In this document: positions 1 to 64,000 of the stretch, piece by piece
Numbering within the stretch: the first letter of the stretch is position 1
How the letters are laid out: every line of letters begins with the position of its first letter
From: an uncultured Bacilli bacterium
GTDB taxonomy: Bacteria > Bacillota_I > Bacilli_A > RFN20 > CAG-449
Assembly (NCBI GenBank): GCA_947632435.1
Contig: CANRPC010000004.1
Span: 1-64,000, forward strand
DNA: 64,000 nucleotides
Direction: 5' to 3'
The notes under the pieces: generated by a model
What the model was told of the DNA's origin: nothing
The model's input: only the letters and a program-made list of their open reading frames with translations
The model's database searches: none
Program-made: the position numbers and the translations under genes

Positions 1-793
1 ATTCACCATGTCCAACATCTGCTCCATCAACGTTTTTAAGTTTTAAATTACCTTCTTGTAACTCTATATTACCTTGTCTAACTTTGACATCATCTTTTAC
101 TTCTAATGTCTTTGTATATGTTTTACCATTACCATCTGTTTCAAAACGATTTTCTAATTTATTACTATCACTTTGAACTAATAATTTATTTAATTTTATT
201 AGCTCAGAGATTAATTCTATTGCTTGAGAAGCAGTTATTTTGAAATTTGGAAGGTTTAATATAAAATCATCTTTTAATGTTCCACCTACTTTATCCAACT
301 TTAAATCTAATAATGATTTAAAATATTCTACGGATTTTAAATATTCTTCTCGAAGTTTTAATGCATCTTGATATACATCATTTGACTCAATGTCAGTTTC
401 TTGAATAGGATTTTCGGTTATTAAAATAAATATATATGAAGTAGCTATTACTCCGCTATTATATGCAACTTCAATACTTGCGATTTGTTTACCACAAATA
501 AGAGTCATTTGTTCATCAACAATAAAAAATGCTGAAGTTCTTTGTTCATTTAAACCCTCAGCACTTTTATAAACAAATGTCTTATCTTTCTTCTTAAATT
601 TTATGTTAACTGATGCACCTTGTGGTACAACATATGATTTACCATAATTAAATAAAGATACCTCAATAACAGGGATATTTCTATCAAATTGCACTAAATA
701 AACAGGAACTGGTATACTTTTGTGACCAAAGTCAACATTTACCTTATGTACAACTTGATATTCATTGGGTGTAAATGTTTTTAATTCTTCCAC
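1..793 (-). CDS. Baseplate upper / tail fibre N-terminal protein (BppU-like), 3' truncated by window edge
   Basis: The reading frame opens with GTG after a good ribosome binding site (AAGGAGG, 9 bases upstream) and runs off the left edge with at least 264 codons. The product begins MEELKTFTPNEYQVVHKVNV and its first ~130 residues look like the immunoglobulin-like N-terminal domain of BppU/DUF2479 baseplate proteins of Gram-positive siphophages. A linker rich in Leu, Lys and Asp follows (about 135-215), then repetitive short strands typical of a fibre shaft. It follows the tail-tip genes, where receptor-binding proteins normally lie. The family call is from sequence feel; no C-terminal receptor domain is visible. 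Confidence 0.7.
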   Translation of the reverse strand, partial: MEELKTFTPNEYQVVHKVNVDFGHKSIPVPVYLVQFDRNIPVIEVSLFNYGKSYVVPQGASVNIKFKKKDKTFVYKSAEGLNEQRTSAFFIVDEQMTLICGKQIASIEVAYNSGVIATSYIFILITENPIQETDIESNDVYQDALKLREEYLKSVEYFKSLLDLKLDKVGGTLKDDFILNLPNFKITASQAIELISELIKLNKLLVQSDSNKLENRFETDGNGKTYTKTLEVKDDVKVRQGNIELQEGNLKLKNVDGADVGHGE

Positions 794-836
794 AATATTT
801 TTACCTCCTTTATATGAAATATAAAAATTGTTGTAT

Positions 837-883
837 TAATAAAAAAGACTTATAAGCAACTAATTATTGTTAACTTATAAGTC
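837..883 (-). terminator. Rho-independent terminator before the BppU-like gene
   Basis: A perfect 10-bp stem (GACTTATAAG / CTTATAAGTC, 17-base loop) is followed on the minus strand by TTTTTT. It separates the lipoprotein gene from the BppU-like gene. Confidence 0.75.
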
Positions 884-945
884 ATTATAATTTTTTTGTA
901 ATTATATTATTAGAAAACTAATATATAAATTTCCATTTTGAATTA

Positions 946-1632
946 TTATCTTACTTCTTTGAATTCTATTACATGTACTCTAGCCGATGTGTATTGTGTT
1001 TCACCTGGAAATTGATCTTCATCCTCAGAAAAATAGTTTATAAGTAAAGAATAAACCTTATTGTCTTTTGCAAAATTTTGGCAAATATAACCATACTCAT
1101 TAAGAGAATATTTACTATTATAAGTAGGTCCATATGCTACTAAAATTAATCCCATTTCAAATTTTATGGTTGGTGTAAGAAATAAATCCAAATGTAATAA
1201 TCCATTTTTAATACACTCATAATAATATTTACCAAGATCTTCTTTTGTAAACGTAAATTTTACTTTATTATGAAGAAAATCTAATTCAATTTCCTCATTA
1301 TGAATATGATAATATCCATCTTTTTTTATTGCTTCCTGACGCTCATTTTCATATTTTGGTAATAATTTTAAATGATTTGCAAGTTCTTTTCGTAATCCTT
1401 CTTCAGAAAAATCATGCATTTCTCCGACTTGATGTAAATAATCTCCATCTTCTCCGCAATTATAAAAATATCCATTTTCATCAGGTTCATCTATAATTTG
1501 TTCCTCAGAAATATCACTAACATTATTAGAATCTAATGTATTTGAATTTGTATTATTCATAGTTCTCCTTGAACATGATGAAAACACTAAAAGTGAAGAC
1601 ATCAATGTTGTAATTAATATTTTTTTGTTCAT
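946..1632 (-). CDS. Prophage-encoded lipoprotein of unknown function
   Basis: 228 residues starting MNKKILITTLMSSLLVFSSC, a type II signal peptide whose lipobox-like end (FSSC) puts the lipidated Cys at residue 20. The start was chosen because AAGGAG lies 10 bases upstream; the longer frame has no ribosome binding site. A Ser/Thr/Asn-rich linker follows, then a mixed soluble domain I do not recognise. It lies between tail-tip and baseplate genes and is bounded downstream by a strong terminator, so it looks like an inserted cargo gene (moron). Phage lipoproteins are often superinfection-exclusion or surface-altering proteins; that role is inference. Confidence 0.7.
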   Translation of the reverse strand: MNKKILITTLMSSLLVFSSCSRRTMNNTNSNTLDSNNVSDISEEQIIDEPDENGYFYNCGEDGDYLHQVGEMHDFSEEGLRKELANHLKLLPKYENERQEAIKKDGYYHIHNEEIELDFLHNKVKFTFTKEDLGKYYYECIKNGLLHLDLFLTPTIKFEMGLILVAYGPTYNSKYSLNEYGYICQNFAKDNKVYSLLINYFSEDEDQFPGETQYTSARVHVIEFKEVR

Positions 1633-1657
1633 GATTTTTTTCTCCTTTTTATATTTT

Positions 1658-4600
1658 TTAATATGTTTCAGCATCAGTGAACTCGTTAACAAAATAATCT
1701 ATTAAATCAAAGAAAGATAAAGTTTTTTTATAAACATGATCATTGCCATTTTTGTCTTTATCAATTTTATAATAATTTAAACCTTCCTTATTTATATACC
1801 AACAATATTCTACTCCAGGATTTCCATATTTACCATTTGTATCAACATAAGAATTAAAATAAATATTCTTTAATATTAGTAATTGATTTATATCCATTCC
1901 TGGGTCGCGCTTATCAAACCGAACATAAGGATTATGTTGTATATATGATGGACTTATATCGTAATATCCATCTTCTTTTGCACAAAATACAGTTATTTTC
2001 ATATTTTTAATTTGTTCACGCGTAAAAAGTGGTTTTCCATTTTCATCAAATGCATATATATTTCCTGGATTTGTAATATACTCGAGCATACTTTCACCAG
2101 CATTATAATAAACCTTACCTAAGTTTCCACCTCTATCTGCAGAAATGAATCTAGTGACTAATTGTTTTTCAATATTTCCATTATCATCAATATAATAATT
2201 ACCATCATATGGATTTATTACTGGTATAAAATATAAACCTAAATATGATGGTTCACTAATATTGGTTTTGGCTCCGAGTCCATCTTTAATACTATTTGCT
2301 AAATCTCTACCTAATTGTTCATTAATCTCTGGAAATTCAGTTATATTAGAAGTAAATTTTAATGCACAACAAGTACCATCTTCTTTAACTGCAAAGAGAG
2401 GAACTTTGTGTTTTATATGGTCATTATCTTCATACTCTTGTGAACCTAAGCTAATACTTCCACCATCTTCAATACGTAATGCGCCTCTAGCATTTATAAT
2501 AAGATTACCTGCTTTTAATACATTGTTAATCACTGCATTATCCGCTACAAGTAATTGTGCTACAATTGCATCTAACATATTTTGTGATGCATCTAGTGCA
2601 CCATCAATGTTAACATGACCTTCCGACAATTCAGTTTTTTGATTTTCTGATAAATTTGCATTTCTCACCCGTTTTTCTACAGTCATTTTGACATTATTAA
2701 TTTTAGTAAAGCCTTCGTCATTTGTCAAGTTTGAGATAGATTCACCTCTGTTGATATAAGTGTCTTTAATTGTTCTTTTCTTTTCACCTAAAACTATAGA
2801 TTTATAACGACCTGCAATTGGATCATATTCGGTTTCTTTTACCTTTAATGTTTCTTTAATATCTAAATCTTCATGAATAACAGTTACTCTATCACCCAAT
2901 TGTACTTTTTCTAAATTTGCTATTTTTTCGTATTCTTCATCACCATATTGGTTAATGAATGATACTTTAATAGTGGATGCAATATTACATGGTCCAATTT
3001 CCTCTTTTTTAATATAATCAAGTAATTTTTTAACTAATTCAGCTCTTACTTTATCCTTATATTCTTCAGAAGTATCATTTTGATTTACTGGAAAATTTGT
3101 TGGAGGAAAAGCTTCCATTAATTCATCTAAAGTTTCATAGGCAAATTTAAAGTCATTTGGTAAAGGTGTTTTTAATTTATTGTTTTGATCACGTGGTGTA
3201 ATATCAATATATCGACAAATACTTTCTTTTTTTTCTTTAATAGTTTCTTTAAAATCACTTATTAAATCTTCAAGTTCGCCAACTAAATTATCAGTATCAA
3301 GATCAATTAATTTAAATCTATAATAATGACCATAATATTGAGGATAATCTTCATCAGCAAATTGGACAACCACACCATCAATAATTTTATTTGTACTTTC
3401 TTTAATAGGTGAATAAGAATATCCATCTTTTTCTGTTGAAAGCCAGTACATAGTAAATTTTTCAGGATAAGGATTACTAGGATTTGGGTTACTATTATTT
3501 GCTTCTTCGTATTTTTCACCTTTTTTATTTTTATCAGCTACATAAACTTTTTGATAAACTAATTGAACTTCACCATCGTCTGTATTGTTATCTAATTCTA
3601 ACTCACTTGATAAATCTAAAGTTAAAATTCTTTGATAGCTAGCCTCTTGACTTGTTTTATTGAAATAAACGATTCCATTTTGAAAAGTATAATCTTCTTC
3701 TAATCCAGAAGGTTTTTCTCCATTATTTGTGTTTAAATCAATAAGAATAGATTCATTTTTTGTTGTAGTGTTTAATGTTGCAGTTGGTGGATAAGCTGCT
3801 TTTAGTTCATCCACTGTAGCATATGGTGATGGATTTGGTCGACCATCATTTTTTTCTAATTTAACACTTGTCGGAGTAACATCAACAAATATAACATCTT
3901 TATTATCATCTGTTGTTGATAAATAATAATGACCAAAATATTTTTTGTCACTTTTTTCATCTTGACAAATAACTACATATTTAGTTTTAATTGTTGACAT
4001 TGAATTACCTTTTTTTGTTGTACTGAAAAAATCTTTTGAAAATTCTTTAGGATAAGGATTATCTTGACTTTTATTATCATATTGCACACCTTTAGAATTT
4101 TTTTCAGCAATATAAACACTTTGATATACTTTTTCATCTGATGTTGTAGAATTTGAACTTGTTGCAAAATAGAAAGGATAAACACCAGTATAAAATTTAT
4201 CACTAGTTTGTTCATCTGTTAAATCAGTCATGTTTTTACCATAACGAACTTGAAAATTAGTGTCTTTCCCTCGTTTCTTTTTAAATAATGCTTTAAATCT
4301 ATCAAAGTACCATTCGCCTTTATAAGTTCCTGTCAAAACAGTTTTATCATCTTCATCATCAGATGAAAAAATAGAACGAATACTCCTTGGTGATTCAACT
4401 TTAAATGCATCTTTAAAATGATTATCTTCATCGTCAAAAGTAGTTTCCGAAAAACCCTCGACGTCTATTATAAATTTATGTGGAATTAATGCTTCATTTT
4501 GAATTTTTTTAAACGTTCCTATAATTCCATATTTTTCTTTGTTTGCTTCGTCTACAGTATTTGTTAATTCTTCAACTTCAAAAGGTTTCAAAGTTATTCC

Positions 4601-4888
4601 TGTTAGATCATAAGATATATGTTCACATTTTACAGTTATAAGTCCATGAATTGGTTTACTGATATTATAAATTCTAAACGGTTGTTCTCTATCTACCATA
4701 TTCGGTTTTACTAATACGATACGTCTATTTAAAATATCTTTAAAATGAATTCCTGTTATTGGATAAGTAAATTCACATTCGTATTCACCATTTAGTTTTT
4801 CTACTACTGTACAAGCTGTAATTTCTTTTAAACAGCCAATACCAAACGACTTAAATTCAGTTTCATCTTTTTCATATAAAAAAATCAT
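1658..4888 (-). CDS. Tail-associated baseplate protein (phage minor structural protein / Tal-like)
   Basis: About 1076 residues. The N-terminus (MIFLYEKDETEFKSFGIG, then NGEYECEFTYPI) matches the prophage minor structural protein family that forms the tail tip below the Dit hub. The ATG overlaps the stop of the Dit gene by one base (TAATG) and has AAGGTGG upstream, so it is preferred over the upstream in-frame ATG. Two diverged copies of a ~120-150-residue segment (about 254-370 and 447-600) share VYxAxKNxKG, NPYP, YxGHYY and DELxxAxPPT. The C-terminal third, beginning near LIINARGALRIEDGG, resembles a fibre/collar region. No peptidase active site was recognised. Confidence 0.8.
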   Translation of the reverse strand: MIFLYEKDETEFKSFGIGCLKEITACTVVEKLNGEYECEFTYPITGIHFKDILNRRIVLVKPNMVDREQPFRIYNISKPIHGLITVKCEHISYDLTGITLKPFEVEELTNTVDEANKEKYGIIGTFKKIQNEALIPHKFIIDVEGFSETTFDDEDNHFKDAFKVESPRSIRSIFSSDDEDDKTVLTGTYKGEWYFDRFKALFKKKRGKDTNFQVRYGKNMTDLTDEQTSDKFYTGVYPFYFATSSNSTTSDEKVYQSVYIAEKNSKGVQYDNKSQDNPYPKEFSKDFFSTTKKGNSMSTIKTKYVVICQDEKSDKKYFGHYYLSTTDDNKDVIFVDVTPTSVKLEKNDGRPNPSPYATVDELKAAYPPTATLNTTTKNESILIDLNTNNGEKPSGLEEDYTFQNGIVYFNKTSQEASYQRILTLDLSSELELDNNTDDGEVQLVYQKVYVADKNKKGEKYEEANNSNPNPSNPYPEKFTMYWLSTEKDGYSYSPIKESTNKIIDGVVVQFADEDYPQYYGHYYRFKLIDLDTDNLVGELEDLISDFKETIKEKKESICRYIDITPRDQNNKLKTPLPNDFKFAYETLDELMEAFPPTNFPVNQNDTSEEYKDKVRAELVKKLLDYIKKEEIGPCNIASTIKVSFINQYGDEEYEKIANLEKVQLGDRVTVIHEDLDIKETLKVKETEYDPIAGRYKSIVLGEKKRTIKDTYINRGESISNLTNDEGFTKINNVKMTVEKRVRNANLSENQKTELSEGHVNIDGALDASQNMLDAIVAQLLVADNAVINNVLKAGNLIINARGALRIEDGGSISLGSQEYEDNDHIKHKVPLFAVKEDGTCCALKFTSNITEFPEINEQLGRDLANSIKDGLGAKTNISEPSYLGLYFIPVINPYDGNYYIDDNGNIEKQLVTRFISADRGGNLGKVYYNAGESMLEYITNPGNIYAFDENGKPLFTREQIKNMKITVFCAKEDGYYDISPSYIQHNPYVRFDKRDPGMDINQLLILKNIYFNSYVDTNGKYGNPGVEYCWYINKEGLNYYKIDKDKNGNDHVYKKTLSFFDLIDYFVNEFTDAETY

Positions 4889-6207
4889 TATAAAGTCCAC
4901 CACCTTGGAGTGATTGTAATGTCACAATTTGTAGTTTTAATTATTGTTTCTCCTTGTAATAAATATGGAAAACCATCTGTTGAAGAAACTTTTGAATTTA
5001 AGAATCCTATATTGTTATAGCATTCACTAATTTCAGAATCGATAATTAAATTTTCCATATCATTATTAATAGTAATAGTATTATAAGTTGTAATTTTTCC
5101 ATTATGTTCTTGTTGAAATTCAATGGTTGAAACATCTTGTACTGACGAATCTTCAATTCCAATAATAGTTATGTAATTATTGTTTTTTTCTTCATCAATA
5201 ACACTATTTAAAGTATTTTTTACATAACTATATCTTTCTTTTGTAGGAATTTGACCATTCTCATCAGTTCCTAAAGATGAATAACCGATAGGCTTTTCTT
5301 CGCCAGCTTCATAACATGCTAACAACTTTACACCTTCTTGTGTATTATTAGTTGATGCTTCTTTTTTAGACCATACATAATCAAGAACAACTAATTCTCC
5401 ATCATTGAAGTCCCATGCAACTAAAATGTTACTTGCAGCATCATAATAATTGTCATAAATGCGAAATCTGACTTCATTCGATTTAGCGAGATCTTTTCTT
5501 AATTTATCTACATCTAAAATAATATAAGTGTCAAAATTTGTTTCTAAATGTCTAAATTTTATTTTTACATTTGAACGATGTGTATCAATTAAATATTTAT
5601 AATTAATAATTAATGGTTTTGTTTTATATGAATATATAGATGGTGCACTTATTTTTTTTGTCTCTGGAAGAATATTATCAACAATACTTTGTGGTAAGAG
5701 ATTTGTTTTATAAATTTTTACATCAATTTTTGGCAAAGAAACATATCTTGTTGGATTAGATAATACAACGCTTTGACCATTTTGAATTTTTATTTCTTCT
5801 TCACCTATTTTTAACCATCTTTGTGGCTGACAAACAAATGAAATTTGAATAACAGTGGCTTCATTATAATAGTTACTTAAATTATCTCCACCACTGTTAT
5901 AAACTGCTTTTCTATAATATTCTGGTTCATATGTATCTTCGAGTCTTGCATAACCTTTAGACGAATATAACCATTCAATAATTCGGTTAACGTTTTGAAC
6001 AAAATTTGTACCTTTTCTAAATACTGCCGCGACATTATAAGTTCTCGTAACATTCTTATATGATCCATTATCGATAATTATATCTCCGTTGCGTCCTATT
6101 ATATGAGTACTTTCAACATCCTTTGCAGGAAATTCATAAGAAGGAGGGGTTTGAACAACAAGCCCCAAATCTTCTGATGATATATTATTAAATATTATTT
6201 TGCCCAT
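4888..6207 (-). CDS. Distal tail protein (Dit)
   Basis: 439 residues. The N-terminal ~145 residues carry the siphophage Dit signature: IIGRNGDIIIDNGSYKNV, then NRIIEWLYSSKGYARLEDTYEPEYYRKA and a strand pattern ending CQPQRWL. Dit forms the hexameric hub joining tail tube and baseplate. The remaining ~290 residues are a C-terminal extension, so this is a long Dit of the type that may carry a carbohydrate-binding insertion. It overlaps the tape measure gene by 13 bases and the next tail gene by one, indicating translational coupling. Confidence 0.85.
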   Translation of the reverse strand: MGKIIFNNISSEDLGLVVQTPPSYEFPAKDVESTHIIGRNGDIIIDNGSYKNVTRTYNVAAVFRKGTNFVQNVNRIIEWLYSSKGYARLEDTYEPEYYRKAVYNSGGDNLSNYYNEATVIQISFVCQPQRWLKIGEEEIKIQNGQSVVLSNPTRYVSLPKIDVKIYKTNLLPQSIVDNILPETKKISAPSIYSYKTKPLIINYKYLIDTHRSNVKIKFRHLETNFDTYIILDVDKLRKDLAKSNEVRFRIYDNYYDAASNILVAWDFNDGELVVLDYVWSKKEASTNNTQEGVKLLACYEAGEEKPIGYSSLGTDENGQIPTKERYSYVKNTLNSVIDEEKNNNYITIIGIEDSSVQDVSTIEFQQEHNGKITTYNTITINNDMENLIIDSEISECYNNIGFLNSKVSSTDGFPYLLQGETIIKTTNCDITITPRWWTL

Positions 6208-9200
6208 GCCGCTTTCCTCCTATCAATTTGTAATTGCATAATTTCTGAAACTTTGTCTGCAATTTCATTAGGATTTTCTCCTGTAATGTTAAATGTATTA
6301 TTTATAACTAAGTTGCCATTTTCCGTTTGACTATCAGTATTAGCATTTGAATTATTATCTTGTGATGTAGTATTCTTACTTCGATTTATAGTTCTAGCAA
6401 TATTTTCCGCTACTGAATCTGCTGTTCCTGTAATGGTATAACCATCAATACTTTTCATCATTCCAAAAAGCGTATTAGTTCCATTTTGAATTTCTGAAAG
6501 ATCCATCACTGGTCTTATAGTTAAAGCATCTTCTGGTATTCCATTATTGAGTATCTCTGCTACTTTAGAAATGGCAGATGACATATTATTTCCGACTTTA
6601 TTTCCGAAATCTTTAGTTTCATCAGTAACATAATCAACATTATCTCTAATACCATTTGCTAAGCCTTGATCCAAGTATTTTCCCATTTCATAAGTCATAC
6701 GAGATGGTGAATTAATTTGTAATGTACTCTTTAAAAATTTTTCAATTTCTTTACCTATAAATGGTATACCTTTTAAAATATTTATTAAAAATTGGCATAT
6801 ACCATTCCATAAACCTTGCATCAAATATTTACCAACATCAAATAAGGCATCTATAACTTTAGGCATATTATCTCTAAATGCTTTACCTAAAGCGACGAAT
6901 GTATTTAATATTAAATCAAATATTGCATCAATAATTGGTCCCAAATCAGTTTTGACAAATTCTACAAGACCTAATAAGAAATTTAAAATAAATTCTCCCA
7001 CTATTGGTATCGAATCAACTAAAGTTTGACAAAGAGCTCTTAAACCTGCTAATAAAACATCTGGTAATAAATCAAAAAACGTTTTTATATTATTCATAAT
7101 ATCAGGAAGAGCTTCTTTAATTGCTTGTGTTAATGGCTGTATAAATTTCGCTAGTAACGCCGAAGCAACTCCTAACATTAAAATAGATGCTGATATCATA
7201 AGTAACGCACTAGTTATTGCTAAAAGTGATCCAACTATAGGTGTCAAAGTATAGGCAAATAATAAGACAATGCCTAACATTGATACTATTGAAACAATTG
7301 CAATTCCAAGTACTTCCCATGAAACAGAGGATAACATTTTTAATGCAGCACCAAGAACAAGCATTGATGTGGCAATTATTCCAATTGCGGCAATTGCTTT
7401 AGGATCAATATTTCCAATTAATTTTGAAATAACACCTATTATAGCAATTGCACTTGCCATTATTAACAAGCCATTGATCGCATTTTGCAAAGGCATAAAT
7501 CCTAATACTGCAATTGCTAAACCTAAAGCTGTTAATGAAAGAACTAATGCTGTTAATGATGCACCATCTTCTTTTGGTTTGAATAAGAATTTATTTATTA
7601 AAGCTAATACTAAAATAATTGCACTTAAAGCACCTAAAACAATACCACCCTTAATTAAATTATTTGTAGGTATATATCCAAGAGCCACAGCAGTACCTGC
7701 TAAAGCTACAAGAGCTACAACTAACATAATCATTGGCTTAATATCATTACTTTTAGCTTTAAATAAGAATTTATTTATTATACCTAAAATTAATACTATT
7801 GAGCTTAAAGCTATTAAAGTAACGCCACCTTTAATTAAATTACTTGTTGGAAAATATCCAAGTGTTACTGCTGAAGCTGCTAAAGATATTAATGATCCAA
7901 TTAGTACTAACATTGATTTTACATTATTGCCTTTTGACTCAAATAAGTACTTATTTACTACGCCTAAAATTATTATAATCGAACTTAAAGCTATTAAAGT
8001 TGCACTACCTTTAACTAAATTACTTGCTGGAAAAAATCCAAGAGCTATAGTTGAAGTAGCTAAAACAACAAGTGAAGCAATCAATTTCAACATTGGTTTA
8101 ACATTATTACCTCTTGTTTGAAAGAAGAATTTATTTACAGTCCCTAAAATTACAAGAATCGAACTTAAAGCTATTAAAGTTGCACTACCTTTAACTAAAT
8201 TTTTAATCGGTATAAATCCAAGAATCATAGCTGTAGCTGCTAAAGCTGCAAGAGCTTTAACCAATGTTAATATTGATTTTACATTATGACTTTTAGACTC
8301 AAATAAATATTTATTTACAAATGCTAAGCCAGTTAAAATTCCACCTAAAACAATAAGAGCAATTTCACCACGTATCAAATTATTTATTGGTATAAAAGCC
8401 AAAGCTGCAACAGCAGCAGTTAAAATAACTAATGATGATGCTAATAATATCATTGACTTTACTTTTTTATCTTTTGATTCAAATAAGTATTTATTTACTA
8501 CACCCAAAGCTACAACCATTCCAACTAGTACACCAAGAGCAATTTCACCACGTATTAAATTATTTATTGGTATAAATGCTAAAGCTGCAACACTAGATGC
8601 TAAAATAGCTAGTGCAAGCGCAGATGAAATAATATCATTTACTTTAGAATTATTCTTCTCAGATTTAGAGTTATTTGCTATAGCTTGAGCACCAATAACA
8701 AGTGCCACGACCATCCCTATAACAGTTATTGCCTCGATTGCTGCTTTTAAAGAATTTGTATCATTTTTAGCAATTTGTGTTAACAATACTGCAGCACCAA
8801 CTAAAGCAATCATTGCTGAAATTATTTTTTTAATATCTTTAACACTATTTATAATATTTTGTGTAATTTCACTACTGCCATCTTTATTCTTTTTGATAAC
8901 TTTCTTTGATGAATTTAAGAATTTATTAATAAAAGCAATAGCAAGTGTTAAAACTATAACAATACCAGTAATACTTGCAATAACTCCAACTGCTGTCCAT
9001 AAGTTACCTTCTGGTATTTTAGCTATTTGAATTAATGTTAATGCTAAAGCTGCTAAACCCAAAGCTTCACTATTTATATTGAGTGCTAGTTTTGCTGTTA
9101 TACTTTTCCCTGTTTCTGCCTTTGGCATCTTTTTTGTCAAATTATTAATTACCATCATTGCAGTTAAAACACTGCCGATAGAAATAATGACTCTAATTGC

Positions 9201-12200
9201 ACGATTTAAATCTTTTTCAGATATTTCGCTAATCTTTTTTAATTGAGTTGCTAATAAGAATAACACAATTCCCATTGATGCTATTCCTTTAACTTTTGTG
9301 GTTCTTCCACCTTTTGATGAACTACTAAGCAATTTTGCCATTAAAGTGAATGTACCCATTAAAATTATTACTCTTTTTAAAGCATCATCAACTTTATTTA
9401 CATCTAATAATGTTAACGCTGCCATTGTAGCAGCAAGTATTGCAATAGATTCGGCAATTTGTTTTATTGTATAACCTATTGCTTTTATTTGTAATGCTTT
9501 TCCAAAACCTTCACTATTAAATAAATTATTTATCGTAGTAAAAATACCATCTTTAACAGTGGTAAATTGTTTAACAGAATTAGTAATTGTTTTACCAACT
9601 TTAACCATTTTGATTAAAGCAATGCTGATACCACCAATTACTACTAATAATGTGCTTATAACACCTAAAACTTTTAATAATTTTGTTGTATTTACAGTTG
9701 TTAATGCTATTAATGATAAACAAATAATACCTATAGAAATAGCAATATCTTTAATGCCACTTGCTATTACTTTAAAGGCATATTTATCTAATAACCCTGA
9801 AAAACTATCTAATACTTCAAATAGCCCAAAAGTGAGAGTTTTTAGCATACTTCTAAAGAAATATATTAAACGTGAAACATTTTTAAGTACCAAAACACTA
9901 ATCGCAGCAGTAATAATTCCAACAAAATTTTGCTCAATAAATTTTTTAATTTTGTCAAATATTGAAACATCTGGATCCCTGCTAAAGAATTCATTTAAAC
10001 TATCTCCAATTGTTTTTAACGCTTGTCCAAGATATGTAAATAGTGTTGAAATAATTGGAACAAACGCTTGCAAAATACTTAATAAACCTTCAAAAATTGA
10101 TTTCAAACTATTTATTAATGGTTTAAATGGCTCTAAAGCTGCCTCTAATTTCTCTACAAATGAATTTGTTTTTGAAACGATTACATTTCCAGTTTCTTCG
10201 ACTACATTCGCAAGTTCCTTACTTTTAGATTTAATTGTTTTTGTTGTTTTTGTAATATCATTAGTTGATTTAGAAAACAAATTTACTATACTATTCCATG
10301 TGGTTTTTATAAATTTAACAAAACCGCTGTTTTCAATAGCATTTACGAATTTTTTTAATTGATCTGGAATATCTAACAAAAAGTCTAATACTTTTTTTAC
10401 AACTCCAGTTAATAATTTCCAAATAGTGCTAAATATTGGTTCTAGAAAATCAATAATTTTTTCTATTTGCTTAAAATCAATAGAATCAATTATTTCATTT
10501 ATTATTTTTTTTAATTTCTTTACATAAGGAGATAAAAAATCAATAAAGTTTTCAAGAGTGTTACTTATTGTTTTTGTTACTTTTACAAAGAAATCGGCTT
10601 CCTCACCTATTTGGTTTGAAACTTTAGATGATCGAAAGTTTTCAAATTTGTCAAATATCTTTTTAACACCTTTAAATATACTTTCAATACTACCTTTTAT
10701 AACTCTAAATAAAGGATCTAACCCTTTTAAAACTGATTTAATAAATTTTACTATATTTCTAACAACTTTAAGTAAACCAGTTAAAATTTTAACAAAAACT
10801 TTCAATTGATTTTCTGAAGGTTTTAATGCTTTAGTAACATTTTTAAGACCATTGCTAAATGATAATAATGATTCTGTAGTTATAGGAAATACATTATTAA
10901 ATGCTTCCTTAACAGCACTAATAATTGATTCAATCGCATCTAAAATATTCCATAGAGCACCTTCATCACCAAATAAAGCATCTCTACCTCCAGCTTCATG
11001 CCATGCTGAAAATAAATTGACACGATTTTCGCCTCCAGAAGCAAAAATATCCCACAATTTATTAGATAATTTTGTCCATAATTTTACAGCTTCTTGTTGA
11101 TTACCAAATATCTGTTCAAATGTATTCATCCAACTAGTCGATACTGCATCTTTAATTGAATTAATAGCATCACTAAATGTTCTAGCTTGTTGTGCTGCTT
11201 CAAATGCTTTAATACCGAACATTTTTGTGTCATATTCTGTTTGCAATCTTTCTTTTTCTTCTGCATCTGTGCATTCTTCGATTTGAACTTTTAATTCTTC
11301 AAGTTGCTTTTTGTAAGCTTCTATTGCTTCAGATGCAGTTTCATATTCACCTTCATGAAATATCCCTTCAGCATCAGTATATCCATTAACCATTCCATAA
11401 ATTTCATCAAAGGCACTAGAATAATTTTGTAATGTTTGCATTAACACTTCAGATGTAAGCCAACCACCTTCAGTTAACGTAGAAGCAAAATTATCTAAAT
11501 CTACTGTAATTCCAGCTTTTGCAGCTTTTGATGTAGTTTGATATGTTCCATCTATTTGTTGTATTAAATAACCAGCTGCTTCTGCTGCATCAAGTGCTTG
11601 TTGTTTAAATTCACGTGTATCCATATTTGCATTTTGGATACTTTTGTAATCTTCTTTTCTTACAACACCTACTGACATTGCTTGCGATAATTGATACATT
11701 GCATTTGAGGCTACAGTAGCATTCTGACCACTAAGTGCAGCCCAAGTTGCAATACCCATCATTGCTTCCATAGCTTCATCTAAACTTTGACCTGCAGCTG
11801 TAAACTTGCCGATATTAGATACCATATCAATAAAGTTATATGAGGTCTCATCAGTGAAAAAATTTAGTTTCTCCAATTGAGCAGTTACTGTTTCTAATTT
11901 CAACTCGGAATCTACTAGTGAATCACCGATTTTAATATCTTGAGCCATTAAAGTACTCACAGAGGTTGTTTTATCGGAAAATTTTTGCCAACCAGCGGCA
12001 ATATTATCAATAGATAAATTTTTTACTAATTTTTCACCGACATAAATTATTTTTTTGCTTAATTGATCTAAGAAATTAAATGATAAGTGCTGGAACATAG
12101 ACATCTTAAGACTAACTTTAGATACTGCATTTTCCAAAGGCGAAGTATCAACCGTCCCAAAATTATCATTTAGTCCATTTGTGACATTTTTAAAATTCAT

Positions 12201-12311
12201 TTTACTTTTGAGTTTATCAATCGTGGACATACTTTTTTTTACATTTTTTTCAAATTTCTTATTATCAAAAGTAATTTTAGCAACACGTTCATCAATTGTG
12301 TTACTACTCAT
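6195..12311 (-). CDS. Tail tape measure protein
   Basis: 2038 residues, the longest gene in the window and in the usual place between the tail chaperones and Dit. Residues ~30-420 contain the conserved tape-measure region (SVSTLMAQ, SGQNATVASNAMYQLSQAM, WMNTFEQIFGNQQEAVKLW). The middle is long amphipathic helix and very hydrophobic segments, including about six tandem repeats of ~60 residues. The C-terminal part (INSPSRMTYEMGKYLDQGLANGI) is the classic conserved motif near the end of many tape measures. At roughly 1.5 Angstrom per residue the tail would be near 300 nm. The start has AGGAGGTGATTCATAA just upstream. Confidence 0.95.
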   Translation of the reverse strand: MSSNTIDERVAKITFDNKKFEKNVKKSMSTIDKLKSKMNFKNVTNGLNDNFGTVDTSPLENAVSKVSLKMSMFQHLSFNFLDQLSKKIIYVGEKLVKNLSIDNIAAGWQKFSDKTTSVSTLMAQDIKIGDSLVDSELKLETVTAQLEKLNFFTDETSYNFIDMVSNIGKFTAAGQSLDEAMEAMMGIATWAALSGQNATVASNAMYQLSQAMSVGVVRKEDYKSIQNANMDTREFKQQALDAAEAAGYLIQQIDGTYQTTSKAAKAGITVDLDNFASTLTEGGWLTSEVLMQTLQNYSSAFDEIYGMVNGYTDAEGIFHEGEYETASEAIEAYKKQLEELKVQIEECTDAEEKERLQTEYDTKMFGIKAFEAAQQARTFSDAINSIKDAVSTSWMNTFEQIFGNQQEAVKLWTKLSNKLWDIFASGGENRVNLFSAWHEAGGRDALFGDEGALWNILDAIESIISAVKEAFNNVFPITTESLLSFSNGLKNVTKALKPSENQLKVFVKILTGLLKVVRNIVKFIKSVLKGLDPLFRVIKGSIESIFKGVKKIFDKFENFRSSKVSNQIGEEADFFVKVTKTISNTLENFIDFLSPYVKKLKKIINEIIDSIDFKQIEKIIDFLEPIFSTIWKLLTGVVKKVLDFLLDIPDQLKKFVNAIENSGFVKFIKTTWNSIVNLFSKSTNDITKTTKTIKSKSKELANVVEETGNVIVSKTNSFVEKLEAALEPFKPLINSLKSIFEGLLSILQAFVPIISTLFTYLGQALKTIGDSLNEFFSRDPDVSIFDKIKKFIEQNFVGIITAAISVLVLKNVSRLIYFFRSMLKTLTFGLFEVLDSFSGLLDKYAFKVIASGIKDIAISIGIICLSLIALTTVNTTKLLKVLGVISTLLVVIGGISIALIKMVKVGKTITNSVKQFTTVKDGIFTTINNLFNSEGFGKALQIKAIGYTIKQIAESIAILAATMAALTLLDVNKVDDALKRVIILMGTFTLMAKLLSSSSKGGRTTKVKGIASMGIVLFLLATQLKKISEISEKDLNRAIRVIISIGSVLTAMMVINNLTKKMPKAETGKSITAKLALNINSEALGLAALALTLIQIAKIPEGNLWTAVGVIASITGIVIVLTLAIAFINKFLNSSKKVIKKNKDGSSEITQNIINSVKDIKKIISAMIALVGAAVLLTQIAKNDTNSLKAAIEAITVIGMVVALVIGAQAIANNSKSEKNNSKVNDIISSALALAILASSVAALAFIPINNLIRGEIALGVLVGMVVALGVVNKYLFESKDKKVKSMILLASSLVILTAAVAALAFIPINNLIRGEIALIVLGGILTGLAFVNKYLFESKSHNVKSILTLVKALAALAATAMILGFIPIKNLVKGSATLIALSSILVILGTVNKFFFQTRGNNVKPMLKLIASLVVLATSTIALGFFPASNLVKGSATLIALSSIIIILGVVNKYLFESKGNNVKSMLVLIGSLISLAASAVTLGYFPTSNLIKGGVTLIALSSIVLILGIINKFLFKAKSNDIKPMIMLVVALVALAGTAVALGYIPTNNLIKGGIVLGALSAIILVLALINKFLFKPKEDGASLTALVLSLTALGLAIAVLGFMPLQNAINGLLIMASAIAIIGVISKLIGNIDPKAIAAIGIIATSMLVLGAALKMLSSVSWEVLGIAIVSIVSMLGIVLLFAYTLTPIVGSLLAITSALLMISASILMLGVASALLAKFIQPLTQAIKEALPDIMNNIKTFFDLLPDVLLAGLRALCQTLVDSIPIVGEFILNFLLGLVEFVKTDLGPIIDAIFDLILNTFVALGKAFRDNMPKVIDALFDVGKYLMQGLWNGICQFLINILKGIPFIGKEIEKFLKSTLQINSPSRMTYEMGKYLDQGLANGIRDNVDYVTDETKDFGNKVGNNMSSAISKVAEILNNGIPEDALTIRPVMDLSEIQNGTNTLFGMMKSIDGYTITGTADSVAENIARTINRSKNTTSQDNNSNANTDSQTENGNLVINNTFNITGENPNEIADKVSEIMQLQIDRRKAAWAK
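7497..8576 (-). repeat. Tandem ~180-bp repeats inside the tape measure gene
   Basis: Six diverged copies of a ~60-codon unit plus a seventh more diverged one. Each encodes a line like FIPIKNLVKGSATLIALSS, then VNKFFF, then a short charged turn, then a hydrophobic helix. At DNA level the line resembling CCACCTTTAATTAAATTA recurs every ~180 bp (near 7648, 7832, 8012, 8192, with CCACGTATTAAATTA at 8370 and 8550). This looks like in-gene duplication lengthening the tail ruler. Confidence 0.85.
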
Positions 12312-12688
12312 TTATGAATCACCTCCTGGATAGTATCGTTAAGTATTTTGTTATATGCTTCTTGAATAATTGGTTCAATATAATGTTTTCCTTCTATCCA
12401 ATATCCATTTGCAGTTCCATGACCATACTCAAGAAGCAATGCAATGTTAATACCATTTTGAATATTTTTGTTAAGAATAGTTATTGTTGTAATTCCATTT
12501 TTGTTACTCTGGATTGTATAATCCCAAGATGCCGCAGTTAAACCAGTTTTTTTAGGTGTTGCTGCTTTTAATTTTTCTATACATTTTTTAGTAACTTCTT
12601 CAGCCGAAGAAAAAGTTGAAGCAATAGTAATTTGTCCGATATATTTTTTTAAATTTTTAAAATTACCTTTTTGTTTTATTTCAATCAT
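12308..12688 (-). CDS. HK97 gp10-like neck/tail completion protein
   Basis: 126 residues with the gp10-family pattern: a central KAATPKKTGLTAASW segment (the K-x-T-G-x-L-x-x-S-W line), then ALLLEYGHG and a C-terminal HYIEPIIQEAY helix. Family members complete the neck or tail. The position between the tail chaperones and the tape measure is unusual, since gp10-like genes normally precede the major tail gene. It overlaps the tape measure start by four bases (ATGA-type coupling). Confidence 0.6.
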   Translation of the reverse strand: MIEIKQKGNFKNLKKYIGQITIASTFSSAEEVTKKCIEKLKAATPKKTGLTAASWDYTIQSNKNGITTITILNKNIQNGINIALLLEYGHGTANGYWIEGKHYIEPIIQEAYNKILNDTIQEVIHK

Positions 12689-12703
12689 AAAACCTCCTAA
12701 TTT

Positions 12704-13249
12704 TTAGCCTTTACTATGCATAGCAGCTCTCCTTTTTGCGTTTAAAGAAGCATTTTGAGATAAGATACTTTTTTTTGATTGTTTTTTAGGTGGTTGATTC
12801 ATGCAATTACAAATTCTTATTAATGTTAATAATCTATTTAGATGCCATTTTTGACATTCAAAAGGAATTTCTAATGAAATCATCCAATAATAAATTAATT
12901 CACTAGTTATAGCACGACCTCCGCCACCACTTTTGTTTGTTGTATTGCTAAACCAAGTAGCCGTCATTGAATCTTCGATATATTTTTGAACATCGTTCAT
13001 ATTTGCTACAGTTAAATAATTATAAGCATCATCAGGAATATTTTGTGATATAGTCATGAATCTAATATAATCGATAAGTTCATCTTTTGTTTTTTGATCT
13101 TTAGATATAAACGGCTTCTTGTATTTAGCTTCCCATTTAGAAACAGAAACTAGAGAATGTTCTAAACAAATAGTGTATTCTTTTGTATAAATAAAACTAG
13201 AATTTCTTTCATCAAATAATTCCATAGCAGGAATTGTTATTTTTAACAT
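12704..13249 (-). CDS. Tail assembly chaperone, second frame (gpGT-like)
   Basis: 181 residues, located directly before the tape measure region, as expected for the second half of a gpG/gpGT tail chaperone pair. It contains WEAKYKKPF, IRFMTISQNI and an ITSELIYYWMISLEIPFECQKWHLNRLL segment common in these proteins, then a basic tail. The ribosome binding site is weak (TTGGGACAAT). The reading frame is the same as the upstream chaperone gene, separated by one TAA and eight sense codons, rather than the usual -1 frame. Confidence 0.7.
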   Translation of the reverse strand: MLKITIPAMELFDERNSSFIYTKEYTICLEHSLVSVSKWEAKYKKPFISKDQKTKDELIDYIRFMTISQNIPDDAYNYLTVANMNDVQKYIEDSMTATWFSNTTNKSGGGGRAITSELIYYWMISLEIPFECQKWHLNRLLTLIRICNCMNQPPKKQSKKSILSQNASLNAKRRAAMHSKG

Positions 13250-13276
13250 ATTGTCCCAACTAAATTTTTTAATAAA

Positions 13277-13690
13277 TTATTTGTTATCCAATTGTAAATT
13301 CTTTTTACTATCTTGTAAGGCTGTTAATTTATTTGCTTTTGCTGTTAATTCGTTAATAAAATTAGCTGCTTTAGTTTCATCACTCATTAAACTCCACATA
13401 AATTCCTCATATGCAGCTGTTTGAACAAAATCCTGAGATAGTTTTTCTGATTTTATGAATTGTTTACCATCTGGAGATTTAACACCATATGCTAATAAAA
13501 CAATGTTTTTAAAAGTTTTATATATTTCTCTATTATTTTTTTCTTTAATTAACTTTTGAATTTTATTTGATAATCCTTCACTTTCAGATAATTCTAATTC
13601 TGTTAATTCAACTGGACTAAGATTGAAATATAAAGTTTCAGTATCTTTTTCTCCATTATAATTTGTAAATTCAATTTTTTCTGTAACCAT
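13277..13690 (-). CDS. Tail assembly chaperone, first frame (gpG-like)
   Basis: 137 residues, starting MVTEKIEFTNYNGEKDTETL with a strong AAGGAG site. It has the features of Gram-positive tail chaperones: a short beta N-terminus (FNLSPVELTELE), then KTFKNIVLLAYGVKSPDGKQF and an FMWSLMSDETKAANFINEL helix. It binds the tape measure during tail assembly. It sits between the major tail protein and the second chaperone and is preceded by a terminator that would lower its expression relative to the tail tube protein. Confidence 0.75.
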   Translation of the reverse strand: MVTEKIEFTNYNGEKDTETLYFNLSPVELTELELSESEGLSNKIQKLIKEKNNREIYKTFKNIVLLAYGVKSPDGKQFIKSEKLSQDFVQTAAYEEFMWSLMSDETKAANFINELTAKANKLTALQDSKKNLQLDNK

Positions 13691-13716
13691 ATTTTTTTAT
13701 TTTCTCCTTTTTTAAA

Positions 13717-13752
13717 TTAAAAAAAAGGTGCCTAACTAAATGCTAAGCACCT
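13717..13752 (-). terminator. Terminator downstream of the major tail protein gene
   Basis: AGGTGC / GCACCT stem extended by weak inner pairs (about 11 pairs in all), followed on the minus strand by eight T. It probably sets high expression of the upstream tail tube gene and partial read-through to the chaperones. Confidence 0.8.
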
Positions 13753-13794
13753 AAATAATGTTTTTATTTAACTAATAAAAATTCCATTTTGATT

Positions 13795-14439
13795 TTATTT
13801 GCATAATGCAATAATTTCATCTGGATATAATAATTCTGGTTCTGCTTCATCGGAACCATATAATTTATTTTCAATTAATGCTAGTTTTTCTGGTGCAATC
13901 TTTGTAGAATCAATTACAACATGTGACATTGGTTTATGATCTGACACTGGAACAGGTGTTGTTGAAACTTCCCATGACATTGTAATTGCTTCTGGTGTGT
14001 CATTAATTGTTTCATTTGATCTTTCAGATGGTTGAGCTAAGCAGCCATAAACGATGTGAATTTTATAACCCAATTCAGGATTTAAATCATTACCAATTTT
14101 TGTTTGATATGAAAATGCAAATCTTTTACGCTTTTGTTGACCAATTGTAATACCTGGTAACAATTCGACAGAACCATCACATTCTGTAAATTCATCAGGA
14201 TATGTATATGCTTCAATTGTGCATTTAAATTCTTCAACTGATAATAATTCTAGATACTTGATATCATCTGCATAAATTGCTGTAACTTCTGCACCTTCTG
14301 GACTTTCACTGACAGATGTCAAACCATTCCAGGCGACGCCTTTCATTTTTTCTTCTTTATTTTTTACATATAAAACACCTTTTGATACACCTGTTTCAAA
14401 AAAATGTTTTCCTTCTTCATCCCATTTAATTTTTGCCAT
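13795..14439 (-). CDS. Major tail (tube) protein
   Basis: 214 residues starting MAKIKWDEEGKHFFETGV after GGGAGGTC. The ETGVSKGVLYV, VAWNGLTSVSESPEGAE and EAYTYPDEFTECDGS lines are typical of tail tube proteins in Gram-positive siphophages. It polymerises around the tape measure. Position (after head-tail joining genes, before the chaperones) and the strong terminator downstream fit an abundant structural protein. Confidence 0.85.
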   Translation of the reverse strand: MAKIKWDEEGKHFFETGVSKGVLYVKNKEEKMKGVAWNGLTSVSESPEGAEVTAIYADDIKYLELLSVEEFKCTIEAYTYPDEFTECDGSVELLPGITIGQQKRKRFAFSYQTKIGNDLNPELGYKIHIVYGCLAQPSERSNETINDTPEAITMSWEVSTTPVPVSDHKPMSHVVIDSTKIAPEKLALIENKLYGSDEAEPELLYPDEIIALCK

Positions 14440-14456
14440 TTATTATGACCTCCCTT

Positions 14457-14762
14457 TTAAAAATTAATTGTAAAAATATAGTGATTTAATCGTTCAGAAG
14501 CGAAAAAACGACTAAATCGACAATATTTAAGCTTTGCAATTTGATCAACTATAATGTTGTCTGGTTCCTTGCATATAAAAGTTATGGTATATTCATTACT
14601 TGTTAAATAATCATTATCTCCAGCAAATCTATGACCAATACCGCTTCTACTATAAATAATACAAGGATAATTTATTTTTAAATTTTCAGGTGGCTGAAAA
14701 TAGACATTTTTAGAGCCTAAAATATTACAAAGTAATAAATGTAAAGTTTCTCTACTAGTCAT
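14457..14762 (-). CDS. Tail terminator / tail completion protein
   Basis: 101 residues with VYFQPPENLKINYPCIIYSR, then NEYTITFICKEPDN and a C-terminal LNHYIFTINF strand. This line-up is common in short tail-terminator proteins found between head-closure and tail tube genes. The ATG has AGGAGG 7 bases upstream and overlaps the previous gene by 8 bases. Confidence 0.6.
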   Translation of the reverse strand: MTSRETLHLLLCNILGSKNVYFQPPENLKINYPCIIYSRSGIGHRFAGDNDYLTSNEYTITFICKEPDNIIVDQIAKLKYCRFSRFFASERLNHYIFTINF

Positions 14763-15069
14763 TATATAAGCCTCCTAAATAAATAATTATACGAGGGCGT
14801 TCTATGTCAAAACTTTTAACTTCCCACTTAACGCCCAAATATACTACATACTTTAAATGGCTTACATTTTGGATTAAATAATCATTAGAAATGACACTTA
14901 ATTTATTTGATATGTTAATATTATCATTAAGATTTGAAGACTTTTCATTTATTCTTGTATCTTTAAGGATATCTCCGTAATATGTTTTTTCTTCAACTAC
15001 TTCTTCGTATATTCCTAATCTGGTTTCTTTGGTATAAGAAAAACCTAATTTTCCACAAAATTTTGCCAT
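14755..15069 (-). CDS. Probable head closure / neck protein
   Basis: 104 residues from MAKFCGKLGFSYTKETRLGI. The pattern KTYYGDILKDTR, ISNKLSVISNDY and KWEVKSFDIERPRIIIYLGG occurs in a conserved family of phage neck-region proteins (DUF7253-like, from memory). An in-frame TTG five codons upstream is possible; neither start has a strong ribosome binding site, so translation may be coupled to the capsid gene that ends just upstream. Confidence 0.55.
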   Translation of the reverse strand: MAKFCGKLGFSYTKETRLGIYEEVVEEKTYYGDILKDTRINEKSSNLNDNINISNKLSVISNDYLIQNVSHLKYVVYLGVKWEVKSFDIERPRIIIYLGGLYND

Positions 15070-15097
15070 TTTGAAATAATTCAATAACTAATATTTA

Positions 15098-16816
15098 TTA
15101 ATCTTCTCCTGGTTTAACTGTTAAAACAATTGCAGAATGAGGTTTATTTAATCCACCAGAGCATCTTGTTTCAATAAGGTATTTCTCTCTGTTATAGTCA
15201 ATGTCAAAATCTTCAAACATATTAACAGAGCCGCCTTTATCACTACCTACACCATAATCATATAAGTCAAGAATTACACCAATAAAACCTTCTGGTACAA
15301 AAGAATCTGGTACTTGAATAATTTCAGAAATTGCCATACTTGTAGCTAATTCTTTAATATCTTTATAAATTCTTCTTCCTAGTTTATCTCTAAGAATTAA
15401 CATTTGAGATACATCTGTATTCTTAAAGAATCCAACTAAGTTACCAGAACCTTCATATTTTCCTTGTGCTAATACTGCTGCATCAATAATATTTTCAAGT
15501 TTAGTATTATCAACTTCGAATTTCATTGCATATAAATCTTGATCTGTATCTTTAATTACAGGAACAATATTTGCTTCTTTAATTTTATATTGATCTCCAC
15601 CAGTTCTTCCATCACCGAAAATAAATGCTCTTGCTAATTCTTCGTCTAATTTGTCTCTCATTTCAGCTTTAACCCATGCAACTGAATCAAAGTCTGTAAT
15701 ATCAAGAATATCATCTCTATTCATTGATTGATGTTTATACACTGTTTGAGGGTCAATTGTTCTTTTTAAAAGTGCAAAAACTTCATCTTCTTTTTTTGCA
15801 TCTTTAACGTAACCTTTTGCACGTGCTTGTTCTTGACTAATATCGGCAACTGTCATTCTTACTCTTGAAAAAGGTAATTTATGAACTCCTGCCATAACTT
15901 TTTTAACCCAACCAGTTGGACCATTTCTTAAAAATGTAGGTGTACCATTTACCTCATGTGCCTCTGGAAATAAATACTCAATATTAGTAATTCCATGAGC
16001 TAAAAATGCTTTCTTCATTGAACCAACACTTTTTGCATCTTTAATTGCTTCTAAAATATCTGCTGAATGTTGTAATGTTTCATCTTTATTTTCATTATCA
16101 AATACATTATGTTTCATATCTTCTTTATTCTCCTCTTCTTTCGTATTTAGACCTTCTTCACGTCCATCTTCATATGCTTGACCAATCAAGGCATATATTG
16201 TTTTTTTTTGTTTTTCATTTAATTTATTAATTAAATCCTCAAAGATTTCACCAATTGTTTCTTCATCTTCATTTTGATCAGTTGATGTAGTTTCTTTGTT
16301 TTCATCTTGTTTTGTTTTTTTTGTTTCTTCAATCTCCATATCTTTTTCCTCTGAATGACTCAACTCTAATGTTTCAACATTATTAAAAATAATTGCTTTT
16401 TCATCATTTAATTCTCCGCTATGTGATAAAACGTTTTCTATTACTGCACCACGATTTGCTCCAGCGAGAACTAAACTTACTTCTCGGATAAGTCCATGAA
16501 TTACATCCCCTCCATTTTGTTTTAACTCTGTAGCGTATATTGATAATGAGCGAATATCTCCATGCTTAACCATTTCTTTAGCATTTTGTCCACTTTCACT
16601 GTTATTAAATGAACAATATGCATAAACGCCTTCATCTCTATTTTCAAGTAATGCATGACCTAAAACATTGAAAGGATCTTTATGGTCATGGTTCCAAACT
16701 AAGGGAACCGTTTCCCCATCACAATCTTTAAAAGCATTCTTTTTGATTGTTCTACCATCTAAACATCTAATATCACATTTTGTAGCCCAACCACTAAAAT
16801 CATATTTTTCATTCAT
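15098..16816 (-). CDS. Fused prohead protease and major capsid protein (HK97 type)
   Basis: 572 residues. Residues ~1-135 are an S78-type prohead protease: VPLVWNHDHKDPFNVLG supplies the His, HGDIRSLSIYA the Ser, followed by IREVSLVLAGANRGAVI. Residues ~140-230 are acidic and helical, like a scaffold (delta) domain. Residues ~234-572 are an HK97-fold major capsid protein (EYLFPEAHEVNG, WVKKVMAGVHKLPFSRVR, DITDFDSVAWVKAEMRDKLDEELARAFIFGDGR). An internal ATG at 16117 with an AGAGGAGA site could also make free capsid protein (339 residues), since protease fused to every capsid subunit would be costly. Confidence 0.9.
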   Translation of the reverse strand: MNEKYDFSGWATKCDIRCLDGRTIKKNAFKDCDGETVPLVWNHDHKDPFNVLGHALLENRDEGVYAYCSFNNSESGQNAKEMVKHGDIRSLSIYATELKQNGGDVIHGLIREVSLVLAGANRGAVIENVLSHSGELNDEKAIIFNNVETLELSHSEEKDMEIEETKKTKQDENKETTSTDQNEDEETIGEIFEDLINKLNEKQKKTIYALIGQAYEDGREEGLNTKEEENKEDMKHNVFDNENKDETLQHSADILEAIKDAKSVGSMKKAFLAHGITNIEYLFPEAHEVNGTPTFLRNGPTGWVKKVMAGVHKLPFSRVRMTVADISQEQARAKGYVKDAKKEDEVFALLKRTIDPQTVYKHQSMNRDDILDITDFDSVAWVKAEMRDKLDEELARAFIFGDGRTGGDQYKIKEANIVPVIKDTDQDLYAMKFEVDNTKLENIIDAAVLAQGKYEGSGNLVGFFKNTDVSQMLILRDKLGRRIYKDIKELATSMAISEIIQVPDSFVPEGFIGVILDLYDYGVGSDKGGSVNMFEDFDIDYNREKYLIETRCSGGLNKPHSAIVLTVKPGED

Positions 16817-16845
16817 TTTGATTTGTGCCTCCTTTAATTTGTTTT

Positions 16846-18078
16846 TTATGTAAAATTATCAGTTGTACTAGCTACATCAGGATTTTCACTAGCATTCAAA
16901 TTTTTATTACGAAGTTCATCTGCTCTTGGATTATCAACAGGTGGGAATCCCATCAATTGTCGTACTTCATTGGAAGATAAAATTTCGTTCCTTGTAAATT
17001 TATCAGCAACATCTGCTAAAGTTGATGGAGGAACTAACTTAAATAAAGCAATGCTAACATTGAAATATATAGTTTCTCCGTTTGGCTTGTTTTGCAAATT
17101 TTTACTAATAAATTTTCTAGTCATTTCATTTGCAATCGTTTCTGCAATAGGTTTAATTGTTCTTTGTATAAACTGTTGAATTGTTTTTTCGTCCGCAGTT
17201 CCATTTAAAATTTCACTTGTTACACTTAACTGGTTAAATAGCATTCTCGTTAAGTATTGAACAGTATCTAAAACGTTACTATTAATTGGACGATTCAACT
17301 GTGTAATTTTTTCAGTACCATCTGTATAAACGATTCCATATTGGGAATTACTAAGTTGATTCTCAATATCTTTACGTCGTTTTTCTGCTTGGTTCTTTCT
17401 TTCTTCAGTTTTTACTACATATGGTAATTGAATAATCAAATCCAATTTACCAGCTCCTGCTTGATCTTCAATTGCATCCAAAATATTTAATTTTCTAATT
17501 AACCTTTGTAACGTAGAATTGTACTCATTCATGACAGAATAAAACGGATTTTCAATAATTGCGGTTCGTTCTTTTGGAACAATTAGCGATTGTTTTAAAC
17601 CCGTTTTTTCATTATAAATTTCGACTTCTACATGCGCAGGAAACCATTGTTTAATTTTACAAACTCGCATTGATAAAATATCAAACGTTCCTTTTTTTGG
17701 ATCTATGTCTGTATCAACAGGAACTACAGCAACTACACCTTCATCAAATAGTGATTGTACAATATCCTGAATAAATGACTTATTATTTTGATCAATATTG
17801 GCTTCTAAGGTTAAACATCTATTTAATCCAGAATCAATAACTTTTTGATATCTTCCATTTGAATCTAATTTTGCATGTTCAAACGACACATTAGTAACAT
17901 CTATAGCTATGCGATTGTAGATTGCATTAATAATTGATCGTTCATTTTTTTTTGAAAAATACATTCGATCTGGACGATATGATGAACCTCCGCCGATATC
18001 TGTATATGCAACACTATATACAGATTTATCATTTAAAAAGGCATTCCATGCATGTGCAAGTCTATCTAAAAATTTCAT
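16846..18078 (-). CDS. Portal protein (HK97 family)
   Basis: 410 residues. Recognised by SIINAIYNRIAIDVTNVSFEH near the N-terminus, YNSTLQRLIRKLNILDAIEDQ in the middle, and the C-terminal TRKFISKNL and DKFTRNEILSSNEVRQLMGFPP, which is the hallmark end of this family. It forms the dodecameric DNA channel at the capsid vertex. It lies between the tagged head-region proteins and the capsid gene. Confidence 0.9.
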   Translation of the reverse strand: MKFLDRLAHAWNAFLNDKSVYSVAYTDIGGGSSYRPDRMYFSKKNERSIINAIYNRIAIDVTNVSFEHAKLDSNGRYQKVIDSGLNRCLTLEANIDQNNKSFIQDIVQSLFDEGVVAVVPVDTDIDPKKGTFDILSMRVCKIKQWFPAHVEVEIYNEKTGLKQSLIVPKERTAIIENPFYSVMNEYNSTLQRLIRKLNILDAIEDQAGAGKLDLIIQLPYVVKTEERKNQAEKRRKDIENQLSNSQYGIVYTDGTEKITQLNRPINSNVLDTVQYLTRMLFNQLSVTSEILNGTADEKTIQQFIQRTIKPIAETIANEMTRKFISKNLQNKPNGETIYFNVSIALFKLVPPSTLADVADKFTRNEILSSNEVRQLMGFPPVDNPRADELRNKNLNASENPDVASTTDNFT

Positions 18079-18093
18079 TTTTTAAAATATCCT

Positions 18094-18705
18094 TTAACTA
18101 TCTTTAGTTGGAGTATTTTTTACTGCTTCATTTCGTTTTAATACTTTTTTTGCAAAATGATTTCCAGTATTATATGCTGCTGATGCAACTGCAGATGCAA
18201 TTGTTAAATATCCAACACCTTTTAGTGCAATGCCTGCCGCCTTTTTTCCAGTTTCAATTTTTTTGCCGCCCGATTTTATAAGCATTCCTCCGATGGAACT
18301 TTTAATTAATGTTCCAGTGGCGATTCTTATAAAACTCTTGTCATTAATTTTTTTCGTAAGCTTCGAATTTGCAATCTCACGTTTTTGATCTTGAGCACGT
18401 TTATCAATTTCTAATTGCATTAATTCTTTAGCTCTTTTTTGAGAACCTTCTTTATATTTAGATTCTATTCTAGCTTTATTAATTTCATAAACTCGTTGAT
18501 CATCTAATGCACGATTTTCACTTCGTCTAGCAACTGATAAAGCCGATTGATCATTATTAATTCTTCGATTCTCTTTGTTGTAATCGTTATATCTTAGCAT
18601 ACCTTCTTTGGTTAAAGTACCATCTTTATTTTGAAATCGACGTATACCCCATTTTTGCCCTTTTATACCCCAGTGGCATAGTTCATTATTAATCTTATAA
18701 ATCAT
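18094..18705 (-). CDS. Head-region protein with HxGIKGQKWG tag, membrane-active C-terminus
   Basis: 203 residues. Residues ~11-35 carry CHWGIKGQKWGIRRFQ followed by KDGTLTKEG, a short motif widespread at the N-terminus of minor head-region proteins of Firmicutes phages. A charged, helical middle follows (KENRRINNDQSALSVARRSE). The C-terminal ~75 residues contain Gly/Ala/Ile-rich hydrophobic stretches (ATGTLIKSSIGGMLI and GVGYLTIASAVASAAYN). It may be an ejected or packaged protein; function not established. Its tag DNA is almost identical to that of the next gene. Confidence 0.6.
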   Translation of the reverse strand: MIYKINNELCHWGIKGQKWGIRRFQNKDGTLTKEGMLRYNDYNKENRRINNDQSALSVARRSENRALDDQRVYEINKARIESKYKEGSQKRAKELMQLEIDKRAQDQKREIANSKLTKKINDKSFIRIATGTLIKSSIGGMLIKSGGKKIETGKKAAGIALKGVGYLTIASAVASAAYNTGNHFAKKVLKRNEAVKNTPTKDS

Positions 18706-18708
18706 AAC

Positions 18709-19308
18709 TCATTCCCACCTTATTGGAGTATTATTTATTTTTCGTAACCAGTTTATTCCAAATCCATATTTAGCAGATGGAGTTTGACTTAAGGTATTAT
18801 AGATAACTCCTTTTGTCTTAACAGAACCTTTGTTAAACCCAACCTTTTGTCCTTGTTTATGAGCTGTTACGACGGCTTGTTTATAACGTTCAATTTTTTC
18901 ATTGCGCGCTTTTTCCAAGTGATCAATTTCTTCTTTATGTATTTTTTTTAAGTTATTTAAACTTTCGGTATGCTTTTTATTAAGCGCTATGATTTGCTCT
19001 TCATTCTTTTTATTTAGAGCTAATAATTTTTCTTCATTTTTTTTATGTGATAAATACCATGCAGTGCCTGTAGCTGCGGCGGCAGTTGCAACTAATACAC
19101 CACCAATAATGAATCCTTTTTTTGCTTTATTATTAACATTTTTTTGTTCATCTGTGGTACCGGTTTCATAAATGTCTTCATTATCATCATAGCGCTCACG
19201 ACCTTCATCAGTAAGTGTTCCATCTTTATTTTGAAATCGACGTATACCCCATTTTTGCCCTTTAATTCCATGGTGATATAAGTCACTATTGTATTGATAG
19301 TTTTCCAT
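18709..19308 (-). CDS. Head-region protein with HxGIKGQKWG tag and coiled coil
   Basis: 199 residues. Residues ~12-36 repeat the tag (YHHGIKGQKWGIRRFQ then KDGTLTDEG). A single hydrophobic segment (~GFIIGGVLVATAAAATGTAW) is followed by a long coiled coil of KKNEEKLLALNKKNEEQIIAL type, ending in a small C-terminal domain. It lies between terminase and its shorter paralogue in tag. A packaged or membrane-penetrating virion component is plausible; the evidence is only the tag, the transmembrane segment and the location. Confidence 0.6.
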   Translation of the reverse strand: MENYQYNSDLYHHGIKGQKWGIRRFQNKDGTLTDEGRERYDDNEDIYETGTTDEQKNVNNKAKKGFIIGGVLVATAAAATGTAWYLSHKKNEEKLLALNKKNEEQIIALNKKHTESLNNLKKIHKEEIDHLEKARNEKIERYKQAVVTAHKQGQKVGFNKGSVKTKGVIYNTLSQTPSAKYGFGINWLRKINNTPIRWE

Positions 19309-19322
19309 ATTCCATCCCTTCT

Positions 19323-21071
19323 TTAAAATGCCTCTTTGTTTGCTTTGTACGATATATATGCATCCATTAATGCGGCAACATTATCTATTTTTGCTTCATA
19401 TCTTTGTTTAAATAATTTTCTATTACCATTTGTATCTTGAAGTGTTATACAATTTCCCATTGCAAATGACATAATACTTTCATCAAATAAGAGCATTCTT
19501 TTTTCAGATAAATTCTTTAATTCACCAAGTGGAACAGATTCTGTTTTCATACCTTGAATTACTTTTGTTACACCAAAAGGTCCATTTTCTGCAGTCCATC
19601 TTTCCACAAATTTTTGTGCGTTGTATGGATCAAAGCCAAAACAACGAACATCATATTCACATTTTGTAATATGTTCATCAAAATCATCATAAACATCCAT
19701 CATTTCTAAGTTCACGCAGTCTATAACAATTAATGTATTCTCTTTTACAAATTCTTCATATTTATTACGCATAGCTGATGGTAATTTGTAAAAAGTATTT
19801 GATGAAATATAACTTCTCGTTTTAATTCCAAATGTTCCATCTGACAAAGGAAACAAAAATGTGAATGCACAAAAATCATTTCCTTGTGATAAATCGGCAC
19901 CTAAGGCGCAAGGCATTCCCCAATAGTTTTTTTTACTGAATGGTATAGTTTCTTCATATGTAAAGAAATAGGTGTATCCTTCCATAGGAAGATTAAATCT
20001 TTTTGCTAAAATATCATTTCTTGTTGCAGGTGCATTTTCAGCTCTTTCTACATCTAATTGAATTGTTTCATATGTTACAGTTTTACCAATATTAGGATTA
20101 GCTTTAATCCACATATTTGGATCTTTTACTTCTTCTACAGAATCCAACTTGTAATAAAATATAGAAACATGTGGATTATCGTATTCACCCTTTAATATTT
20201 TTAATAATTCCATCTTTATGGAATCACCAGGACCATTTCTTATAGTACCTTCTGAAGATACTGCAATAATAATATAATCTTCAATTTTAGCAGCACCTTG
20301 CTCAATGGCACCAATTACATCTTCACGAATATCACTTGATAACCATTCATCTACAGAAGCACACTTTACACGTAATCCTTGCAATTTGTTGATGCTCATT
20401 GGTCTAACTTCTAAACGAGATCCAGTTAAAAAATTTTCAATGCCTTTTTTAGTTGAAGCTAACTTTACGCGATCTTTTATATCACCACTTGTATTTTGAA
20501 TAGATCCAGTTGTTAAAAATTTAAAATATGGTCCTTTTGCTCTAGTTATTGCAGTAATAATTGGTGACATTACTTCTTCTGCTTGTTTCATTGTTGGAGC
20601 TGTTGTTATTTGATATGTAGTTGATGTATCAACATTTAGAATATAAGACTGAACAAAAGAAACGTATATTGATTTAGCATTTGAACGTGGTAAAACTAAA
20701 AATTGTTTATTTATTAAACGCTTTTTTATTTTTTTCTTTTTAAAATATCCATTTGTATGTGTTTGTTTATTGTATGGTACAAATACAGTGCGTTCAACAA
20801 AATAATACCAACCAAATAATTGTTCTGCCCATAATTTAAAAGTATCAAGAAGTACTACGTCAGAACCATCAGTTAATGTTAATTCATTTTCGCAATAAGA
20901 AATAAATCCTTCAACCACACTTTCGTCATAATAAATTCCTGGATTTTCTATTAAAGCATCGATTCGATTCATTTCTAAAGAAATTGTATGACATACAGGT
21001 ATTTCACCTTTAGTTACAGCTTCTCTAAATTGTCCATAATATTTTGGTATTGCTGTATTTGACAATGACAT
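19323..21071 (-). CDS. terL: Terminase large subunit
   Basis: 582 residues, the length usual for HK97-type TerL. The ATPase half has a P-loop-like LPRSNAKSI and a Walker B CASVDEW with the catalytic Glu-adjacent pair, then IIIAVSSEGTIRNGPGDS. The nuclease half has GADLSQGNDFCAFTF (first metal Asp) and the C-terminal KIDNVAALMDAY (last Asp). It cuts and pumps phage DNA through the portal. HNH endonuclease, a short TerS-candidate gene and the proposed cos region lie upstream, which fits cos-type packaging. Confidence 0.93.
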   Translation of the reverse strand: MSLSNTAIPKYYGQFREAVTKGEIPVCHTISLEMNRIDALIENPGIYYDESVVEGFISYCENELTLTDGSDVVLLDTFKLWAEQLFGWYYFVERTVFVPYNKQTHTNGYFKKKKIKKRLINKQFLVLPRSNAKSIYVSFVQSYILNVDTSTTYQITTAPTMKQAEEVMSPIITAITRAKGPYFKFLTTGSIQNTSGDIKDRVKLASTKKGIENFLTGSRLEVRPMSINKLQGLRVKCASVDEWLSSDIREDVIGAIEQGAAKIEDYIIIAVSSEGTIRNGPGDSIKMELLKILKGEYDNPHVSIFYYKLDSVEEVKDPNMWIKANPNIGKTVTYETIQLDVERAENAPATRNDILAKRFNLPMEGYTYFFTYEETIPFSKKNYWGMPCALGADLSQGNDFCAFTFLFPLSDGTFGIKTRSYISSNTFYKLPSAMRNKYEEFVKENTLIVIDCVNLEMMDVYDDFDEHITKCEYDVRCFGFDPYNAQKFVERWTAENGPFGVTKVIQGMKTESVPLGELKNLSEKRMLLFDESIMSFAMGNCITLQDTNGNRKLFKQRYEAKIDNVAALMDAYISYKANKEAF

Positions 21072-21119
21072 TTGTGATTTTTTCCTTATGCTTGCTATGT
21101 AAGTTTTTACTTAAAATAT

Positions 21120-21791
21120 CTATTTAGTGACATCTTTAAGTTCTTTTAAATTTTTATTATTATTTTTTATGTCACTTACACCTTTAGCAATAGCAATACC
21201 ACTAGCTCCAATTGCAACAACTGCACCTATTGTTTGTAAAATTTCTCTAGCTTTTTCACTACCTGATTTTACATATTTAGAGTCGCCTTTTAAAGAACTA
21301 TATCGTTGTTCTAAATTTAATCGATTAATTCTTGCTATTAATTCTTCATCGGATAAATTTTTATAGCTTGGTCGTACAACTTTTCCATTTCCAGTTGGTA
21401 ATAATTTAGAGCTATCATTTAATAATTTACTAGAATCATATAATAGGTTCTGAGTAGAATTAAGTTGCTTATTTTTAATGTCTTTATACTCTTTTTTTGT
21501 ATCTTCTCGTAATTGTCTTTGTGTTTCATTATCAATATCAATTTCATTATATTTATAGTCATTTTCTTTTCCACGAAGTTTATAAGATGTTTTTCTTATG
21601 CTTTCTTGCTCATTATGTTCTTTTTCAATTGATGCTCTTTTGGCATAATATCTTTTTTTTCCTTCTTCTGTAAGTGTTCCGTCTTTGTTTTGAAATCGAC
21701 GTACACCCCAACGCATATTTTTAATGCCGCTATGACTTATCATATTTGACTGATTAAAGAAACATTGGTTACCATAATATTTAATTATCAT
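21120..21791 (-). CDS. Third tagged head-region protein
   Basis: 223 residues. Residues ~19-46 hold a diverged tag, SHSGIKNMRWGVRRFQ then KDGTLTEEGKKRY. Most of the rest is charged and helical; a hydrophobic segment near residues 185-205 (ILQTIGAVVAIGASGIAIA) looks membrane-spanning. AAAGGAGG precedes the ATG. Lies directly before terminase. Function unknown; grouped with the two tagged proteins downstream of terminase. Confidence 0.6.
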   Translation of the reverse strand: MIIKYYGNQCFFNQSNMISHSGIKNMRWGVRRFQNKDGTLTEEGKKRYYAKRASIEKEHNEQESIRKTSYKLRGKENDYKYNEIDIDNETQRQLREDTKKEYKDIKNKQLNSTQNLLYDSSKLLNDSSKLLPTGNGKVVRPSYKNLSDEELIARINRLNLEQRYSSLKGDSKYVKSGSEKAREILQTIGAVVAIGASGIAIAKGVSDIKNNNKNLKELKDVTK

Positions 21792-21794
21792 TTA

Positions 21795-22139
21795 TTAATA
21801 ACCTCCTTTTTGTATATATAAACGCCATTCTAATTCTTTTGCACTTTGATTAATTGAATCAATTAATGCACTATTTGCTGGTGGATCAAATAATAAGCGT
21901 ACCTTTAAATACACATATGTTTTAACTTGTTCTAATCGCGGATCATCACCAATAAAATCTACCCATTTGGTTGTATCATCTTTTATAGAGAATCCGTTTT
22001 TAGGACCAACACCCATTTGAACTAAATTATTTAAAATTGTATTTATATGAATAATAATATCTGTATCAAAATCGTTATAATTTGAATCTATGCCTAATAA
22101 TTTTTTAATCGATATTAAAATACTTTCTTCTCTTGTCAT
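21795..22139 (-). CDS. Head-tail connector (gp6-like)
   Basis: 114 residues from MTREESILISIKKLLGI. The lines DFDTDIIIHINTILNNLVQMGVG, KWVDFIGDD and KTYVYLKVRLLFDPP, ending ELEWRL, are typical of small all-helical adaptor proteins that join portal and tail. The start lies one base after the stop of the preceding gene, with AAGG about 10 bases upstream; an upstream in-frame ATG would overlap that gene. Confidence 0.6.
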   Translation of the reverse strand: MTREESILISIKKLLGIDSNYNDFDTDIIIHINTILNNLVQMGVGPKNGFSIKDDTTKWVDFIGDDPRLEQVKTYVYLKVRLLFDPPANSALIDSINQSAKELEWRLYIQKGGY

Positions 22140-22140
22140 T

Positions 22141-22362
22141 TTAAAATACCTTACTGCCTTCACAACGAGCGTTAAATATAAAAAACTTAGAAATATCTCC
22201 TTTTAAAAAAACTTTTAATTTTTTACGAAAAAAACCGTCTTCTGTATAAAACATATAGACATCATCTTTAGTTATTTTTTTATCATTTTTTTGACTAGCA
22301 TCTTCATTAAATAATTTTACAGCTAACTCAATACAAAATTCTTCAAATTCTTTAATTGTCAT
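22141..22362 (-). CDS. Small phage protein, unknown
   Basis: 73 residues (MTIKEFEEFCIELAVKLFNED...), ribosome binding site AGGGAG. The C-terminal half is basic and beta-rich, ending ARCEGSKVF. No motif recognised. It lies between HNH endonuclease and the connector and is translationally adjacent to both. Confidence 0.6.
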   Translation of the reverse strand: MTIKEFEEFCIELAVKLFNEDASQKNDKKITKDDVYMFYTEDGFFRKKLKVFLKGDISKFFIFNARCEGSKVF

Positions 22363-22373
22363 ATTTTATCTCC

Positions 22374-22790
22374 CTATTTTTTCCAAGGACAGGTATCATT
22401 TTTAGTCCTTTCTACAATTTTGTTTTTATTTAAAAACGATGTATTTCCATAATGTATAGCGTTATGAGTTTCATGAGAAACGCATATTAAATTTTCAGGA
22501 TCTAACAGTTTATCTGATGAATTCTTTATATCATCAGGATTTATTGGATTAATATGATGAATATAAATACGTCCTGTTATTTCATGACCAGGAATACCTA
22601 AATCGCATCCATTGTCACGAACAATCACAAAATTTCTAATACGTTTCCACTCTATTGATTTATTATAAAATTCTTGATTTAAATATCTATCAAAACCAAA
22701 TGTTTCTTTGCCAACATTTCCTTTTAATAATAAATAATTAAATCTTTCATCAAATGTTTTTAAACATTTAAGTTCAGAATATCTCTTCAT
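22374..22790 (-). CDS. HNH endonuclease (packaging-associated)
   Basis: 138 residues with a complete HNH core in the C-terminal half: WKRIRNFVIVRDNGCDL, then IYIHHINPIN, DPENLICVSHETHNAIHYG. HNH proteins next to terminase genes in HK97-type phages act with TerL and TerS in cos cleavage and head morphogenesis. It overlaps the upstream small gene by 17 bases. The residues I would expect for metal binding (His of the HH pair, Asn of ENL, last His) are present. Confidence 0.88.
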   Translation of the reverse strand: MKRYSELKCLKTFDERFNYLLLKGNVGKETFGFDRYLNQEFYNKSIEWKRIRNFVIVRDNGCDLGIPGHEITGRIYIHHINPINPDDIKNSSDKLLDPENLICVSHETHNAIHYGNTSFLNKNKIVERTKNDTCPWKK

Positions 22791-23133
22791 TACTATAATC
22801 TTCTTCTTGATTTAAATTTCCGCTATACTTGCTAAAAACTTTTAGAAGTTGTTCATACATTTCTCTGGATAATACATTTGATTTTAAACTATCTATTTTT
22901 GCTTCCATAAGTTTGTTTTCCATCTTAATTTTTTCTAATTCTATTTGAGCTTTTAATGTTGCTTGTTTTAAATAATGTATTATAACTTGTGATGATGCTG
23001 TTCCTTCTTTAAGTTGTTTTTCAGCTAAATTGGTTGCTAAATTAATTAATTGATTCTCTCTAGCCTCAGGAGTCATTGCTGGTCTAATTGGCTGATTGGA
23101 ATCAATTTTTTGTTTGACTCTTTCTTTAGACAT
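22774..23133 (-). CDS. Candidate small terminase-like protein
   Basis: 119 residues, helical, with EARENQLINLATNLAEKQL, then GTASSQVIIHYLKQATLKAQIELEKIKMENKLMEAK. This is a widespread phage family found beside HNH and TerL genes; its location at the packaging start suggests a TerS or DNA-recognition role, but no helix-turn-helix is obvious. AAAGGAGA precedes the ATG. Confidence 0.5.
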   Translation of the reverse strand: MSKERVKQKIDSNQPIRPAMTPEARENQLINLATNLAEKQLKEGTASSQVIIHYLKQATLKAQIELEKIKMENKLMEAKIDSLKSNVLSREMYEQLLKVFSKYSGNLNQEEDYSNEEIF

Positions 23134-23422
23134 CTGTTATCTCCTTTACTATCTTTATGTTTAACCACTCAAGAAGGCATATGAAATATACTATTATAAA
23201 TTATGTCTAGAAAGGAGATAATAATAGCATACCGGAGGAAGCAAAAAACCATGAAAAATATAACCTCATATGCCCTCTTGAGCAGTTACCATATAGATTT
23301 TAATCATAAAAAATTGAAAACTTTTTTTAAAATATCCCTCTGGAGATTTTTTTAGGACCGACGCGATAAAAAAGGGGGATATTTGAATTTTATACCCCCC
23401 TAGGGTGATAGCTTTATAAATT
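23134..23422. other. Non-coding packaging-start region, probable cos site
   Basis: This gap lies between the RNA-polymerase-like operon and the TerS-candidate/HNH/TerL genes, where cos sites of HNH-containing phages occur. It is unusual for this genome: GC-rich runs (GACCGACGCG near 23357, GGGGG at 23374-23378, CCCCCCTAGGG at 23395-23405 containing the palindrome CCCTAGGG), a 17-bp inverted repeat, and a second stem AAATATCCC / GGGATATTT at 23330-23338 and 23376-23384 framing the GACGCG run. No substantial minus-strand gene is seen. Confidence 0.5.
23168..23282. repeat. Long inverted repeat in the packaging region
   Basis: CTCAAGAAGGCATATGA at 23168-23184 pairs with TCATATGCCCTCTTGAG at 23266-23282 (16 of 17 positions). 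The 81-base loop contains two purine-rich ribosome-binding-like tracts. It could be a terminase-binding element or a structured leader. Confidence 0.7.
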
Positions 23423-23692
23423 TTAGTACTTATAAACTAACTTATACTCAATAAATTTTCCTTCTTTTGAAAAAGCTCCTAAACGTATTATGCTATTAAT
23501 TGCTTCTTCAATAATTTTTTTGTTTTCTTCATCAGAAAGTTGATCTGAAGTATTTGTAATACTTGCTAAACGAGCACAAGTATTGTAACCTTCTTTTAAA
23601 TCAAAACAATTCCAATTATACCAATCATCGAATGGATCATATGGATTGTCTTCGGTAGTTAACCGTACTTCCTTATAGTCTTTTTGCTTCAT
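23423..23692 (-). CDS. Small phage protein downstream of the RNA-polymerase-like gene
   Basis: 89 residues. DPFDDWYNWNCFDLKEGYNTCARLASI followed by SDEENKKIIEEAI is a pattern I associate with short genes near phage terminases; function unknown. The ATG overlaps the stop of the preceding gene by four bases and has TGGAGGA upstream, so it is translationally coupled to the RNA-polymerase-like gene and may work with it. Confidence 0.65.
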   Translation of the reverse strand: MKQKDYKEVRLTTEDNPYDPFDDWYNWNCFDLKEGYNTCARLASITNTSDQLSDEENKKIIEEAINSIIRLGAFSKEGKFIEYKLVYKY

Positions 23693-26600
23693 TGTACAAT
23701 TCCTCCAGATAAATACTTGAGAATAGTTGAAGATGATACTCCTAAACGTGTTGCAATTTCAGCAGTTGTATGTCCATTTGCTTTTAAATTTTTAATTCTA
23801 TTTACTTTTGCTGCACTTAAAATTGAACCTTGTTTTCTAGGTGTTGCTAATTGCCTTAGTCTTTTGCTATCACAATATGGTATCATTGCTGCAAACATAG
23901 ATTTAGATATTGCACCCGCTTGAATTGCTGCCCATTCTCTATCAGTAAAATAAATTTCACGTCGATGTGCCCCAACTTTTTCTCTAGCTTTAGCCAATTC
24001 TTTTTGTTTTATTTTCTTTAAATCATCTTTATCAAGAATAGGATTTTCTTGAACAATGGCTTTAACTGCAGAATTTGTTAATAGTTGTGCCCTTCTCTCC
24101 CTTGGTTTATTTGATAAAGCTTCATTATATTTTTCTTTAATTGATGCTACTTCATCTTGAAATTCTTCTTTAGCTTGAGGTGAATATATAGTACCCTCAG
24201 TATGGAGAGCTTCTAATCTCGCCTCGTTTGCTAGAGTTTTCATACGATTAGCATAATTAGCATATGCTTGTTCTTGAGGAGTTCCTGAAGAAAGCATTCT
24301 TGCATCTTTTGCTTCAGCCATTTTAGTAGAATCCTGGGTGGCAATTTTTACTTTAATAGTTGATGGATCAACTTGAACATATTCCCCACTTTCATCTTTA
24401 AAATAATATTTTCCATCCTTAGCTATAGCATTTGCTACTACTTTTTTTCCCTTAGAATTTACATACTCTGTTTTATAATATTTGCGATTAGTATCATGAT
24501 ATAACTTTTCTCCTGTTTTAGGATTAACATAAAGCGTAATTACATCTTTTCTGTTAAATACTTCACCCGTTTTGTCATTAACATAAATATTATTATCTTC
24601 ATCAAATAGTCTTACTTCAGTTTTTCCATCACGTAAAAAGAATGCACCTTCTTTTCTTTCGTTGATAACTACTTTAGATTTTGCTTTAGAAATTAAAGTT
24701 GAAGCTCCACCATATCGTCCATTCTCTTTAGCTTGGTATTTCTTTTTTAATTCTGCAATATTATTATCAATTTCTGATTGTTTATAATCTAACTTATGTT
24801 TTTCGGCATCAATAACGACCATTGAGTGTTTAACAGCTCTAGCTAATTCAGATCTTGTTGCTCCTCCTAATGTCATATCTGTAATTAAATTTGAAATTAC
24901 ACCCATTTCTGTTTGGGTATTATTCATAATTTTAAATTCCTTACCTCCACGAAAATAATGTTCTTCACCATTTTTATCTACAACACATTTATCATATTGG
25001 TAAGATAATTTTGTATCAAATCCAACTAATTCTTGTAAAGGTTCACTATTTTTAATTTGTACATTTTCATTTAATGGTATTACCATTACAGTATCTCCAT
25101 CAAAATCTGCTCCAGATAAACGATCTGCCACAGCTTTACTTATACCAATTGCATCAGTAGGATTTTTGCTCATTACTTTTACACCTTCTGGATTTCGATT
25201 ATTAACTGATAAAATCGGTATTTCAAATGTTCCACCATGAGGATATCTTATTAATGCTACTTTAGTACCATCACCAAAATTTGGAGCATATACTTCATTA
25301 TCTTTTATGGTAGTTAATGGTAATATTACTTGATATCTTTGCCCTGGTAAAGGAACCGCTTTTAATTGAACAGCCGCAGCATCACAATCCTCAGCATATG
25401 ATTCTAGTAGAGATTTTCTCAAAGTTGGATTTGTTAATGACTTTATTTCATTAAACTCATCTTCTCTTTCTTGTATGGATAAATTTAATTGTTTATTAAT
25501 TAATTTTAAAGGTTGTTTTGCTAAAAACTGAGACGATAATGTATCAGCCCAAGCTGACCAATCACCTTCTTCAGCTCTTTTATTAATTAGTGAAAGTTTT
25601 TTCTCACCATTTTCATCTATATAATATGATTGTCCACCATGCTCTTTAATTAATGATCCAAAAGGATTCTCAGGATCTTTTTTAATGTTTTTATCAATAC
25701 TTTTTAAAACTTCTAGTTTGCTTTTATCAGAAGTTTTATTGGTATTAAAAATTACATCTACACCTTCTGGAAAGCTTTTGTCATCTCCATAAACTGCCAT
25801 TCCTTTAATAAAATGAGTATTATCTACAAGAATACGAACTTGTGCATAATTAACTCCTTCACCTAAATTTAAATCTTTGCAACCCCTTCTTATTTCAATA
25901 ATTCCATCTTTATTAATACCACCGTCTTCGGCATATCTAATTTTTAAACGTTTTGAATCCATAGATGCTGGATATTGAAAGCTTTTTTCAAAGGTGTCAC
26001 CATTATCATAAGAAATATAATCATTTAATGTTTTAACATCTTCAAAATTAAAAATATTTTTATGAGGAGTTCCAGGTTTTGCTAAAACTTTTATTGTTGT
26101 ATATTTACCAGCATTTGTAACTTGTGGAACACGACCTCCCCAAACTTCATAACCTTCCATTCTAAGCATTTCAACTGCGGTATTAAACTTTTCTGGAGAA
26201 ATTCCTAATTCACGTTCAACACCTTTTCCAATATCAACCATACCTTTTTGGTCAACAATCTTTTTTAAATTTTCTGATGTTTTTTCACAAATTTTCATTC
26301 TTGCTTCAGAATCCGCATTTAACAAAGAACGTACTGTAGATTCTCCTTTTAAACCTAATTTATCCGCAATTTGAGGATTAGATAAACCATCTTGTTTTAA
26401 TGATTTACATTTCGCTACTAAATCACTTCTTCTTTGATGTACAGCAATTGTATGAGCTGCTCTTAATTGAGTTGTTGATAATTCCATTACTTCTGCGATT
26501 TCTTTTTCTGCTAAACCTTCTTTTTTTAGTGATTCATAACGCGAAAGCCAATCACCAGAATGTTGATAAGGATTATCTCCAGATCCCCAAGGATATCTTC

Positions 26601-26760
26601 CAGATCTTCTTGGCATTCCATAATGTTTTAGAAATGTTTCATAATCAACAGGATCTTTATCTGAATATAATTCTTCTGGATAAATACCAGTGTGTTTTAA
26701 TTCTTCATAATTTTCAGCATAATCATTATATTCATAAAATAAATATAAATCGTCATCCAT
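23689..26760 (-). CDS. Two-barrel RNA-polymerase-like protein with DFDGD motif
   Basis: 1023 residues. Seen: an N-terminal tag-like HYGMPRRSGRYPWGSGDNP (46-64); two helix-turn-helix-like repeats (about 75-105, 113-146); a barrel-like segment FIKGMAVY...FPEGVDVIFN (317-339); then ALIRYPHGGTFEIPIL (502-517) and RLSGADFDGDTVMVIPL (547-563), whose D552, D554 and D556 match the metal-binding motif of RNA polymerase beta-prime (NADFDGDQMAVHVPL); a basic middle; and a C-terminal helix-turn-helix (985-1017). Known: the same motif in a single chain occurs in YonO of phage SPbeta and in crAss-like phage polymerases. Inferred: a phage DNA-dependent RNA polymerase. It sits between replication and packaging genes. 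Activity is unproven. Confidence 0.75.
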   Translation of the reverse strand: MDDDLYLFYEYNDYAENYEELKHTGIYPEELYSDKDPVDYETFLKHYGMPRRSGRYPWGSGDNPYQHSGDWLSRYESLKKEGLAEKEIAEVMELSTTQLRAAHTIAVHQRRSDLVAKCKSLKQDGLSNPQIADKLGLKGESTVRSLLNADSEARMKICEKTSENLKKIVDQKGMVDIGKGVERELGISPEKFNTAVEMLRMEGYEVWGGRVPQVTNAGKYTTIKVLAKPGTPHKNIFNFEDVKTLNDYISYDNGDTFEKSFQYPASMDSKRLKIRYAEDGGINKDGIIEIRRGCKDLNLGEGVNYAQVRILVDNTHFIKGMAVYGDDKSFPEGVDVIFNTNKTSDKSKLEVLKSIDKNIKKDPENPFGSLIKEHGGQSYYIDENGEKKLSLINKRAEEGDWSAWADTLSSQFLAKQPLKLINKQLNLSIQEREDEFNEIKSLTNPTLRKSLLESYAEDCDAAAVQLKAVPLPGQRYQVILPLTTIKDNEVYAPNFGDGTKVALIRYPHGGTFEIPILSVNNRNPEGVKVMSKNPTDAIGISKAVADRLSGADFDGDTVMVIPLNENVQIKNSEPLQELVGFDTKLSYQYDKCVVDKNGEEHYFRGGKEFKIMNNTQTEMGVISNLITDMTLGGATRSELARAVKHSMVVIDAEKHKLDYKQSEIDNNIAELKKKYQAKENGRYGGASTLISKAKSKVVINERKEGAFFLRDGKTEVRLFDEDNNIYVNDKTGEVFNRKDVITLYVNPKTGEKLYHDTNRKYYKTEYVNSKGKKVVANAIAKDGKYYFKDESGEYVQVDPSTIKVKIATQDSTKMAEAKDARMLSSGTPQEQAYANYANRMKTLANEARLEALHTEGTIYSPQAKEEFQDEVASIKEKYNEALSNKPRERRAQLLTNSAVKAIVQENPILDKDDLKKIKQKELAKAREKVGAHRREIYFTDREWAAIQAGAISKSMFAAMIPYCDSKRLRQLATPRKQGSILSAAKVNRIKNLKANGHTTAEIATRLGVSSSTILKYLSGGIVQ

Positions 26761-26763
26761 ATG

Positions 26764-27399
26764 TTAACTCCTCTCTATAATTGATTTAACAAGATTTGAT
26801 TTTGTAACAATTAAATCCATTATTTCTTTTATCTCTCCAGGTTCTGGAATTAATTTTAATGTTTCATGATTTTGATAAATCCGTAATTCAGTAGTGTATT
26901 TATAAGGATCTTGTTTATACTCCAAAAAGAAAAGAGCAGCATATATCATAGGTTGATTAAAAGAAGCTTGAGTTTTTCCATTTTTATAATCACTTATTCT
27001 TAAAATATTATTTTTTTCATCAACACTAATGGCATCTGTTGTTCCAAAACAAAAATCGTTATAATATAAAATGACTTCACTAGACATTCTAAAGCCAATA
27101 GAATCATTCACAAAAGGTATAAGATTTTCTAAAATATCATCGGCATCAAAAGCATCATAAGGAATAAAATTTTTATATAAAAAGTATTCTATAAGATGTT
27201 TATCTCTGCTATGAAGTTTCATACGTGATTTAATACAATCACTAGCTAACTGATGTATACAAGTTCCTATTTCAGCGGCATATTGACTATAAAATCTTTT
27301 AATTAAAGTTTCATTATCCCAATTGAGCCAATGATATCCACTTGCACTTAAAAAAGCATGCGTTCCTTTTAATTTTTCATGGTTATTCCAAATTATCAT
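26764..27399 (-). CDS. RecB-like PD-(D/E)XK exonuclease (Cas4/DUF2800-like)
   Basis: 211 residues with the RecB-nuclease order: AEIGTCIHQLASD (motif with His), CFGTTDAISVD (Asp), LRISDYKNGK (D-x-K), and QPMIYAALFFLEY (Q-x-x-x-Y). Metal-dependent DNA exonucleases of this kind are regular members of Firmicutes prophage replication cassettes. The gene overlaps the VRR-NUC gene by 17 bases and has AAGGAG upstream. Confidence 0.85.
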   Translation of the reverse strand: MIIWNNHEKLKGTHAFLSASGYHWLNWDNETLIKRFYSQYAAEIGTCIHQLASDCIKSRMKLHSRDKHLIEYFLYKNFIPYDAFDADDILENLIPFVNDSIGFRMSSEVILYYNDFCFGTTDAISVDEKNNILRISDYKNGKTQASFNQPMIYAALFFLEYKQDPYKYTTELRIYQNHETLKLIPEPGEIKEIMDLIVTKSNLVKSIIERS

Positions 27400-27736
27400 T
27401 ATTTATGTTCTCCTTATTTAAAAATTGTTGATTAAAAAATACACGCATTTCTTCAATTACATCTTCCATGTTTTCTGGATATATAAAACGACCAAAAGAA
27501 AGAGAATTTGCCAAATTAATATAATAATCTTGATTAGGACGATGTGACGAATTTTTACTTGCTTTGCATTCTAACATTGCCCATGATTTATAATAAATTA
27601 TTGTTAAATCAGGTATCCCCTGTAGATAATTAGGATCATTTTTAAGAATAATGCATTTATGAAAAATTTCTTTTAATCGTTTAATTAAAACTGATTGAAA
27701 TTCACTTTCTAATTTTTTTTCAATAATATTTTTCAT
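27383..27736 (-). CDS. VRR-NUC domain nuclease
   Basis: 117 residues, close to a minimal VRR-NUC domain. N-terminal Glu helix (ESEFQSVLIKRLKE), then LQGIPDLTIIYYKSWAMLECKASKNS with the catalytic D and E-x-K, and a Q-x-x-Y (NQDYYINL). Such phage enzymes act on branched or structured DNA. No Shine-Dalgarno is visible before the ATG; instead a U-rich stretch closing a long hairpin lies there, suggesting an RNA control element. Confidence 0.85.
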   Translation of the reverse strand: MKNIIEKKLESEFQSVLIKRLKEIFHKCIILKNDPNYLQGIPDLTIIYYKSWAMLECKASKNSSHRPNQDYYINLANSLSFGRFIYPENMEDVIEEMRVFFNQQFLNKENINNDNLE

Positions 27737-27827
27737 AATAAAAAAAAGAAAAGAACCAGTAAATTATTTCAATATAATAAAAAGTTGGCTAAAACAATTT
27801 TAAAATATAATAAAAGGTTCTTTCTCT
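27737..27827 (-). ncRNA. Structured leader or small RNA before the VRR-NUC gene
   Basis: Downstream of a copy of the repeated promoter-like element, AAAGAACC at the 5' side pairs with GGTTCTTT at the 3' side (9 pairs with neighbours), enclosing ~55 bases with a repeated TTTTATTATATT. The 3' arm runs into TCTTTTTTTATT, so a terminator-like end abuts the ATG of the next gene. It could be an attenuator or a separate small RNA. Confidence 0.4.
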
Positions 27828-27853
27828 CCATTAAAGGATATGTATTTTTTGCG
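27828..27853 (-). promoter_or_regulatory. Repeated phage promoter-like element, copy 1
   Basis: Minus strand reads CGCAAAAAATACA, eight bases, AATGG. One of seven copies with identical spacing; this one precedes the structured leader of the replication nucleases. Confidence 0.6.
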
Positions 27854-27880
27854 TGCTAAAAAAGATTATTTTCTGTTTAG

Positions 27881-28195
27881 GTGGCACTTTTTTTTCAAAA
27901 TATCATTTTTTATATATTTTTTTTTAAATATAAAATAATAAAATATTTTTGAAAAGTGGCACTTTTTAATAAATATCTTAGAAAAAATACAATTTTAATA
28001 TGATTTTTATATAAAAATATCTTTTTTTCACCCTTTTTTGATATATTTTATTTTTATATTACGTGTCACTTTTTATTAGAAAACTGGCACAAAAGTGGCA
28101 CCAATTAGACACTTTATTTATTTTTTTTGTTTTTTAAAGAAAAATAAATTGATTTATTAAATTAAAAAAATACTTACGTGTCATTTTTGTGTCAC
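27881..28195 (+). repeat. Direct GTGKCAC repeats, candidate phage replication origin
   Basis: A ~330-base gap with no gene, nearly pure A/T except for repeated GTGGCAC/GTGTCAC words, mostly followed by T-tracts: 27881, 27956, 28063, 28095, 28189, with near copies CTGGCAC (28084) and GTGTCAT (28178). All are in the same orientation, like iterons. The location beside the replication cassette suits an origin or an initiator/SSB binding region. The first copy is 27 bases beyond the promoter-like element. Confidence 0.5.
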
Positions 28196-28200
28196 TTTTT

Positions 28201-28674
28201 TTATGCTTTTTCTAATAAAATAAAAGGTGGATCATTATCTTTTTGATGAAAATATTTATGTATAATACTAAACTTAATTTTAAAACCAACTAGGGGTTCT
28301 AAAACGCATATAAATGTATTTGCATATACATTAAATGCATAATTAAAATTAACATCATTTCGATCTTGATAAATATATATTGGTAAATATGTTATCGAAT
28401 TAAAATAAGTAATTACATCTTTTAAAGATAAAATTGTATTTGTATATTTTTTGAATGTTTTTAATTGTTGTTCATTGATTACAAAATCATACATACTATG
28501 TTTCATTGCAATTAATAATTTTTTATCAATTAGTTGTTCATTAGTAATCTCATTTTTACCATCATGCAAAAATAAATATGTATTATTATTATTTATATTA
28601 TCAATTAAATTTCCATAACTATCTTTTAAATATTTTGGATATGAATAAATGTTTACTTTTTCGTATTCAGTCAT
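28201..28674 (-). CDS. Conserved-position hypothetical protein of replication cassette
   Basis: 157 residues, mixed alpha/beta, rich in Asn, Tyr and Ile. No motif recognised. The ATG overlaps the helicase stop (ATGA) and has TGGAGGA upstream, so it is co-translated with the helicase. Ends in a T-rich, repeat-bearing non-coding region. Confidence 0.6.
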   Translation of the reverse strand: MTEYEKVNIYSYPKYLKDSYGNLIDNINNNNTYLFLHDGKNEITNEQLIDKKLLIAMKHSMYDFVINEQQLKTFKKYTNTILSLKDVITYFNSITYLPIYIYQDRNDVNFNYAFNVYANTFICVLEPLVGFKIKFSIIHKYFHQKDNDPPFILLEKA

Positions 28675-29996
28675 ATAATTTCCTCCAGTATTTTATTTTT
28701 TTTATTAATTATTAAAGGTGCATAATCTTTATTATTAAAATTCTTTTTTTGCTTAAGTTTTTGATTAATTCTAATATCAATTTTAGATTTTGAAATTAAT
28801 ATATAATAATACAAATCTTGAAATGGTGTATTAAGTCTATCAATACGTCCCATAGCTTGATGCATAACTTTGTATGAATGATTTAATGAATAAAATATTA
28901 TTGTGTCTGTTTGGATACAATTCCATCCTTCACATCCAGCTGTATATTCAACTAAATATACCCATTTTGTTGTATTAAGTATTTCTTGATGTTTTTGACC
29001 ATTCCATTCTGAAAAAGGATAATTTGCATTCACTAAAAGTTTTCTTAATAATTCCAATTCATAATTAAATGAATAAAATATTATTACTTTTGGATGATTT
29101 GCAAGAATATCAAGAACCGCGTTTAAGCGTGTGATATCTGAATTTACTAATTTTCTTAATGTAAAACAGAATTCGCTTGCATTTTTAATTGGCTCATTTG
29201 TATAAATGTTCCAATGAGTACTATTTATTTGTTTATATTTATAAATATCATATTCAACAGATACATAACATGCATGTTTTATTGTTTTTCTTTCAAAATG
29301 CATATCAATTAGAATATCATTTCTATGTTTGATTAAAATGCCTTCATTAAAATATTTTTTTATACAAGGGTAAGGTGTATGGGTAGACCATATAATATGT
29401 TGATTACTAAAATCAGTTTTATTTTTATAAAAACCATTAGCAATAAACACAGGAATATAATCACTCCATGTATCGCCAGGTGTAGCTGATAATAATATCC
29501 ATTTATTATTTTTTGCTATTTTTAAAAATGATTTAACCCATACACCATAACCAACTAATCTTTGTTCATCTAATATAAAAAAAGCATTAGAAATATCTAT
29601 GTATTTTTTAATATTATTCCATGAGTCAATTATTATCTTGTTTTTAAAAAAATTACATTCCGAATTAGAAGACATACCAAACTTTGCTAATTCGTAATCC
29701 CATGTGTGACTATCACGATTTTTTGCAGTTGTAATAATATATAAATCACAAAGTTTTTTAATTGGAAAAGATATAAGTTTATTACTTTTTTTATCAGTAT
29801 CAACATCAAAAAATTCATGTTTTATATAAATACCTTTTTTGTTCTTTTTTATGTAAAAAACTTTTCCGCCTTGTGATTTATAATAATATGCAATGGCAGT
29901 CCTTGACTTACCAGAACCGACATCACCATTCAAAATGCAACCGTTTTTCATTTTTTTTAATGCGTCAGCCTGGTAGTCAAATAAAAGTTCTGCCAT
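28671..29996 (-). CDS. SNF2-like superfamily 2 helicase
   Basis: 441 residues. N-terminal Q-like LFDYQADAL, motif I LNGDVGSGKSRT (~23-33), motif II FILDEQRLVG (DEQR in place of the usual DEAH), motif III WILLSATPGDTWSDY, then motif V LVEYTAGCEGWNC and motif VI HQAMGRIDRLN with the arginine finger. These phage SNF2-type ATPases travel with VRR-NUC nuclease, SSB-like and polymerase genes in Firmicutes prophages and act on DNA in replication or recombination. It starts six bases after the SSB-like gene. Confidence 0.88.
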   Translation of the reverse strand: MAELLFDYQADALKKMKNGCILNGDVGSGKSRTAIAYYYKSQGGKVFYIKKNKKGIYIKHEFFDVDTDKKSNKLISFPIKKLCDLYIITTAKNRDSHTWDYELAKFGMSSNSECNFFKNKIIIDSWNNIKKYIDISNAFFILDEQRLVGYGVWVKSFLKIAKNNKWILLSATPGDTWSDYIPVFIANGFYKNKTDFSNQHIIWSTHTPYPCIKKYFNEGILIKHRNDILIDMHFERKTIKHACYVSVEYDIYKYKQINSTHWNIYTNEPIKNASEFCFTLRKLVNSDITRLNAVLDILANHPKVIIFYSFNYELELLRKLLVNANYPFSEWNGQKHQEILNTTKWVYLVEYTAGCEGWNCIQTDTIIFYSLNHSYKVMHQAMGRIDRLNTPFQDLYYYILISKSKIDIRINQKLKQKKNFNNKDYAPLIINKKNKILEEII

Positions 29997-30001
29997 TTTT
30001 A

Positions 30002-30568
30002 TTAAAACGTATCTTCTTCTATTTTATTTAGTGCTTCGTCTGCTTCTTCATATTCAGCATAATATCCACCGTATAAATCGGAAGGTCTAAGCACTACTCT
30101 TAAATCATCTAAATATGCACTTGTTCTTGCCTTATCAAGCACAACAGTATGAAATAATTTAAATGTTAAATCAACTCTTTCAAAGGATGCAAAATCTAAA
30201 GATCCTAATGTTTCTGCAGTTAATACCTTTTTATATTTTGTTCCGTCCAATTTAGTACCGTATGTAGCTATTGTTGGTGGATATTCAGAATTAAGATTTA
30301 CTTTAATAGTAATGTATTTTAAACTATCCTCTGATGATTCTCCATCACGAATTCTTTCTTTTACATTTAAGCCTTCTTCTAATAATCGATCTGCTGCTTC
30401 TGTTGTTAAACATAAACAAAAGTTTCGATTGCCTTCACGATTAAAATCAGTTTTTCTTCCTGAAAAGTTTTTATACATGATAACTGCATTACGTACAGTT
30501 ATTCTTTTTCCTATTTTTTCAAATTCACTATTTGCAATAGCATCTTTAATGTTAGAATAATTTGCCAT
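30002..30568 (-). CDS. Phage ssDNA-binding-like protein (DUF2815-like)
   Basis: 188 residues starting MANYSNIKDAIANSEFEKIG; the start is fixed by AGGAGGAAATTATAAA immediately upstream. NFSGRKTDFNREGNRNFCL and the beta-rich KYITIKVNLNSEYPPTI and DLTFKLFHTVVLDKARTSAYLDDLRVV segments look like an OB-fold protein of the DUF2815 type, with an acidic C-terminal tail (EEADEALNKIEEDTF), as in single-strand-binding proteins that recruit partners. It lies between the polymerase fusion and the helicase. Confidence 0.65.
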   Translation of the reverse strand: MANYSNIKDAIANSEFEKIGKRITVRNAVIMYKNFSGRKTDFNREGNRNFCLCLTTEAADRLLEEGLNVKERIRDGESSEDSLKYITIKVNLNSEYPPTIATYGTKLDGTKYKKVLTAETLGSLDFASFERVDLTFKLFHTVVLDKARTSAYLDDLRVVLRPSDLYGGYYAEYEEADEALNKIEEDTF

Positions 30569-30627
30569 TTTATAATTTCCTCCTATTATTCTTTTTTTTT
30601 TAAATATCATTATTCTAAAGAGCAAAT

Positions 30628-33600
30628 TTAATCATCACTAGTAAATTGCTCATAATCTCCATATTTGTTAATTGTTTCAATTGCTTCATTAACAAAATTA
30701 TCAAAGTAAGATAAATCAATATCATTTTCTTTATTAAAAAGTTTTACATCTTCTGATTCTAACCATCTATATCCAGATGCATCATTAACAGAATCATATT
30801 TAATGCTTCCGTCTTTGTTATATGCTTTTCTCAAAAGTAATCCACCATTACATCCAGGTTTAATTGGACAAAATGAACCAACTTTTCCTACAAATTTCAT
30901 AGCATGACCTTCTTTTATTTTTTCATCTATTTCGTTATCTGTAAGATCAGAATATGATTGCAACATCATTTCTTCTTTTTTGGTAAATTTTGTTTCATTA
31001 TTCTTTTTACGTAAGCGAATACTTTTTAATTTTTCATAAATTGTTACATCTGGTTTATTTTCATTTAAATCAAGATATATTGCCGTACGCACTTCTTTTG
31101 TTATACATAAATCACTAAATTCAATTGACTCTTTTGTAAAACATTTTTTATAGACGTAAGGCATTTGAAATTGTGCTCCAGTTGCTGTCCATTTGCCAGC
31201 TTCCTCGCCAAATTTTACTTTTGCAATATAAACTGATTTATTTACAAGACATAAACGTTCATAAGTTGCTTCATGTTCAAATTCATAACCATATTTTTTA
31301 GCAAATTCCATACAAAAATTCTTAATATCGTCTGTCATATTTGGAATCTTAATAGAATCTGTTTTAATATGTGCTACTTCAAAACCTCTTGATTTAACTT
31401 CATCTTCTAATGTTCTCATAAATAAAGCGCCTCTTAAAGCAACAATATTGTTAACATTTCGTGGATCTTTAAAAGGATTATCAAAATTTGCACAAGTTAA
31501 CCCATAAACGGAATTTATAGGAATTTTTAAGGCTTTTGACAATCTCTTTGCTTTTGTAGCATCAGTTAAATATTTTTTTAATTTTCCACCAAACAATTTA
31601 CCAACAGATTCAAAATCACCATGCTTAATATAAACTCTAGCATCAACTAAATTTTTATAATTTATGGTATAATCACCAAAGAAATTTAATGCAATAGCAC
31701 TATGTGGATGCATTGAAACAATATCAAGTAATCCAACATTACTATACATTCCAGGGGTAGCATCAACAAAACCACCAGAGCCTAAATCAGTTCCTCGATA
31801 CATATTTACATAACTAACCGATCCATTAGCACCAACACATTTTTTGTATTCATATCCAGGAAATTCCTTAGATAAATCTGTATATACTAATTGAGGGTGC
31901 TTTTCATTACCAAATATCAATTTAGTTGTAATACTATTTGTTGTATCATTCACAGTCATATCTGCTATATCCGCTAATATTTCTCTAGCTAAAAAATCTT
32001 CTTGCGTCGCTTTCCAAACTGCTTCTGTAGAAAGTACATCATTATCACAATATTCAGCAACTTCTATCCATTTTTCTTCGGGTATAGGTTTATCCCATTC
32101 ATATCCTAATTCTTTATGATGTAAACCTAATTCAATTTCCCATTTTTTTAAGGATTTTTTATCGCTTGAATAATCGTAAATATCTGTGTAGGACAAGTTA
32201 TAAGCGGCACCAAAAGTCCCTTTGCGCTCATTTATTATTGATTGTGATAAAATAAATAATTGTTCACAAGAATATCCTAAATGTTTAGCATAAATCATGT
32301 GATTATCATAACTTCTATTATTAAATCCAACTAACCTATATTTAAATAAAGTTTCTATTTCTGCAGCACTTGGATTAATCATTCTATTAACTCCAGGAAC
32401 ATCTAATATTTTCCAATTTACAAGAAATAAATTTGGGAATGACTCCACATCAAAAAATACAATTGGTGCTTCATCATTATTTATAAATTCTGCATTTTCT
32501 TCGGATTTAAATTTCATCATCATGACTTTTTTTATACATTTTTCAGATTGATGTGTACTTGCTGCTGCAAAATTTAATATTGCATCATACATATTTGTCA
32601 CATCGTATTTAATTCCACTATTATAAGCTTCTTCTAAATCATTATAAATATAATTTATAGACACTGTTGTCGAGCCATATTTTTTATGTAAGTTTTCTAA
32701 AATTCTATTACGTAAATGTTTATCATCTTGAATAGTTTGTGTACTAATCACTTTTCGTTCTCCTTTAAAAGGTAATCCAGATGATATGGTATTAATTTCT
32801 TCAGAATTACATTTTGTTAATTTTCTTCTAAGAGAACTATTACCAGTAAATATCTTTATTTCAATATCATCTGCATATAATCTATTAAGCTTCTTAATAT
32901 CGCCGTTATAAATATAATGCAAGTGAATACCTGCACCAGATTTGCTTAATTCAGCATATGTTTTAGGAAATTTTGAAGCTTCTTTAAGATTTAATTCGTA
33001 AGATTTATTGCCTTGTTCATCTTTTAAATCAAAATCTATGACTATATGATTTTCAGGCAATTTTAAGTAATGTAATTCATTACTGGAAATATCTTTTAAT
33101 GTTGTAGTAACATCAGACCATTTTTTTATTGGTGTACCACCTTCATTGGCATATTGTGCTGGATAATCTTTGCATAAAATATCAAGTTTAGAAGGTTGTA
33201 CTTTAAAATCTATCATTTCATTTATTACATTATTTGTTTTATTACTTTTAATCAGTTTTTGCTTTTCAAACAATTCTTTTTTAAAACCTGAATAGTAATG
33301 CCTAACATAATCGTCACCAACATGTTTCCGCTCATCATAATCTCGAAAATAATCTTTTAATTCTGTTTTAAACATGCTTTTACTATATGGAAATTTTACT
33401 TTGGAATCTTCACAATATTGTTTATACATATCCCAAGCTGATTTTAATGTTGTTCCATCTTCATGACTAAAAACAATATAACAATCATCAATAAAATTGA
33501 AGAAATCATTAGATTCTTCCATCATTCCCATCGGTTTATAATCATCAAATATTTCGGGATTATTTTCATATACTTTTTTACATTTATATGCTATATGTCC

Positions 33601-34560
33601 CAGTTCAAATTTGACTTGTTCTTTTAGGAACAAATATCTATCTTTAGGAATAATATTTCCACTTGGATGTACATCAATAAGTCTTCTCATAAGTCCAGAT
33701 TTTCCATCTGTAATTTTTACATATTTATTACTTGCAACAATTAAAAAAGTTGAAAACTCTCTATAATATAAAGATTTATGTTTTTCATTAACTGTCATTT
33801 CTTCATGAGATACAATTGAGTTTATTGTTTCATTTTTTTCTATTTTTGATAAATCACCATCAAAATTAAACGCTACTAATGGATTTTTCTTAAATTGTTC
33901 TAAAGCAAATTGATTTGAAGATGATCCTAATGAAGATGCATTAAATACTGAATAATATCCTTTAAATAACATTTGGATAATTTTTAATATTGTACCTTTA
34001 CCTGCTCCTGGTGCACCATATAACACTAAAAATTTTTCAATGTATTTTGAAGCCCCAGTAACAATTGCACCAATTGACCATTCAATTTTTAGACGTTCTT
34101 CTTCAGAATATAAAGTTGAAATAAGTTCATCCCATGCATCACATTTTCCTTCTTCAAGAGCATAAGGAAGATGTTGACTAGAATAATCTTCTTTGGTTGT
34201 TTTTTGATTTAAAAATACTAATGAATTATCTAGATTTTTAAAATTATTACACATTTGTTTTTTGCAATAATTATGCCACTTATCAATATATCCAGTTTCA
34301 GCATCCCAAAGATGCATTATTTTAAAATGTTCATCAAACGTTCTATTTTTTTCTTTTGCATATTTATCTAATTCAAAATCAATCAATCGAATTGCATCTT
34401 GCTCATCAGTAGACCATCTATTTTGTTCTTCATCCCAAATAGCATAAAAATCATTTGATTTAATCATGAGGTCATTACTTTTACAAATTATAAATCTTGG
34501 ATAGATTTCCACAACACCATATTTTAAACTCCGTTCAGATATCATTAAGAAATCTAACAT
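30628..34560 (-). CDS. Replicative fusion: SF3/D5 helicase, AEP-type primase, family B DNA polymerase
   Basis: About 1310 residues in one frame (an in-frame TTG lies two codons upstream; AGGAGG serves either). Rough domains: 85-330, D5-like SF3 helicase with Walker A LYGAPGAGKGT (~182-192), Walker B AFNFDGD and sensor LIVASNK; ~455-600, archaeo-eukaryotic-primase-like core with VIDFDLKD, SGAGIHLHYIY and IEIKIFTGN; ~700-850, 3'-5' exonuclease (FFDVESFP, VGFNNRSYDNHM, YCDNDVLST); ~940-1150, polymerase with motif A LLDIVSMHPHSAI, motif B KIPINSVYG and motif C HIKTDSIKI. Motif C has K-T-D instead of D-T-D. This would unwind, prime and copy phage DNA as one protein. The domain order, helicase first, is unusual. 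Confidence 0.88.
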   Translation of the reverse strand: MLDFLMISERSLKYGVVEIYPRFIICKSNDLMIKSNDFYAIWDEEQNRWSTDEQDAIRLIDFELDKYAKEKNRTFDEHFKIMHLWDAETGYIDKWHNYCKKQMCNNFKNLDNSLVFLNQKTTKEDYSSQHLPYALEEGKCDAWDELISTLYSEEERLKIEWSIGAIVTGASKYIEKFLVLYGAPGAGKGTILKIIQMLFKGYYSVFNASSLGSSSNQFALEQFKKNPLVAFNFDGDLSKIEKNETINSIVSHEEMTVNEKHKSLYYREFSTFLIVASNKYVKITDGKSGLMRRLIDVHPSGNIIPKDRYLFLKEQVKFELGHIAYKCKKVYENNPEIFDDYKPMGMMEESNDFFNFIDDCYIVFSHEDGTTLKSAWDMYKQYCEDSKVKFPYSKSMFKTELKDYFRDYDERKHVGDDYVRHYYSGFKKELFEKQKLIKSNKTNNVINEMIDFKVQPSKLDILCKDYPAQYANEGGTPIKKWSDVTTTLKDISSNELHYLKLPENHIVIDFDLKDEQGNKSYELNLKEASKFPKTYAELSKSGAGIHLHYIYNGDIKKLNRLYADDIEIKIFTGNSSLRRKLTKCNSEEINTISSGLPFKGERKVISTQTIQDDKHLRNRILENLHKKYGSTTVSINYIYNDLEEAYNSGIKYDVTNMYDAILNFAAASTHQSEKCIKKVMMMKFKSEENAEFINNDEAPIVFFDVESFPNLFLVNWKILDVPGVNRMINPSAAEIETLFKYRLVGFNNRSYDNHMIYAKHLGYSCEQLFILSQSIINERKGTFGAAYNLSYTDIYDYSSDKKSLKKWEIELGLHHKELGYEWDKPIPEEKWIEVAEYCDNDVLSTEAVWKATQEDFLAREILADIADMTVNDTTNSITTKLIFGNEKHPQLVYTDLSKEFPGYEYKKCVGANGSVSYVNMYRGTDLGSGGFVDATPGMYSNVGLLDIVSMHPHSAIALNFFGDYTINYKNLVDARVYIKHGDFESVGKLFGGKLKKYLTDATKAKRLSKALKIPINSVYGLTCANFDNPFKDPRNVNNIVALRGALFMRTLEDEVKSRGFEVAHIKTDSIKIPNMTDDIKNFCMEFAKKYGYEFEHEATYERLCLVNKSVYIAKVKFGEEAGKWTATGAQFQMPYVYKKCFTKESIEFSDLCITKEVRTAIYLDLNENKPDVTIYEKLKSIRLRKKNNETKFTKKEEMMLQSYSDLTDNEIDEKIKEGHAMKFVGKVGSFCPIKPGCNGGLLLRKAYNKDGSIKYDSVNDASGYRWLESEDVKLFNKENDIDLSYFDNFVNEAIETINKYGDYEQFTSDD

Positions 34561-34575
34561 TTTCAATTTGACCTC

Positions 34576-34758
34576 CTAATCAATATTTGTATTATTTATT
34601 TTTGTTGTTTTAGAGTTATTAGATGTTTTGAATACTTTTTTATATTCGGTAAATGTAACTAAAATTAATTCGCCGAGTAAAAGTGATAATGCTAAATTAT
34701 TTATAGCTATAATATTTTTTAAAATATTCATTCTTAATAATAAACTTCTTTTTTTCAT
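34576..34758 (-). CDS. Small single-pass membrane protein
   Basis: 60 residues from MKKRSLLLRMNILKN, with one transmembrane helix (NNLALSLLLGELILVTF) and a basic, Asn/Thr-rich tail. TGGAGGA lies 9 bases before the ATG. It immediately precedes the polymerase fusion gene. Function unknown. Confidence 0.6.
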   Translation of the reverse strand: MKKRSLLLRMNILKNIIAINNLALSLLLGELILVTFTEYKKVFKTSNNSKTTKINNTNID

Positions 34759-34796
34759 TTTTATTTTCCTCCACATTTTATATTTTTATAAATTTC

Positions 34797-34970
34797 TTAT
34801 TTTGATTTTTTTATTATTTCATCTGCGAAACAATCATCTGGTTCTGGGCAATGAAACGGACATCTTGGATCACAACCAAAATAAGACAATTCAAAATTAT
34901 GAAGATTATATTTTTTACAGAATTCCTCTATTACTTCTTTTTCTGTATAATCACTTAATTCTTTTTTCAT
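34797..34970 (-). CDS. Small cysteine-rich protein
   Basis: 57 residues (MKKELSDYTEKEVIEEFCKKY...). The C-terminal half contains GCDPRCPFHCPEPDDC, a compact Cys cluster likely to bind zinc. Start chosen by AAAGG about 8 bases upstream; it overlaps the preceding gene end. Unknown function. Confidence 0.6.
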   Translation of the reverse strand: MKKELSDYTEKEVIEEFCKKYNLHNFELSYFGCDPRCPFHCPEPDDCFADEIIKKSK

Positions 34971-35535
34971 ATATACCTTTCTCGATTCCATATTTTTTAT
35001 CTAAATACCAATTCATTTGATACCATATTTCAATTTTTCTTAAATCAATTTGAATTCCAGGAATATAAAATAATCCACCTTTACCATCAGGTTCATAATC
35101 TCTATTGAGGAATTTTTCAATTATATAATTAAATTCATTTTCATCAAAATTAGTATTTAAAAATTTAATTAATCCTAAACTTTCAAGCATATCAAAAAAC
35201 CATACACTTGTATGATTTGTTTCATCAATGCAACTCATAATTTCGTTTTCACAACGTATGGCTAATGCAATCATCATTTCCAATATTGAAACAAATTTAT
35301 GATTAAAATATAAATCAGAATGCAAATTTGAAGAAATTTCACAATATTTTATAAATAAATCTCGTCCATCTTCCATTCTATTGACATCCTTTGGATGAAT
35401 ATAAATGAAGGGTTTTTCATATAAAGCTTTCAAAACATTCATCCAAGGTTCAATATCAAAGTTATCATTTTCAATAAGACTACATAGCCAATAAAAATAG
35501 TTCCTATCCTTAACTGTTGTAGAATTCTCTCTCAC
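34951..35535 (-). CDS. Conserved phage protein, unknown (DRNYFYWLC family)
   Basis: 194 residues from a GTG start with AGGA nine bases upstream; the longer open frame would run far into the preceding gene. Contains DRNYFYWLCSLI, YIHPKDVNRMEDGRDLF, VSILEMMIALAIRCENEIM, FFDMLESLGLIKF and NRDYEPDGKGGLFYI then EIWYQMNWYLDKK. These blocks recur in a family common in Firmicutes gut phages and often found near DUF6353 genes, as here. Soluble, all-alpha; role unknown. Confidence 0.65.
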   Translation of the reverse strand: MRENSTTVKDRNYFYWLCSLIENDNFDIEPWMNVLKALYEKPFIYIHPKDVNRMEDGRDLFIKYCEISSNLHSDLYFNHKFVSILEMMIALAIRCENEIMSCIDETNHTSVWFFDMLESLGLIKFLNTNFDENEFNYIIEKFLNRDYEPDGKGGLFYIPGIQIDLRKIEIWYQMNWYLDKKYGIEKGIYEKRIK

Positions 35536-36028
35536 ATCGATAAATCCTATAATATATATTGTCTTTTGAATCATAAATATAAATTGCATTATCATCAAAA
35601 AGATAATCATAATTATCATAATTTAAATATTTAAGAAATAGAGATGAAATATTTATGTCACCAAAAGTTTCTTTAATATTAATAATTTTGTTATCCGAAT
35701 TTGTTAGAATATCATCTAAATAATAATAACAATTTATAAAATCAGTTCCTTCTGGTATTAAACTTAGAGATACATCACTAAATCCTTCCTTAAATTTTGA
35801 TGAAGCATTTATATTTAGTTTCCATGTTGTGTCACATTTACTAACTGTTGCAGTATCATCATTTTTAACTATAGTTTTAAGATCTTCTTGAATTTTATCA
35901 TTTTGATTTTTTAGATCACTTATTTGCTCTTTTAAATTATTATTTTTTTTTAGTACAAATTTGTATCCAAAAACAAAACCTAACATTCCTGTTATAACTG
36001 GAATCGCATAATTAATAGTTATTTTCAT
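35510..36028 (-). CDS. Membrane-anchored protein with coiled coil
   Basis: 172 residues from MKITINYAIPVITGMLG (GGAG upstream). One N-terminal transmembrane helix (IPVITGMLGFVFGYKFV), a short coiled coil (LKEQISDLKNQNDKIQEDLKTI) and a soluble C-terminal domain of ~110 residues I do not recognise. Overlaps the next gene by 26 bases. Probably an inner-membrane accessory protein. Confidence 0.6.
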   Translation of the reverse strand: MKITINYAIPVITGMLGFVFGYKFVLKKNNNLKEQISDLKNQNDKIQEDLKTIVKNDDTATVSKCDTTWKLNINASSKFKEGFSDVSLSLIPEGTDFINCYYYLDDILTNSDNKIINIKETFGDINISSLFLKYLNYDNYDYLFDDNAIYIYDSKDNIYYRIYRCEREFYNS

Positions 36029-36035
36029 ATTTTTT

Positions 36036-36221
36036 TTAATCTCCATAATTTTGTGTATTTTTCTTAAAAAATTTCTTTTTATTAGTATTCAATATTAATA
36101 AGGTTATGCCAAAACTTATACCACATCCTAATAAGATTCCATCAGTGAATCCATAAATATAATTAAGATATGATTTAATATCAGAATACATTTTTATTTG
36201 TTTTAAAATTATTTTATCCAT
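36036..36221 (-). CDS. Small membrane protein
   Basis: 61 residues with one transmembrane helix (DGILLGCGISFGITLLIL) and a basic C-terminus (KKKFFKK). AAGGAG precedes the ATG. Part of the accessory membrane-protein island; function unknown. Confidence 0.55.
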   Translation of the reverse strand: MDKIILKQIKMYSDIKSYLNYIYGFTDGILLGCGISFGITLLILNTNKKKFFKKNTQNYGD

Positions 36222-36243
36222 GATTTTTCTCCTTTTTATTTGT

Positions 36244-37239
36244 TTAACATTTTACATACGACATAAATGTTTTTTTGTGATTACCTTTTTTATCGTAACC
36301 ACCTGTAAGAATATCTCCATCTGGATTAAATTCTAGAACCATTCCAGGATTTCCACTACGAATAATTTCACGTGCTCTATATGAATAAGAACCATCAGGA
36401 TTTGTTAAACCAAATGAAACACGATTAGCACGAGTTGAATCTTCTGGATCATAAATCCATCCTATTACTTTTGCTTGTTGTCTTTGTCTAACTGTTAACC
36501 AACCCATTTGATAACCTAATGTTTCCCATACATCTTCCATAAATAAATATCCTTGAATCTTCAATTTCATGGTCAATGAACTTTCTTTGGCAATTAATAA
36601 ATCTAAATTATAATTAACGTTTTCTACAAATCCAGGAATTGTTTCATCAAACATTGCGATAAAATCTCCAGGAATAGGTTTTTCTTCTAATGTTGAAATT
36701 TCTTCTAATTCTCCAGTATCTTTATTAAGAACTTGTTTCTTTGTTTCTTTTAATCCTTTTACAATTTCGTCATCTACTGCTTCACCATATTTTTCTTTTA
36801 TTCTATTTCTATATGTAGAATATCCAGCTTTAACTGATGCATAAGCAGCTGCTAACGCCGCATTTCGATTTGCCATTATGTTATGGTTACCAATCGTTGA
36901 AGCAACTGAACAAGCATATAATAATATTGTTGGTGCATAAATTTTTAATATTTTTCCGCTTGATTTAGCCAAAGTTTTTATTATACAATTGCGTGCAGTT
37001 GTTTTATTTATTTTTCTTTTTTCATCATTATATAAATCATTTATATCACTAATTTTATTTTTAGTTTCTTCAATTACTGGCATAGCTTTATGACTTGCAA
37101 CTGAAGCAGTTACAATAGCAATACCACTAGCGGCAATACTTGTTATTGTTAGTATTGTTGGTAAATTCTTTCTAACAAAATATAATAATCCGCTTTTGAA
37201 TCTAATTCTTGAAATCATTTTGTTTATTATTTTATCCAT
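36244..37239 (-). CDS. DUF6353-like membrane protein, paralogue A
   Basis: 331 residues. N-terminal half has two hydrophobic blocks (LPTILTITSIAASGIAIV and LKIYAPTILLYACSVASTIG) followed by NIMANRNAALAAAYASVKAGYSTYRNRIKEKYGEAVDDEIVKG; the C-terminal half is soluble, ending with Gly-rich lines (GNPGMVLEFNPDGDI). The RNAALAAAYA/YRN signature is that of DUF6353 phage membrane proteins. Two further paralogues lie upstream. Role unknown; TGGAGGA precedes the start. Confidence 0.75.
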   Translation of the reverse strand: MDKIINKMISRIRFKSGLLYFVRKNLPTILTITSIAASGIAIVTASVASHKAMPVIEETKNKISDINDLYNDEKRKINKTTARNCIIKTLAKSSGKILKIYAPTILLYACSVASTIGNHNIMANRNAALAAAYASVKAGYSTYRNRIKEKYGEAVDDEIVKGLKETKKQVLNKDTGELEEISTLEEKPIPGDFIAMFDETIPGFVENVNYNLDLLIAKESSLTMKLKIQGYLFMEDVWETLGYQMGWLTVRQRQQAKVIGWIYDPEDSTRANRVSFGLTNPDGSYSYRAREIIRSGNPGMVLEFNPDGDILTGGYDKKGNHKKTFMSYVKC

Positions 37240-37254
37240 TTTTCCTCCATTTAA

Positions 37255-37836
37255 TTATTTAATTAATATAACTTTTGGTAATCTAATGTACCATTTATCA
37301 TCAAGTCCTCTTGAAACACATGCTTCATCAAGATTCGTCCAACCATAATTGTTATCGGTATAATTATGTGGTTCACCCAAAAAATCATAAAAATCAGCAA
37401 TAGAAACAACACCATAACGTGCTACATATTCTTTTAATCTATCTAAAAGTGCCTCTGCATCAGAACGATTTACAAAACTATAATCATTAACTCTATATGC
37501 ACCAGGCGTATTTCTAATTTGTTGATTATATGATGAATATGAAGTATAATCTCTTTCTCTAAAACTTACTCGATCATATGATGATGATTCTTTCCTGCCA
37601 CCATATAACAAACAATCTATAGAAGACTTAAATGTTTCAGATATCATTTTTTTTATACTTGGTATAATAACATTTGTTGCAACATTGTTCTTTACTGTTT
37701 CGACATCAGATGCGAAAAAAGAATTAAATATTTTTAGTAAGAGATTATTTTTCTTTTTTACAGAACCTTTAAATTCAATAGGTTTAATAGGTTCTTTTTC
37801 TTTTTGTATACCTAATTTTCCTTTATTATTTTCCAT
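37255..37836 (-). CDS. Conserved phage accessory protein found with DUF6353 genes
   Basis: 193 residues. N-terminus basic with FASDVETVKNNVATNVIIPSIKK (amphipathic), then a Ser/Tyr/Arg-rich linker and a C-terminal domain with NRSDAEALLDRLKEYVARYGVVSIADFYDFLGEPHNYTDNNYGWTNLDEA. The last block recurs in many Firmicutes phages beside DUF6353 genes. Function unknown; probably cytoplasmic. Confidence 0.65.
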   Translation of the reverse strand: MENNKGKLGIQKEKEPIKPIEFKGSVKKKNNLLLKIFNSFFASDVETVKNNVATNVIIPSIKKMISETFKSSIDCLLYGGRKESSSYDRVSFRERDYTSYSSYNQQIRNTPGAYRVNDYSFVNRSDAEALLDRLKEYVARYGVVSIADFYDFLGEPHNYTDNNYGWTNLDEACVSRGLDDKWYIRLPKVILIK

Positions 37837-37852
37837 TTTTTATTTTCCTCAG

Positions 37853-37902
37853 AAATAAAAACAAAAGGAAAGAGTGATTGTATTTTCACCCTAACCTTTT
37901 GT
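37853..37902 (-). terminator. Terminator closing the 37.9-38.3 kb cassette
   Basis: ACAAAAGG / CCTTTTGT stem with a further six inner pairs, followed on the minus strand by TTTTTATTTC. Confidence 0.8.
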
Positions 37903-37922
37903 AATCAATAAATTCTTTCAAA

Positions 37923-38297
37923 CTAATTTGATTCAGTTGCACAGTTTTCAGGATCAACTACACCTAATTCATCTTCTGTATTTGTGTCTTTATTTTTTGA
38001 TTTTTTTGAAGTCCAAACAGCTTTGATTTTATGACCAAGTTTTATACAACCTTTTACTGTCAATTTACCTACGTATGTTACTCCAATTATGAATGCTGAT
38101 GCTATTGCAAATTTGCCAATATTATCTAACATACTATTTTTTGTTGCAACACTCGTTTGCATAATTTCAGTTTTGACAACTTCAGGTTGATGTTGTACAT
38201 TAGTCAAGTTATTCACCTTTTCTCCTTCTAAAATTCCACAATTTTCTGATGTGTTAATAGTTTCTTTAACTGCTAAATCTAAATTTTCATTATTCAT
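37923..38297 (-). CDS. Single-pass membrane protein in a promoter-terminator cassette
   Basis: 124 residues. Thr/Asn/Glu-rich N-terminal half, one transmembrane segment (IGKFAIASAFIIGVTYVGKL), then a basic stretch and acidic tail. Strong AAGGAGG. It has its own repeated promoter-like element upstream and a strong terminator downstream, so it forms a separate transcription unit. No homologue recognised. Confidence 0.6.
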   Translation of the reverse strand: MNNENLDLAVKETINTSENCGILEGEKVNNLTNVQHQPEVVKTEIMQTSVATKNSMLDNIGKFAIASAFIIGVTYVGKLTVKGCIKLGHKIKAVWTSKKSKNKDTNTEDELGVVDPENCATESN

Positions 38298-38333
38298 TTT
38301 ATTATCCTCCTTTTTTAGAATTTAGTGGTTTTC

Positions 38334-38359
38334 CCAATATATAAAGTGTTTTTTTTGCG
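38334..38359 (-). promoter_or_regulatory. Repeated phage promoter-like element, copy 2
   Basis: Minus strand CGCAAAAAAAACA, eight bases, ATTGG; 36 bases upstream of the start of the transmembrane protein gene. Confidence 0.6.
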
Positions 38360-38362
38360 AGC

Positions 38363-39112
38363 TTACATATTTTTTATATCGCCTAATTTTAAATTTATTT
38401 CGTAAGTTAAGCATGGCTTATCATTAGGTGCAATACATGAATCTAAATATCCATCTAGTAATGTCCCACCTACAATTTGCCAACCAACATCGCTTCCATT
38501 AAACGAATCTTGTAATCCTAATTCTTCTAAATATCTATTTAAAGAAATTATTCCATTATCGTTTAATGCATAAGAATTTAATTTGTTAATAGCTTTACAA
38601 ATATCATTCCATGTTGATTGGAAATAAGCACCAGTGATAGGCTCTTTAAACAAATGTTTGGAATCGTCTGATAAAATTATTTCTTTAGAACCAGACTTTT
38701 CTTCAATTTTCTTATTTGTGTTTTGTGTAATTTGTTTTTCTTTTTCATCATCTAAAACTTTTTTAGTTTGATTTCGATATTCATTAAATGCAGATTCTGT
38801 TAATGCACATGTTGTTGCAAGAGTAATGTTTCTTTTTGCATATATTCTATTACTTGCAATTATGCATACTGTTGAACCTAAAAAGCCTAAAACAGGTGGA
38901 ATATAATACTTCCAACAAAGTTTAACTTTTTCTTTTTTTGTCAGTTTTTTTTCAGTTGAATAACGTTCTATTTGTTTGACTGATTTAAGAGTGGCTTTAC
39001 TAAGTTCAATTGAAGTTAATACAAAACCTATTAAACCTGTTCCTGTCAAACATTCTGGTTCATGATCCAGTAACCAATTTTGAATATTATCGATAAAGAA
39101 TTTCTTCATCAT
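38363..39112 (-). CDS. DUF6353-like membrane protein, paralogue B
   Basis: 249 residues. Same layout as the other two paralogues: hydrophobic TGLIGFVLTSIEL and PPVLGFLGSTVCIIASNRIYAKRNITLATTCALTESAFNEYRNQTKK, then a soluble C-terminal domain with NRYLEELGLQDSF and DVGWQIVGG. It overlaps the upstream paralogue by 26 bases, suggesting tandem duplication within one operon. Confidence 0.7.
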   Translation of the reverse strand: MMKKFFIDNIQNWLLDHEPECLTGTGLIGFVLTSIELSKATLKSVKQIERYSTEKKLTKKEKVKLCWKYYIPPVLGFLGSTVCIIASNRIYAKRNITLATTCALTESAFNEYRNQTKKVLDDEKEKQITQNTNKKIEEKSGSKEIILSDDSKHLFKEPITGAYFQSTWNDICKAINKLNSYALNDNGIISLNRYLEELGLQDSFNGSDVGWQIVGGTLLDGYLDSCIAPNDKPCLTYEINLKLGDIKNM

Positions 39113-39989
39113 TTAAAAATCCTTTCTTTATAAAATCTTCTTTTTTTCCGTCAAAATATTCTTCTGAAGATATGTTTTTAGAAATATAATCGGTATATCT
39201 TTCTGGATTGTAGATTGGCTCTTCGTGAAATTCTATTATTGTGTAACCATTTCTCTTTTTAAGTGATTCATTTTTGATATCTGTTATTTTATTGGAATCT
39301 ATAAATGAAACATAAACCCAACTAGATCCATACATATCCATCAAGTAATCTAAATCCCAGCCAAATTTAAGGTCATCTATATCAAAATCATTACGATCTA
39401 ATAATTCTGCTTTAGCGTCTAATAAAAAATCTTTGATTGTTACCAAAAATGGTTGTGAACAACATAAACCATCTACAGTTCCACAGGATATTCTTTCGTT
39501 TAATTGATTTACCGCTAACAACACATCTTTTTCATACGCTTTAAAAAATCCAGCATGTAGTTCCCAATATAATTTTTTACCATCTTCTATTGGTGTATTT
39601 TTTAATTCATTTTTAGCATCATCTTCTGCGATTGATTTCAATATTTCATCATTTTTTGCTTTACCAATAACTGTTTTTACTTTATTTTCGTATTTTTTCC
39701 ATCCTGCAGATAACATACCTGCTGTTGCAATTAATGACATTTCATTCTTTTTGCTAATAATTGTTGAACTTACTGTTGCTGCAATGGTTAAACTAGCAGT
39801 TATCATGGTTCTCCAATATGCTTTACAAAAATTTTTAGTAATTTCAATTTTATTTTTGCCTTCGTTTGAAATATTTCTTTTACTTTTATTTTGACTATCT
39901 TTAGCCGAAATAAATGCTGTTGAAATAACTCCAACAGAACTAAAAATTGATAAAATAATTGGCAAATGTAATCGTAATTTTGTATTCAT
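39087..39989 (-). CDS. DUF6353-like membrane protein, paralogue C
   Basis: 300 residues from MNTKLRLHLPIILSIFS, the start set by AGGAGG. Two hydrophobic blocks (PIILSIFSSVGVISTAF; TMITASLTIAATVSSTII) and the family-like SLIATAGMLSAGWKKYENKVK, then a soluble domain (RNDFDIDDLKFGWDLDYLMDMYG). More diverged than paralogues A and B. Confidence 0.65.
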   Translation of the reverse strand: MNTKLRLHLPIILSIFSSVGVISTAFISAKDSQNKSKRNISNEGKNKIEITKNFCKAYWRTMITASLTIAATVSSTIISKKNEMSLIATAGMLSAGWKKYENKVKTVIGKAKNDEILKSIAEDDAKNELKNTPIEDGKKLYWELHAGFFKAYEKDVLLAVNQLNERISCGTVDGLCCSQPFLVTIKDFLLDAKAELLDRNDFDIDDLKFGWDLDYLMDMYGSSWVYVSFIDSNKITDIKNESLKKRNGYTIIEFHEEPIYNPERYTDYISKNISSEEYFDGKKEDFIKKGFLNDEEILYR

Positions 39990-40003
39990 TATTTTTTTTC
40001 CTC

Positions 40004-40345
40004 CTAACATTTTTTTAAATAATTTAATAATTTAGTATAAATTTTTATTTTCATATATATTGACATTTTTTCTTTTTGTAATTTGGCATTTTCTAAATCT
40101 GTATATAAAAAGATTATTTCCACTATACATTCATCAATCGGATCAATCGGATCATAAAAATATAAAGATGAATTTAAAATATTATAAATTTGATCAGATA
40201 TTTCTTTTGCTACTTGCCTCCCAACTAAATTCATCCGTTTAATAATTCCGTTGTTTAATTTTAAATTAGAAAAATAATCATGCATTACAAAATTTTGATC
40301 AATATAATTTAAGGCGAGTAAGAATTTTTTATAGTTATCATCCAT
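40004..40345 (-). CDS. Hypothetical accessory protein
   Basis: 113 residues, all-helical by eye (FLLALNYIDQNFVMHDYFSNL...), strong AAGGAG before the ATG. No motif recognised. It heads the operon of DUF6353 paralogues C and B. Confidence 0.55.
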   Translation of the reverse strand: MDDNYKKFLLALNYIDQNFVMHDYFSNLKLNNGIIKRMNLVGRQVAKEISDQIYNILNSSLYFYDPIDPIDECIVEIIFLYTDLENAKLQKEKMSIYMKIKIYTKLLNYLKKC

Positions 40346-40365
40346 TTATTTCTCCTTTCTATGAA

Positions 40366-40415
40366 AAAAATAAAAAAGAATCATTGAAAACTTTTTAATG
40401 TTTAGAATGACTCTT
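40366..40415 (-). terminator. Terminator closing the 40.4 kb cassette
   Basis: AAGAGTCATT pairs with AATGATTCTT (one G-U pair), followed on the minus strand by TTTTATTTTTTT. Confidence 0.75.
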
Positions 40416-40423
40416 AAATATAA

Positions 40424-40603
40424 TTATTCTTTTGCTTCTTTTAATTCTTTTATAGCTTCTTTTTTTAATTTACGTTTAGCATACCATTTAGAAAATTTAT
40501 CGCTTATAACAATACTGGTTATCGTTGAAATAGTAGATATCAATATTGCTTGCTCTATTTTTTTGCATGCTGGTAAACATGATTTAATAAAATTTTTGAA
40601 CAT
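40424..40603 (-). CDS. Small membrane protein in a promoter-terminator cassette
   Basis: 59 residues from MFKNFIKSCLPACKK; GGGAGGA fixes this start. One hydrophobic helix (AILISTISTITSIVIS) and a highly charged C-terminus (KRKLKKEAIKELKEAKE). Own promoter-like element and terminator. Function unknown. Confidence 0.6.
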   Translation of the reverse strand: MFKNFIKSCLPACKKIEQAILISTISTITSIVISDKFSKWYAKRKLKKEAIKELKEAKE

Positions 40604-40617
40604 AAAAATTAATCCTC

Positions 40618-40643
40618 CCATTTAAGAAAGTGTTATTTTTGCG
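40618..40643 (-). promoter_or_regulatory. Repeated phage promoter-like element, copy 3
   Basis: Minus strand CGCAAAAATAACA, eight bases, AATGG; the ribosome binding site GGGAGG begins inside the last bases, so transcription must start within or before the AATGG. Confidence 0.65.
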
Positions 40644-40713
40644 AACTTATTAAAAAGAAAGAATTAAAATGCAAGAGGGGTTGTTTTTCCCTCAAGTCAT
40701 TCAAATATAAATT

Positions 40714-41259
40714 TTATTTATTAAGTTTTATTGGCTTTAAAACTTCTCTCATTATTTCTTTTGCACTGTGATGTACAATACCGTTTTCATATCTTTCATA
40801 ATAAGTATCGTTAGTATAACACCATACGTATAATCCTACTGGTATTAAAGTAATAACTGCTTTAAATACTCCTCCTGTAATTTTGAATGCTTTATCCCAA
40901 AAATAATTTTTCTTATTATTGAGTGCTTTTTTTTCTTCAAGAGCAATCTTTTTTGATTCATTATTAATTCTTTGCATTTCTAATTCAATTCTTTTTTCTT
41001 CTAATTCCTTAGATTTAATATCCATTTCTTTAGCATGCTCAAATTTTAATTTTTCAAGTTTTACATCATGCTCGAATTTCTTCTTCTGTAAAATTAATTC
41101 TTGTTCATGAGATTCATTTGCATTAAGAAAATTTTGCATTTCTTTAATACTTGTAAGAATTTTTTTATCGTTCTCACTTCCTAACTCAGTTTCTGCATGA
41201 AGTATTGTTGCACCATCTTTAATTGTACTTAGTAATGTTTCTTTAGTATTTAATTCCAT
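40714..41259 (-). CDS. Coiled-coil membrane protein in a cassette
   Basis: 181 residues from MELNTKETLLSTIKDG (AAGGAGG upstream). A long heptad-rich coiled coil (about 45-120: LILQKKKFEHDVKLEKLKFEHAKE and on) precedes one transmembrane helix (VFKAVITLIPVGLYVWCY) and a short outer tail. Architecture resembles phage membrane-tethered coiled-coil accessory proteins; no family named. Its promoter-like element overlaps the stop of the upstream gene. Confidence 0.65.
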   Translation of the reverse strand: MELNTKETLLSTIKDGATILHAETELGSENDKKILTSIKEMQNFLNANESHEQELILQKKKFEHDVKLEKLKFEHAKEMDIKSKELEEKRIELEMQRINNESKKIALEEKKALNNKKNYFWDKAFKITGGVFKAVITLIPVGLYVWCYTNDTYYERYENGIVHHSAKEIMREVLKPIKLNK

Positions 41260-41294
41260 CTTATATCCTCCTTTAACTAAAAAATTTACATTTT

Positions 41295-41320
41295 CCATTT
41301 ATGTGATTGTTTTAATTGCG
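41295..41320 (-). promoter_or_regulatory. Repeated phage promoter-like element, copy 4
   Basis: Minus strand CGCAATTAAAACA, eight bases, AATGG; overlaps the stop codon of the upstream gene and lies 36 bases before the coiled-coil protein start. Confidence 0.6.
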
Positions 41321-41620
41321 TTTATTAATGAAATCTTTATCAACAATAATGTTGTTGACTTTAAATGAAACATCTTCACCATTATTGGCATGCATTATTT
41401 TGCTATTAGATCCATTTTTAAGTGATAAGTACAACGAAAACGGATCTCCATTAGGTGGCTTTATAATATTTAAATCACCTAATACTTTAATTTTTTGTTT
41501 TTTTTTAGATGTCAAATATCCAAGACCAAATGTAATTAAAGAGTAACCAATAAATTTTAAAATTGGTTTAGTTTCTTTTTTTAATTTTTTATTAATGATT
41601 TTTTTGTAAAAATTTTTCAT
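41312..41620 (-). CDS. Small membrane-associated accessory protein
   Basis: 102 residues from MKNFYKKIINKKLKK; AAGGAA precedes. A hydrophobic stretch (LKFIGYSLITFGLGYL) follows the basic N-terminus, then a beta-rich tail with LGDLNIIKPPNGDPFSLYLSL. One base separates it from the upstream gene, so the two are co-translated. Unknown. Confidence 0.55.
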   Translation of the reverse strand: MKNFYKKIINKKLKKETKPILKFIGYSLITFGLGYLTSKKKQKIKVLGDLNIIKPPNGDPFSLYLSLKNGSNSKIMHANNGEDVSFKVNNIIVDKDFINKRN

Positions 41621-41621
41621 T

Positions 41622-41867
41622 TTAATTTCCTTTATAAAAATATCCAGTTTGTTCATAAAATAATTTTGGTGAAATATAATAATTGATACGTCCTTTCTTT
41701 GTACCAATTTCTGAAACGTCGGTTATTTTTTTGCCTTTTCTTGTAGCAAAACCAATAGGTAACCAACCTGCGATAATCCCTGCTCTCACCCAACAAGGAT
41801 CTTTCCCATAAAATTTGGCAACTTTCTCCACTGGAATATTGCCAAAAAATTCATCATTGACAGACAT
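41622..41867 (-). CDS. Excisionase-like small DNA-binding protein
   Basis: 81 residues. EKVAKFYGKDPCWVRAGIIAGWLP, then ATRKGK and INYYISPKLFYEQTGYF: the pattern of a winged-helix protein common in Firmicutes phages (x-AKxLGxxxxxVRxGLxxGxLPxG, YYISPKxFxxxTG), related to excisionase/MerR-type domains. It could direct excision with the integrase or regulate the accessory genes. The only recognisable small regulator in the right arm. Confidence 0.65.
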   Translation of the reverse strand: MSVNDEFFGNIPVEKVAKFYGKDPCWVRAGIIAGWLPIGFATRKGKKITDVSEIGTKKGRINYYISPKLFYEQTGYFYKGN

Positions 41868-41915
41868 AATTTTTTCCTCCTTTACTGTATTTGATGATTT
41901 TAATCTAAATTGAAA

Positions 41916-42431
41916 TTAAATATCTTTTTCTTTCAATTCACTATTGTTTTGGTGTGAATCACCTTGAACATTTTGATGATTTTGCCACAAATCACCTTGA
42001 ACATTTTGATTATCTTGCCACAAATCACCTTCAACTTCATGATAGTTTTGGTACAAATCTAATTTAACTTCTTGATAACTTTGATCCAGATATCCATATA
42101 CTTTTTGAGATTGTTGAATTAAATTCTTATTGACTATTTGCTTACTTTGATATAAATCTTCACCAACCCTTTGAAAACTTTGGTGTAAATTGTGTTTAAC
42201 TATTTGACAATCTTGTACCAAATCTCCTTTTACTTTTTGTTCTCGCTGATATAAATTTTTTTTAACTTTCATCCTCGAAATATAAATGTCACCATCAAAA
42301 TTTGAAAAATCTAAGTCGTTTAATTCCAAATTTCCATTCTCATTAACAAAATGAGTTAACACAAATTTTTGAAAATCATCTTTAGTAATTTCAAATTTTT
42401 TTAATTCATTAAATAGTTCTTCTTTAGTCAT
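41916..42431 (-). CDS. Eleven-residue repeat protein (likely beta-solenoid)
   Basis: 171 residues. Residues ~1-50 are a small helical N-terminus (MTKEELFNELKKFEITKDDF). From ~52 to 160 about ten consecutive 11-residue repeats follow the consensus V-x-G-[DN]-L-x-Q-x-x-Q-x, e.g. VEGDLWQDNQN, VQGDLWQNHQN. Strict periodicity with a small residue/Leu core and Gln ladders suggests a stacked beta-solenoid. The repeats are also visible as a 33-bp period in DNA. Function unknown; a scaffold, ice-binding-like or DNA-mimic shape are possibilities only. Confidence 0.7.
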   Translation of the reverse strand: MTKEELFNELKKFEITKDDFQKFVLTHFVNENGNLELNDLDFSNFDGDIYISRMKVKKNLYQREQKVKGDLVQDCQIVKHNLHQSFQRVGEDLYQSKQIVNKNLIQQSQKVYGYLDQSYQEVKLDLYQNYHEVEGDLWQDNQNVQGDLWQNHQNVQGDSHQNNSELKEKDI

Positions 42432-42503
42432 TTTTTTCCTCCTTTTGTAAAATTATTAAAATATAAAAAAAAATTATCTTCAAAAAATTTTCTGCGCATT
42501 TTT

Positions 42504-42537
42504 AGACAAAAAAAATAGAGTTTTCAAAACCCTATTT
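42504..42537 (-). terminator. Terminator closing the 42.5 kb cassette
   Basis: Eleven-pair stem (AAATAGGGTTT / AAACTCTATTT, one G-U) followed by TTTTTTTT on the minus strand; the stem overlaps the stop codon of the preceding gene. Confidence 0.85.
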
Positions 42538-42723
42538 CTTATTTTTTGAAAATAAACTTTTTACATCTTCAATTATACTTTTACCGTATTTAATAGTTTT
42601 TTTGGTTTCTTTTCCTATACTCTTTGCCGAACTAGACAATAATTTGCTACCGAATCGAATACGGAACCCCCATGTTTTAAACTTAATTTTTGTTTTAAAT
42701 AATTCATAATATAATTTAAACAT
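42532..42723 (-). CDS. Small basic amphipathic protein in a cassette
   Basis: 63 residues from MFKLYYELFKTKIKF; AAGGAG upstream supports this over the ORF's first ATG. Strongly basic (SKLLSSSAKSIGKETKKTIKYGK, ending FSKNKK), with no full transmembrane helix. Own promoter-like element and terminator. Unknown. Confidence 0.6.
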   Translation of the reverse strand: MFKLYYELFKTKIKFKTWGFRIRFGSKLLSSSAKSIGKETKKTIKYGKSIIEDVKSLFSKNKK

Positions 42724-42739
42724 ATCTTCATTCTCCTTT

Positions 42740-42765
42740 TCATATAAGCACATGATTTTTTTGCG
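42740..42765 (-). promoter_or_regulatory. Repeated phage promoter-like element, copy 5
   Basis: Minus strand CGCAAAAAAATCA, eight bases, TATGA; same spacing as the other copies, with one change in each conserved block. Confidence 0.55.
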
Positions 42766-42800
42766 TGATAAAATATAGAGAGATTGTTTATCCCTCTATA
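42765..42800 (-). terminator. Weak terminator after the 42.8 kb gene
   Basis: TATAGAG / CTCTATA stem with a 13-base loop, followed on the minus strand by TTTTATC; it abuts promoter-like copy 5. Confidence 0.5.
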
Positions 42801-43075
42801 ACATGTCGATCATACCAGACGAAATAATTTGTGTTATTTCCAAAATATTTGTTCCAAGTTTTTTCAAAATCTTCAACACTCATAAAATCTTTTTTATTTT
42901 TCTTATTATTATAAAATAAAATTTCAACCTTTTTAGCTTGTCCAAAGGTAAATGCCCAATAGACATCTAACAAAGCTTCATTTAAAAAGTTTTGATGTAA
43001 TTTATAACAATCATTATTTTTAGTTTCTATAAGTATTGTGTATTTGTTTTTTTTTCTGAAAATATTTTTAAACAT
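42788..43075 (-). CDS. Small accessory protein in a cassette
   Basis: 95 residues, basic N-terminus (MFKNIFRKKNKYTIL) then a mixed alpha/beta domain with ALLDVYWAFTFGQAKKVEILFY and SVEDFEKTWNKYFG. No family recognised. Strong AAGGAGG; own promoter-like element and a short terminator overlapping its end. Confidence 0.6.
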   Translation of the reverse strand: MFKNIFRKKNKYTILIETKNNDCYKLHQNFLNEALLDVYWAFTFGQAKKVEILFYNNKKNKKDFMSVEDFEKTWNKYFGNNTNYFVWYDRHVIEG

Positions 43076-43095
43076 ATAATTTCCTCCTTATATTT

Positions 43096-43121
43096 TCATT
43101 AAAATAACTGTTATTTTTGCG
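43096..43121 (-). promoter_or_regulatory. Repeated phage promoter-like element, copy 6
   Basis: Minus strand CGCAAAAATAACA, eight bases, AATGA; 20 bases before the gene start. Confidence 0.6.
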
Positions 43122-43135
43122 TAATAAAAAAATAT

Positions 43136-43432
43136 TCACTTTTTTAACCAATTTTTAACCGTTATATCACATGGAAAATTTTCATATTCCAACATATCAG
43201 TATTTAATTTTCCTTTATTAAATCCTTCTATAATTGCTTTTGAATATCGTTTATATCGTAGGACATCATCGGGTAATTTCCCATGCCAAGATCCACAATC
43301 ATTACAGCGGAATCGTTTTACTTTTACTTTTTTAAAATTATTATTACCTAATTGTATTTTCCTCCAGTAATATCCGCGTGGTTGCATTTTACCACCGCAT
43401 TTTGGGCATTTTGTGTCATTTTTATTTATCAT
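43136..43432 (-). CDS. DUF6431-like zinc-ribbon protein
   Basis: 98 residues with two Cys pairs: CPKCGG near residue 9 and FRCNDCGSWHGKLPD near residue 42, followed by VLRYKRYSKAIIEGF. This order is typical of DUF6431, which resembles the zinc N-terminus of transposase-like proteins and is common as a free-standing small protein in Firmicutes mobile elements. No catalytic transposase domain is attached. Ends KNWLKK. Confidence 0.7.
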   Translation of the reverse strand: MINKNDTKCPKCGGKMQPRGYYWRKIQLGNNNFKKVKVKRFRCNDCGSWHGKLPDDVLRYKRYSKAIIEGFNKGKLNTDMLEYENFPCDITVKNWLKK

Positions 43433-43496
43433 ATAGAACTCCTTTACACAATGTCCAAATGATAAATTTTTAATGACAAAAAATAAGGAGTTTGAT

Positions 43497-43536
43497 AAAA
43501 TAAAAGTGAAGGTAAATTCGTAACATTTATCTTCAC
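43497..43536 (-). terminator. Terminator after the 43.6 kb small gene
   Basis: GTGAAGATAAAT pairs with ATTTACCTTCAC (11 of 12), 7-base loop, followed by TTTTATTTT on the minus strand. Confidence 0.85.
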
Positions 43537-43548
43537 CATTTTGAATAC

Positions 43549-43665
43549 TTAGTTGCTATTTATGATTTCGTAGTATTCCTCATATGATACATATTCATGA
43601 CCATATTGATCTACGAAACTATATCCAGTATCAACTAAGTTTTTTTCATTATCCGTTATTATCAC
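43549..43665 (-). CDS. Very small protein gene with no AUG start
   Basis: A 38-codon frame ending DTGYSFVDQYGHEYVSYEEY and YEIINSN is framed by promoter-like copy 7, a GGAGGTGAT ribosome binding site and a strong terminator, so a transcript is likely. The frame has no ATG; possible starts are the GTG overlapping the Shine-Dalgarno or an ATA codon at the ideal distance. The only nearby ATG gives MKKT then stop. Composition (acidic, Tyr-rich) looks coding. Confidence 0.45.
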   Translation of the reverse strand: MIITDNEKNLVDTGYSFVDQYGHEYVSYEEYYEIINSN

Positions 43666-43667
43666 CT

Positions 43668-43693
43668 CCAACAAAGTAAATGTAAAAATTGCG
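43668..43693 (-). promoter_or_regulatory. Repeated phage promoter-like element, copy 7
   Basis: Minus strand CGCAATTTTTACA, eight bases, GTTGG; the ribosome binding site GGAGG starts in its last two bases, placing the transcript start inside the element. Confidence 0.6.
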
Positions 43694-43760
43694 AAAAAAA
43701 ATAAATGCTTGGATGGTGATTTTTTTATTGATTTAATTACGGATATACGTGTACGATTAA

Positions 43761-43791
43761 GGTGTATGAATAATTGTATATGGTGTATGAA
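43761..43791 (+). repeat. Two GTGTATGAA direct repeats before the integrase
   Basis: GGTGTATGAA at 43761-43770 and again at 43782-43791, just before the integrase ribosome binding site. With inverted copies beyond the integrase gene they could be integrase arm sites or an autoregulatory operator. Confidence 0.45.
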
Positions 43792-43805
43792 CGAGGTATA
43801 TTAAT

Positions 43806-44981
43806 ATGTTAATTAATTGTGGAGAATGTGGCAAACAAATTTCAGACAAGGCAGTAATGTGCCCACATTGTGGATATCCTATTGGTTCTAATTTAAAAAA
43901 AATAAAAGTGAAAGCACACAAAAGATTACCAAATGGCTTTGGTCAAATAACAAAAGTCACCTATCATAATTTAAATAAGCCATATAGAGTGATGACTACA
44001 ATTGGAGTTAATGAAAAAGGAAAGCCAATAGTCAAATTATTAGAACCAGTCGCTTATTTTAAAACATATAATGAAGCCTATGAGGCTTTGTTAAATTATA
44101 ATAAATTAAAAAATAATTCGGGTTCACAGATAAATATGACTATGAATGATTTGTATGAAAAGTGGATTAAAAATAACTTTGATCAAAATATAAATAAAAA
44201 AACGCTTGTGATTTATAGATCAAATTGGAATATTTGTAAAGACTTACATGATGTTCAAATATCATCTTTAACAGTAATCAAATTAAAGGAATTTATTGAA
44301 AATCTTAATACCACTTCTGGTCAAAAAATTCGTATAAGAAATATGTTATCAACAATGTTAAAATATGCAATTTCTCTTGATTTAATAGATAAAAATATTG
44401 CTAGTAACATTATATTGCCAATTGAAATTAAGATGGATAGTAAAAATAAATATCGTGGTCATGAAAGTTTTACATTAGAAGAAATGAAAATATTATGGAA
44501 TAATACAGACAATAAAATTGTTAAATTAATATTAGTTCAATGTTTTATGGGATGGCGACCAACAGAATTATGTAGTTTACGCAAAGAAAATATTAATATA
44601 AACGATATGATTATTACTGCTGGTGTCAAAACGGAAAGTGGCAAAAATAGATCAGTACCTATTCATCCATTAATTCAAAATTTTGTGATTGAAATATATA
44701 ATGATCTTTGTAATAGAAATACTGCTTTGATGTTTTATATTACTTATCGTTCGTACTTTATTCAAATATTAAAAAAAATTGGTATTAAAAATAATCATAA
44801 ACCACACGATTGTCGTGTGACTTTTATTACAAATTGTAAAACTAATGGAGTTGAAGAATATAGCATAAAACGTTTTGCAGGTCATAAAATTCAAGACATT
44901 ACAGAATCCGTATATACAAAGCATGATATAAAATGGTTTAAAAATGAAATTAATAAACTAAAAAAATATGTTTATGAATAA
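43806..44981 (+). CDS. int: Tyrosine integrase with N-terminal zinc ribbon
   Basis: 391 residues. Residues 1-28 are a zinc ribbon (NCGECGKQISDKAVMCPHCGYPIG), then an arm-binding region, a SAM-like core-binding domain (~115-210) and a catalytic domain with GWRPTELCSLRKENI (Arg), KTESGKNR (Lys), KPHDCRVTF (H-x-x-R), FAGHKIQD (His) and SVYTKHDIKW (Tyr nucleophile). It integrates and excises the prophage. The only rightward prophage gene; GAGG lies 9 bases before the ATG. Confidence 0.93.
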   Translation: MLINCGECGKQISDKAVMCPHCGYPIGSNLKKIKVKAHKRLPNGFGQITKVTYHNLNKPYRVMTTIGVNEKGKPIVKLLEPVAYFKTYNEAYEALLNYNKLKNNSGSQINMTMNDLYEKWIKNNFDQNINKKTLVIYRSNWNICKDLHDVQISSLTVIKLKEFIENLNTTSGQKIRIRNMLSTMLKYAISLDLIDKNIASNIILPIEIKMDSKNKYRGHESFTLEEMKILWNNTDNKIVKLILVQCFMGWRPTELCSLRKENININDMIITAGVKTESGKNRSVPIHPLIQNFVIEIYNDLCNRNTALMFYITYRSYFIQILKKIGIKNNHKPHDCRVTFITNCKTNGVEEYSIKRFAGHKIQDITESVYTKHDIKWFKNEINKLKKYVYE

Positions 44982-45056
44982 CAAAATTTGTAATAAAATT
45001 TAAACTTATTTTAAACCTTAATTTGTAGAAAATAATTACACAAAAAATCTATTTAT

Positions 45057-45075
45057 GCATACACAATTCATACAC
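45057..45075 (-). repeat. Inverted copies of the GTGTATGAA repeat; probable attachment-end region
   Basis: GCATACAC (45057-45064) and TTCATACAC (45067-45075) are minus-strand copies of the repeats upstream of int. The 155-bp AT-rich gap between int and the first chromosomal gene should contain the right prophage junction; the core cannot be identified because the left end is not in view. Confidence 0.45.
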
Positions 45076-45136
45076 ATATCAAAAAAAATGCTGTTTTTCT
45101 ATTATTTTTTTAAAATAAAATAAATTATTTATATAA

Positions 45137-45982
45137 TTAGTTTTCAAAGCTATTATTCAGACTAATTTTTACATTTTCTAAAGTAAATGGATGTTTAAAA
45201 GAAAGAAAAACAGCCTTTAATTTTAAATTATCTTGCAAAGAAAAATTTCCATAAAGTTCATCACCGATTATAGGATGATTTAAATAGGCAAAACTAATTC
45301 TAATTTGATGTTTTCTTCCTGTTAATATTGTTGCTTGTACTAATGAACTATCATTAAATTCATCTAAAACTTCATATTTTGTTACTGCTAATAAATCACT
45401 ATGTTTTAAAACAACCATTTTTTTAGAATTATGCCTGTCTTTACCTAAATAAAGACTTATTGTTCCTTTTTTTTCTTTTAATTTACCTTGACATAAAAGA
45501 ATATATTTCTTATTTATTAAATGTTTTTCCATCATGAAAGAAAAAATTGAACATGCTAAAAAGTTTTTAGCAAATATAACTATCCCTTGGGCTTTAAAAT
45601 CTAAACGTTGCAAAGGGTACACTATAGGATCTTCTTTTTTATTTTCCAAATAAAATGCCACTGCATTTATTAATGTTTTATTATCTTCACCATCAGAATG
45701 AACAAGTATTCTTGGATTTTTATATACCGCGATAAAAAAAGAATCTTCATATAGAATATCTATTTTTTTATTATAAATAGGTACTTCTTTTTCTTCAGAA
45801 ACAATTTTTAAAACATCATTAAATTTTACAATATAATCTAATTTTACTTTTTCATCATTGACAAAAACCATGTTAGAATTACGGATTTCTTCAATCTTAG
45901 ATCTCCCAACATGGAATTTTTTTAAATATGTTTTTAAATCAATATTATTATCTTTAACTATTACTTTAATTTCATGTAACAT
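45137..45982 (-). CDS. RluA-family pseudouridine synthase
   Basis: 281 residues from MLHEIKVIVKDNN. N-terminal S4 RNA-binding domain (~10-70, KFHVGRSKIEEIRNSNMVFVN), then the catalytic domain with PLQRLDFKAQGIVIFAKN; the catalytic Asp of RLD is present though the following residues differ from the usual RLDKxTSG. TGRKHQIRISFAYLNHPIIGDELYG is the conserved C-terminal block. It modifies rRNA (RluC/D type). Two bases after the DegV stop, so one operon. First chromosomal gene beside the prophage. Confidence 0.88.
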   Translation of the reverse strand: MLHEIKVIVKDNNIDLKTYLKKFHVGRSKIEEIRNSNMVFVNDEKVKLDYIVKFNDVLKIVSEEKEVPIYNKKIDILYEDSFFIAVYKNPRILVHSDGEDNKTLINAVAFYLENKKEDPIVYPLQRLDFKAQGIVIFAKNFLACSIFSFMMEKHLINKKYILLCQGKLKEKKGTISLYLGKDRHNSKKMVVLKHSDLLAVTKYEVLDEFNDSSLVQATILTGRKHQIRISFAYLNHPIIGDELYGNFSLQDNLKLKAVFLSFKHPFTLENVKISLNNSFEN

Positions 45983-45984
45983 AA

Positions 45985-46848
45985 TTAAATCTTTTTTGAA
46001 GCGGCAATTGCTAAAGATCCTGGTCCAATATGACAAGAAACTGACAAAGATAAAGGATTAAGTACATAATCTATACAATTAGGAAATTCTTCCTTAACTA
46101 AAGCAAAAAACTCTTGTGCTTCAACATCGTTATGCGTATATGCACACGCAAGATGTATATTTTCCATACTTCCATAACGGTTTTTTATATCTGCTTTCAT
46201 AGCATCTAACATAACTTTAATTGCCTTTTTACTACCTCTTACTTTAGCAAAGGCATCAAGTTTTTCACCTTGAATTTGAAGTACTGGTTTGATGCCAAAT
46301 AGTTTACCAAAAGCCGCGCCTGCTGGAGTAACTCTTCCGCCTTTACATAAGTATTTTAAATTATCTACCATAATATAAATTGAAGATTCAAATTTTACAC
46401 TTTCTAAGAAGTCTTTAATTTCTTTACCATTTAATCCTCTTTTAACAAGTTCTAATGCATCTAAAGAAGATTGTCTTTGTGTAACGGAAATTCTTTGATT
46501 ATTAACCACGAATACTTTGCCATTATATTCATCTTCTTGAGCTAATAAAGTCGCAGTTTCACAACTTTTTGATAATCCTGAACTCATAGGAATATGCACT
46601 ATTTGGTCATAATCTTTTAAAAGATTATTCCAAAGCTCCATTATTTCACCAATTGCAGGTTGTGATGTAGAAATATCAGCATCATTTAATAATAAATCAT
46701 AAAATTCTTTTTGTGATAAATTAATATCCTCATAATATTGTTTACCATCAATCATAAAAGGCATTGGCAAAATATATAATCCTAATTCTTTTGCTTCATT
46801 AGGACTAATTCCGCTATTAGAATCAGTGACAACGGCGATTTTTGGCAT
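45985..46848 (-). CDS. DegV family fatty-acid-binding protein (FakB-like)
   Basis: 287 residues from MPKIAVVTDSNSGIS, the start set by TGGAGGA. Typical DegV blocks: LGLYILPMPFMIDGKQYYEDI, STSQPAIGE, HIPMSSGLSKSCETATLLA (ligand-binding Ser), LCKGGRVTPAGAAFGKLFGIKPVLQI, and CHIGPGSLAIAA. DegV/FakB proteins bind a fatty acid and present it to the kinase FakA for phosphorylation. Followed directly by the pseudouridine synthase. Confidence 0.9.
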   Translation of the reverse strand: MPKIAVVTDSNSGISPNEAKELGLYILPMPFMIDGKQYYEDINLSQKEFYDLLLNDADISTSQPAIGEIMELWNNLLKDYDQIVHIPMSSGLSKSCETATLLAQEDEYNGKVFVVNNQRISVTQRQSSLDALELVKRGLNGKEIKDFLESVKFESSIYIMVDNLKYLCKGGRVTPAGAAFGKLFGIKPVLQIQGEKLDAFAKVRGSKKAIKVMLDAMKADIKNRYGSMENIHLACAYTHNDVEAQEFFALVKEEFPNCIDYVLNPLSLSVSCHIGPGSLAIAASKKI

Positions 46849-47034
46849 AAATTTCCTCCATGTTTCTTTTTTTATTTTAGCAATTAAAATGCTAAATCTC
46901 AAGAAAGTATCATTTTCAAAAATAAAAGTACAAATTAAACTACACTATGTTGCCTTTATTTGGTATAATTATAATTAATTAAAAGAAATTAATTCAATTA
47001 TTTCTTTTTAAATTTAGACTACACTTTAAAAAAT

Positions 47035-47634
47035 ATGTATATGAAAACTAATACCTTAACTACTAAAGATAAAATTATTAAAGCGTTTTTAAAGCTTATA
47101 ACTATTAAAGATTTTGAACATATAACTATCAAAGATATTGCTCATTATGCAGAAATTCATCGAATAACATTTTACGATTATTACACTGATAAATATGAGT
47201 TATTAGATGATATTTACCAGCAAATGAAACAAGAAGCCACTATAGAATCTACAAAAATTAATAAAAAGAATAATATTAATGAATCAAGTTATTTAGGTGT
47301 TTCAAATTACTTACATTGTTTTGTTAATGCACTAAAAAAAAGAAATGAACTAGTAATTGCATTAGCGAATCAAACAGGTGGTTATATTTATTTTGCTTTT
47401 GTAACATTTTTAAATGATTCTTTTTGCAAATTAATTACCTATCACAATAAAGAAAAAAAATTAATTTATTCGCTTGAGCAAACATCATCATTTATGATTG
47501 GAGGTATTATTTCCTTTGTTATTTCTTCTTATAAACAAGGAAAATATAAAGATGAAAATTACGATAAATTATTTTATGATGCTCAAAACTTAATTCAAAA
47601 ATTGTTTTTAAGTAATATTATCTTTGTTGATTAA
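47035..47634 (+). CDS. TetR/AcrR family transcriptional regulator
   Basis: 199 residues. N-terminal helix-turn-helix with [33 protein letters not shown]; the C-terminal ligand domain has the TetR_C_3-like end [19 protein letters not shown]. No Shine-Dalgarno is clear before the ATG (a second ATG is two codons on). Divergent from degV; the intergenic region contains TATAAT sequences and two direct ACTACACT copies. Its stop overlaps the convergent glyA stop by four bases. Confidence 0.85.
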
Positions 47635-48878
47635 TATGGCAAAGGATATTTTTCAAGTAAATTAATAACTTTAGTTTTAACTTCTTGTAAAATTAAATTG
47701 TTCTTAGGATTAGAAAGTGCTAAATCAATTAAATCAGCAATAATTTCCATATCTTTTTCATTAAGACCTCTTGTAGTTAAAGCAGGAGTTCCTAATCTTA
47801 TTCCCGAAGCTAAAAATGGTTTTTCTTTATCATTTGGAATAGTATTTTTATTAACTGTTATATTCACAGAATCTAAAAGCGTTTCGGCTTCTTTTCCTGT
47901 TAAATTAGTCTTTGATTTTACATCTAATAATAAAAGGTGATTATCTGTTCCATTAGAAATTACATGATACCCTTTATTTTTAAAACATTGAGCTAAAACA
48001 TTTGCATTTTTTATAACTTGTTGTTGATATAATTTAAAATCTTCATTTAATGCTTCTTTAAAGGCAACAGCTTTCGCGGCAATAACATGCATTAAAGGGC
48101 CGCCTTGTATTCCAGGAAAAACATTTTTGTCGATTTTTTTGGCAATTTCTTCATTATTAGTCAAAATAATTCCACCTCGAGGACCTCTTAAGGTTTTATG
48201 TGTTGTTGAAGTAACAACATCTGCATAATCACATGGATTTTGATGTAATCCTGCAGCAACTAATCCAGCAATATGTGCCATATCAACCATTAAATATGCA
48301 CCTACTTTATCAGCAATTGCTTTAAATTTAGCAAAATCTATTTTTCTTGGATAAGCAGAAGCTCCAGCAATAATTAGTTTTGGTTTTACTTCTAATGCAA
48401 TGCGCTCAATTTCATCATAATCAAGACATTCACTTTCTAAATTTACTCCATAAAAATAACTTTGATAATCTTGACCTGAAAAAGATAATTTGTAGCCATG
48501 AGTTAAATGACCTCCATGATCTAAAGCCATACCCAAAATAACATCTTGATTATTTAAAAGGGCACGATAAACTCCCATATTTGCTTGTGAGCCAGAATGT
48601 GGTTGAACATTAACATATTTAACATTAAAAAGCTTTTTTAATCTTTCTTTTGCCAAAGTTTCTACAACATCAATATATTCACAACCTCCATAATATCTTT
48701 TATTTACATAACCTTCAGCATATTTATTTGTCAAAATTGAACCTTGTGCTTCCAAAACAGCTTTTGAAACATAATTTTCTGAAGCGATTAACTCCAAATG
48801 AGTTTGTTGACGTTCCTTCTCTTTTTCAATCGCCAAATAAATTTCTTCATCAATTTCTTTTAAATTTTTATTATTCAT
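47631..48878 (-). CDS. glyA: Serine hydroxymethyltransferase
   Basis: 415 residues, standard length. Start at [13 protein letters not shown] after AAAGGTGATTAAG. Conserved blocks: [54 protein letters not shown] and [15 protein letters not shown], with the pyridoxal-phosphate Lys in THKTLRG. It interconverts serine and glycine with tetrahydrofolate, supplying one-carbon units. One base after the phosphatase gene. Confidence 0.97.
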
Positions 48879-48879
48879 C

Positions 48880-49362
48880 TTAATCACCTTTATCATCATT
48901 ATTTATATGCTTTTTTTGAATATAATTTAAAAAAGCTAATAATCCTTCTAAAATATCTTGATATGCTTTTTGAAAATCTCTTGTATACCAAGGATCAGAA
49001 ATATCTCTTGGAAAATTCGAAAAATCTAATAAACGATAAAATTTATGATCTTCGTCTTGTCCAAAAAAATATTTTAATGCTCTAATATTAGAATTTGCCA
49101 TGCCAATTAAATAATCAAATTTAAAATAATCATCATACGTAATTTTTCTTGCTCTTTTTAAAGAACAATCAATATTTAAAGAACTTAATATTTCTTTTGT
49201 AGCATAATAAACTGAATTGCCTTCTTCTTCAGAACTAGTTCCTGCTGATTCAACATAAATTTCTTTTTCTAGGTTTTTCTTTTTTAACAAATCTTTAAAT
49301 AAATATTCCGCCATTGGAGAACGGCATATATTTCCATAACAAATAAATAAAACTTTAATCAT
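48880..49362 (-). CDS. Low-molecular-weight protein tyrosine phosphatase
   Basis: 160 residues. Catalytic P-loop [17 protein letters not shown] (CX5R with N and S) at residues ~6-22; the general-acid Asp is in [16 protein letters not shown]. Family members remove phosphate from protein tyrosine or arginine. In one operon with glyA. Confidence 0.93.
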
Positions 49363-49380
49363 ATTTCTTACTTTTATTTA

Positions 49381-49420
49381 AAAAAGTTGTAGCAATGCTT
49401 GAAAACAAAACTACAACTTA
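49381..49420 (-). terminator. Terminator downstream of mscL
   Basis: Perfect AAGTTGTAG / CTACAACTT stem with an 18-base loop, then TTTTTT on the minus strand. Confidence 0.8.
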
Positions 49421-49430
49421 TAAATTTTAA

Positions 49431-49982
49431 TTAGTTATCTTTCTTTAATAAATCACGAATTTCCATTAAAAGATCTAATTCTGTAACAGGTTTTGGTTCT
49501 TTTGCTTTAGCTTCTAATTCTAAGCGTTCTTTTTCTTTTTCTAAAGCTAAACGTTCCGCGGCTTCTTTTTCTTGTCTTGCATGTATTTTCTTATGGAATG
49601 CCATAGCAACTTTAACAATAATAAATAATGTTAATGCGACAAACAAGAAATTAATAATTGATTCAATAAATGCGCTCCAACTTATATAAATAACACTATA
49701 ATATGAAACACCATTTACTACAATTGGTGTTGCTTCAGAACTAGCTTCAGCAGTTTTTAAATATTCTTCCATTGTGATAGTTCCAGGACCTTTTAAAACT
49801 GTGCAAAGCTCTGCGCCTTTGGAAACAAATGATAATGCCCAGTTAACAATAGGCATCAAAACTTTTTGGTTCAAAGTAGTAACTATAGTGTTAAAAGCAC
49901 CACCAATAATAACACCTACAGCTAAATCTAGGACATTTCCCCTAGTAATGAATTCTTTAAATTCTTTAAAAAACTTCTTCAT
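49431..49982 (-). CDS. mscL: Large-conductance mechanosensitive channel
   Basis: 183 residues. N-terminal [30 protein letters not shown] is the gate-forming helix; a periplasmic loop of ~55 residues and second helix ([21 protein letters not shown]) follow. The C-terminal cytoplasmic helix is long and charged ([21 protein letters not shown]), making the protein longer than the ~130-150 usual. It opens under hypo-osmotic stress. AAGGAG precedes the start. Confidence 0.93.
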
Positions 49983-50067
49983 AAACTTTTTTTGCTCCTT
50001 AATATTAAGTATAATTAAAATGTATCTGTAATTTCAAGAAAGACAAGAAAGAAGTGAATATAATTAA

Positions 50068-51216
50068 ATGAAAAAATCATCAAAATACGTATTACAAATC
50101 TTTCTTTATTGTTTTTTATTTATCTTTTTTTTAATTATTATGTCTTCTAAAACAGCATCTTCTTGGTGGACAAAAAATATTGCTGTTTATTATCATGAAA
50201 TAATTGGTACAATTACAAATATTCTTCCTTTTAATTTATTTGAATTAATTGTTTTATTATTAGTTAGTTTAGCTCTTTATTATTTTGTAAAAATAATTCA
50301 ATCTTTTAAACAAAAAAACAAATTTCTTATCGCTAAAAGAATTTATAATTTTTTTACATATTTTTTGAAATTAATTTTAATATATACCGCGATTGCTGGA
50401 GTGGCATTTTATCGTGAAGCTTTACCATTTAAGCTATATGAAGATGAAGTTAGTCAAGAATATCTAGATTCTGCTTTAAATTATTATTTATCTGACTATA
50501 ATTCATTAAGTAAAACTTTTGCAAGAAATAATAAAAATGTTTCAATATGTCCTTATTCATTTTCTGAATTAAGTTCATTAATGCAAAAAGAAATCACTAG
50601 ATTAGATAAATTTGATTATTTCACTAAGCATAATGCCAAAGCAAAAAGCGCTATAATTTCACCCATTCTAAGTGAACTTCACATAACGGGTATTAACTTT
50701 GCCTTTTCTTCAGAAGCTATGGTAAATACTTCAATGCCAAGTATTGATTTACCATTTACTATAGCTCATGAAATTGCTCATAACAAAGGAGTTTTAAGAG
50801 AGGATGATGCAAATTTAGTCGCGTTATATATTTGTATGACATCACAAGATAATTATGTACGTTATTCTGGTTATTTTCGTGGTTTTTATAGCCTTTTAGA
50901 AATAAAACAATTAACTTCTTATGCTGATTATGAAGGCATTGTTAAGCAACTGAGTCAAGAAATATTATATGATAATAACGATTATGTAAATTATTTCCGC
51001 AAGCACGACATGATGAAAGATGTAGCAAATTTCTTTAATAATATTTACTTAAAATTTTATGGACAAAAAGATGGTGTTGGAACTTACGATGATAGAAGCG
51101 ATGTAGAAGATACCAATCAAAAAGATGAAAATGGTCATCCTATATATCAATATATAAACTATTCGCCATTTCAAAAAATGATGCTTGAATTATATAAAGA
51201 TTATTTTTCTGTATAA
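50068..51216 (+). CDS. DUF3810 family membrane protein with HEIAH metalloprotease motif
   Basis: 382 residues. Three N-terminal membrane helices (about 7-27, 57-80, 95-115), then an outer domain with FTIAHEIAHNKGVLREDDANLVA, an HExxH zinc motif with a downstream acidic candidate ligand, and ENGHPIYQYINYSPFQKMML near the end. DUF3810 proteins are putative membrane zinc peptidases; substrate unknown. Confidence 0.85.
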   Translation: MKKSSKYVLQIFLYCFLFIFFLIIMSSKTASSWWTKNIAVYYHEIIGTITNILPFNLFELIVLLLVSLALYYFVKIIQSFKQKNKFLIAKRIYNFFTYFLKLILIYTAIAGVAFYREALPFKLYEDEVSQEYLDSALNYYLSDYNSLSKTFARNNKNVSICPYSFSELSSLMQKEITRLDKFDYFTKHNAKAKSAIISPILSELHITGINFAFSSEAMVNTSMPSIDLPFTIAHEIAHNKGVLREDDANLVALYICMTSQDNYVRYSGYFRGFYSLLEIKQLTSYADYEGIVKQLSQEILYDNNDYVNYFRKHDMMKDVANFFNNIYLKFYGQKDGVGTYDDRSDVEDTNQKDENGHPIYQYINYSPFQKMMLELYKDYFSV

Positions 51217-51295
51217 TTTTTATCATTTTGGTTATACTATATCTTTTTTGAATAATCCAATTCTAATTGTAAATACTATTTTTGAGGAGTTTAAT

Positions 51296-51496
51296 ATGAA
51301 TCAAAAAAAGTATTTAAAATCATTTAATGAAAAAAGTAAAGAAATTCTCAATGATAATGATCTCACTGAAGAAGAAATTATCTATGATGAAACCCAAATT
51401 GGTCCTCAAGAAGAACCATTTCTATTTGAATATTCTATGGATTTAGTAGCATGGGATCAATATTTAAAAAATCTTAACAAAAAAAATCGAGAATAA
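51296..51496 (+). CDS. Small acidic protein
   Basis: 66 residues from MNQKKYLKSFNEKSKEIL, with GAGGAG eight bases upstream. Acidic (DLTEEEIIYDETQIG), soluble, no family recognised. Downstream of the DUF3810 gene and followed by a plus-strand terminator. Confidence 0.65.
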   Translation: MNQKKYLKSFNEKSKEILNDNDLTEEEIIYDETQIGPQEEPFLFEYSMDLVAWDQYLKNLNKKNRE

Positions 51497-51603
51497 ATAT
51501 CCATGCATCTTTATGATCTTTTTGATTTTTTAAGCAGAAGATATACAAAGTTGCTCGATGTTTGATACGCAAGAATGATAAAATGCATATTGTTGATTTT
51601 TTT

Positions 51604-51628
51604 AAAGCCGCATCTTGCGGTTTTTTTT
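51604..51628 (+). terminator. Rho-independent terminator
   Basis: CCGC-ATCTT-GCGG hairpin with flanking A/T pairs, then eight T on the plus strand. Ends the DUF3810 transcript; it lies about 110 bases after the small gene. Confidence 0.8.
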
Positions 51629-51635
51629 GATTTCA

Positions 51636-51795
51636 AAGGGAGTTCCTTGAAGGTAATGTTTTCAACATAGTCGGATCGCCGTGCCGCCATTTAGCATGAA
51701 GTTCACGCCGAAGACGGAATAAAGCTCCTTGCGTACTTTCATAATCTTTTTGGTGCGAAGAAGTCCTGCAATTCCTTGATTCCCTATGGAATACA
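51636..51795. other. GC-rich structured intergenic element, unknown
   Basis: About 160 bases markedly richer in G/C than the surroundings, between a plus-strand terminator and a minus-strand gene. It has hairpins TTCAA(..)TTGAA, ATGTT-TTC-AACAT and ATTCC(..)GGAAT and ends in a T-run on the plus strand. The minus strand is open for ~58 codons without a start (ending HAKWRHGDPTMLKTLPSRNSL minus one residue), which may only reflect GC content. Candidates: small RNA, dispersed repeat, or gene remnant. Confidence 0.4.
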
Positions 51796-52458
51796 CTATG
51801 CTTCTTTTTTTATTTTTATTTTATCAAGTAAATAAATAATAAACGCAAAAGAAAAATAAAAAACAGTTAAAAATAATACCCATTTTGCAACATTTAACGT
51901 ACCAATCTCTTTATAATTTAAAAAAAAGTATGGGAAAATTGTCCCTTTAAAATTATATGGTAAAATAACTCCTCGAAAAATAATAATTGCAACATAAATT
52001 AAAGGTAAACTCATAGAAATAAAAACATCCTTTAGCTTAATATGTTTACGCTCATCAAAAAGGAAAAAGTCAAAAATAAAAAGTAAAGGAACTAAAATAT
52101 GCTTTGTTAAATTACCAATTTCATACCAAGATGGAGAAAAAATATTTTCCACTAAAACAAAATTATAAATAATAAAAGTTATCGCAATTATTATTAAAGC
52201 ATAATATTTAAGTTTTAAAAAATATATGTTTTTTTTATAAATAATTCCTTGTAAAATATTTTGATAATTTTTTCTTGTAACTAAAAAAATAACAATAAAG
52301 CATAATATATTGGAAAGTGTCGTGTAATAAACTATGGCATCAAAATCGAAATTTTCTCCTTTTAGTAGTTTAAAACAATCTAAAATGCCTAGAAAGCATA
52401 AACATAAGAAGATAACATGATAGATTAATTGATTAATTTGATTTTTCATTTTTAACAT
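51796..52458 (-). CDS. Pr6Pr (FAR-17a/AIG1-like) family membrane protein
   Basis: 220 residues with six predicted membrane helices and the family-like FDAIVYYTTLSNILCFIVIFL and NLTKHILVPLLFIFDFFLFDERKHIK segments (conserved His/Asp in helix 4). Bacterial members are uncharacterised. No strong ribosome binding site; translation may start at a second ATG three codons in. Confidence 0.75.
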   Translation of the reverse strand: MLKMKNQINQLIYHVIFLCLCFLGILDCFKLLKGENFDFDAIVYYTTLSNILCFIVIFLVTRKNYQNILQGIIYKKNIYFLKLKYYALIIIAITFIIYNFVLVENIFSPSWYEIGNLTKHILVPLLFIFDFFLFDERKHIKLKDVFISMSLPLIYVAIIIFRGVILPYNFKGTIFPYFFLNYKEIGTLNVAKWVLFLTVFYFSFAFIIYLLDKIKIKKEA

Positions 52459-52605
52459 TTTCTCTAATATTCATTATTTTCTATTTTTTTATTAATATAC
52501 TTTTTTGTTTTATTTTTTATTTCATTTAATTAAGCCATTATTATTAATATAATAATTTTCTTTTTTTAAAGCTTAAAAAGTTATATAATTACTTTGGTGA
52601 TTAAA

Positions 52606-54228
52606 ATGTCTTATAAAGCTTTATATAGAACTTATAGACCAACAACATTTGAAGAAGTTGCAGGTCAAAAACATATTGTGCAAACTCTAAAAAACGCCCT
52701 TAAAGAAAACAAAATTGCACATGCTTATCTTTTCTGTGGCCCTAGAGGAACTGGTAAAACTACAATGGCGAGGCTTTTTGCTAAAGCTTTAAATTGTGAT
52801 GAAGGATTAGGAAATCAATGCAATAAATGTGAAAACTGTCTTGCAATTAATGAAGGAACACACCCTGATGTCATAGAAATAGATGCTGCAAGTAATCGTG
52901 GTATTGATGATATTAGAGATTTAATTGATCGTGTTAGATATGCTCCTATCAAAGGTGGATATAAGGTTTATATAATTGACGAAGTTCACATGCTTACTAC
53001 TGAAGCATTTAATGCTTTATTAAAAACTTTAGAAGAACCACCTAGTAATGTCGTTTTTATTTTAGCCACTACAGAACCATATAAATTAATGCCTACTATT
53101 CTTTCTCGTTGTCAAAGATATGATTTTATGAAAGTAAGCAATAATGATTTATATCAAAAATTAAAATATATTTGCGAAAAAGAAAACATTTCTGCAGACG
53201 ATAAAGCGATTAATTTAATTATTTCTTTATCCGATGGAGGAGTTAGAGATGCTTTATCAATGCTAGATCAAGCCATCGCGTATTCTGGTAATATTTTAAA
53301 AGAAAACCATATTAATGAAATATTTGGGCTTTCTTCAACTGAAGAAAAAATAAAATTATTTAAAGCGATTAAAGATAATAATATTCTTCAAATTAATAAA
53401 CTTTTAGATGAATTTATTAATAAAGGAATCGATGTAAGAAGATTAACTCAAGATTTACTAGATATTTTAAAAGATTTACTTATTGCTAAAAATTCTAACG
53501 ATGAAAATCTTTTAAAAATTTTAAAATCTGATGAAGTTTCTCAATTGGACTTTACTAATAAAGAAATAAACGAAATGATAGATATTTTACTTACCGCGAT
53601 GACACAATATCGTTTTGTTTCTTCAGCAAATTCTTTATTTGAAGTGACTTTATTAAAACTTGCTTCCTTAAATCCTAAAGAAGATAAAAAAGAAGAACCA
53701 CAAGAAATAAAAGCCGTTAAAATCGAACCATCAATTAATAAAGTTGTTGAACAAAAGCAAGTAGTAAAACAAGAAACTTCAGAGTTTAGTTTTCATGATG
53801 TTGGTAAAGCAATTAACTTTAACTTAGATGATATTTTAAACATCATGGTTCAAGCTAATAAATTAGAAAGACAAAATATTTTGAATGCTTGGAATGATTT
53901 AACAACAATTTCTACTAATCCACATTTAAATAAATTCGTATACATTTTAAAGCAATGTTTTCCTCGAGTCGTATCTAAAGAAGCAATAATTTTAGAATCT
54001 ACTTACTTAAATGTTGTAGAAAAAACTAACTTTGTAGAAAATCAAGAGGGATTCCGTTATGTTATTAAATTATTAACAAAACGAGATTACCTTATAATTT
54101 GTTTATCACATGAAAAGTTTTTAGAAAGTGTCAAAAAATTCACAGAATTACAGCATAGTAAAAATTTACCAGCGCCTAAACCTATATCTTTAAATATTCA
54201 TTCTAAACAAGAAAATAAAGGAGAATAA
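52606..54228 (+). CDS. dnaX: DNA polymerase III tau/gamma subunit
   Basis: 540 residues from MSYKALYRTYRPTTFEEVAGQ with GGTGATT upstream. AAA+ clamp-loader core: Walker A GPRGTGKTT, zinc module around CDEGLGNQCNKCENC, Walker B YIIDEVHML, sensor LATTEP, SRC motif LSRCQRYDF. A linker and C-terminal tau domain follow from ~370. It loads sliding clamps at the fork. Start of a seven-gene DNA/RNA operon; a TATAAT lies about 17 bases before the start. Confidence 0.96.
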   Translation: MSYKALYRTYRPTTFEEVAGQKHIVQTLKNALKENKIAHAYLFCGPRGTGKTTMARLFAKALNCDEGLGNQCNKCENCLAINEGTHPDVIEIDAASNRGIDDIRDLIDRVRYAPIKGGYKVYIIDEVHMLTTEAFNALLKTLEEPPSNVVFILATTEPYKLMPTILSRCQRYDFMKVSNNDLYQKLKYICEKENISADDKAINLIISLSDGGVRDALSMLDQAIAYSGNILKENHINEIFGLSSTEEKIKLFKAIKDNNILQINKLLDEFINKGIDVRRLTQDLLDILKDLLIAKNSNDENLLKILKSDEVSQLDFTNKEINEMIDILLTAMTQYRFVSSANSLFEVTLLKLASLNPKEDKKEEPQEIKAVKIEPSINKVVEQKQVVKQETSEFSFHDVGKAINFNLDDILNIMVQANKLERQNILNAWNDLTTISTNPHLNKFVYILKQCFPRVVSKEAIILESTYLNVVEKTNFVENQEGFRYVIKLLTKRDYLIICLSHEKFLESVKKFTELQHSKNLPAPKPISLNIHSKQENKGE

Positions 54229-54232
54229 AACT

Positions 54233-54535
54233 ATGAATATGTCTGCATTAATGCAACAAGCTCAAAAAATGCAAAGAGAAATGGAAAAACAGCAAAAAGA
54301 ACTTGAAGCAAAATTATTTGAATTATCTTCAGCAGGTGGAGCGATTAAAATTGCCATTTATGGTAATCGTAAAATACAAAAAATTTCTATTGATGAAGAT
54401 GCTATCGATAAAGATGAAAAAGAAATGCTTGAAGATATGTTAAAAGTTGCCATTAATGAAGCTATGGAACTTATCGATAAAGAACACGAAAAACTAAACG
54501 CAAGATTACAATCATCAATGCGTATGCCATTTTAA
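54233..54535 (+). CDS. ebfC: YbaB/EbfC nucleoid-associated protein
   Basis: 100 residues: MNMSALMQQAQKMQREMEKQQKEL coiled helix, AGGAIKIAIYGNRKIQKISIDE and DMLKVAINEAMELIDKE. Dimeric DNA-binding protein; AAAGGAG precedes it. Always paired with dnaX and recR in Bacilli, as here. Confidence 0.95.
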   Translation: MNMSALMQQAQKMQREMEKQQKELEAKLFELSSAGGAIKIAIYGNRKIQKISIDEDAIDKDEKEMLEDMLKVAINEAMELIDKEHEKLNARLQSSMRMPF

Positions 54536-54537
54536 TT

Positions 54538-55131
54538 ATGGAACTTAAAACTATTGAAGAGCTTAAAGAAATATTACATTATCTTCCAAGTATTGGTTTA
54601 AAATCCGCGGAAAGAATGGCTTATCAATTATTAGAAATGGATGAAATTACTTTACAGAATCTTTCCTCTCTTATTTCTAATTTGCATAAAAATGTTACCG
54701 TTTGTCCTATATGTGGAGCATATAAAGAAGAAAAATGTTTTTTTTGTGATGATGAAAGTCGCGATAATACTTCATTAATTGTCGTTACTTCGTTTAAAGA
54801 TGCTTTAGCTTTTGAAAATTTAAAATCTTATCATGGTAAATATCATATTTTAGGTGGCAATCTTTCACCAACAAAAGGTATAGGGGTTAATGAATTAAGA
54901 ATAGATTTATTATTATCTAGAATTGAAAAAGAAAATTTTCAAGAAATTATTCTAGCTACAGATCCAACAATTGATGGAGAAACAACTGCTTTATACATTG
55001 CAAAATTATTAGAAAATTTGCCAATTAAAATATCGCGTCTTGCTTATGGTCTACCTATGGGTGGACATTTAACTTATGCCGATGAATTGACATTATTACG
55101 TTCTTTAGAAGGACGTAAATTTTTAAAATAG
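54538..55131 (+). CDS. recR: Recombination mediator RecR
   Basis: 197 residues. N-terminal helix-hairpin-helix LPSIGLKSAERMAYQLL, Cys4 zinc finger CPICGAYKEEKCFFC, Toprim domain with YHILGGNLSPTKGIG and LATDPTIDGETTALYI, C-terminal AYGLPMGGHLTYADELTL. Works with RecO to load RecA on gaps. Two bases after ebfC. Confidence 0.96.
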   Translation: MELKTIEELKEILHYLPSIGLKSAERMAYQLLEMDEITLQNLSSLISNLHKNVTVCPICGAYKEEKCFFCDDESRDNTSLIVVTSFKDALAFENLKSYHGKYHILGGNLSPTKGIGVNELRIDLLLSRIEKENFQEIILATDPTIDGETTALYIAKLLENLPIKISRLAYGLPMGGHLTYADELTLLRSLEGRKFLK

Positions 55132-55139
55132 GAGTTTTT

Positions 55140-55763
55140 ATGGCGTTATTTATAACTTTTGAAGGCGGTGAAGGTTCAGGAAAATCATCCGCGATAAAAA
55201 AAATTACTAAATATTTTGAAGAACACAATATTCCCTTTATTATCTCTAGAGAACCTGGAGGAACTCCAATTGGTGAACAAATTCGAAATGTTATTCTAGC
55301 AAATAATAATAATGAAATGGATATTACAACAGAGGCTTTATTATTCGCAGCCTCAAGAAGGCAACATCTTGTCGAAAAAATTTGGCCAAATTTAAAGAAT
55401 AATATTAATGTTATTTGTGATCGCTATCTTGATTCTTCTTTGGCTTATCAAGGTTATGCAAGAGGGTTAGGTATTGATACAGTTTTAGAAATTAATCAAT
55501 ACGCGACAGAAAATACTTTTCCAGATTTAACCTTCTTTTTTGATGTAGATGTTGAAATTGGCTTAGATAGAATTAATCAAAATCATGAACGCGAAGTAAA
55601 TCGCTTAGATTTAGAAAAAAGAACTTTTCATGAAAAAGTCAGAAAAGGCTATCAAGAATTAAGCAAAAGATATCCAAATCGATATGTGGTTATTGATGCT
55701 AAAATGCCTTTAGATGATGTTGTAAATAAATGTTTAGAAATTCTTAAAGAAAGGATAAAATAA
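55140..55763 (+). CDS. tmk: Thymidylate kinase
   Basis: 207 residues. P-loop FEGGEGSGKSS, REPGGTPIGEQIR, the DRYLDSSLAYQGYARGLG block and LID-region NRLDLEKRTFHEKV. Phosphorylates dTMP to dTDP. GGAG lies nine bases before the ATG. Confidence 0.96.
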   Translation: MALFITFEGGEGSGKSSAIKKITKYFEEHNIPFIISREPGGTPIGEQIRNVILANNNNEMDITTEALLFAASRRQHLVEKIWPNLKNNINVICDRYLDSSLAYQGYARGLGIDTVLEINQYATENTFPDLTFFFDVDVEIGLDRINQNHEREVNRLDLEKRTFHEKVRKGYQELSKRYPNRYVVIDAKMPLDDVVNKCLEILKERIK

Positions 55764-55765
55764 AC

Positions 55766-56752
55766 GTGAGTTTTGTTGAATACTTAAAAGCGCAGCAACC
55801 TTTAATTTATCAAACATTCATTAATGCTAGAAAAAATAATGTTTTATCACATGCTTATCTTATAAAAGGCGATCAATCCACTCCTACATTAGAAACGGCT
55901 TTATATTTAGCCAAATCTTTAATATGCGAAAGCGGTAATTATTTTGCATGTGAACATTGTCCTAGTTGTATCCGTTTTGATAAAGGAAATTATGCTGACT
56001 TTATATTATTAAATGCTCAAAAAGAGAATCTTAAAGTTGCCGACATTGATAATTTAACAAAACGATTTTCTGAAACTTCTTTGGAGAAAAAAGGCATTAG
56101 TATATATATAATTCATCATGTAGAAAACATGAATCGGGAATCTGTAAATGCCTTATTGAAATTTCTTGAAGAACCAAGCACAAATATCTTTGCTTTTTTA
56201 ACAACCGAAAATGAATCAAAAGTTTTACCAACTATTCTTTCACGTTGTCAACATTTAAAATTATTACCTGATAAAAAAAATATTGTTATAGAAAATGTCT
56301 TAAAAAAAGGTGTTGATAAACTTGATGGAGAATTACTTATCAATTTTGCTTCAGAAGAAAATGCTTTAATTAATTTAGCAAATGATGATTCTTATAAATT
56401 AGTAAAAAATATTTTTCTAGGTTATATAAAAAGTTTAAATGATTCTCTTTTAGATGGTTATTATTATTTACAAACAGAAGCTGTAGGAATTATAAAAACA
56501 AAAGAACAAATTCGTTTATTTATCGATTTACTTGCCAATTTTTTTAAAGAAATGCTTTATATTGATTTAAATATTAAAAAAACAGATTATAGTTTAAATG
56601 ATTATTTAGAAAATATTGCAAAAAGTATTAAAAATAAAGAGGAATGTTATAAACAAATTATGTTCATTCGTGGACAAATTGAACTTAATGTTACTATTGC
56701 TTTAATACTAGAACATATTGGCTATATTATCTATCAAGGAGGTAAAAAATGA
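55766..56752 (+). CDS. holB: DNA polymerase III delta-prime subunit
   Basis: 328 residues from a GTG start (AAAGGATAAAATAAAC upstream). Degenerate P-loop (LIKGDQSTPTLE, no Lys), as expected for the non-ATPase delta-prime subunit; zinc module CESGNYFACEHCPSC; FLEEPSTNIFAFLTT and SRC motif LSRCQHLK. Clamp-loader partner of DnaX. Overlaps the next gene by four bases. Confidence 0.92.
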   Translation: MSFVEYLKAQQPLIYQTFINARKNNVLSHAYLIKGDQSTPTLETALYLAKSLICESGNYFACEHCPSCIRFDKGNYADFILLNAQKENLKVADIDNLTKRFSETSLEKKGISIYIIHHVENMNRESVNALLKFLEEPSTNIFAFLTTENESKVLPTILSRCQHLKLLPDKKNIVIENVLKKGVDKLDGELLINFASEENALINLANDDSYKLVKNIFLGYIKSLNDSLLDGYYYLQTEAVGIIKTKEQIRLFIDLLANFFKEMLYIDLNIKKTDYSLNDYLENIAKSIKNKEECYKQIMFIRGQIELNVTIALILEHIGYIIYQGGKK

Positions 56753-57564
56753 ACGTTGAAAAAGTTAATTTATATATTATAAAATTTAGTGATAACACAA
56801 ATATGTCTTTTTTATCCAGTGAAGAATTAAAAATTTCTGATCAAGTAGTTGCCGAGACTAGTAAGGGTATTGAACTTGGCTCTGTTATTTCAAGTCCTAA
56901 ACCTTATAATCCTGTCGGAGAAGAAGCATTTACTTTTATTATTAGAAAAGCTGATGAAAAAGATATTCAAGCTTATAATAATAACTTTCTTGATTCCCAA
57001 ATTATAAAAGAAGAAACACAGATTGAATGCGATAAACTTAATTTAGATATGCGAATTATAAGTTGTGAATACACTTTAGATCGTAACAAATTGTTATTAT
57101 CTTATATTTCAGAAGATCGTGTTGATTTTCGTAATTTATTAAAAATTTTAGCCGCTAAATATCATACTAGAATTGAATTAAGGCAAATTGGTGCAAGAGA
57201 TAAAGCTAAATCTATCGGTGGTTTAGGTGTATGTGGTCTTCCATTATGTTGTGCAACTTTTTTAAATGAGTTTGATGGAATTTCTATAACTATGGCTAAA
57301 AATCAAATGCTTGCTTTAAATATTCCTAAGCTTTCAGGTGCCTGTGGTAAACTTATGTGTTGTTTAAAATATGAAAATGAAGCCTATTTAAAAGAAAAAA
57401 AGAATTTACCACGCATAGGTTTAAAAGTTAAATATAAAGATGAAATTTATCGTATTATTTCCGTAAATATATTAACAAAAATGGTTAGACTCGAATCAGA
57501 TGAAAATGTCTTAAATTTACCATTAAGTGAAATAAATGATGCATTAGAAAATGTAAAAAAATAA
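56749..57564 (+). CDS. ricT: PSP1 domain protein RicT (YaaT)
   Basis: 271 residues. PSP1 domain in the C-terminal two thirds with ELRQIGARDKAKSIGGLGVCGLPLCC and GACGKLMCCLKYE, the clustered Cys that bind an iron-sulfur cluster in the RicAFT complex. In Bacillus this complex stimulates RNase Y mRNA maturation. Normal neighbour of holB and rsmI. Confidence 0.92.
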   Translation: MNVEKVNLYIIKFSDNTNMSFLSSEELKISDQVVAETSKGIELGSVISSPKPYNPVGEEAFTFIIRKADEKDIQAYNNNFLDSQIIKEETQIECDKLNLDMRIISCEYTLDRNKLLLSYISEDRVDFRNLLKILAAKYHTRIELRQIGARDKAKSIGGLGVCGLPLCCATFLNEFDGISITMAKNQMLALNIPKLSGACGKLMCCLKYENEAYLKEKKNLPRIGLKVKYKDEIYRIISVNILTKMVRLESDENVLNLPLSEINDALENVKK

Positions 57565-57565
57565 T

Positions 57566-58420
57566 ATGAATCGCATTTATTCTTTTCAACACAATTCTGC
57601 ATCTTTATTTGTCGTAGCCACACCAATAGGTAATTTAAAAGAATTTTCACCTCGCGCGATTGAAACTATTACAAAATGTGATTATGTAGCAAGTGAAGAT
57701 ACAAGAACAACAGGAAATTTACTTCACGAATTTAATATTGCTAAGCCAATGATCTCATGTCATGAGCATAACGAAAATGAAGCAAGTGAAAAAATCATTT
57801 CTCTTATTTTAAATGGGAAAAATGTTGCTTTAACAAGTGATGCTGGTTATCCTGGAATTTCAGATCCTGGTGCCAAAGTTATAAAAAAAGCCATTGAAAA
57901 CAATATACCTGTTTCCATTATTAATGGATCTTGTGCTTTTTTACCTGCTTTAATCGCTTCAAATTTAGAAACAAATCATTTTTATTTTCATGGTTTTTTA
58001 AAAGCAAAAGCAAGTGAAAGAATTAAAGAATTAGAAAAATTAAAAAATTATCCTATGACTTTAATCTTTTATGAAGCTCCACATCGCATTAAAGACACTT
58101 TAAAAGATATATATAAAATTTTTGGAAATCGTAAAGCGACAATTGCTAGGGAAATCTCTAAATTATATGAAGAATATATTCGTGGAGATTTAAAAGAATT
58201 TCAAGATTTAGATGAATCCTCTCTTAAAGGAGAAATGGTACTTGTTTTAGAAGGAAATACAAAGCAAGAAAAAATAAGTGAAAATGATTTAATTTCTATA
58301 ATAAAAACAAGATTACAAGACAAAAATATTTCTAAAAAAGAACTAAGTAAAGAACTCGCAGATATTTATGATTTGAAAAAAAATGATATATATCAATTAA
58401 TTATTAAAATAAAAGATTAA
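57566..58420 (+). CDS. rsmI: 16S rRNA 2'-O-methyltransferase RsmI
   Basis: 284 residues. SAM-binding blocks FVVATPIGNLKEFSPRAIETI, VASEDTRTTGNLL, ISCHEHNE, LTSDAGYPGISDPGAKVI and LIFYEAPHRIKDTLKD. Methylates the 2'-OH of C1402. Last gene of the dnaX operon; its stop is adjacent to the convergent YfhO gene. Confidence 0.96.
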   Translation: MNRIYSFQHNSASLFVVATPIGNLKEFSPRAIETITKCDYVASEDTRTTGNLLHEFNIAKPMISCHEHNENEASEKIISLILNGKNVALTSDAGYPGISDPGAKVIKKAIENNIPVSIINGSCAFLPALIASNLETNHFYFHGFLKAKASERIKELEKLKNYPMTLIFYEAPHRIKDTLKDIYKIFGNRKATIAREISKLYEEYIRGDLKEFQDLDESSLKGEMVLVLEGNTKQEKISENDLISIIKTRLQDKNISKKELSKELADIYDLKKNDIYQLIIKIKD

Positions 58421-61400
58421 TTATTTTTTTATTTTGACATCGATATCTATGACATTATTTAAATATGTTGTATTAGTTACATTATAAGAATTTTCTTTAG
58501 GAGAATTCTTTTTATTTGGTTTTTTCATATTTGCAAGACAAAGCATATTTCTTTTCCTTTTTTCAATATCTAATAATTGATAGCAAACATAATAACTTTC
58601 TACAAGTAAAGTACCAATAAAAGTAGTATCTAAACCAAATGGAAGCATTGGAGTAATATAAGTTAAAGTGTATGAATGGTTACCATTTTCAGCGACAAAG
58701 CCTAAAAAACCTCCATTTACTTGCATTAACTCTACATCATTATTAAATTCATCTTTTAATTTCCAACCTTTATCAAATGGAATTGTTAATACCACGACTC
58801 GGTTATTATCATAATCTGTTTTAAATTTTATAATATCAGAATTAACAACCTCTACATCTTTTAAAGCATGAAGTTTTAATTCATCAATATTCTTTTTAAA
58901 ATCGTTATAATATTGAAATTGAACTGATGGAGTTAATAATGTTCTGTTGCGGTCAATATTCTCTCTAACACTTATAACAATTTTTCTCACTTCTTGATTA
59001 ACATAGAATCCACGATTAGTCTTTATATCACCAGTTTTAGAATACCAATGTGTCATATGATTATCATATGTTAATAATTTATCACCTGCTCCATAAAAAT
59101 AAATCATGAGATTTTCACCCATTCTAGCATTTAAATCAATATAACAAGGATTATCAACATTTGCTTCACTTGCTAATTGACCTGGTTCAAATTTTACTTC
59201 AATTTTAGAATTATATGGAAGATTAGGTGTGTAATTTGCAACTTCTTCAAATCCATTATTTAATGGTCTATAAGTTTTAAAAGAAGGATTAGGAATAGCA
59301 TTAACTTTTAAAGTAGGATCTAAAGAAGAAGTTGTTACTTCAATATTTGGATATCGATGTTGAATATTTAATGCTACTTCACTATTAACAATTGCACCAT
59401 TTAAATAAGATAATTCGTTTTTATATGTTCTAGTATAAGAATAATTTTCTGCATCAGAATAGATTTTATCAAAAGAAAAACCTAATTCAATAAAATTTGT
59501 ATTCACATATACGGCATGTAAATCAGTAGAAAATATTTCATCAAATCCAAATGGAACATTAGTATCACCAAATTTTAAAATGTAATATTTAATTCCTAAA
59601 AATTCATCAAGATAAATTCTTTTTTCATGAACTCCCATTGACCAGCCACCATATCCATATGTACATTGTGACCAATTTAAAAAGTCATCAAGATTATAAT
59701 CATATACTGAATGGAATGTACCTACACCACGAGAACCAAACATCATTCCTAAATTATTACCTGTTCTATCCGCTGTGGTAGAAAATACACGATAATAGCT
59801 ATTATGATCTAAAGATTCTTCATACTTTTTAATTTTTTCAACTAATTTGACTTCTTCACTAGTATTTTTAACTCCTCCATATAAAGAATTATTATAATCG
59901 GTTGTACCATTAACTTGTAAGACAACATTAACAAATATAATAGCCTCGACAATTACAAGATATTTACTACCTTTAAAGAAGTTTTTATGACAACGTCTAA
60001 TTCTGAAATATAAATATATTAAGGCATTAACAATCATCATTCCATAGCAAAGATTCAATCTCATTTGAGGCAATACTTCTGTTGCGGAAGAAGTATCTCC
60101 CGAAAGAGTTAATGCTTCTTTTATTAAGAAAAATTGCACTAATAAAGTAAATACTATAGAGATATCAAAATACCAACTTGGCATTTTATTAACTTTATCA
60201 AATTGTATTGCTACATAAATAGCATAGATGGCCACAACAAAAATTTGCCACCTACCATAGGCATTTTCTGTAAATCCTGAAAAGCAATAATAAGCAAATG
60301 GAGTGAATAAGAAGAAAAGAATAACTCCAAAAGCAAATAAATGGGAAATCTTTCTTTCTTTAATGGATTGTAAAAGTGAAGGAACAAGCATTAAAGTTAA
60401 TGGAGTATATAAATATAGTGATGCTTGATGATTATCAAATCCATTGTTTACAAAAAGTGGTGAATCATAACATGCTATTGTTGGGAAGAAAAAAGATACT
60501 GCAGGATACATTAAATATTTTTTTGTAGAATTTAAATTACTTCCTAAAGCTTCCCAAGATGAAACCTTAGCCCAAAAAACTTTAAAATTGGTTATTAATT
60601 CATGCATATTGAAATTTGCTAATGCATCTTTAATGCCTTTTAAAGGAATTTTAATTTCATCTAAATATGAGGCATTAGTAACTCTTGGATTAGATAATAC
60701 TGCATCAAAACATGGAATTAATACTAAACTTGCTAATAATAATCCCATAGCAAAGGCGAATATGCCTTTTAATATAATTTCTATCGCTACGTGTATTTTA
60801 ATAATACGTCCTTCTCTTATAGCAATTTTATTCATTTGTTTCATTTCTTTTATGCGTTGAAAATATCTAAAAATAGCATACATTACTCCGCAAAAACAAA
60901 AGGAAATTAAAAAGAAATAATTAGTAATACCAACAAGAGCAAGACAAAAAATTAAAGGTAAACATTTTCTTTTTCTTAATAAAATTTCTATACTTAATAA
61001 AAAGAAAGGCATTAACGCTGCAATTTCAAAAAAATGATTAAACCATAAATAACATAAATTCCATCCACAAAAAGCATAGGCAATGCCTACAATTAATATT
61101 GTTTGAGATGATACTTTAAAAATTTCAAGCAATTTACGCATGCCAATTCCTGCAATAACAATTTTAGTAATAATCATAAATGCTTGCATTTGAGGAATTA
61201 TTTGTCTTGGCATTAATAAAATTGGCAAGAAGAAAATATTAAAAAGATAATAAAAGGAATTTGCTCCAATGTTATTAACACCAAGCATTGCTGATTCATC
61301 CCATAATGGAAAATGACCAGTTTTAATCGCAGTCCACCAATCATCGTAGCCATTAAAATAAAAAGGAATTTCTTGAATAACAAAGTCACCAGAAACAGGA

Positions 61401-61573
61401 ATAACAAAATTATTGTTAATTAATGTATAACCAAAAGCAATAAATGCCACTAGATAAAGTAATAAAATATAACTAAGCCAAGAATGTTGAATTAAATATT
61501 CATATATTTTAGGCTTTTTAAATTGAAAAGATTTATTCTTTTTCTGTACTTGTTGTGATGCTGCGACTATCAT
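58421..61573 (-). CDS. YfhO family membrane protein
   Basis: 1050 residues. About 12-13 N-terminal membrane helices with WWTAIKTGHFPLWDESAMLGVN and CFDAVLSNPRVTNASYLDEI, then a large outer domain with GYGGWSMGVHEKRIYLDEFLGIKYYIL, typical of YfhO. In Gram-positives YfhO-type proteins add sugars to lipoteichoic acid or lipids at the outer face. One helix near the C-terminus returns to the membrane. AGGAAGG upstream. Confidence 0.88.
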   Translation of the reverse strand: MIVAASQQVQKKNKSFQFKKPKIYEYLIQHSWLSYILLLYLVAFIAFGYTLINNNFVIPVSGDFVIQEIPFYFNGYDDWWTAIKTGHFPLWDESAMLGVNNIGANSFYYLFNIFFLPILLMPRQIIPQMQAFMIITKIVIAGIGMRKLLEIFKVSSQTILIVGIAYAFCGWNLCYLWFNHFFEIAALMPFFLLSIEILLRKRKCLPLIFCLALVGITNYFFLISFCFCGVMYAIFRYFQRIKEMKQMNKIAIREGRIIKIHVAIEIILKGIFAFAMGLLLASLVLIPCFDAVLSNPRVTNASYLDEIKIPLKGIKDALANFNMHELITNFKVFWAKVSSWEALGSNLNSTKKYLMYPAVSFFFPTIACYDSPLFVNNGFDNHQASLYLYTPLTLMLVPSLLQSIKERKISHLFAFGVILFFLFTPFAYYCFSGFTENAYGRWQIFVVAIYAIYVAIQFDKVNKMPSWYFDISIVFTLLVQFFLIKEALTLSGDTSSATEVLPQMRLNLCYGMMIVNALIYLYFRIRRCHKNFFKGSKYLVIVEAIIFVNVVLQVNGTTDYNNSLYGGVKNTSEEVKLVEKIKKYEESLDHNSYYRVFSTTADRTGNNLGMMFGSRGVGTFHSVYDYNLDDFLNWSQCTYGYGGWSMGVHEKRIYLDEFLGIKYYILKFGDTNVPFGFDEIFSTDLHAVYVNTNFIELGFSFDKIYSDAENYSYTRTYKNELSYLNGAIVNSEVALNIQHRYPNIEVTTSSLDPTLKVNAIPNPSFKTYRPLNNGFEEVANYTPNLPYNSKIEVKFEPGQLASEANVDNPCYIDLNARMGENLMIYFYGAGDKLLTYDNHMTHWYSKTGDIKTNRGFYVNQEVRKIVISVRENIDRNRTLLTPSVQFQYYNDFKKNIDELKLHALKDVEVVNSDIIKFKTDYDNNRVVVLTIPFDKGWKLKDEFNNDVELMQVNGGFLGFVAENGNHSYTLTYITPMLPFGLDTTFIGTLLVESYYVCYQLLDIEKRKRNMLCLANMKKPNKKNSPKENSYNVTNTTYLNNVIDIDVKIKK

Positions 61574-61584
61574 ATATTTCCTTC

Positions 61585-62067
61585 CTATTTATGATACTTC
61601 TCATGATGTAAAATTTTCATAGCTCTATATATTTGTTCAAGAATAATTTCTCTAACCATCAAATGCGTAAAAACCATTTTAGAAAGAGATAATTTAAAAT
61701 TTGCTCTAGAAAGAACTTCATTTGAAATTCCTAAACTTCCTCCAATTACAAAACATAAGTGATTATATCCTTTACAAAAAGTTTTATCCAGTAAAGAAGC
61801 AAATTCTAAAGAATTTAACATTTGTCCTTTAACATCTAAAGCAACAACAAAACTTTCTTCGGGTATTTTTTCTAACAACATTTGCCCTTCTTTTTTAATA
61901 ATAGTTTCTTCTTCTTTTAAAGTTGCTTTTTCAGGGATTTTCAAATCATTAATTTCTTCAATATTACAATTAAAATATTTTGAAAGACGTTTTAAATATT
62001 CTTCAACAGCTTCTTTTTGAAATCTTTCTTTTAGTTTTCCAACGCAACAGATTGTTAATTTAGGCAT
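61585..62067 (-). CDS. rlmH: 23S rRNA pseudouridine1915 N3-methyltransferase
   Basis: 160 residues, standard length. SPOUT fold: ICCVGKLKERFQKEAVEEYLKRL, KEGQMLLEKIPEESFVVALDVKG, CFVIGGSLGISNEV and HLMVREIILEQIYRAMKILHHEKYHK. Methylates helix 69 of the large subunit. Overlaps walJ by eight bases. Confidence 0.96.
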   Translation of the reverse strand: MPKLTICCVGKLKERFQKEAVEEYLKRLSKYFNCNIEEINDLKIPEKATLKEEETIIKKEGQMLLEKIPEESFVVALDVKGQMLNSLEFASLLDKTFCKGYNHLCFVIGGSLGISNEVLSRANFKLSLSKMVFTHLMVREIILEQIYRAMKILHHEKYHK

Positions 62068-62866
62068 TAATATTTTCCTCTTTTAATTCTCCTCCTGAAA
62101 CTGTGTTTTTCTGTGAGGAGCAACGAAACAATACATGCTCTAAAGAAACTCCTCTTTTTTCCATAATTTTTAAAAAAGCATTTAATACAGCTTCTTCTTT
62201 ATTCGCCTCTTCAGAAATATGAGCAAAAACGATTTCTCTTGTTTTTGGACCTATTGTTTCAGATAAATACATCGCGCAATCTTCATTACTTAAATGACCT
62301 TTATCTCCAAGTATACGATCTTTTAAACTTTGAGGTCTATTAGTATTTAAAAGCATTTTAACATCATGATTGCTTTCTAAAATATAATATTTTGCATTTT
62401 GCATATATTTTAATACTTTTTCATAAATAAAACCTGTGTCTGTTATATAAACAAGTTTTTCTTCATCATCCTCTATGATGAAGCCTATTGATCCTTGTGC
62501 ATCATGTGAAGTTGGGATAATGGTTATTTTTAAATCTTTAATTTTAATTTCTTGATAATAATTTACAACATGATTAGTTTCTATTTGCATATCAAGAAAT
62601 TTTGAATTAAATTCTTGAATTAAATTAAATGTTTCTTTTGTCGCATAAAATAAATTAAAAGGAAAAACATTTAATCCTGCAATATGATCTCGATGTCCAT
62701 GAGTAATTAAAACTGCATCAATGTCAGTTAAAGAAACACCAATTTCAGCGAGTTTAGTTAAAAAAACTTTGTTCGATAAACCATTATCGATTGCTATAAT
62801 GGTATTTTTACTTCTAATTATGGTGGCATTGCCTTTTGACCCAGATTCTAAAATGTGATAACGCAT
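62060..62866 (-). CDS. walJ: Metallo-beta-lactamase fold hydrolase WalJ (YycJ)
   Basis: 268 residues. HxHxDH motif in LITHGHRDHIAGL with further ligands in TSHDAQGS and YITDTGF and SNHDVKML. Exonuclease-like member normally encoded with rlmH and the WalKR region near the origin. AAAAGGAG precedes the ATG. Confidence 0.92.
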   Translation of the reverse strand: MRYHILESGSKGNATIIRSKNTIIAIDNGLSNKVFLTKLAEIGVSLTDIDAVLITHGHRDHIAGLNVFPFNLFYATKETFNLIQEFNSKFLDMQIETNHVVNYYQEIKIKDLKITIIPTSHDAQGSIGFIIEDDEEKLVYITDTGFIYEKVLKYMQNAKYYILESNHDVKMLLNTNRPQSLKDRILGDKGHLSNEDCAMYLSETIGPKTREIVFAHISEEANKEEAVLNAFLKIMEKRGVSLEHVLFRCSSQKNTVSGGELKEENINA

Positions 62867-62869
62867 AAT

Positions 62870-64000
62870 TTACTCCTTTTTTTGTTGATCACTAAAACGA
62901 TCAATTTCATAGAATCTTCCAATATTCATTTGAAAAAATAAATATACAACACCTGTTTGTCCATTTCTATTTTTTGCAACATGCACTTGAGTTTCTTCTA
63001 ATTGCTCTTGAGTTTCATTTTGATCATTTTGAGCATCTTTACGCATTTCATCAGGATTTTGATATTTTGGTCGATATATAAAATATACTTGATCAGCATC
63101 TTGTTCAATAGATCCTGAATCTCTTAAATCAGAAAGAAGAGGAGTTCGATCTTTTCTTTCTTGTACTTCTCTACGAACTTGACACAAGCATAAAATAGGA
63201 ACAGCAAGTTCTTTAGCTAATGATTTTAAAGTTCGAGAAACTTGGCCGATTTCTAAATGTCGATTCTCTGGTTTTGAATTTGAAGTTTCAATTAATCCTA
63301 TATAATCTATAATTATCATTCCTAATTTATCTTCAAATTGAGCTTTTAATTTTTGACATTGAGCCTTAATTTCATTTATATTTTTTGTTTTATCGTCAAC
63401 GCGTATATCTACTTTACGTATAGCCTCTACAGCTTCAGATAAAGCAAGCCAATCATTAGAAACTAGATTCCCTAATTTTAATGTTTTAGTATCAATATGT
63501 GAATTACATGAAAGAATTCTTCTACCTAATTCTTCATTAGTCATTTCCAAAGAGAAAAACGCTACGATTTTATCATTTAAACTAGCAATATTATATGCAA
63601 GATTTACCGCTAAAGCAGTTTTACCTACACTTGGTCTTGCCGCTAAAATAATTAATTCTCCAGGTTGAAATCCTTGTGTTAACCTATTCAATTGACTAAA
63701 TCCTGTATCTAAACCAGTAACCAAAGAATTATTATGCATTCCTTTTGTCATTTTCAATTTAGCAGTAAGTGTATCAACAACATCTGCAATTGAAGTAAAT
63801 GCTCCTGTTCTTCTTGATTTTGTTATATCAAGGATTTTCTTTTCTGATTCAGCAATAAAATCAGGAATCGATTTAATTTGTTTTGTTTTAAATTCATTTT
63901 CAATCTTTGTTAAAGTGCTTAAAAAATTTCTCACTAAAGATAAATCACGGACAATATTCAAATGATAATTTGCATGTTTTTCTCCAATATATTTGTCCAT
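62870..64000 (-). CDS. dnaB: Replicative DNA helicase, 5' truncated by window edge
   Basis: At least 376 residues, open to the right edge; the Met at the edge is internal, since ~70 residues of the N-terminal domain are missing. RecA-fold: Walker A AARPSVGKTALAVNLAYN, FFSLEMTNEELGRRIL, MIIIDYIGLIETSN and DLRDSGSIEQDADQVYFIYRP. Unwinds DNA at the chromosomal fork. Adjacent to walJ/rlmH as in other Bacilli near oriC. Confidence 0.95.
   Translation of the reverse strand: MDKYIGEKHANYHLNIVRDLSLVRNFLSTLTKIENEFKTKQIKSIPDFIAESEKKILDITKSRRTGAFTSIADVVDTLTAKLKMTKGMHNNSLVTGLDTGFSQLNRLTQGFQPGELIILAARPSVGKTALAVNLAYNIASLNDKIVAFFSLEMTNEELGRRILSCNSHIDTKTLKLGNLVSNDWLALSEAVEAIRKVDIRVDDKTKNINEIKAQCQKLKAQFEDKLGMIIIDYIGLIETSNSKPENRHLEIGQVSRTLKSLAKELAVPILCLCQVRREVQERKDRTPLLSDLRDSGSIEQDADQVYFIYRPKYQNPDEMRKDAQNDQNETQEQLEETQVHVAKNRNGQTGVVYLFFQMNIGRFYEIDRFSDQQKKE

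Follow-up and report, generated by a model that had tools for sequence, protein, structure and literature searches.

A repeated 26-bp element in a Bacilli prophage as the probable promoter of a phage-encoded single-chain RNA polymerase

Seven copies of a 26-base repeat lie on one strand of a prophage, which raises the question of what reads them and where RNA would start. The window, i.e., the whole stretch of DNA analysed, comprises 64,000 nt from an uncultured Bacilli bacterium (assembly GCA_947632435.1, contig CANRPC010000004.1, positions 1 to 64,000). Judged from sequence, the repeats very probably serve as transcription start signals for a single-chain RNA polymerase (RNAP) that the phage itself encodes.

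The initial annotation had placed seven copies on the minus strand, and re-reading the letters reproduced all of them exactly (7/7). By eye, no further copies had been seen. A scan of both strands of the window with CGCAAW6CAN8AATGG (up to two mismatches) gave the same seven hits, all on the minus strand, versus 0.73 expected; none of 100 shuffles reached seven. In the whole 1.68-Mb genome, the pattern with at most one mismatch recovered only five of the seven copies. With two mismatches, the rest of the genome yielded 12 hits, the same number as the reversed-pattern control. A weight matrix trained on 159 elements, mostly from relatives and with the seven window copies included, returned exactly the seven copies and none on the other strand, at a score that random sequence exceeds about 0.25 times per 64 kb. 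As pattern and weight matrix return the same seven, the count made by eye is complete.

The spacing of 8 bp before AATGG is as described, but the region is better read as N4-CTWTWAT followed by a starting G, and its second half matters. All copies are on the minus strand, and +1 denotes the inferred RNA start (see below). Copy 1 (27828–27853, +1 at 27829) is treated with the late operon. Copy 2 (38334–38359, +1 at 38335) heads the gene at 37923–38297, and copy 6 (43096–43121, +1 at 43097) heads that at 42788–43075. In copy 3 (40618–40643, +1 at 40619), the Shine-Dalgarno (SD) motif GGGAGG begins at +1 and the ATG is at 40603. Copy 4 (41295–41320, +1 at 41296) is followed by AAAGGAGG and an ATG at 41259. 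Copy 5 (42740–42765, +1 at 42741) has the SD AAGGAG 2 nt after +1 and a hairpin terminator upstream (z −3.5). Copy 7 (43668–43693, +1 at 43669) has the SD GGAGGTGA at +1, and the small ORF that it heads lacks a canonical start codon. The ribosome binding sites (RBS) of copies 3 and 7 thus start inside the final block, as had been claimed. The distance to the gene start, given earlier as mostly 15–45 bases, is refined to 93, 38, 16, 37, 18, and 22 nt from the inferred +1 to the start codon for copies 1 to 6.

The element is not restricted to this prophage: related phages that infect Firmicutes and Actinobacteria carry hundreds of copies, with the consensus CGC-RAAWWTTACA-N4-CTWTWAT-G(+1)RRR. 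Recruitment by motif from IMG/VR gave 114 stretches, and the reversed pattern gave none. In 43 of 43 records, the elements lie on one strand only, before genes. Phages of Faecalibacterium, Arthrobacter, Gordonia, Streptomyces, Rhodococcus, Microbacterium, and Curtobacterium carry it, and all of them encode the RNAP; among the phages examined, it is absent from two without the RNAP. Lactococcus P162 keeps only half of it (ACA...CCCTATAATG), and Streptomyces PherryCruz yields a single strict match. The +1 falls in non-coding DNA for 29/29 elements of three annotated phages, and terminator-like hairpins lie upstream of 38% of elements vs 6% in controls. Literature searches outside subscription papers returned nothing relevant for the element strings, the actinophage motifs, or FP_oengus. 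The initial annotation mentions neither the wide spread nor the phage's own two-barrel RNAP, nor does it set copy 1 apart from the others.

Among the motif-recruited records of at least 30 kb, 36 of 43 encode the RNAP (E~0), and elements and RNAP gene point in the same direction in 36/36; overall, 251 of 50,697 phage records encode it. Starting from the enzyme, a sense-strand element was found at 67 of 70 RNAP loci (median 955 bp upstream) and an antisense one at none of the 70; all these counts are not independent across records because the phages are related. Seven of the 43 motif-bearing records lack the RNAP, and most of these are pieces of 33–48 kb. However, G116 (73.8 kb) is large, as is MT835485 (70.6 kb, 22 copies), and these two can be explained only if a missing end is assumed. 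Genes for DNA polymerase, helicase, and DUF6353 likewise co-occur with the element. DUF6353 proteins used as probes recovered no relatives either from IMG/VR or among 57 related host genomes.

The RNAP gene of the window (23689–26760, minus strand) encodes 1023 amino acids and matches phrog_4291 (E~0), PF05183, and a Sigma70_r4-like helix-turn-helix (HTH). On this sequence evidence, its product is a phrog_4291-family polymerase, distant kin of SPbeta YonO and the eukaryotic RDR/QDE-1 enzymes, for which DNA-dependent RNA synthesis is predicted. The motif DFDGD (residues 552–556) is invariant in 72 aligned sequences, and three HTH domains lie at about residues 71–91, 128–146, and 983–1017. The predicted structure (pLDDT 82) gave five Foldseek hits with E ≤ 0.001, all of them two-barrel RNAPs (best E 1.5e-5), with fold matches to RDR2 and to Thermus phage P74 gp62 (solved as 8f5m). 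As TM-scores are 0.21–0.36 and rmsd is above 11 Å, the modeled double-psi-barrel fold resembles these enzymes at the domain level only. A sequence search of the PDB returned mainly HTH proteins and no polymerase. In the phages with this RNAP, about 250 in number, it is mostly annotated only as a "helix-turn-helix protein."

A separate phage DNA-binding protein might instead read the CGC and ACA boxes and recruit the phage (or host) polymerase, with the HTH domains of the RNAP playing no part. Several small phage genes are conserved, and Forrest et al. (2017; PMC5467207) did not settle whether YonO depends on additional factors. However, searches in parts of Mudcat and MT835485, which both bear the element, did not recover the small DNA-binding candidate (41622–41867), and the RNAP has three HTH domains of its own. 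We consider this explanation unlikely, though it is the strongest of the rivals.

Three independent boundaries, namely a purine rule, the RBS, and tRNA-like genes, place the probable RNA start at base 25 of the element (position 24, counted from 0). Position 24 is a purine in 740 of 743 elements of relatives (G 657, A 83, C 2, T 1). RBS start within the first 7 bases after this boundary in 110 cases and before position 24 in none, and 108 SD start at positions 24–28. The tRNA-like genes have their 5′ ends at positions 24–31. These elements support the original proposal of a non-canonical promoter with a start within its final block, and the element is conserved, oriented, and set at a constant distance from the inferred RNA start. 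A reading of ATGG as a start codon was ruled out by mixed frames, ATAG variants, and the lack of an ORF-length signal.

Host sigma-A promoters would have CTWTWAT as the −10 hexamer and CGC...ACA as a phage activator site in the spacer, and the block is indeed an exact TATAAT in actinophages and Lactococcus P162. However, a −10 at positions 18–23 would put +1 near position 30–31, which would cost at least 108 genes their SD and cut the 5′ end of most of 18 tRNA-like genes. The absence of TATAAT at −10 in the window copies had been pointed out, and the elements of relatives lack the sigma70 arrangement of an invariant A at the second −10 base with +1 about 7 nt downstream. That base, position 19, is A in 61% and T in 32% overall; in gut phages it is A, T, or another base, and in the late class it is T in 85%. 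There is no −35 hexamer at about 17 bp either, in line with the earlier remark that TTGACA is missing; conservation at −40 to −12 relative to CGC is below 0.1 bit per position. Hence, we regard sigma-A promoters as improbable.

Still less credible is an RNA element, either a site where transcripts are cleaved ahead of position 24 or an enhancer of translation within the 5′ leader. It would equally place the 5′ ends of mRNAs and tRNAs at position 24, but immediately upstream there are terminator-like hairpins and a T tract, position 24 follows the rule for initiating purines, and ATG becomes ATAG in 74 copies and opens no longer ORF. An operator of a phage repressor is similarly far-fetched: SPBRE, the MrpR operator of SPbeta, is also a dispersed intergenic repeat in a phage with a two-barrel RNAP, but here orientation to genes and distance to the RNA start are fixed, and the element also occurs in phages such as Count, for which the authors report neither repressor nor integrase.

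We therefore consider it highly likely that the phage-encoded two-barrel RNAP uses the 26-bp element as its promoter. The RNAP, or its built-in HTH domains, would bind the CGC box (−24 to −22) and the ACA box (−14 to −12), which are about one helical turn apart. It would then melt CTWTWAT at −7 to −1 and begin RNA at the next G (or A), the first base of the purine run. Copies 2–7 may serve as early or middle promoters of small genes, some with the RBS right at the RNA 5′ end.

Copy 1 belongs to a separate late subclass, one of at least two promoter subclasses in the family. It heads an operon on the minus strand, and relatives have an element of this type in the same place. The first gene is an endonuclease (phrog_93; 27383–27736), in an order conserved in oengus and Mudcat, followed by an exonuclease (phrog_3953 by family match; 26764–27399), the RNAP, and the late structural genes (6195–21071). 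These are terminase (19323–21071), portal (16846–18078), protease/capsid (15098–16816), and tape measure (6195–12311). Copy 1 would thus drive the nucleases, the RNAP in a positive feedback loop, and, after these, the structural genes. The late transcript is predicted to open with a hairpin (27741–27828, minus strand) of a 13-bp stem and then a T tract; the stem starts one or two nt after +1 (z −2.1, 90-nt fold). It was missed by 60-nt folding and became visible with 90 nt, and 60 of 67 relatives have it. Hairpin and U tract may act as a terminator against host read-through or protect the 5′ end. We give about even weight to the broader proposal that one polypeptide from the ancient two-barrel polymerase lineage reads duplex promoters alone via built-in HTH domains, with no sigma factor, in a clade spanning Firmicutes and Actinobacteria, and that a hairpin terminator at +1, ignored by the phage enzyme, shields the late operon from host polymerase.

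With this promoter assignment, a large YonO-related family would gain a defined promoter of about 30 bp with hundreds of natural variants. The start signals of such polymerases become directly testable in one in vitro transcription experiment. Transcription units would also be predictable from the element in some 250 sequenced phages, and enzyme and element are a possible compact orthogonal polymerase/promoter pair.

T7-type phage promoters are about 23 bp long, are used by a single-chain phage RNAP, and start RNA inside at G followed by purines. The present element is similar in its probable internal start and probable user, whereas the polymerases are unrelated in fold and sequence. SPBRE of SPbeta (PMC10516654) is likewise dispersed and intergenic in a phage with a two-barrel RNAP, but it is the operator of MrpR and no promoter. 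The SAS/ESAS and cluster EC repeats of actinophages (PMC7302621) are also oriented and intergenic just before start codons, but they have other sequences and belong to other clusters; the passages of that paper on the clusters in which the present element occurs, EL and AM, mention no such repeat. YonO was the first phage RNAP of its type to be characterised. This single-chain DxDGD enzyme, encoded by a Firmicutes prophage, transcribes a late operon with an exonuclease gene (yonJ) near its start; according to PMC5467207, neither its promoter sequence nor its ability to find promoters alone had been determined. YonO differs from the window RNAP in that there is no significant sequence match; phrog_4291 had no match in SPbeta, and the element had none at the mapped late start region (yonK start). 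The Thermus phages P23-45/P74-26 (vRNAP gp96, nvRNAP gp64; PMC10770324) differ in that their motifs, one AT-rich and one GC-rich, were mapped by cappable-seq, and the window RNAP is of another family with three HTH domains. Nevertheless, its model matches P74 gp62 (8f5m), and in both systems, a two-barrel phage RNAP goes with its own short promoter motif at a set of phage starts, and the presence of the motif tracks that of the RNAP.

The seven 26-bp repeats of the prophage (27828-43693) were checked directly against the sequence, and the coordinates and minus strand assigned to them in the initial annotation were correct for every copy, from copy 1 at 27828-27853 to copy 7 at 43668-43693. A tolerant pattern returned exactly seven matches in the window, with 0.73 expected, in agreement with the earlier statement that no further copies were seen by eye. 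The same seven were recovered by a weight matrix built from 159 training elements, which come mainly from other phages and include the seven window copies; random sequence gives 0.25 matches per 64 kb at that score, and the other strand of the window gave none. Matches with at most one mismatch in the 1.68-Mb assembly were confined to the prophage, and the two-mismatch background equalled that of a reversed-pattern control.

Across 159 and then 743 elements, the consensus reads T-tract, CGC, R, AAWWTT, ACA, N4, CTWTWAT, G and purines, with no conservation farther upstream. Counted from 0, and with matrix positions 24 and 25 neutralised, position 24 is G in 657 of the 743 elements, A in 83 (nearly always followed by G), C in 2 and T in 1. 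Among the 615 elements with a recognisable Shine-Dalgarno (SD) sequence and ATG downstream, the SD never starts before position 24; it starts at 24-28 in 108, almost never at 29-33, and farther downstream in the remainder. The tRNA-like genes that follow 18 distinct elements have their 5' ends at 24-31. Of 67 late copies (the relatives' counterparts of copy 1), 60 have a hairpin whose start falls in the first 4 nt, versus 240 of all 743 elements. These three boundaries are all consistent with a +1 at position 24; transcription would then start inside the element, as had been proposed. The same boundaries conflict with a sigma70 -10 box at 18-23. Two defining sigma70 features were tested and neither was found, which upholds the claim that this is a non-canonical element and not a sigma70 promoter. 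Kinship among the phages weakens the counts and leaves the RNA-start boundary unaffected. For all 29 elements of Gordonia phage Kenosha, Streptomyces phage OlympicHelado and Faecalibacterium phage FP_oengus, the +1 lies in non-coding DNA, which makes up only 8-21% of these stretches; their antisense strand gave zero matches. Hairpins (z below -2) lie upstream of 38% of elements versus 6% in a control stretch, as expected if each element restarts transcription past a terminator.

The putative reader of the element is the phage RNA polymerase (RNAP) predicted at 23689-26760 (-). Among 43 contigs recruited by the motif and at least 30 kb long, 36 encode the RNAP, always in the orientation of the elements. 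When the enzyme was taken as the starting point instead, an element lay about 955 bp upstream at 67 of 70 loci, and the antisense strand had one at 0 of 70. The motif was found without the RNAP on several shorter fragments, on the contig G116, where the expected place is close to the contig end, and in MT835485, a record without relatives of the window terminase, portal and capsid genes, which oengus has. The ORF matches phrog_4291, annotated as RNA-dependent RNA polymerase, over nearly its whole length, and has a weak Pfam RdRP match, N-terminal helix-turn-helix (HTH) domains and a C-terminal sigma70-region-4-like HTH. DFDGD at residues 552-556 is invariant across 72 aligned sequences. For an AlphaFold model built from 72 sequences (pLDDT 82, pTM 0.73), the best solved matches are maize RDR2, Thermus phage P74 gp62 and Arabidopsis RDR2, with AR9 nvRNAP matched weakly; TM-scores are low, and the resemblance holds for domains only. 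By motif and fold, the predicted polymerase belongs to the two-barrel single-chain kind. About 11 bp, or one helical turn, separates the CGC box from the ACA box, a spacing that would suit two tandem HTH domains. The family occurs in 251 phage records and at least 579 IMG/VR contigs; many of the former (e.g., the actinophage records MN183282, MF189170, MH153801) label the protein "helix-turn-helix DNA-binding domain protein." Sequence comparison establishes the element, its orientation and boundary, its co-occurrence with the polymerase, the kinship of the latter, the operon and the hairpin.

Many gene-strand copies were present on contigs recruited via the unrelated small gene 41622-41867. 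Oengus has about 14 elements on a single strand, and the element also occurs in Arthrobacter phage Mudcat, Kenosha, OlympicHelado, the saliva phage contig89 and MT835485. Whole-record counts (forward/reverse/control) were 15/0/0 for ReqiPepy6, 10/0/0 for Count, 21/0/0 for Qui, 7/0/0 each for Michelle and Yotsuba, and 10/0/0 for OlympicHelado, with zero in the RNAP-less Enterococcus AL2 and Lactococcus 98201 and a single match, probably by chance, in SPbeta. Lactococcus P162 has at least 10 copies of a divergent form, TTTTACATACCCTATAATGA, scoring 41 or more versus 3 for the best antisense match with a matrix refined on the P162 sequence itself. A strict form of the element was matched by just 24 stretches in 257 Gb of bacterial genomes, and almost all of these belong to Lachnospiraceae and other Clostridia.

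Copy 1 is matched in position by a copy in oengus, Mudcat and most relatives, ahead of the endonuclease, exonuclease and RNAP genes; downstream on the same strand, the window has terminase, portal, capsid and tape-measure genes. The late copies constitute a subclass, CGCGAAAAAAACATGCCCTTTTATGAGAGAGAAGA: position 19 is T in 85% of them and mostly A in other elements. In the window, the late hairpin pairs 27828 onward with 27757-27744, followed by a T tract. It may halt host polymerase arriving from upstream or protect the 5' end; YonO, the distant SPbeta counterpart of the RNAP, is reported to pause little, which would fit the former role. Just upstream of copy 1 (27855-28210, -) are about six AAAAGTGNCAC-like repeats, one of them palindromic (AAAAGTGCCACTTTT), and Mudcat has AAGTGGCCA repeats at the equivalent position (27139-27500 of its stretch L033); repressor operators or origin iterons are possible roles. 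Three adjacent late genes (21120-21791, 18709-19308 and 18094-18705, -) encode HxGIKGQKWGIRRFQNKDGTLTxEG or a near variant N-terminally and, by this sequence, are paralogues among the head genes.

tRNA-like cloverleaves begin at or a few nt from the +1 of an element in the related stretches L156 (offset 9907, -), L137 (offset 3563, -), L025 (12910), L091 (2607) and oengus L030 (2936-3005). Their acceptor stem reaches a T tract, and the degenerate anticodon arm has a 6-nt loop or a UUCG tetraloop; Rfam identifies those of L156 and oengus as tRNA with a shortened anticodon loop. Their features suggest tRNA mimics that lack an anticodon and are produced by the phage polymerase. Copy 7 is followed by a small ORF (43549-43669, -) with a strong SD, GGAGGTGA, and no properly spaced ATG, GTG or TTG; its start codon would have to be ATA or ACG. 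The early region has three DUF6353 paralogues of unknown function (36244-37239, 38363-39112 and 39087-40010, -), with relatives in oengus and Mudcat.

No account of the element was found in the open-access literature searched. In being short and self-contained, with the start inside, it resembles the promoters of T7-type phages and those of phage P23-45.

Follow-up and report, generated by a model that had tools for sequence, protein, structure and literature searches.

A candidate replication origin in phages encoding a helicase-primase-polymerase fusion protein

Introduction

SaPIs depend on a helper phage and are not known to carry a PolB domain, and P4 has a second copy of its origin repeats in crr. 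Among the described initiators closest to the protein studied here, Cch2 of SCCmec, a relative of the SaPI5 Rep, uses its C-terminal domain to bind a 23-bp region of direct repeats, and its helicase activity requires the iteron AAGTG (PMC7581432, in excerpt). The alpha protein of P4 binds the repeats of its origin by means of a winged helix (PMC4234260, in excerpt), and HelPrimPolB proteins have been described as a group of B-family polymerases (PMC7544198, in excerpt). No origin is mentioned in the excerpted text of the latter paper, nor does such an origin appear in the excerpts of the FP_oengus paper (PMC5883640) and of a survey of Arthrobacter phages (PMC5513430). In searches of an open-access library we found no earlier description of the origin proposed here.

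Here we analyze a noncoding gap within a 64-kb stretch of bacterial DNA, which is called the window throughout. An earlier note on this DNA had proposed that GTGKCAC repeats in the gap form an iteron-like phage replication origin suited to an SF3 helicase fusion. From the comparison of sequences with those of relatives we propose that replication of the prophage very probably starts in the gap, an origin that would be read by the phage's own fusion of helicase, primase and polymerase (HelPrimPolB).

Results

The prophage and its replication cassette

The window consists of a prophage followed by host genes. The structural and replication genes of the prophage lie on the minus strand and extend to about 43 kb. 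The cassette is arranged in the order polymerase, annealing protein, SNF2-type helicase, orf157, gap, VRR-NUC, exonuclease and single-chain RNA polymerase (Table 1), so that about 2.4 kb with three genes (those of the annealing protein, the helicase and orf157) separate the polymerase gene from the gap. The RNA polymerase, encoded downstream of the proposed origin, combines a DFDGD motif, as in YonO, with a C-terminal helix-turn-helix and is conserved in this in all five aligned sequences.

Some further features of the prophage were recorded. Between the integrase gene and the host genes there is a gap of 14% GC (44982-45136), which is the likely location of the attachment site. Three minus-strand ORFs near the terminase and portal genes (18094-18705, 18709-19308 and 21120-21791) have the N-terminal motif H.GIK...WG.RRFQNKDGTLT in common. 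In the early region three membrane-type ORFs on the minus strand (36244-37239, 38363-39112 and 39087-40010) look alike, and the corresponding region of FP_oengus contains three ORFs annotated as DUF6353.

Table 1. Coordinates of the features in the window
Feature	Position	Strand	Remarks
Single-chain RNA polymerase	23689..26760	-	phrog_4291; DFDGD motif, C-terminal helix-turn-helix
Exonuclease	26764..27399	-	
VRR-NUC-type endonuclease	27383..27736	-	phrog_93; VRR-NUC label from annotated relatives
Noncoding gap, proposed origin region	27737..28200		between VRR-NUC and orf157; 464 bp, 18.3% GC
Promoter-like motif CGCAAAAAATACATATCCTTTAATGG	27828..27853	-	between core and VRR-NUC; common to relatives
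Likeliest origin core (box, A/T spacer, box)	27880..27967	-	spacer 27890-27953, 64 bp, 3 G/C
Box GTGGCAC	27881..27887		
Box GTGGCAC	27956..27962		centre of palindrome AAAAGTGGCACTTTT at 27952-27966
Box GTGTCAC	28063..28069		
Near-box CTGGCAC	28084..28090		next box 11 bp away
Alternative core	28085..28194		two-box arms 28177-28194 and 28085-28102; 74-bp spacer, 9% GC
Box GTGGCAC	28095..28101		
Extra AAGTG pentamer (CACTT on +)	28110..28114	-	
Near-box GTGTCAT	28178..28184		next box 11 bp away
Box GTGTCAC	28189..28195		
orf157, without clear family	28201..28674	-	one sub-threshold Pfam match
SNF2-type DNA helicase	28671..29996	-	
Single-strand annealing / ssDNA-binding protein (SSAP)	30002..30625	-	
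HelPrimPolB-type protein, proposed initiator	30628..34566	-	1312 aa
Winged-helix segment, proposed box reader	33283..33447	-	residues 374-428
Integrase	43806..44981		

Domains and predicted fold of the fusion protein

The polymerase matches phrog_4210 over residues 4-1311 and also matches DNA primase and DNA polymerase PHROGs. It comprises an SF3 helicase (DUF5906, residues 182-295), a winged helix at about residues 374-428, a primase-like middle part, whose primase motifs were assigned by eye, and PolB, and thus holds SF3 helicase, PrimPol and PolB in one chain, the combination by which HelPrimPolB proteins are recognized. In an AlphaFold2 model of residues 1-700 (45 sequences, mean pLDDT 80.8) the SF3 domain is followed by two helices and two strands (H374-388, H396-406, E407-416 and E419-428). 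Residues 8-422 of the model gave the SaPI5 primase-helicase 7om0_A as the top match by Z (Z 21.0, rmsd 4.6, 371 aligned), with AsfvPrimPol and poxvirus D5/E5 next by Z; when matches were ranked by Foldseek E-value, AsfvPrimPol came first. By the fold of this segment the protein would have the build of a cognate initiator, an SF3 core with a C-terminal DNA-binding domain. For the winged helix alone Foldseek found nothing at an E-value of at most 0.001, and the matches obtained were generic winged helices (best Z 6.8), among them the origin-binding domain of P4 (1ka8; Z 5.4, rmsd 2.9, 70 aligned), which is a generic match as well; that the SaPI5 Rep is absent among the matches listed for this segment excludes nothing.

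Repeats in the gap

The gap contains five exact GTGKCAC boxes and two copies with one mismatch. In 2000 dinucleotide shuffles the sequence of the gap never reached five exact GTGNCAC sites (shuffle mean 0.007), and five of the eight GTGNCAC sites of the whole window lie inside it, with 2.63 expected window-wide. AAGTG, the iteron of Cch2, occurs seven times, a count that was likewise reached in 0 of 2000 shuffles and, among 548 overlapping windows of 464 bp, only in the one at 27841. The best count for any 7-mer family with a single N was 6, which was seen in 0 of 500 shuffles of the gap; elsewhere in the 64 kb it was reached by 2 of 270 windows of 464 bp.

The repeats noticed earlier are thus real, and to call their surroundings A/T-only is roughly correct, but their description as direct, same-direction copies holds only in part. 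GTGNCAC is an odd palindrome (AAAAGTG-G-CACTTTT at 27952-27966); on the plus strand K always stands at its centre, and only in this base do the boxes share one orientation, whereas the side of the A-tract varies, and because of this the boxes point both ways. Read as AAGTG they are found on the plus strand at 27954 and 28093 and on the minus strand at 27885, 27960, 28067, 28110 and 28193. The gap offers several short iterons within A/T-rich DNA between genes, as in origins of the SaPI5-Rep/Cch2 type, without the single orientation of all iterons that marks a direct-repeat iteron origin. The spacing of the boxes agreed with a helical period of 10.6 bp (R 0.91, P 0.013 against random sites), but P rose to 0.13 with the two 11-bp pairs held fixed, and phasing was dropped. 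No switch in the sign of the GC skew was observed at the gap in either the window or FP_oengus.

A conserved element in relatives

The polymerase fusion matched 377 annotated phage records, and for 252 of these the match covered 80% or more of the query. We collected 160 polymerase loci, composed of the best 80 viral and the best 80 bacterial-genome matches, and extended them to 168 by adding the window itself, FP_oengus and MT835485, together with two close viral contigs and three copies carried by one related genome; only 59 of these loci reach VRR-NUC, since many end before it. Single-protein scans for close relatives of the window returned two viral contigs by the polymerase and one by the RNA polymerase, and with so few of them fine footprinting is impossible. 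Among 147 genomes, mostly of the same order and including the window's own, matches were found in 7, and full-length matches elsewhere only in G075. Three contigs of this genome (C5, C6 and C7; L024-L029) carry three differing copies of the replication cassette with differing box words.

A scan for clusters of degenerate 8-mers in mostly noncoding windows gave significant noncoding clusters in 47 of the 168 loci, each lying either after the helicase gene or upstream of that of the polymerase. The window scored 10.6, compared to a 99.9th percentile of 6.08 and a maximum of 7.4 in 2160 shuffled windows. The remaining 121 loci are not all true absences, because the scan was restricted to mostly noncoding windows and many loci end before VRR-NUC. 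An earlier and cruder 7-mer scan had found a cluster in 43 of the 168 loci; it missed the window because two spellings split its exact 7-mers, and eight of its clusters (L023, L086, L090, L091, L106, L133, L161 and L186) were rejected as unrelated words, some of them at other places. Among 194 loci scanned for inverted arms there were 44 whose best arms scored beyond the 99th percentile of the shuffles; these arms lie upstream of the polymerase in 8 loci, between helicase and VRR-NUC in 27 and after the helicase in 9. The window equals this threshold, and several loci with cores recognized by eye fall below it.

Regular cores could be cut from 35 loci. They are inverted pairs of boxes around an A/T spacer, mostly 55-58 bp long: two boxes (as GCCCACTTTCCCACTTTTTTT) are followed by the spacer, which in many cases contains a TTAATTGYGATAAAAA-like stretch close to its beginning, and by the inverted boxes (AAAAGTGGGCAAGTGGGC). 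The earlier note's reading of direct repeats has to be modified for the family, whose core is built of inverted pairs. An iterated profile seeded with the 35 cores and applied to all loci except the window scored 76 loci, some of them from the same contigs, above the best shuffled locus (12.2 bits). The best match was located between helicase and VRR-NUC in 42 loci, after the helicase in 20 that do not extend to VRR-NUC, upstream of the polymerase in 8 and, in 6 polymerase-less loci, again between helicase and VRR-NUC; at any other place it was found in 0 of 76. When the loci were made nonredundant by polymerase, 59 remained, with 36, 17 and 6 in the first three positions and none elsewhere, and in the 36 the distance from the core to the VRR-NUC gene that follows ranges from 225 to 3058 bp. 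AAGTG is present in 65 of 74 nonredundant cores, a share that is inflated since the profile itself selects AAGTG.

A profile match was obtained in 46 of the 73 loci that extend from polymerase to VRR-NUC; the other 27, including the window, have none. Other scans, partly by eye, showed clusters or inverted boxes with other words (GGTGAA, GTACCA, GTGTGAA, TGTCAC and CTCCCG) in 18 of the 27, the window among them, and nothing clear in the other nine (L161, L168, L174, L207, L211, L218, L220, L221 and L222). As the word varies among the profile-less loci, the layout persists while the word drifts.

The core is also found in named phages, two of them beyond the Bacillota: in FP_oengus (E 9.4e-9), where the gap with the core lies upstream of the endonuclease gene, in Arthrobacter phage Teacup in the gap preceding gp85 (E 1.2e-9) and in Streptomyces phage DrGrey in the gap after its helicase (E 8e-5), where, in a locus of 61% GC, it coincides with the lowest-GC 60 bp. 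Ten annotated phages were tested with the profiles (L235-L244), and two gave a clear match. Inspection by eye revealed other repeated words in four of them, JoyLin, contig89, Odesza and P092; no repeated words were seen in Mudcat, Duffington and 1706, the stretches of the first two stopping short of the VRR-NUC end, and Thiqqums, tested with the profile alone, gave no clear match. Conservation of the repeats with the gene cassette, which the earlier note had proposed as a check, is thus observed for place and architecture but not for the sequence of the boxes. Only if such drift is allowed does the comparison speak against an absence of the repeats in relatives, the outcome it had named as evidence against an origin.

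A proposed core in the window

A profile of ten GTGYCAC-type cores, picked by hand from relatives, has its best match within 25 kb at 27882-27961 (12.2 bits, E 0.0033), a match of high composition bias whose score is equaled in 1 of 200 shuffles. The main core profile gave at best 7.0 bits (E 0.1) in the window, and the iterated profile gave no match at E 10 or better. The alternative core scores 12.8, which is the 99th percentile of the per-locus best scores in shuffles. The order of core, promoter-like motif and endonuclease gene is, as far as read, the same in L054 and in L227 and L050, the closest relatives of the window by RNA polymerase (57% for L227, and 62% over residues 30-736 for L050). 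We regard the gap of the window as a probable divergent member of the conserved element, its own core match being marginal. The window's own core is the weakest link of the argument, and the conserved place together with the covariation in relatives is the strongest.

Promoter-like motif

The 26-bp motif has a consensus of about CGCRnnAAAnACAnnnnn[CT]TTTATRR, or with TATAATRR at its end. It was drawn by eye, partly from the very loci in which it was counted, and occurs in 156 of 189 loci, 580 times on the plus (coding) strand and 6 times on the minus strand, compared to 5 times in shuffles. FP_oengus has 11 copies on the plus strand and 0 on the minus strand, with none in 10 shuffles. The motif is a candidate for a promoter used by the phage RNA polymerase or by a host polymerase that the phage has modified. 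Further copies are present in the window at 42740 and 43096 on the minus strand, and also in L022.

Covariation of boxes and proteins

We compared box profiles with protein distances by partial Mantel tests in 74 nonredundant loci, with 17 cores, that of the window among them, placed by hand and with permutations that leave phylogeny in. Given the rest of the polymerase, the values were 0.269 for SF3 (reached in 0 of 500 permutations) and 0.232 for the winged helix (1/500), compared to 0.133 for the N-terminal part (20/500), 0.084 for PolB (64/500) and -0.063 for the primase part (393/500). SF3 and winged helix together gave 0.476-0.584 given each of five other proteins, namely helicase, VRR-NUC, exonuclease, RNA polymerase and annealing protein (0/300 each), while these five gave -0.043 to 0.091 given SF3 and winged helix (42 to 205 of 300). 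The sequence of the boxes tracks the SF3 and winged-helix part and neither the rest of the polymerase nor the neighbours. In the 57 loci with a downstream core, away from the polymerase gene, the value for SF3 and winged helix was 0.331 (0/300), so that plain linkage is no explanation; in the 17 loci with a core upstream of the polymerase it was not significant (0.164, 21/300). The boxes are probably read by each virus's own fusion enzyme.

Discussion

The proposal of a phage replication origin is supported by place, architecture, covariation, the SaPI5 Rep-like fold and the AAGTG shared with Cch2, and the SF3 helicase fusion, favored by box covariation and fold, is the best candidate for its initiator. 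In the mechanism that we propose, multimers of HelPrimPolB would use the winged helix behind the SF3 domain to bind the boxes that contain AAGTG, and would load there as SF3 hexamers. The A/T-only spacer between the inverted boxes would presumably be melted by the same protein, unwinding would proceed outward, and the strands would be passed to the primase domain, where priming may occur, and to the PolB domain of the same polypeptide. One polypeptide would then be initiator, replicative helicase, primase and polymerase reading its own origin, and we suggest, tentatively, that lineages may have re-tuned the boxes around an AAGTG-like theme together with SF3 and winged helix into replication-specificity (incompatibility-like) groups inside a single widespread family of phages with hosts in the Bacillota and Actinomycetota.

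The boxes could instead be operators of a transcription regulator acting on the promoter-like element at 27828-27853, which would serve the VRR-NUC, exonuclease, RNA polymerase and late operon. About 30 bp separate the motif from the nearest box, it is found at most 220 bp upstream of VRR-NUC in 57 of 76 loci having VRR-NUC, and the boxes are palindromic like the operators of dimers; however, the cluster is not bound to one operon, as it is located 225 to 3058 bp before VRR-NUC or, in six loci, upstream of the polymerase. Moreover, the box sequence does not track VRR-NUC, exonuclease and RNA polymerase given SF3 and winged helix, and operators would leave the conserved A/T spacer without a role, so that we consider this explanation unlikely.

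Still less probable, in our judgment, is that the helicase-polymerase binds the boxes for another step, such as copy control, recombination-dependent replication, the start of packaging or partition. Covariation indicates a probable binder and not a purpose, and the genes of the annealing protein, exonuclease and endonuclease adjoin the element, but inverted boxes, an A/T spacer and an SF3 initiator-like fold together correspond to origins of the SaPI/SCCmec type (PMC7581432, in excerpt), and in none of the 76 loci was the best profile match found at another place. Chance repeats in A/T-rich DNA are very improbable: the low complexity of the gap and the two other windows that equal its count for some single-N 7-mer family would fit them, whereas the shuffles for GTGNCAC and AAGTG and the conservation of place and architecture in relatives do not.

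The reading as an origin provides a testable element for phages with helicase-primase-polymerase fusions, including the cultured Teacup and DrGrey and the sequenced gut prophage FP_oengus. If it is true, a complete replicon from origin to polymerase would, in most relatives, amount to one phage protein and a DNA element of about 100 bp, which would be useful for plasmids in gut bacteria that are hard to engineer and would be a model of the joint change of initiator and origin sequences.

Compared to SCCmec Cch2, the window shares AAGTG repeats in an intergenic site beside replication genes and an initiator akin to the SaPI5 Rep with a C-terminal dsDNA-binding domain, the likeness resting here on fold; Cch2 has three direct iterons right after the helicase gene (PMC7581432, in excerpt), whereas we observed seven AAGTG in both orientations at a distance of 2.4 kb downstream from the gene of the polymerase. 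In relatives there are inverted pairs around an A/T spacer, and helicase, primase and polymerase form one chain here. Short iterons and an SF3-type Rep are likewise common to the SaPIs, the likeness to Rep being drawn from the fold of residues 8-422, but SaPI origins lie directly downstream of rep (PMC7581432, in excerpt), and the gap does not lie directly downstream of its proposed initiator gene. Because of the three genes and about 2.4 kb in between, we class the element as working like origins of the SaPI5-Rep/Cch2 type and not as a member of them. P4 alpha is similar in being a primase-helicase initiator with a winged helix, a generic fold match here, and differs in its TOPRIM primase and in having no polymerase domain, while the protein of the window has PolB (PMC4234260, in excerpt). 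With the HelPrimPolB group it shares the same order of SF3 helicase, PrimPol and PolB (PMC7544198, in excerpt), and what is new here is the proposed origin element that is added to this known group.

Follow-up and report, generated by a model that had tools for sequence, protein, structure and literature searches.

A single gene in the stretch of DNA under study (the window, 64,000 nucleotides from the start of a contig within a 1.68-Mb draft genome of 42 contigs) was found to carry helicase, primase, exonuclease and family B polymerase (PolB) regions in one polypeptide. Judged from its sequence, its predicted folds and its likeness to an assayed enzyme, this protein is in all likelihood (a probability of about 0.93) the replicase of a tailed-phage prophage, a homologue of GP55 (HelPrimPolB) that most likely works as GP55 does.

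Gene, domains and active sites

The minus-strand frame is uninterrupted from TTG 34566 to the stop at 30628, with no internal stop codons (Table 1). An AGGAGG sequence lies 5 nt ahead of this TTG and 11 nt ahead of ATG 34560; when the ATG is taken as the start, the coordinates are 30628-34560, as given in the initial annotation. All of the motifs listed in that annotation were recovered from the translated frame in the order claimed. The domains follow one another as SF3/D5 helicase, AEP primase, small helical domain, 3'-5' exonuclease and family B polymerase. The annotation's central claim, that a helicase, a primase, an exonuclease and a PolB are present in a single polypeptide, was borne out by the frame, the motifs, the profile match and the models described below.

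Table 1. Features of the window. Residues and motifs of the replicase are numbered from TTG 34566; gp66 to gp75 are genes of phage 1706.
Feature	Coordinates	Strand	Details
Replicase gene (helicase-primase-exonuclease-family B polymerase)	30628..34566	-	1312 aa from TTG 34566, or 1310 aa from ATG 34560
SF3/D5-type helicase region, residues ~1-440	33247..34566	-	Walker A K190, Walker B D236, N280, R294/R295; GAPGAGKGT 184-192; DUF5906, conservation
AEP (PriS-like) primase domain, residues ~455-607	32746..33204	-	D511, D513, H548, E569; VIDFDLKD 509-516, SGAGIHLHYIY 543-553, IEIKIFTGN 568-576; model, fold match, GP55 identity
Helical domain after primase (aHD of GP55), residues ~611-686	32509..32736	-	Four helices; Y654, F666
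3'-5' exonuclease region, residues ~701-870	31957..32466	-	D706, E708, D754, D843; FFDVESF 704-710, YCDNDVLST 839-847; GP55 mapping, model
Family B polymerase region, residues ~871-1312	30631..31956	-	D948, K1014, N1018, Y1021, D1070; DIVSMHPHS 948-956, NSVYG 1018-1022, KTDS 1068-1071; model, fold matches
ssDNA-binding/annealing protein, counterpart of gp66	30002..30625	-	Pfam Phage_ssDNA_bind 9.6e-29; 28% to gp66, 2e-11
SF2-type helicase, counterpart of gp67	28671..29996	-	PHROG 62; 37% to gp67, 3e-97
Small nuclease, counterpart of gp68	27383..27736	-	PHROG 93 endonuclease; 44% to gp68
Exonuclease, DUF2800/PD-(D/E)XK kind, counterpart of gp69	26764..27399	-	PHROG 3953; 36% to gp69
Single-chain RNA polymerase, counterpart of gp75	23689..26760	-	PHROG 4291; 37% to gp75, 561 bits; DFDGD at residue 552
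Tyrosine integrase, prophage right end	43806..44981	+	Pfam Phage_integrase, PHROG 1

In the Pfam search, DUF5906 was found above the cut-off at residues 182-295 and Pox_D5 below it; the helicase was the sole part of the replicase above the cut-off. The phage family PHROG 4210, which carries the annotation DNA polymerase, covers residues 4-1311 with 1743 bits. Because this match is full-length, the fusion as such already counts as a catalogued family. Rfam gave no match in the window, and searching the PDB sequences with the full chain gave none below E 0.016.

An alignment of 96 sequences (the window protein, 80 viral loci, L003, L004, three copies from genome G075 and 10 phage records) was inspected at 33 motif sites, which were selected from the report on GP55 (PMC12205980) and from general knowledge of the families. 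Twenty-six of the 33 sites were invariant in all 96 sequences, and all four active sites were represented. The residues present in every sequence included K190 of Walker A; D511, D513, H548 and E569 of the AEP domain; D706, E708, D754 and D843 of the exonuclease; and D948, K1014, Y1021 and D1070 of the polymerase. Walker B D236 was D in 94 sequences and E in two. The window residue was kept in 90 sequences at D238, in 86 at S543 and in 95 at both F666 and S951; N750 was kept in 30 and was mostly C elsewhere. K1110 had been guessed to be the lysine of the canonical KxY motif, which is probably wrong, as only six of the 96 sequences have K there. Given the PHROG 4210 match and the invariant sites, the motif pattern of the replicase is, on sequence grounds, far beyond chance.

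Polymerase motif C reads KTDS in the window, with the K, T and D each found in 96 of 96 sequences; its usual form is DTD. Motifs A and B are separated by 66 residues in the window and by 64-81 across the alignment, about half of the spacing in phi29. Polymerases of the phi29 type carry large TPR insertions between these motifs, and the short spacing suggests that such insertions are absent here. By our own inference, their absence would fit a strand displacement that depends on the helicase, as in GP55.

Residues 455-700 were modeled with AlphaFold using 77 relatives (mean pLDDT 85.2, pTM 0.60). All ten PDB matches returned by Foldseek at E <= 0.001 were PrimPols of plasmid pRN1 (ORF904) or phage NrS-1, and the top match upon realignment was the NrS-1 PrimPol (Z 9.9, rmsd 3.4, 142 residues, 14% identity, model residues 2-149). 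The initial annotation had proposed an AEP primase in this middle segment and had named its failure to fold as one as a refuting outcome; the model supports the AEP fold. Four helices come after that fold, at the position of the GP55 aHD (a correspondence of position), whereas a helix bundle is present in NrS-1. The NrS-1 enzyme also differs in being without a family B polymerase domain (PMC12205980). Classification as a PrimPol of the NrS-1/ORF904 type, with an N-terminal primase and no separate PolB, was rejected, as the primase of the window protein sits between the helicase and the PolB.

A second model, of residues 690-1312 with 39 relatives, had a pLDDT of 92.4 and a pTM of 0.86. It matched DNA polymerase alpha and the KOD and RB69 polymerases over model residues 1-618 (Z 13-14.5), and the C-terminal segment is thus predicted to be a complete family B polymerase fold. 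The 50 fold matches listed for this model were polymerases of the primed-template type, and absence from that list excludes no other type.

Homologues and integrity of the fusion

A search of 50,697 phage records yielded 379 matches, 252 of which covered at least 80% of the replicase at one place. The top phage match was the replicase of the isolated Faecalibacterium phage FP_oengus (MG711463, annotated helicase/polymerase), with 54% identity over 100% of the protein and homologous helicase, exonuclease and RNA polymerase neighbors; it differs in its host and in its longer C-terminal tail. Next came many Arthrobacter, Gordonia and Streptomyces phages at ~40-47%, for the most part under the annotation "DNA primase/polymerase". 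The remaining 127 matches covered less than 80% of the replicase, and those listed were stand-alone PolBs (Enterococcus and Lactococcus phages), Lactococcus putative primases and similar proteins.

At least 552 relatives were confirmed among the 600 candidates listed in a scan of viral contigs, and 138 were found in a scan of bacterial and archaeal genomes. PHROG 4210 was matched in 12 of 98 related genomes (the prophage's own included); full-length matches were confined to its own genome and G075 (three copies), those in the other ten being partial. Four of 14 control genomes also contained matches, so that a partial match to this profile carries little weight.

Split homologues were looked for in 80 genome loci, kept of the 138 found. 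The whole protein occupied one frame in 73 of these 80. A single frame was likewise seen in all 85 of the viral and relative loci, with the gene on the other strand in L108 and L109. The locus sets are the best-scoring ones and hence biased towards intact copies. Five genome loci were partial, with a match that begins or ends at the locus edge (L158, L162, L167, L171 and L183). L181 has a frame change near residue 963, and in L176, a stretch in which Rfam gave no match, two other genes stand between the exonuclease and the polymerase.

These counts bear directly on the idea that separate genes for a helicase, a primase and a polymerase were merely joined by an assembly or frame artefact. The draft state of the genome leaves room for such an error, and the assembly offers no support specific to the replicase gene. 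An assembly join, raised as a concern in the initial annotation, is nonetheless ruled out by the intact homologues in isolated phages, genome loci and viral loci, and the artefact explanation as a whole is left with a vanishingly small probability.

The prophage and its relation to phage 1706

In 2025, Zhang et al. purified GP55 of lactococcal phage 1706 and described it as a "four-in-one replicase" with DNA polymerase, 3'-5' exonuclease, UTP/dTTP-dependent helicase and RNA primase activities (PMC12205980). According to that report, GP55 is a dimer with over 1000 homologues; in vitro, it replicated M13 ssDNA (the whole 7.2-kb single strand) de novo, with 5'-CCAAC-3' as the preferred priming site. 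Its strand displacement was largely dependent on the helicase domain, and its aHD was essential for priming. Activity was lost upon mutation of K189 (helicase), Y655 and F667 (primase), D712/E714 (exonuclease) or D949 (polymerase), and D509A was used as a primase-deficient mutant (PMC12205980).

The window protein and GP55 share their domain order, their accompanying genes and 38% identity from end to end (1333 alignment columns, 840 bits). By part, the identity was 30% for the helicase, 55% for the primase, 35% for the aHD, 47% for the exonuclease, 47% for the polymerase and 18% for the tail (residues 1171-1312). All seven of the mapped mutated residues (K189, D509, Y655, F667, D712, E714 and D949 of GP55) are identical in the window protein, where Y655/F667 correspond to Y654/F666 and D712/E714 to D706/E708. 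The two differ chiefly in the helicase and tail, and the window copy is carried by another bacterium, in an integrated prophage.

The architecture, which had been implied to be novel, proved to be known. In passages of Kazlauskas et al. 2020 (PMC7544198), a HelPrimPolB group is named after a PolB fused to SF3 helicase and PrimPol domains, its polymerase motif C is said to deviate, and the fusion is credited to an earlier paper from 2016. The window protein likewise has SF3 helicase and PrimPol domains ahead of its PolB, whose motif C is also unusual, and no difference was found in the features compared with those passages; the placement is by these features. As far as those passages describe it, the HelPrimPolB group takes its name from the helicase-primase-PolB order, and this order is no oddity of the window sequence. 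The fusion is not mentioned in the passages considered from PMC11348598 and PMC5862659.

The element that carries the gene is a tailed-phage prophage whose left end is outside the window. Tail, head and packaging genes occupy ~6-21 kb, the replication genes come next, and host-type genes (pseudouridine synthase, DegV and serine hydroxymethyltransferase) are found from ~45137, beyond the integrase. No att repeat was found, the DNA to the right of the integrase being present once in the genome and the left end of the prophage lying outside the window. Five neighbors of the replicase gene match genes of phage 1706 (Table 1), and thus the whole replication and transcription set, beyond the fused gene, is common to both.

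Proposed function

In the mechanism we propose, the N-terminal SF3 helicase would open the duplex and drive strand displacement, and the AEP domain with its helical partner would lay down short RNA primers. The C-terminal polymerase would extend these as DNA, with proofreading by the 3'-5' exonuclease, and the SSB-like protein of the prophage would coat the opened strand. By analogy with GP55, the window protein would be expected to have the four activities, RNA priming at a preferred site, UTP/dTTP-dependent unwinding and a dimeric state. The window protein may depart from GP55 in nucleotide preference, in priming site and in oligomeric state, because the helicase and tail are so much less alike. 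The suggestion that one protein might form a minimal replisome holds by analogy, as the GP55 homologue has all four activities in one chain (PMC12205980). The word "minimal" needs qualification: all four domains are in one chain, and the neighboring genes, as in phage 1706, encode an SSB-like protein, a second helicase, two nucleases and a single-chain RNA polymerase. Some of the machinery for replication may come from the host.

Two other functional readings were weighed. The chain could be real and yet contain at least one dead domain, which would leave just a polymerase or just a helicase-primase. With the C-terminal tail set aside, the helicase is the part most diverged from GP55, which would suit such a loss; the catalytic residues of all four active sites are nevertheless invariant in the alignment, save for the two sequences with E at Walker B, and a dead domain is considered very unlikely. 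About equally improbable is a lesion-bypass or repair enzyme of a prophage whose genome is replicated by a host polymerase. The prophage genes examined (part of the ORFs) included neither a DnaB-type loader nor a sliding clamp, as such an enzyme would allow. The de novo copying of an entire 7.2-kb strand by GP55 argues against it. So does the gene content of phage 1706, where GP55 and SSB are reported to be the sole DNA-replication-related proteins and the second helicase to resemble RNA helicases (PMC12205980); the arrangement in the window is alike. Replication of the prophage by a GP55-like enzyme remains the preferred reading.

The GP55 priming site was also counted. CCAAC occurs 78 times in the window, compared to a mean of 49.9 in dinucleotide shuffles, and is thus over-represented. 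On the plus strand of the prophage, there were 49 occurrences (35.9 expected), placing it 24th of 884 5-mers; in synonymous shuffles, the mean was 32.1 +/- 4.2 compared to 41 observed, with a maximum of 44 in 200 shuffles. In the 80 viral loci, the strand opposite the gene had 1161 (vs. 1014.5) and the gene's strand 482 (vs. 552.2), and the part of phage 1706 examined (L005) showed the opposite trend, with 28 vs. 34.9. The site is therefore not clearly enriched in the prophage, nor in the examined part of phage 1706. No priming-site bias is claimed, since the stricter controls weaken the shuffle excess and the phage 1706 part goes the opposite way. The diverged helicase and tail, together with a CCAAC that is somewhat commoner opposite the prophage genes than expected from base composition, as would fit strand-biased priming, could be taken to mean that the gut-bacterium branch of the window protein differs functionally from GP55; we regard this as doubtful, with a slim chance of being correct.

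The window protein is a further member of a described and biochemically tested phage enzyme family, and is no new kind of machine. The picture of how replication is organized is unchanged, because the step made with GP55 dates from 2025 and the description of the architecture is older still. Sequence, predicted fold and gene neighborhood confirm that an all-in-one replicase of biochemically proven kind occurs widely in the prophages of gut bacteria, and the results obtained with GP55 can therefore be transferred to these prophages as hypotheses.

Interrupted and additional replicase genes

In one relative, at locus L176 of Clostridia bacterium MS499-75, the replicase gene is interrupted (see table). 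The interruption falls within the variable loop that separates the exonuclease from the polymerase, and the insertion consists of two genes, encoding a Bro-N protein and a NUMOD/I-HmuI-like endonuclease. Past the insertion, the polymerase part has a separate ATG start. Close to the junction, some 64 bases occur as a tandem repeat, and the polymerase part stops early, close to the contig end; therefore, the arrangement may represent a replicase naturally made as two chains, a gene that has been disrupted, or an error of assembly.

Additional replicase-like sequences were observed elsewhere. Upstream of its full replicase, Streptomyces phage Scarif carries a second small gene (L007:1983-2426), annotated as a DNA polymerase, that matches the helicase part of the replicase (24% over residues 144-336). 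At another locus, an intact replicase gene is preceded by a fragment (L051:4970-5159) that shares 64% identity with residues 508-560, the region of primase motifs A-B; this arrangement resembles a partial duplication. The related genome G075 contains three distinct full-length replicase genes on three contigs (L096, L108, and L109), perhaps belonging to three different prophages or phages.

Possible strand bias of CCAAC

CCAAC, the preferred priming site of the phage 1706 replicase GP55, is somewhat over-represented in window positions 1-43700 on the strand opposite the phage genes, and likewise on the opposite strand in 80 related viral loci summed. This over-representation was sought but not found in the examined part of phage 1706.

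Neighboring genes

Coordinates of the features
Feature	Location	Strand	Remarks
Single-chain RNA polymerase, 1023 residues	window 23689-26760	-	DFDGD motif; C-terminal helix-turn-helix
DUF6353 protein, first	window 36244-37239	-	PHROG 2152 match
DUF6353 protein, second	window 39087-40010	-	PHROG 2152 match
Interrupted replicase relative	L176:9007-13744		Clostridia bacterium MS499-75

The family matched by both DUF6353 proteins of the early region is of unknown function in PHROGs. The first is similar to gp51 of phage 1706 and to a gene upstream of the replicase in the Faecalibacterium phage FP_oengus.

The RNA polymerase, named “RNA-dependent RNA polymerase” in PHROGs, is probably of the YonO kind. 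It has homologues in phage 1706 (gp75) and in FP_oengus (a “putative RNA polymerase”), and it was found alongside the replicase in both of the phages compared.
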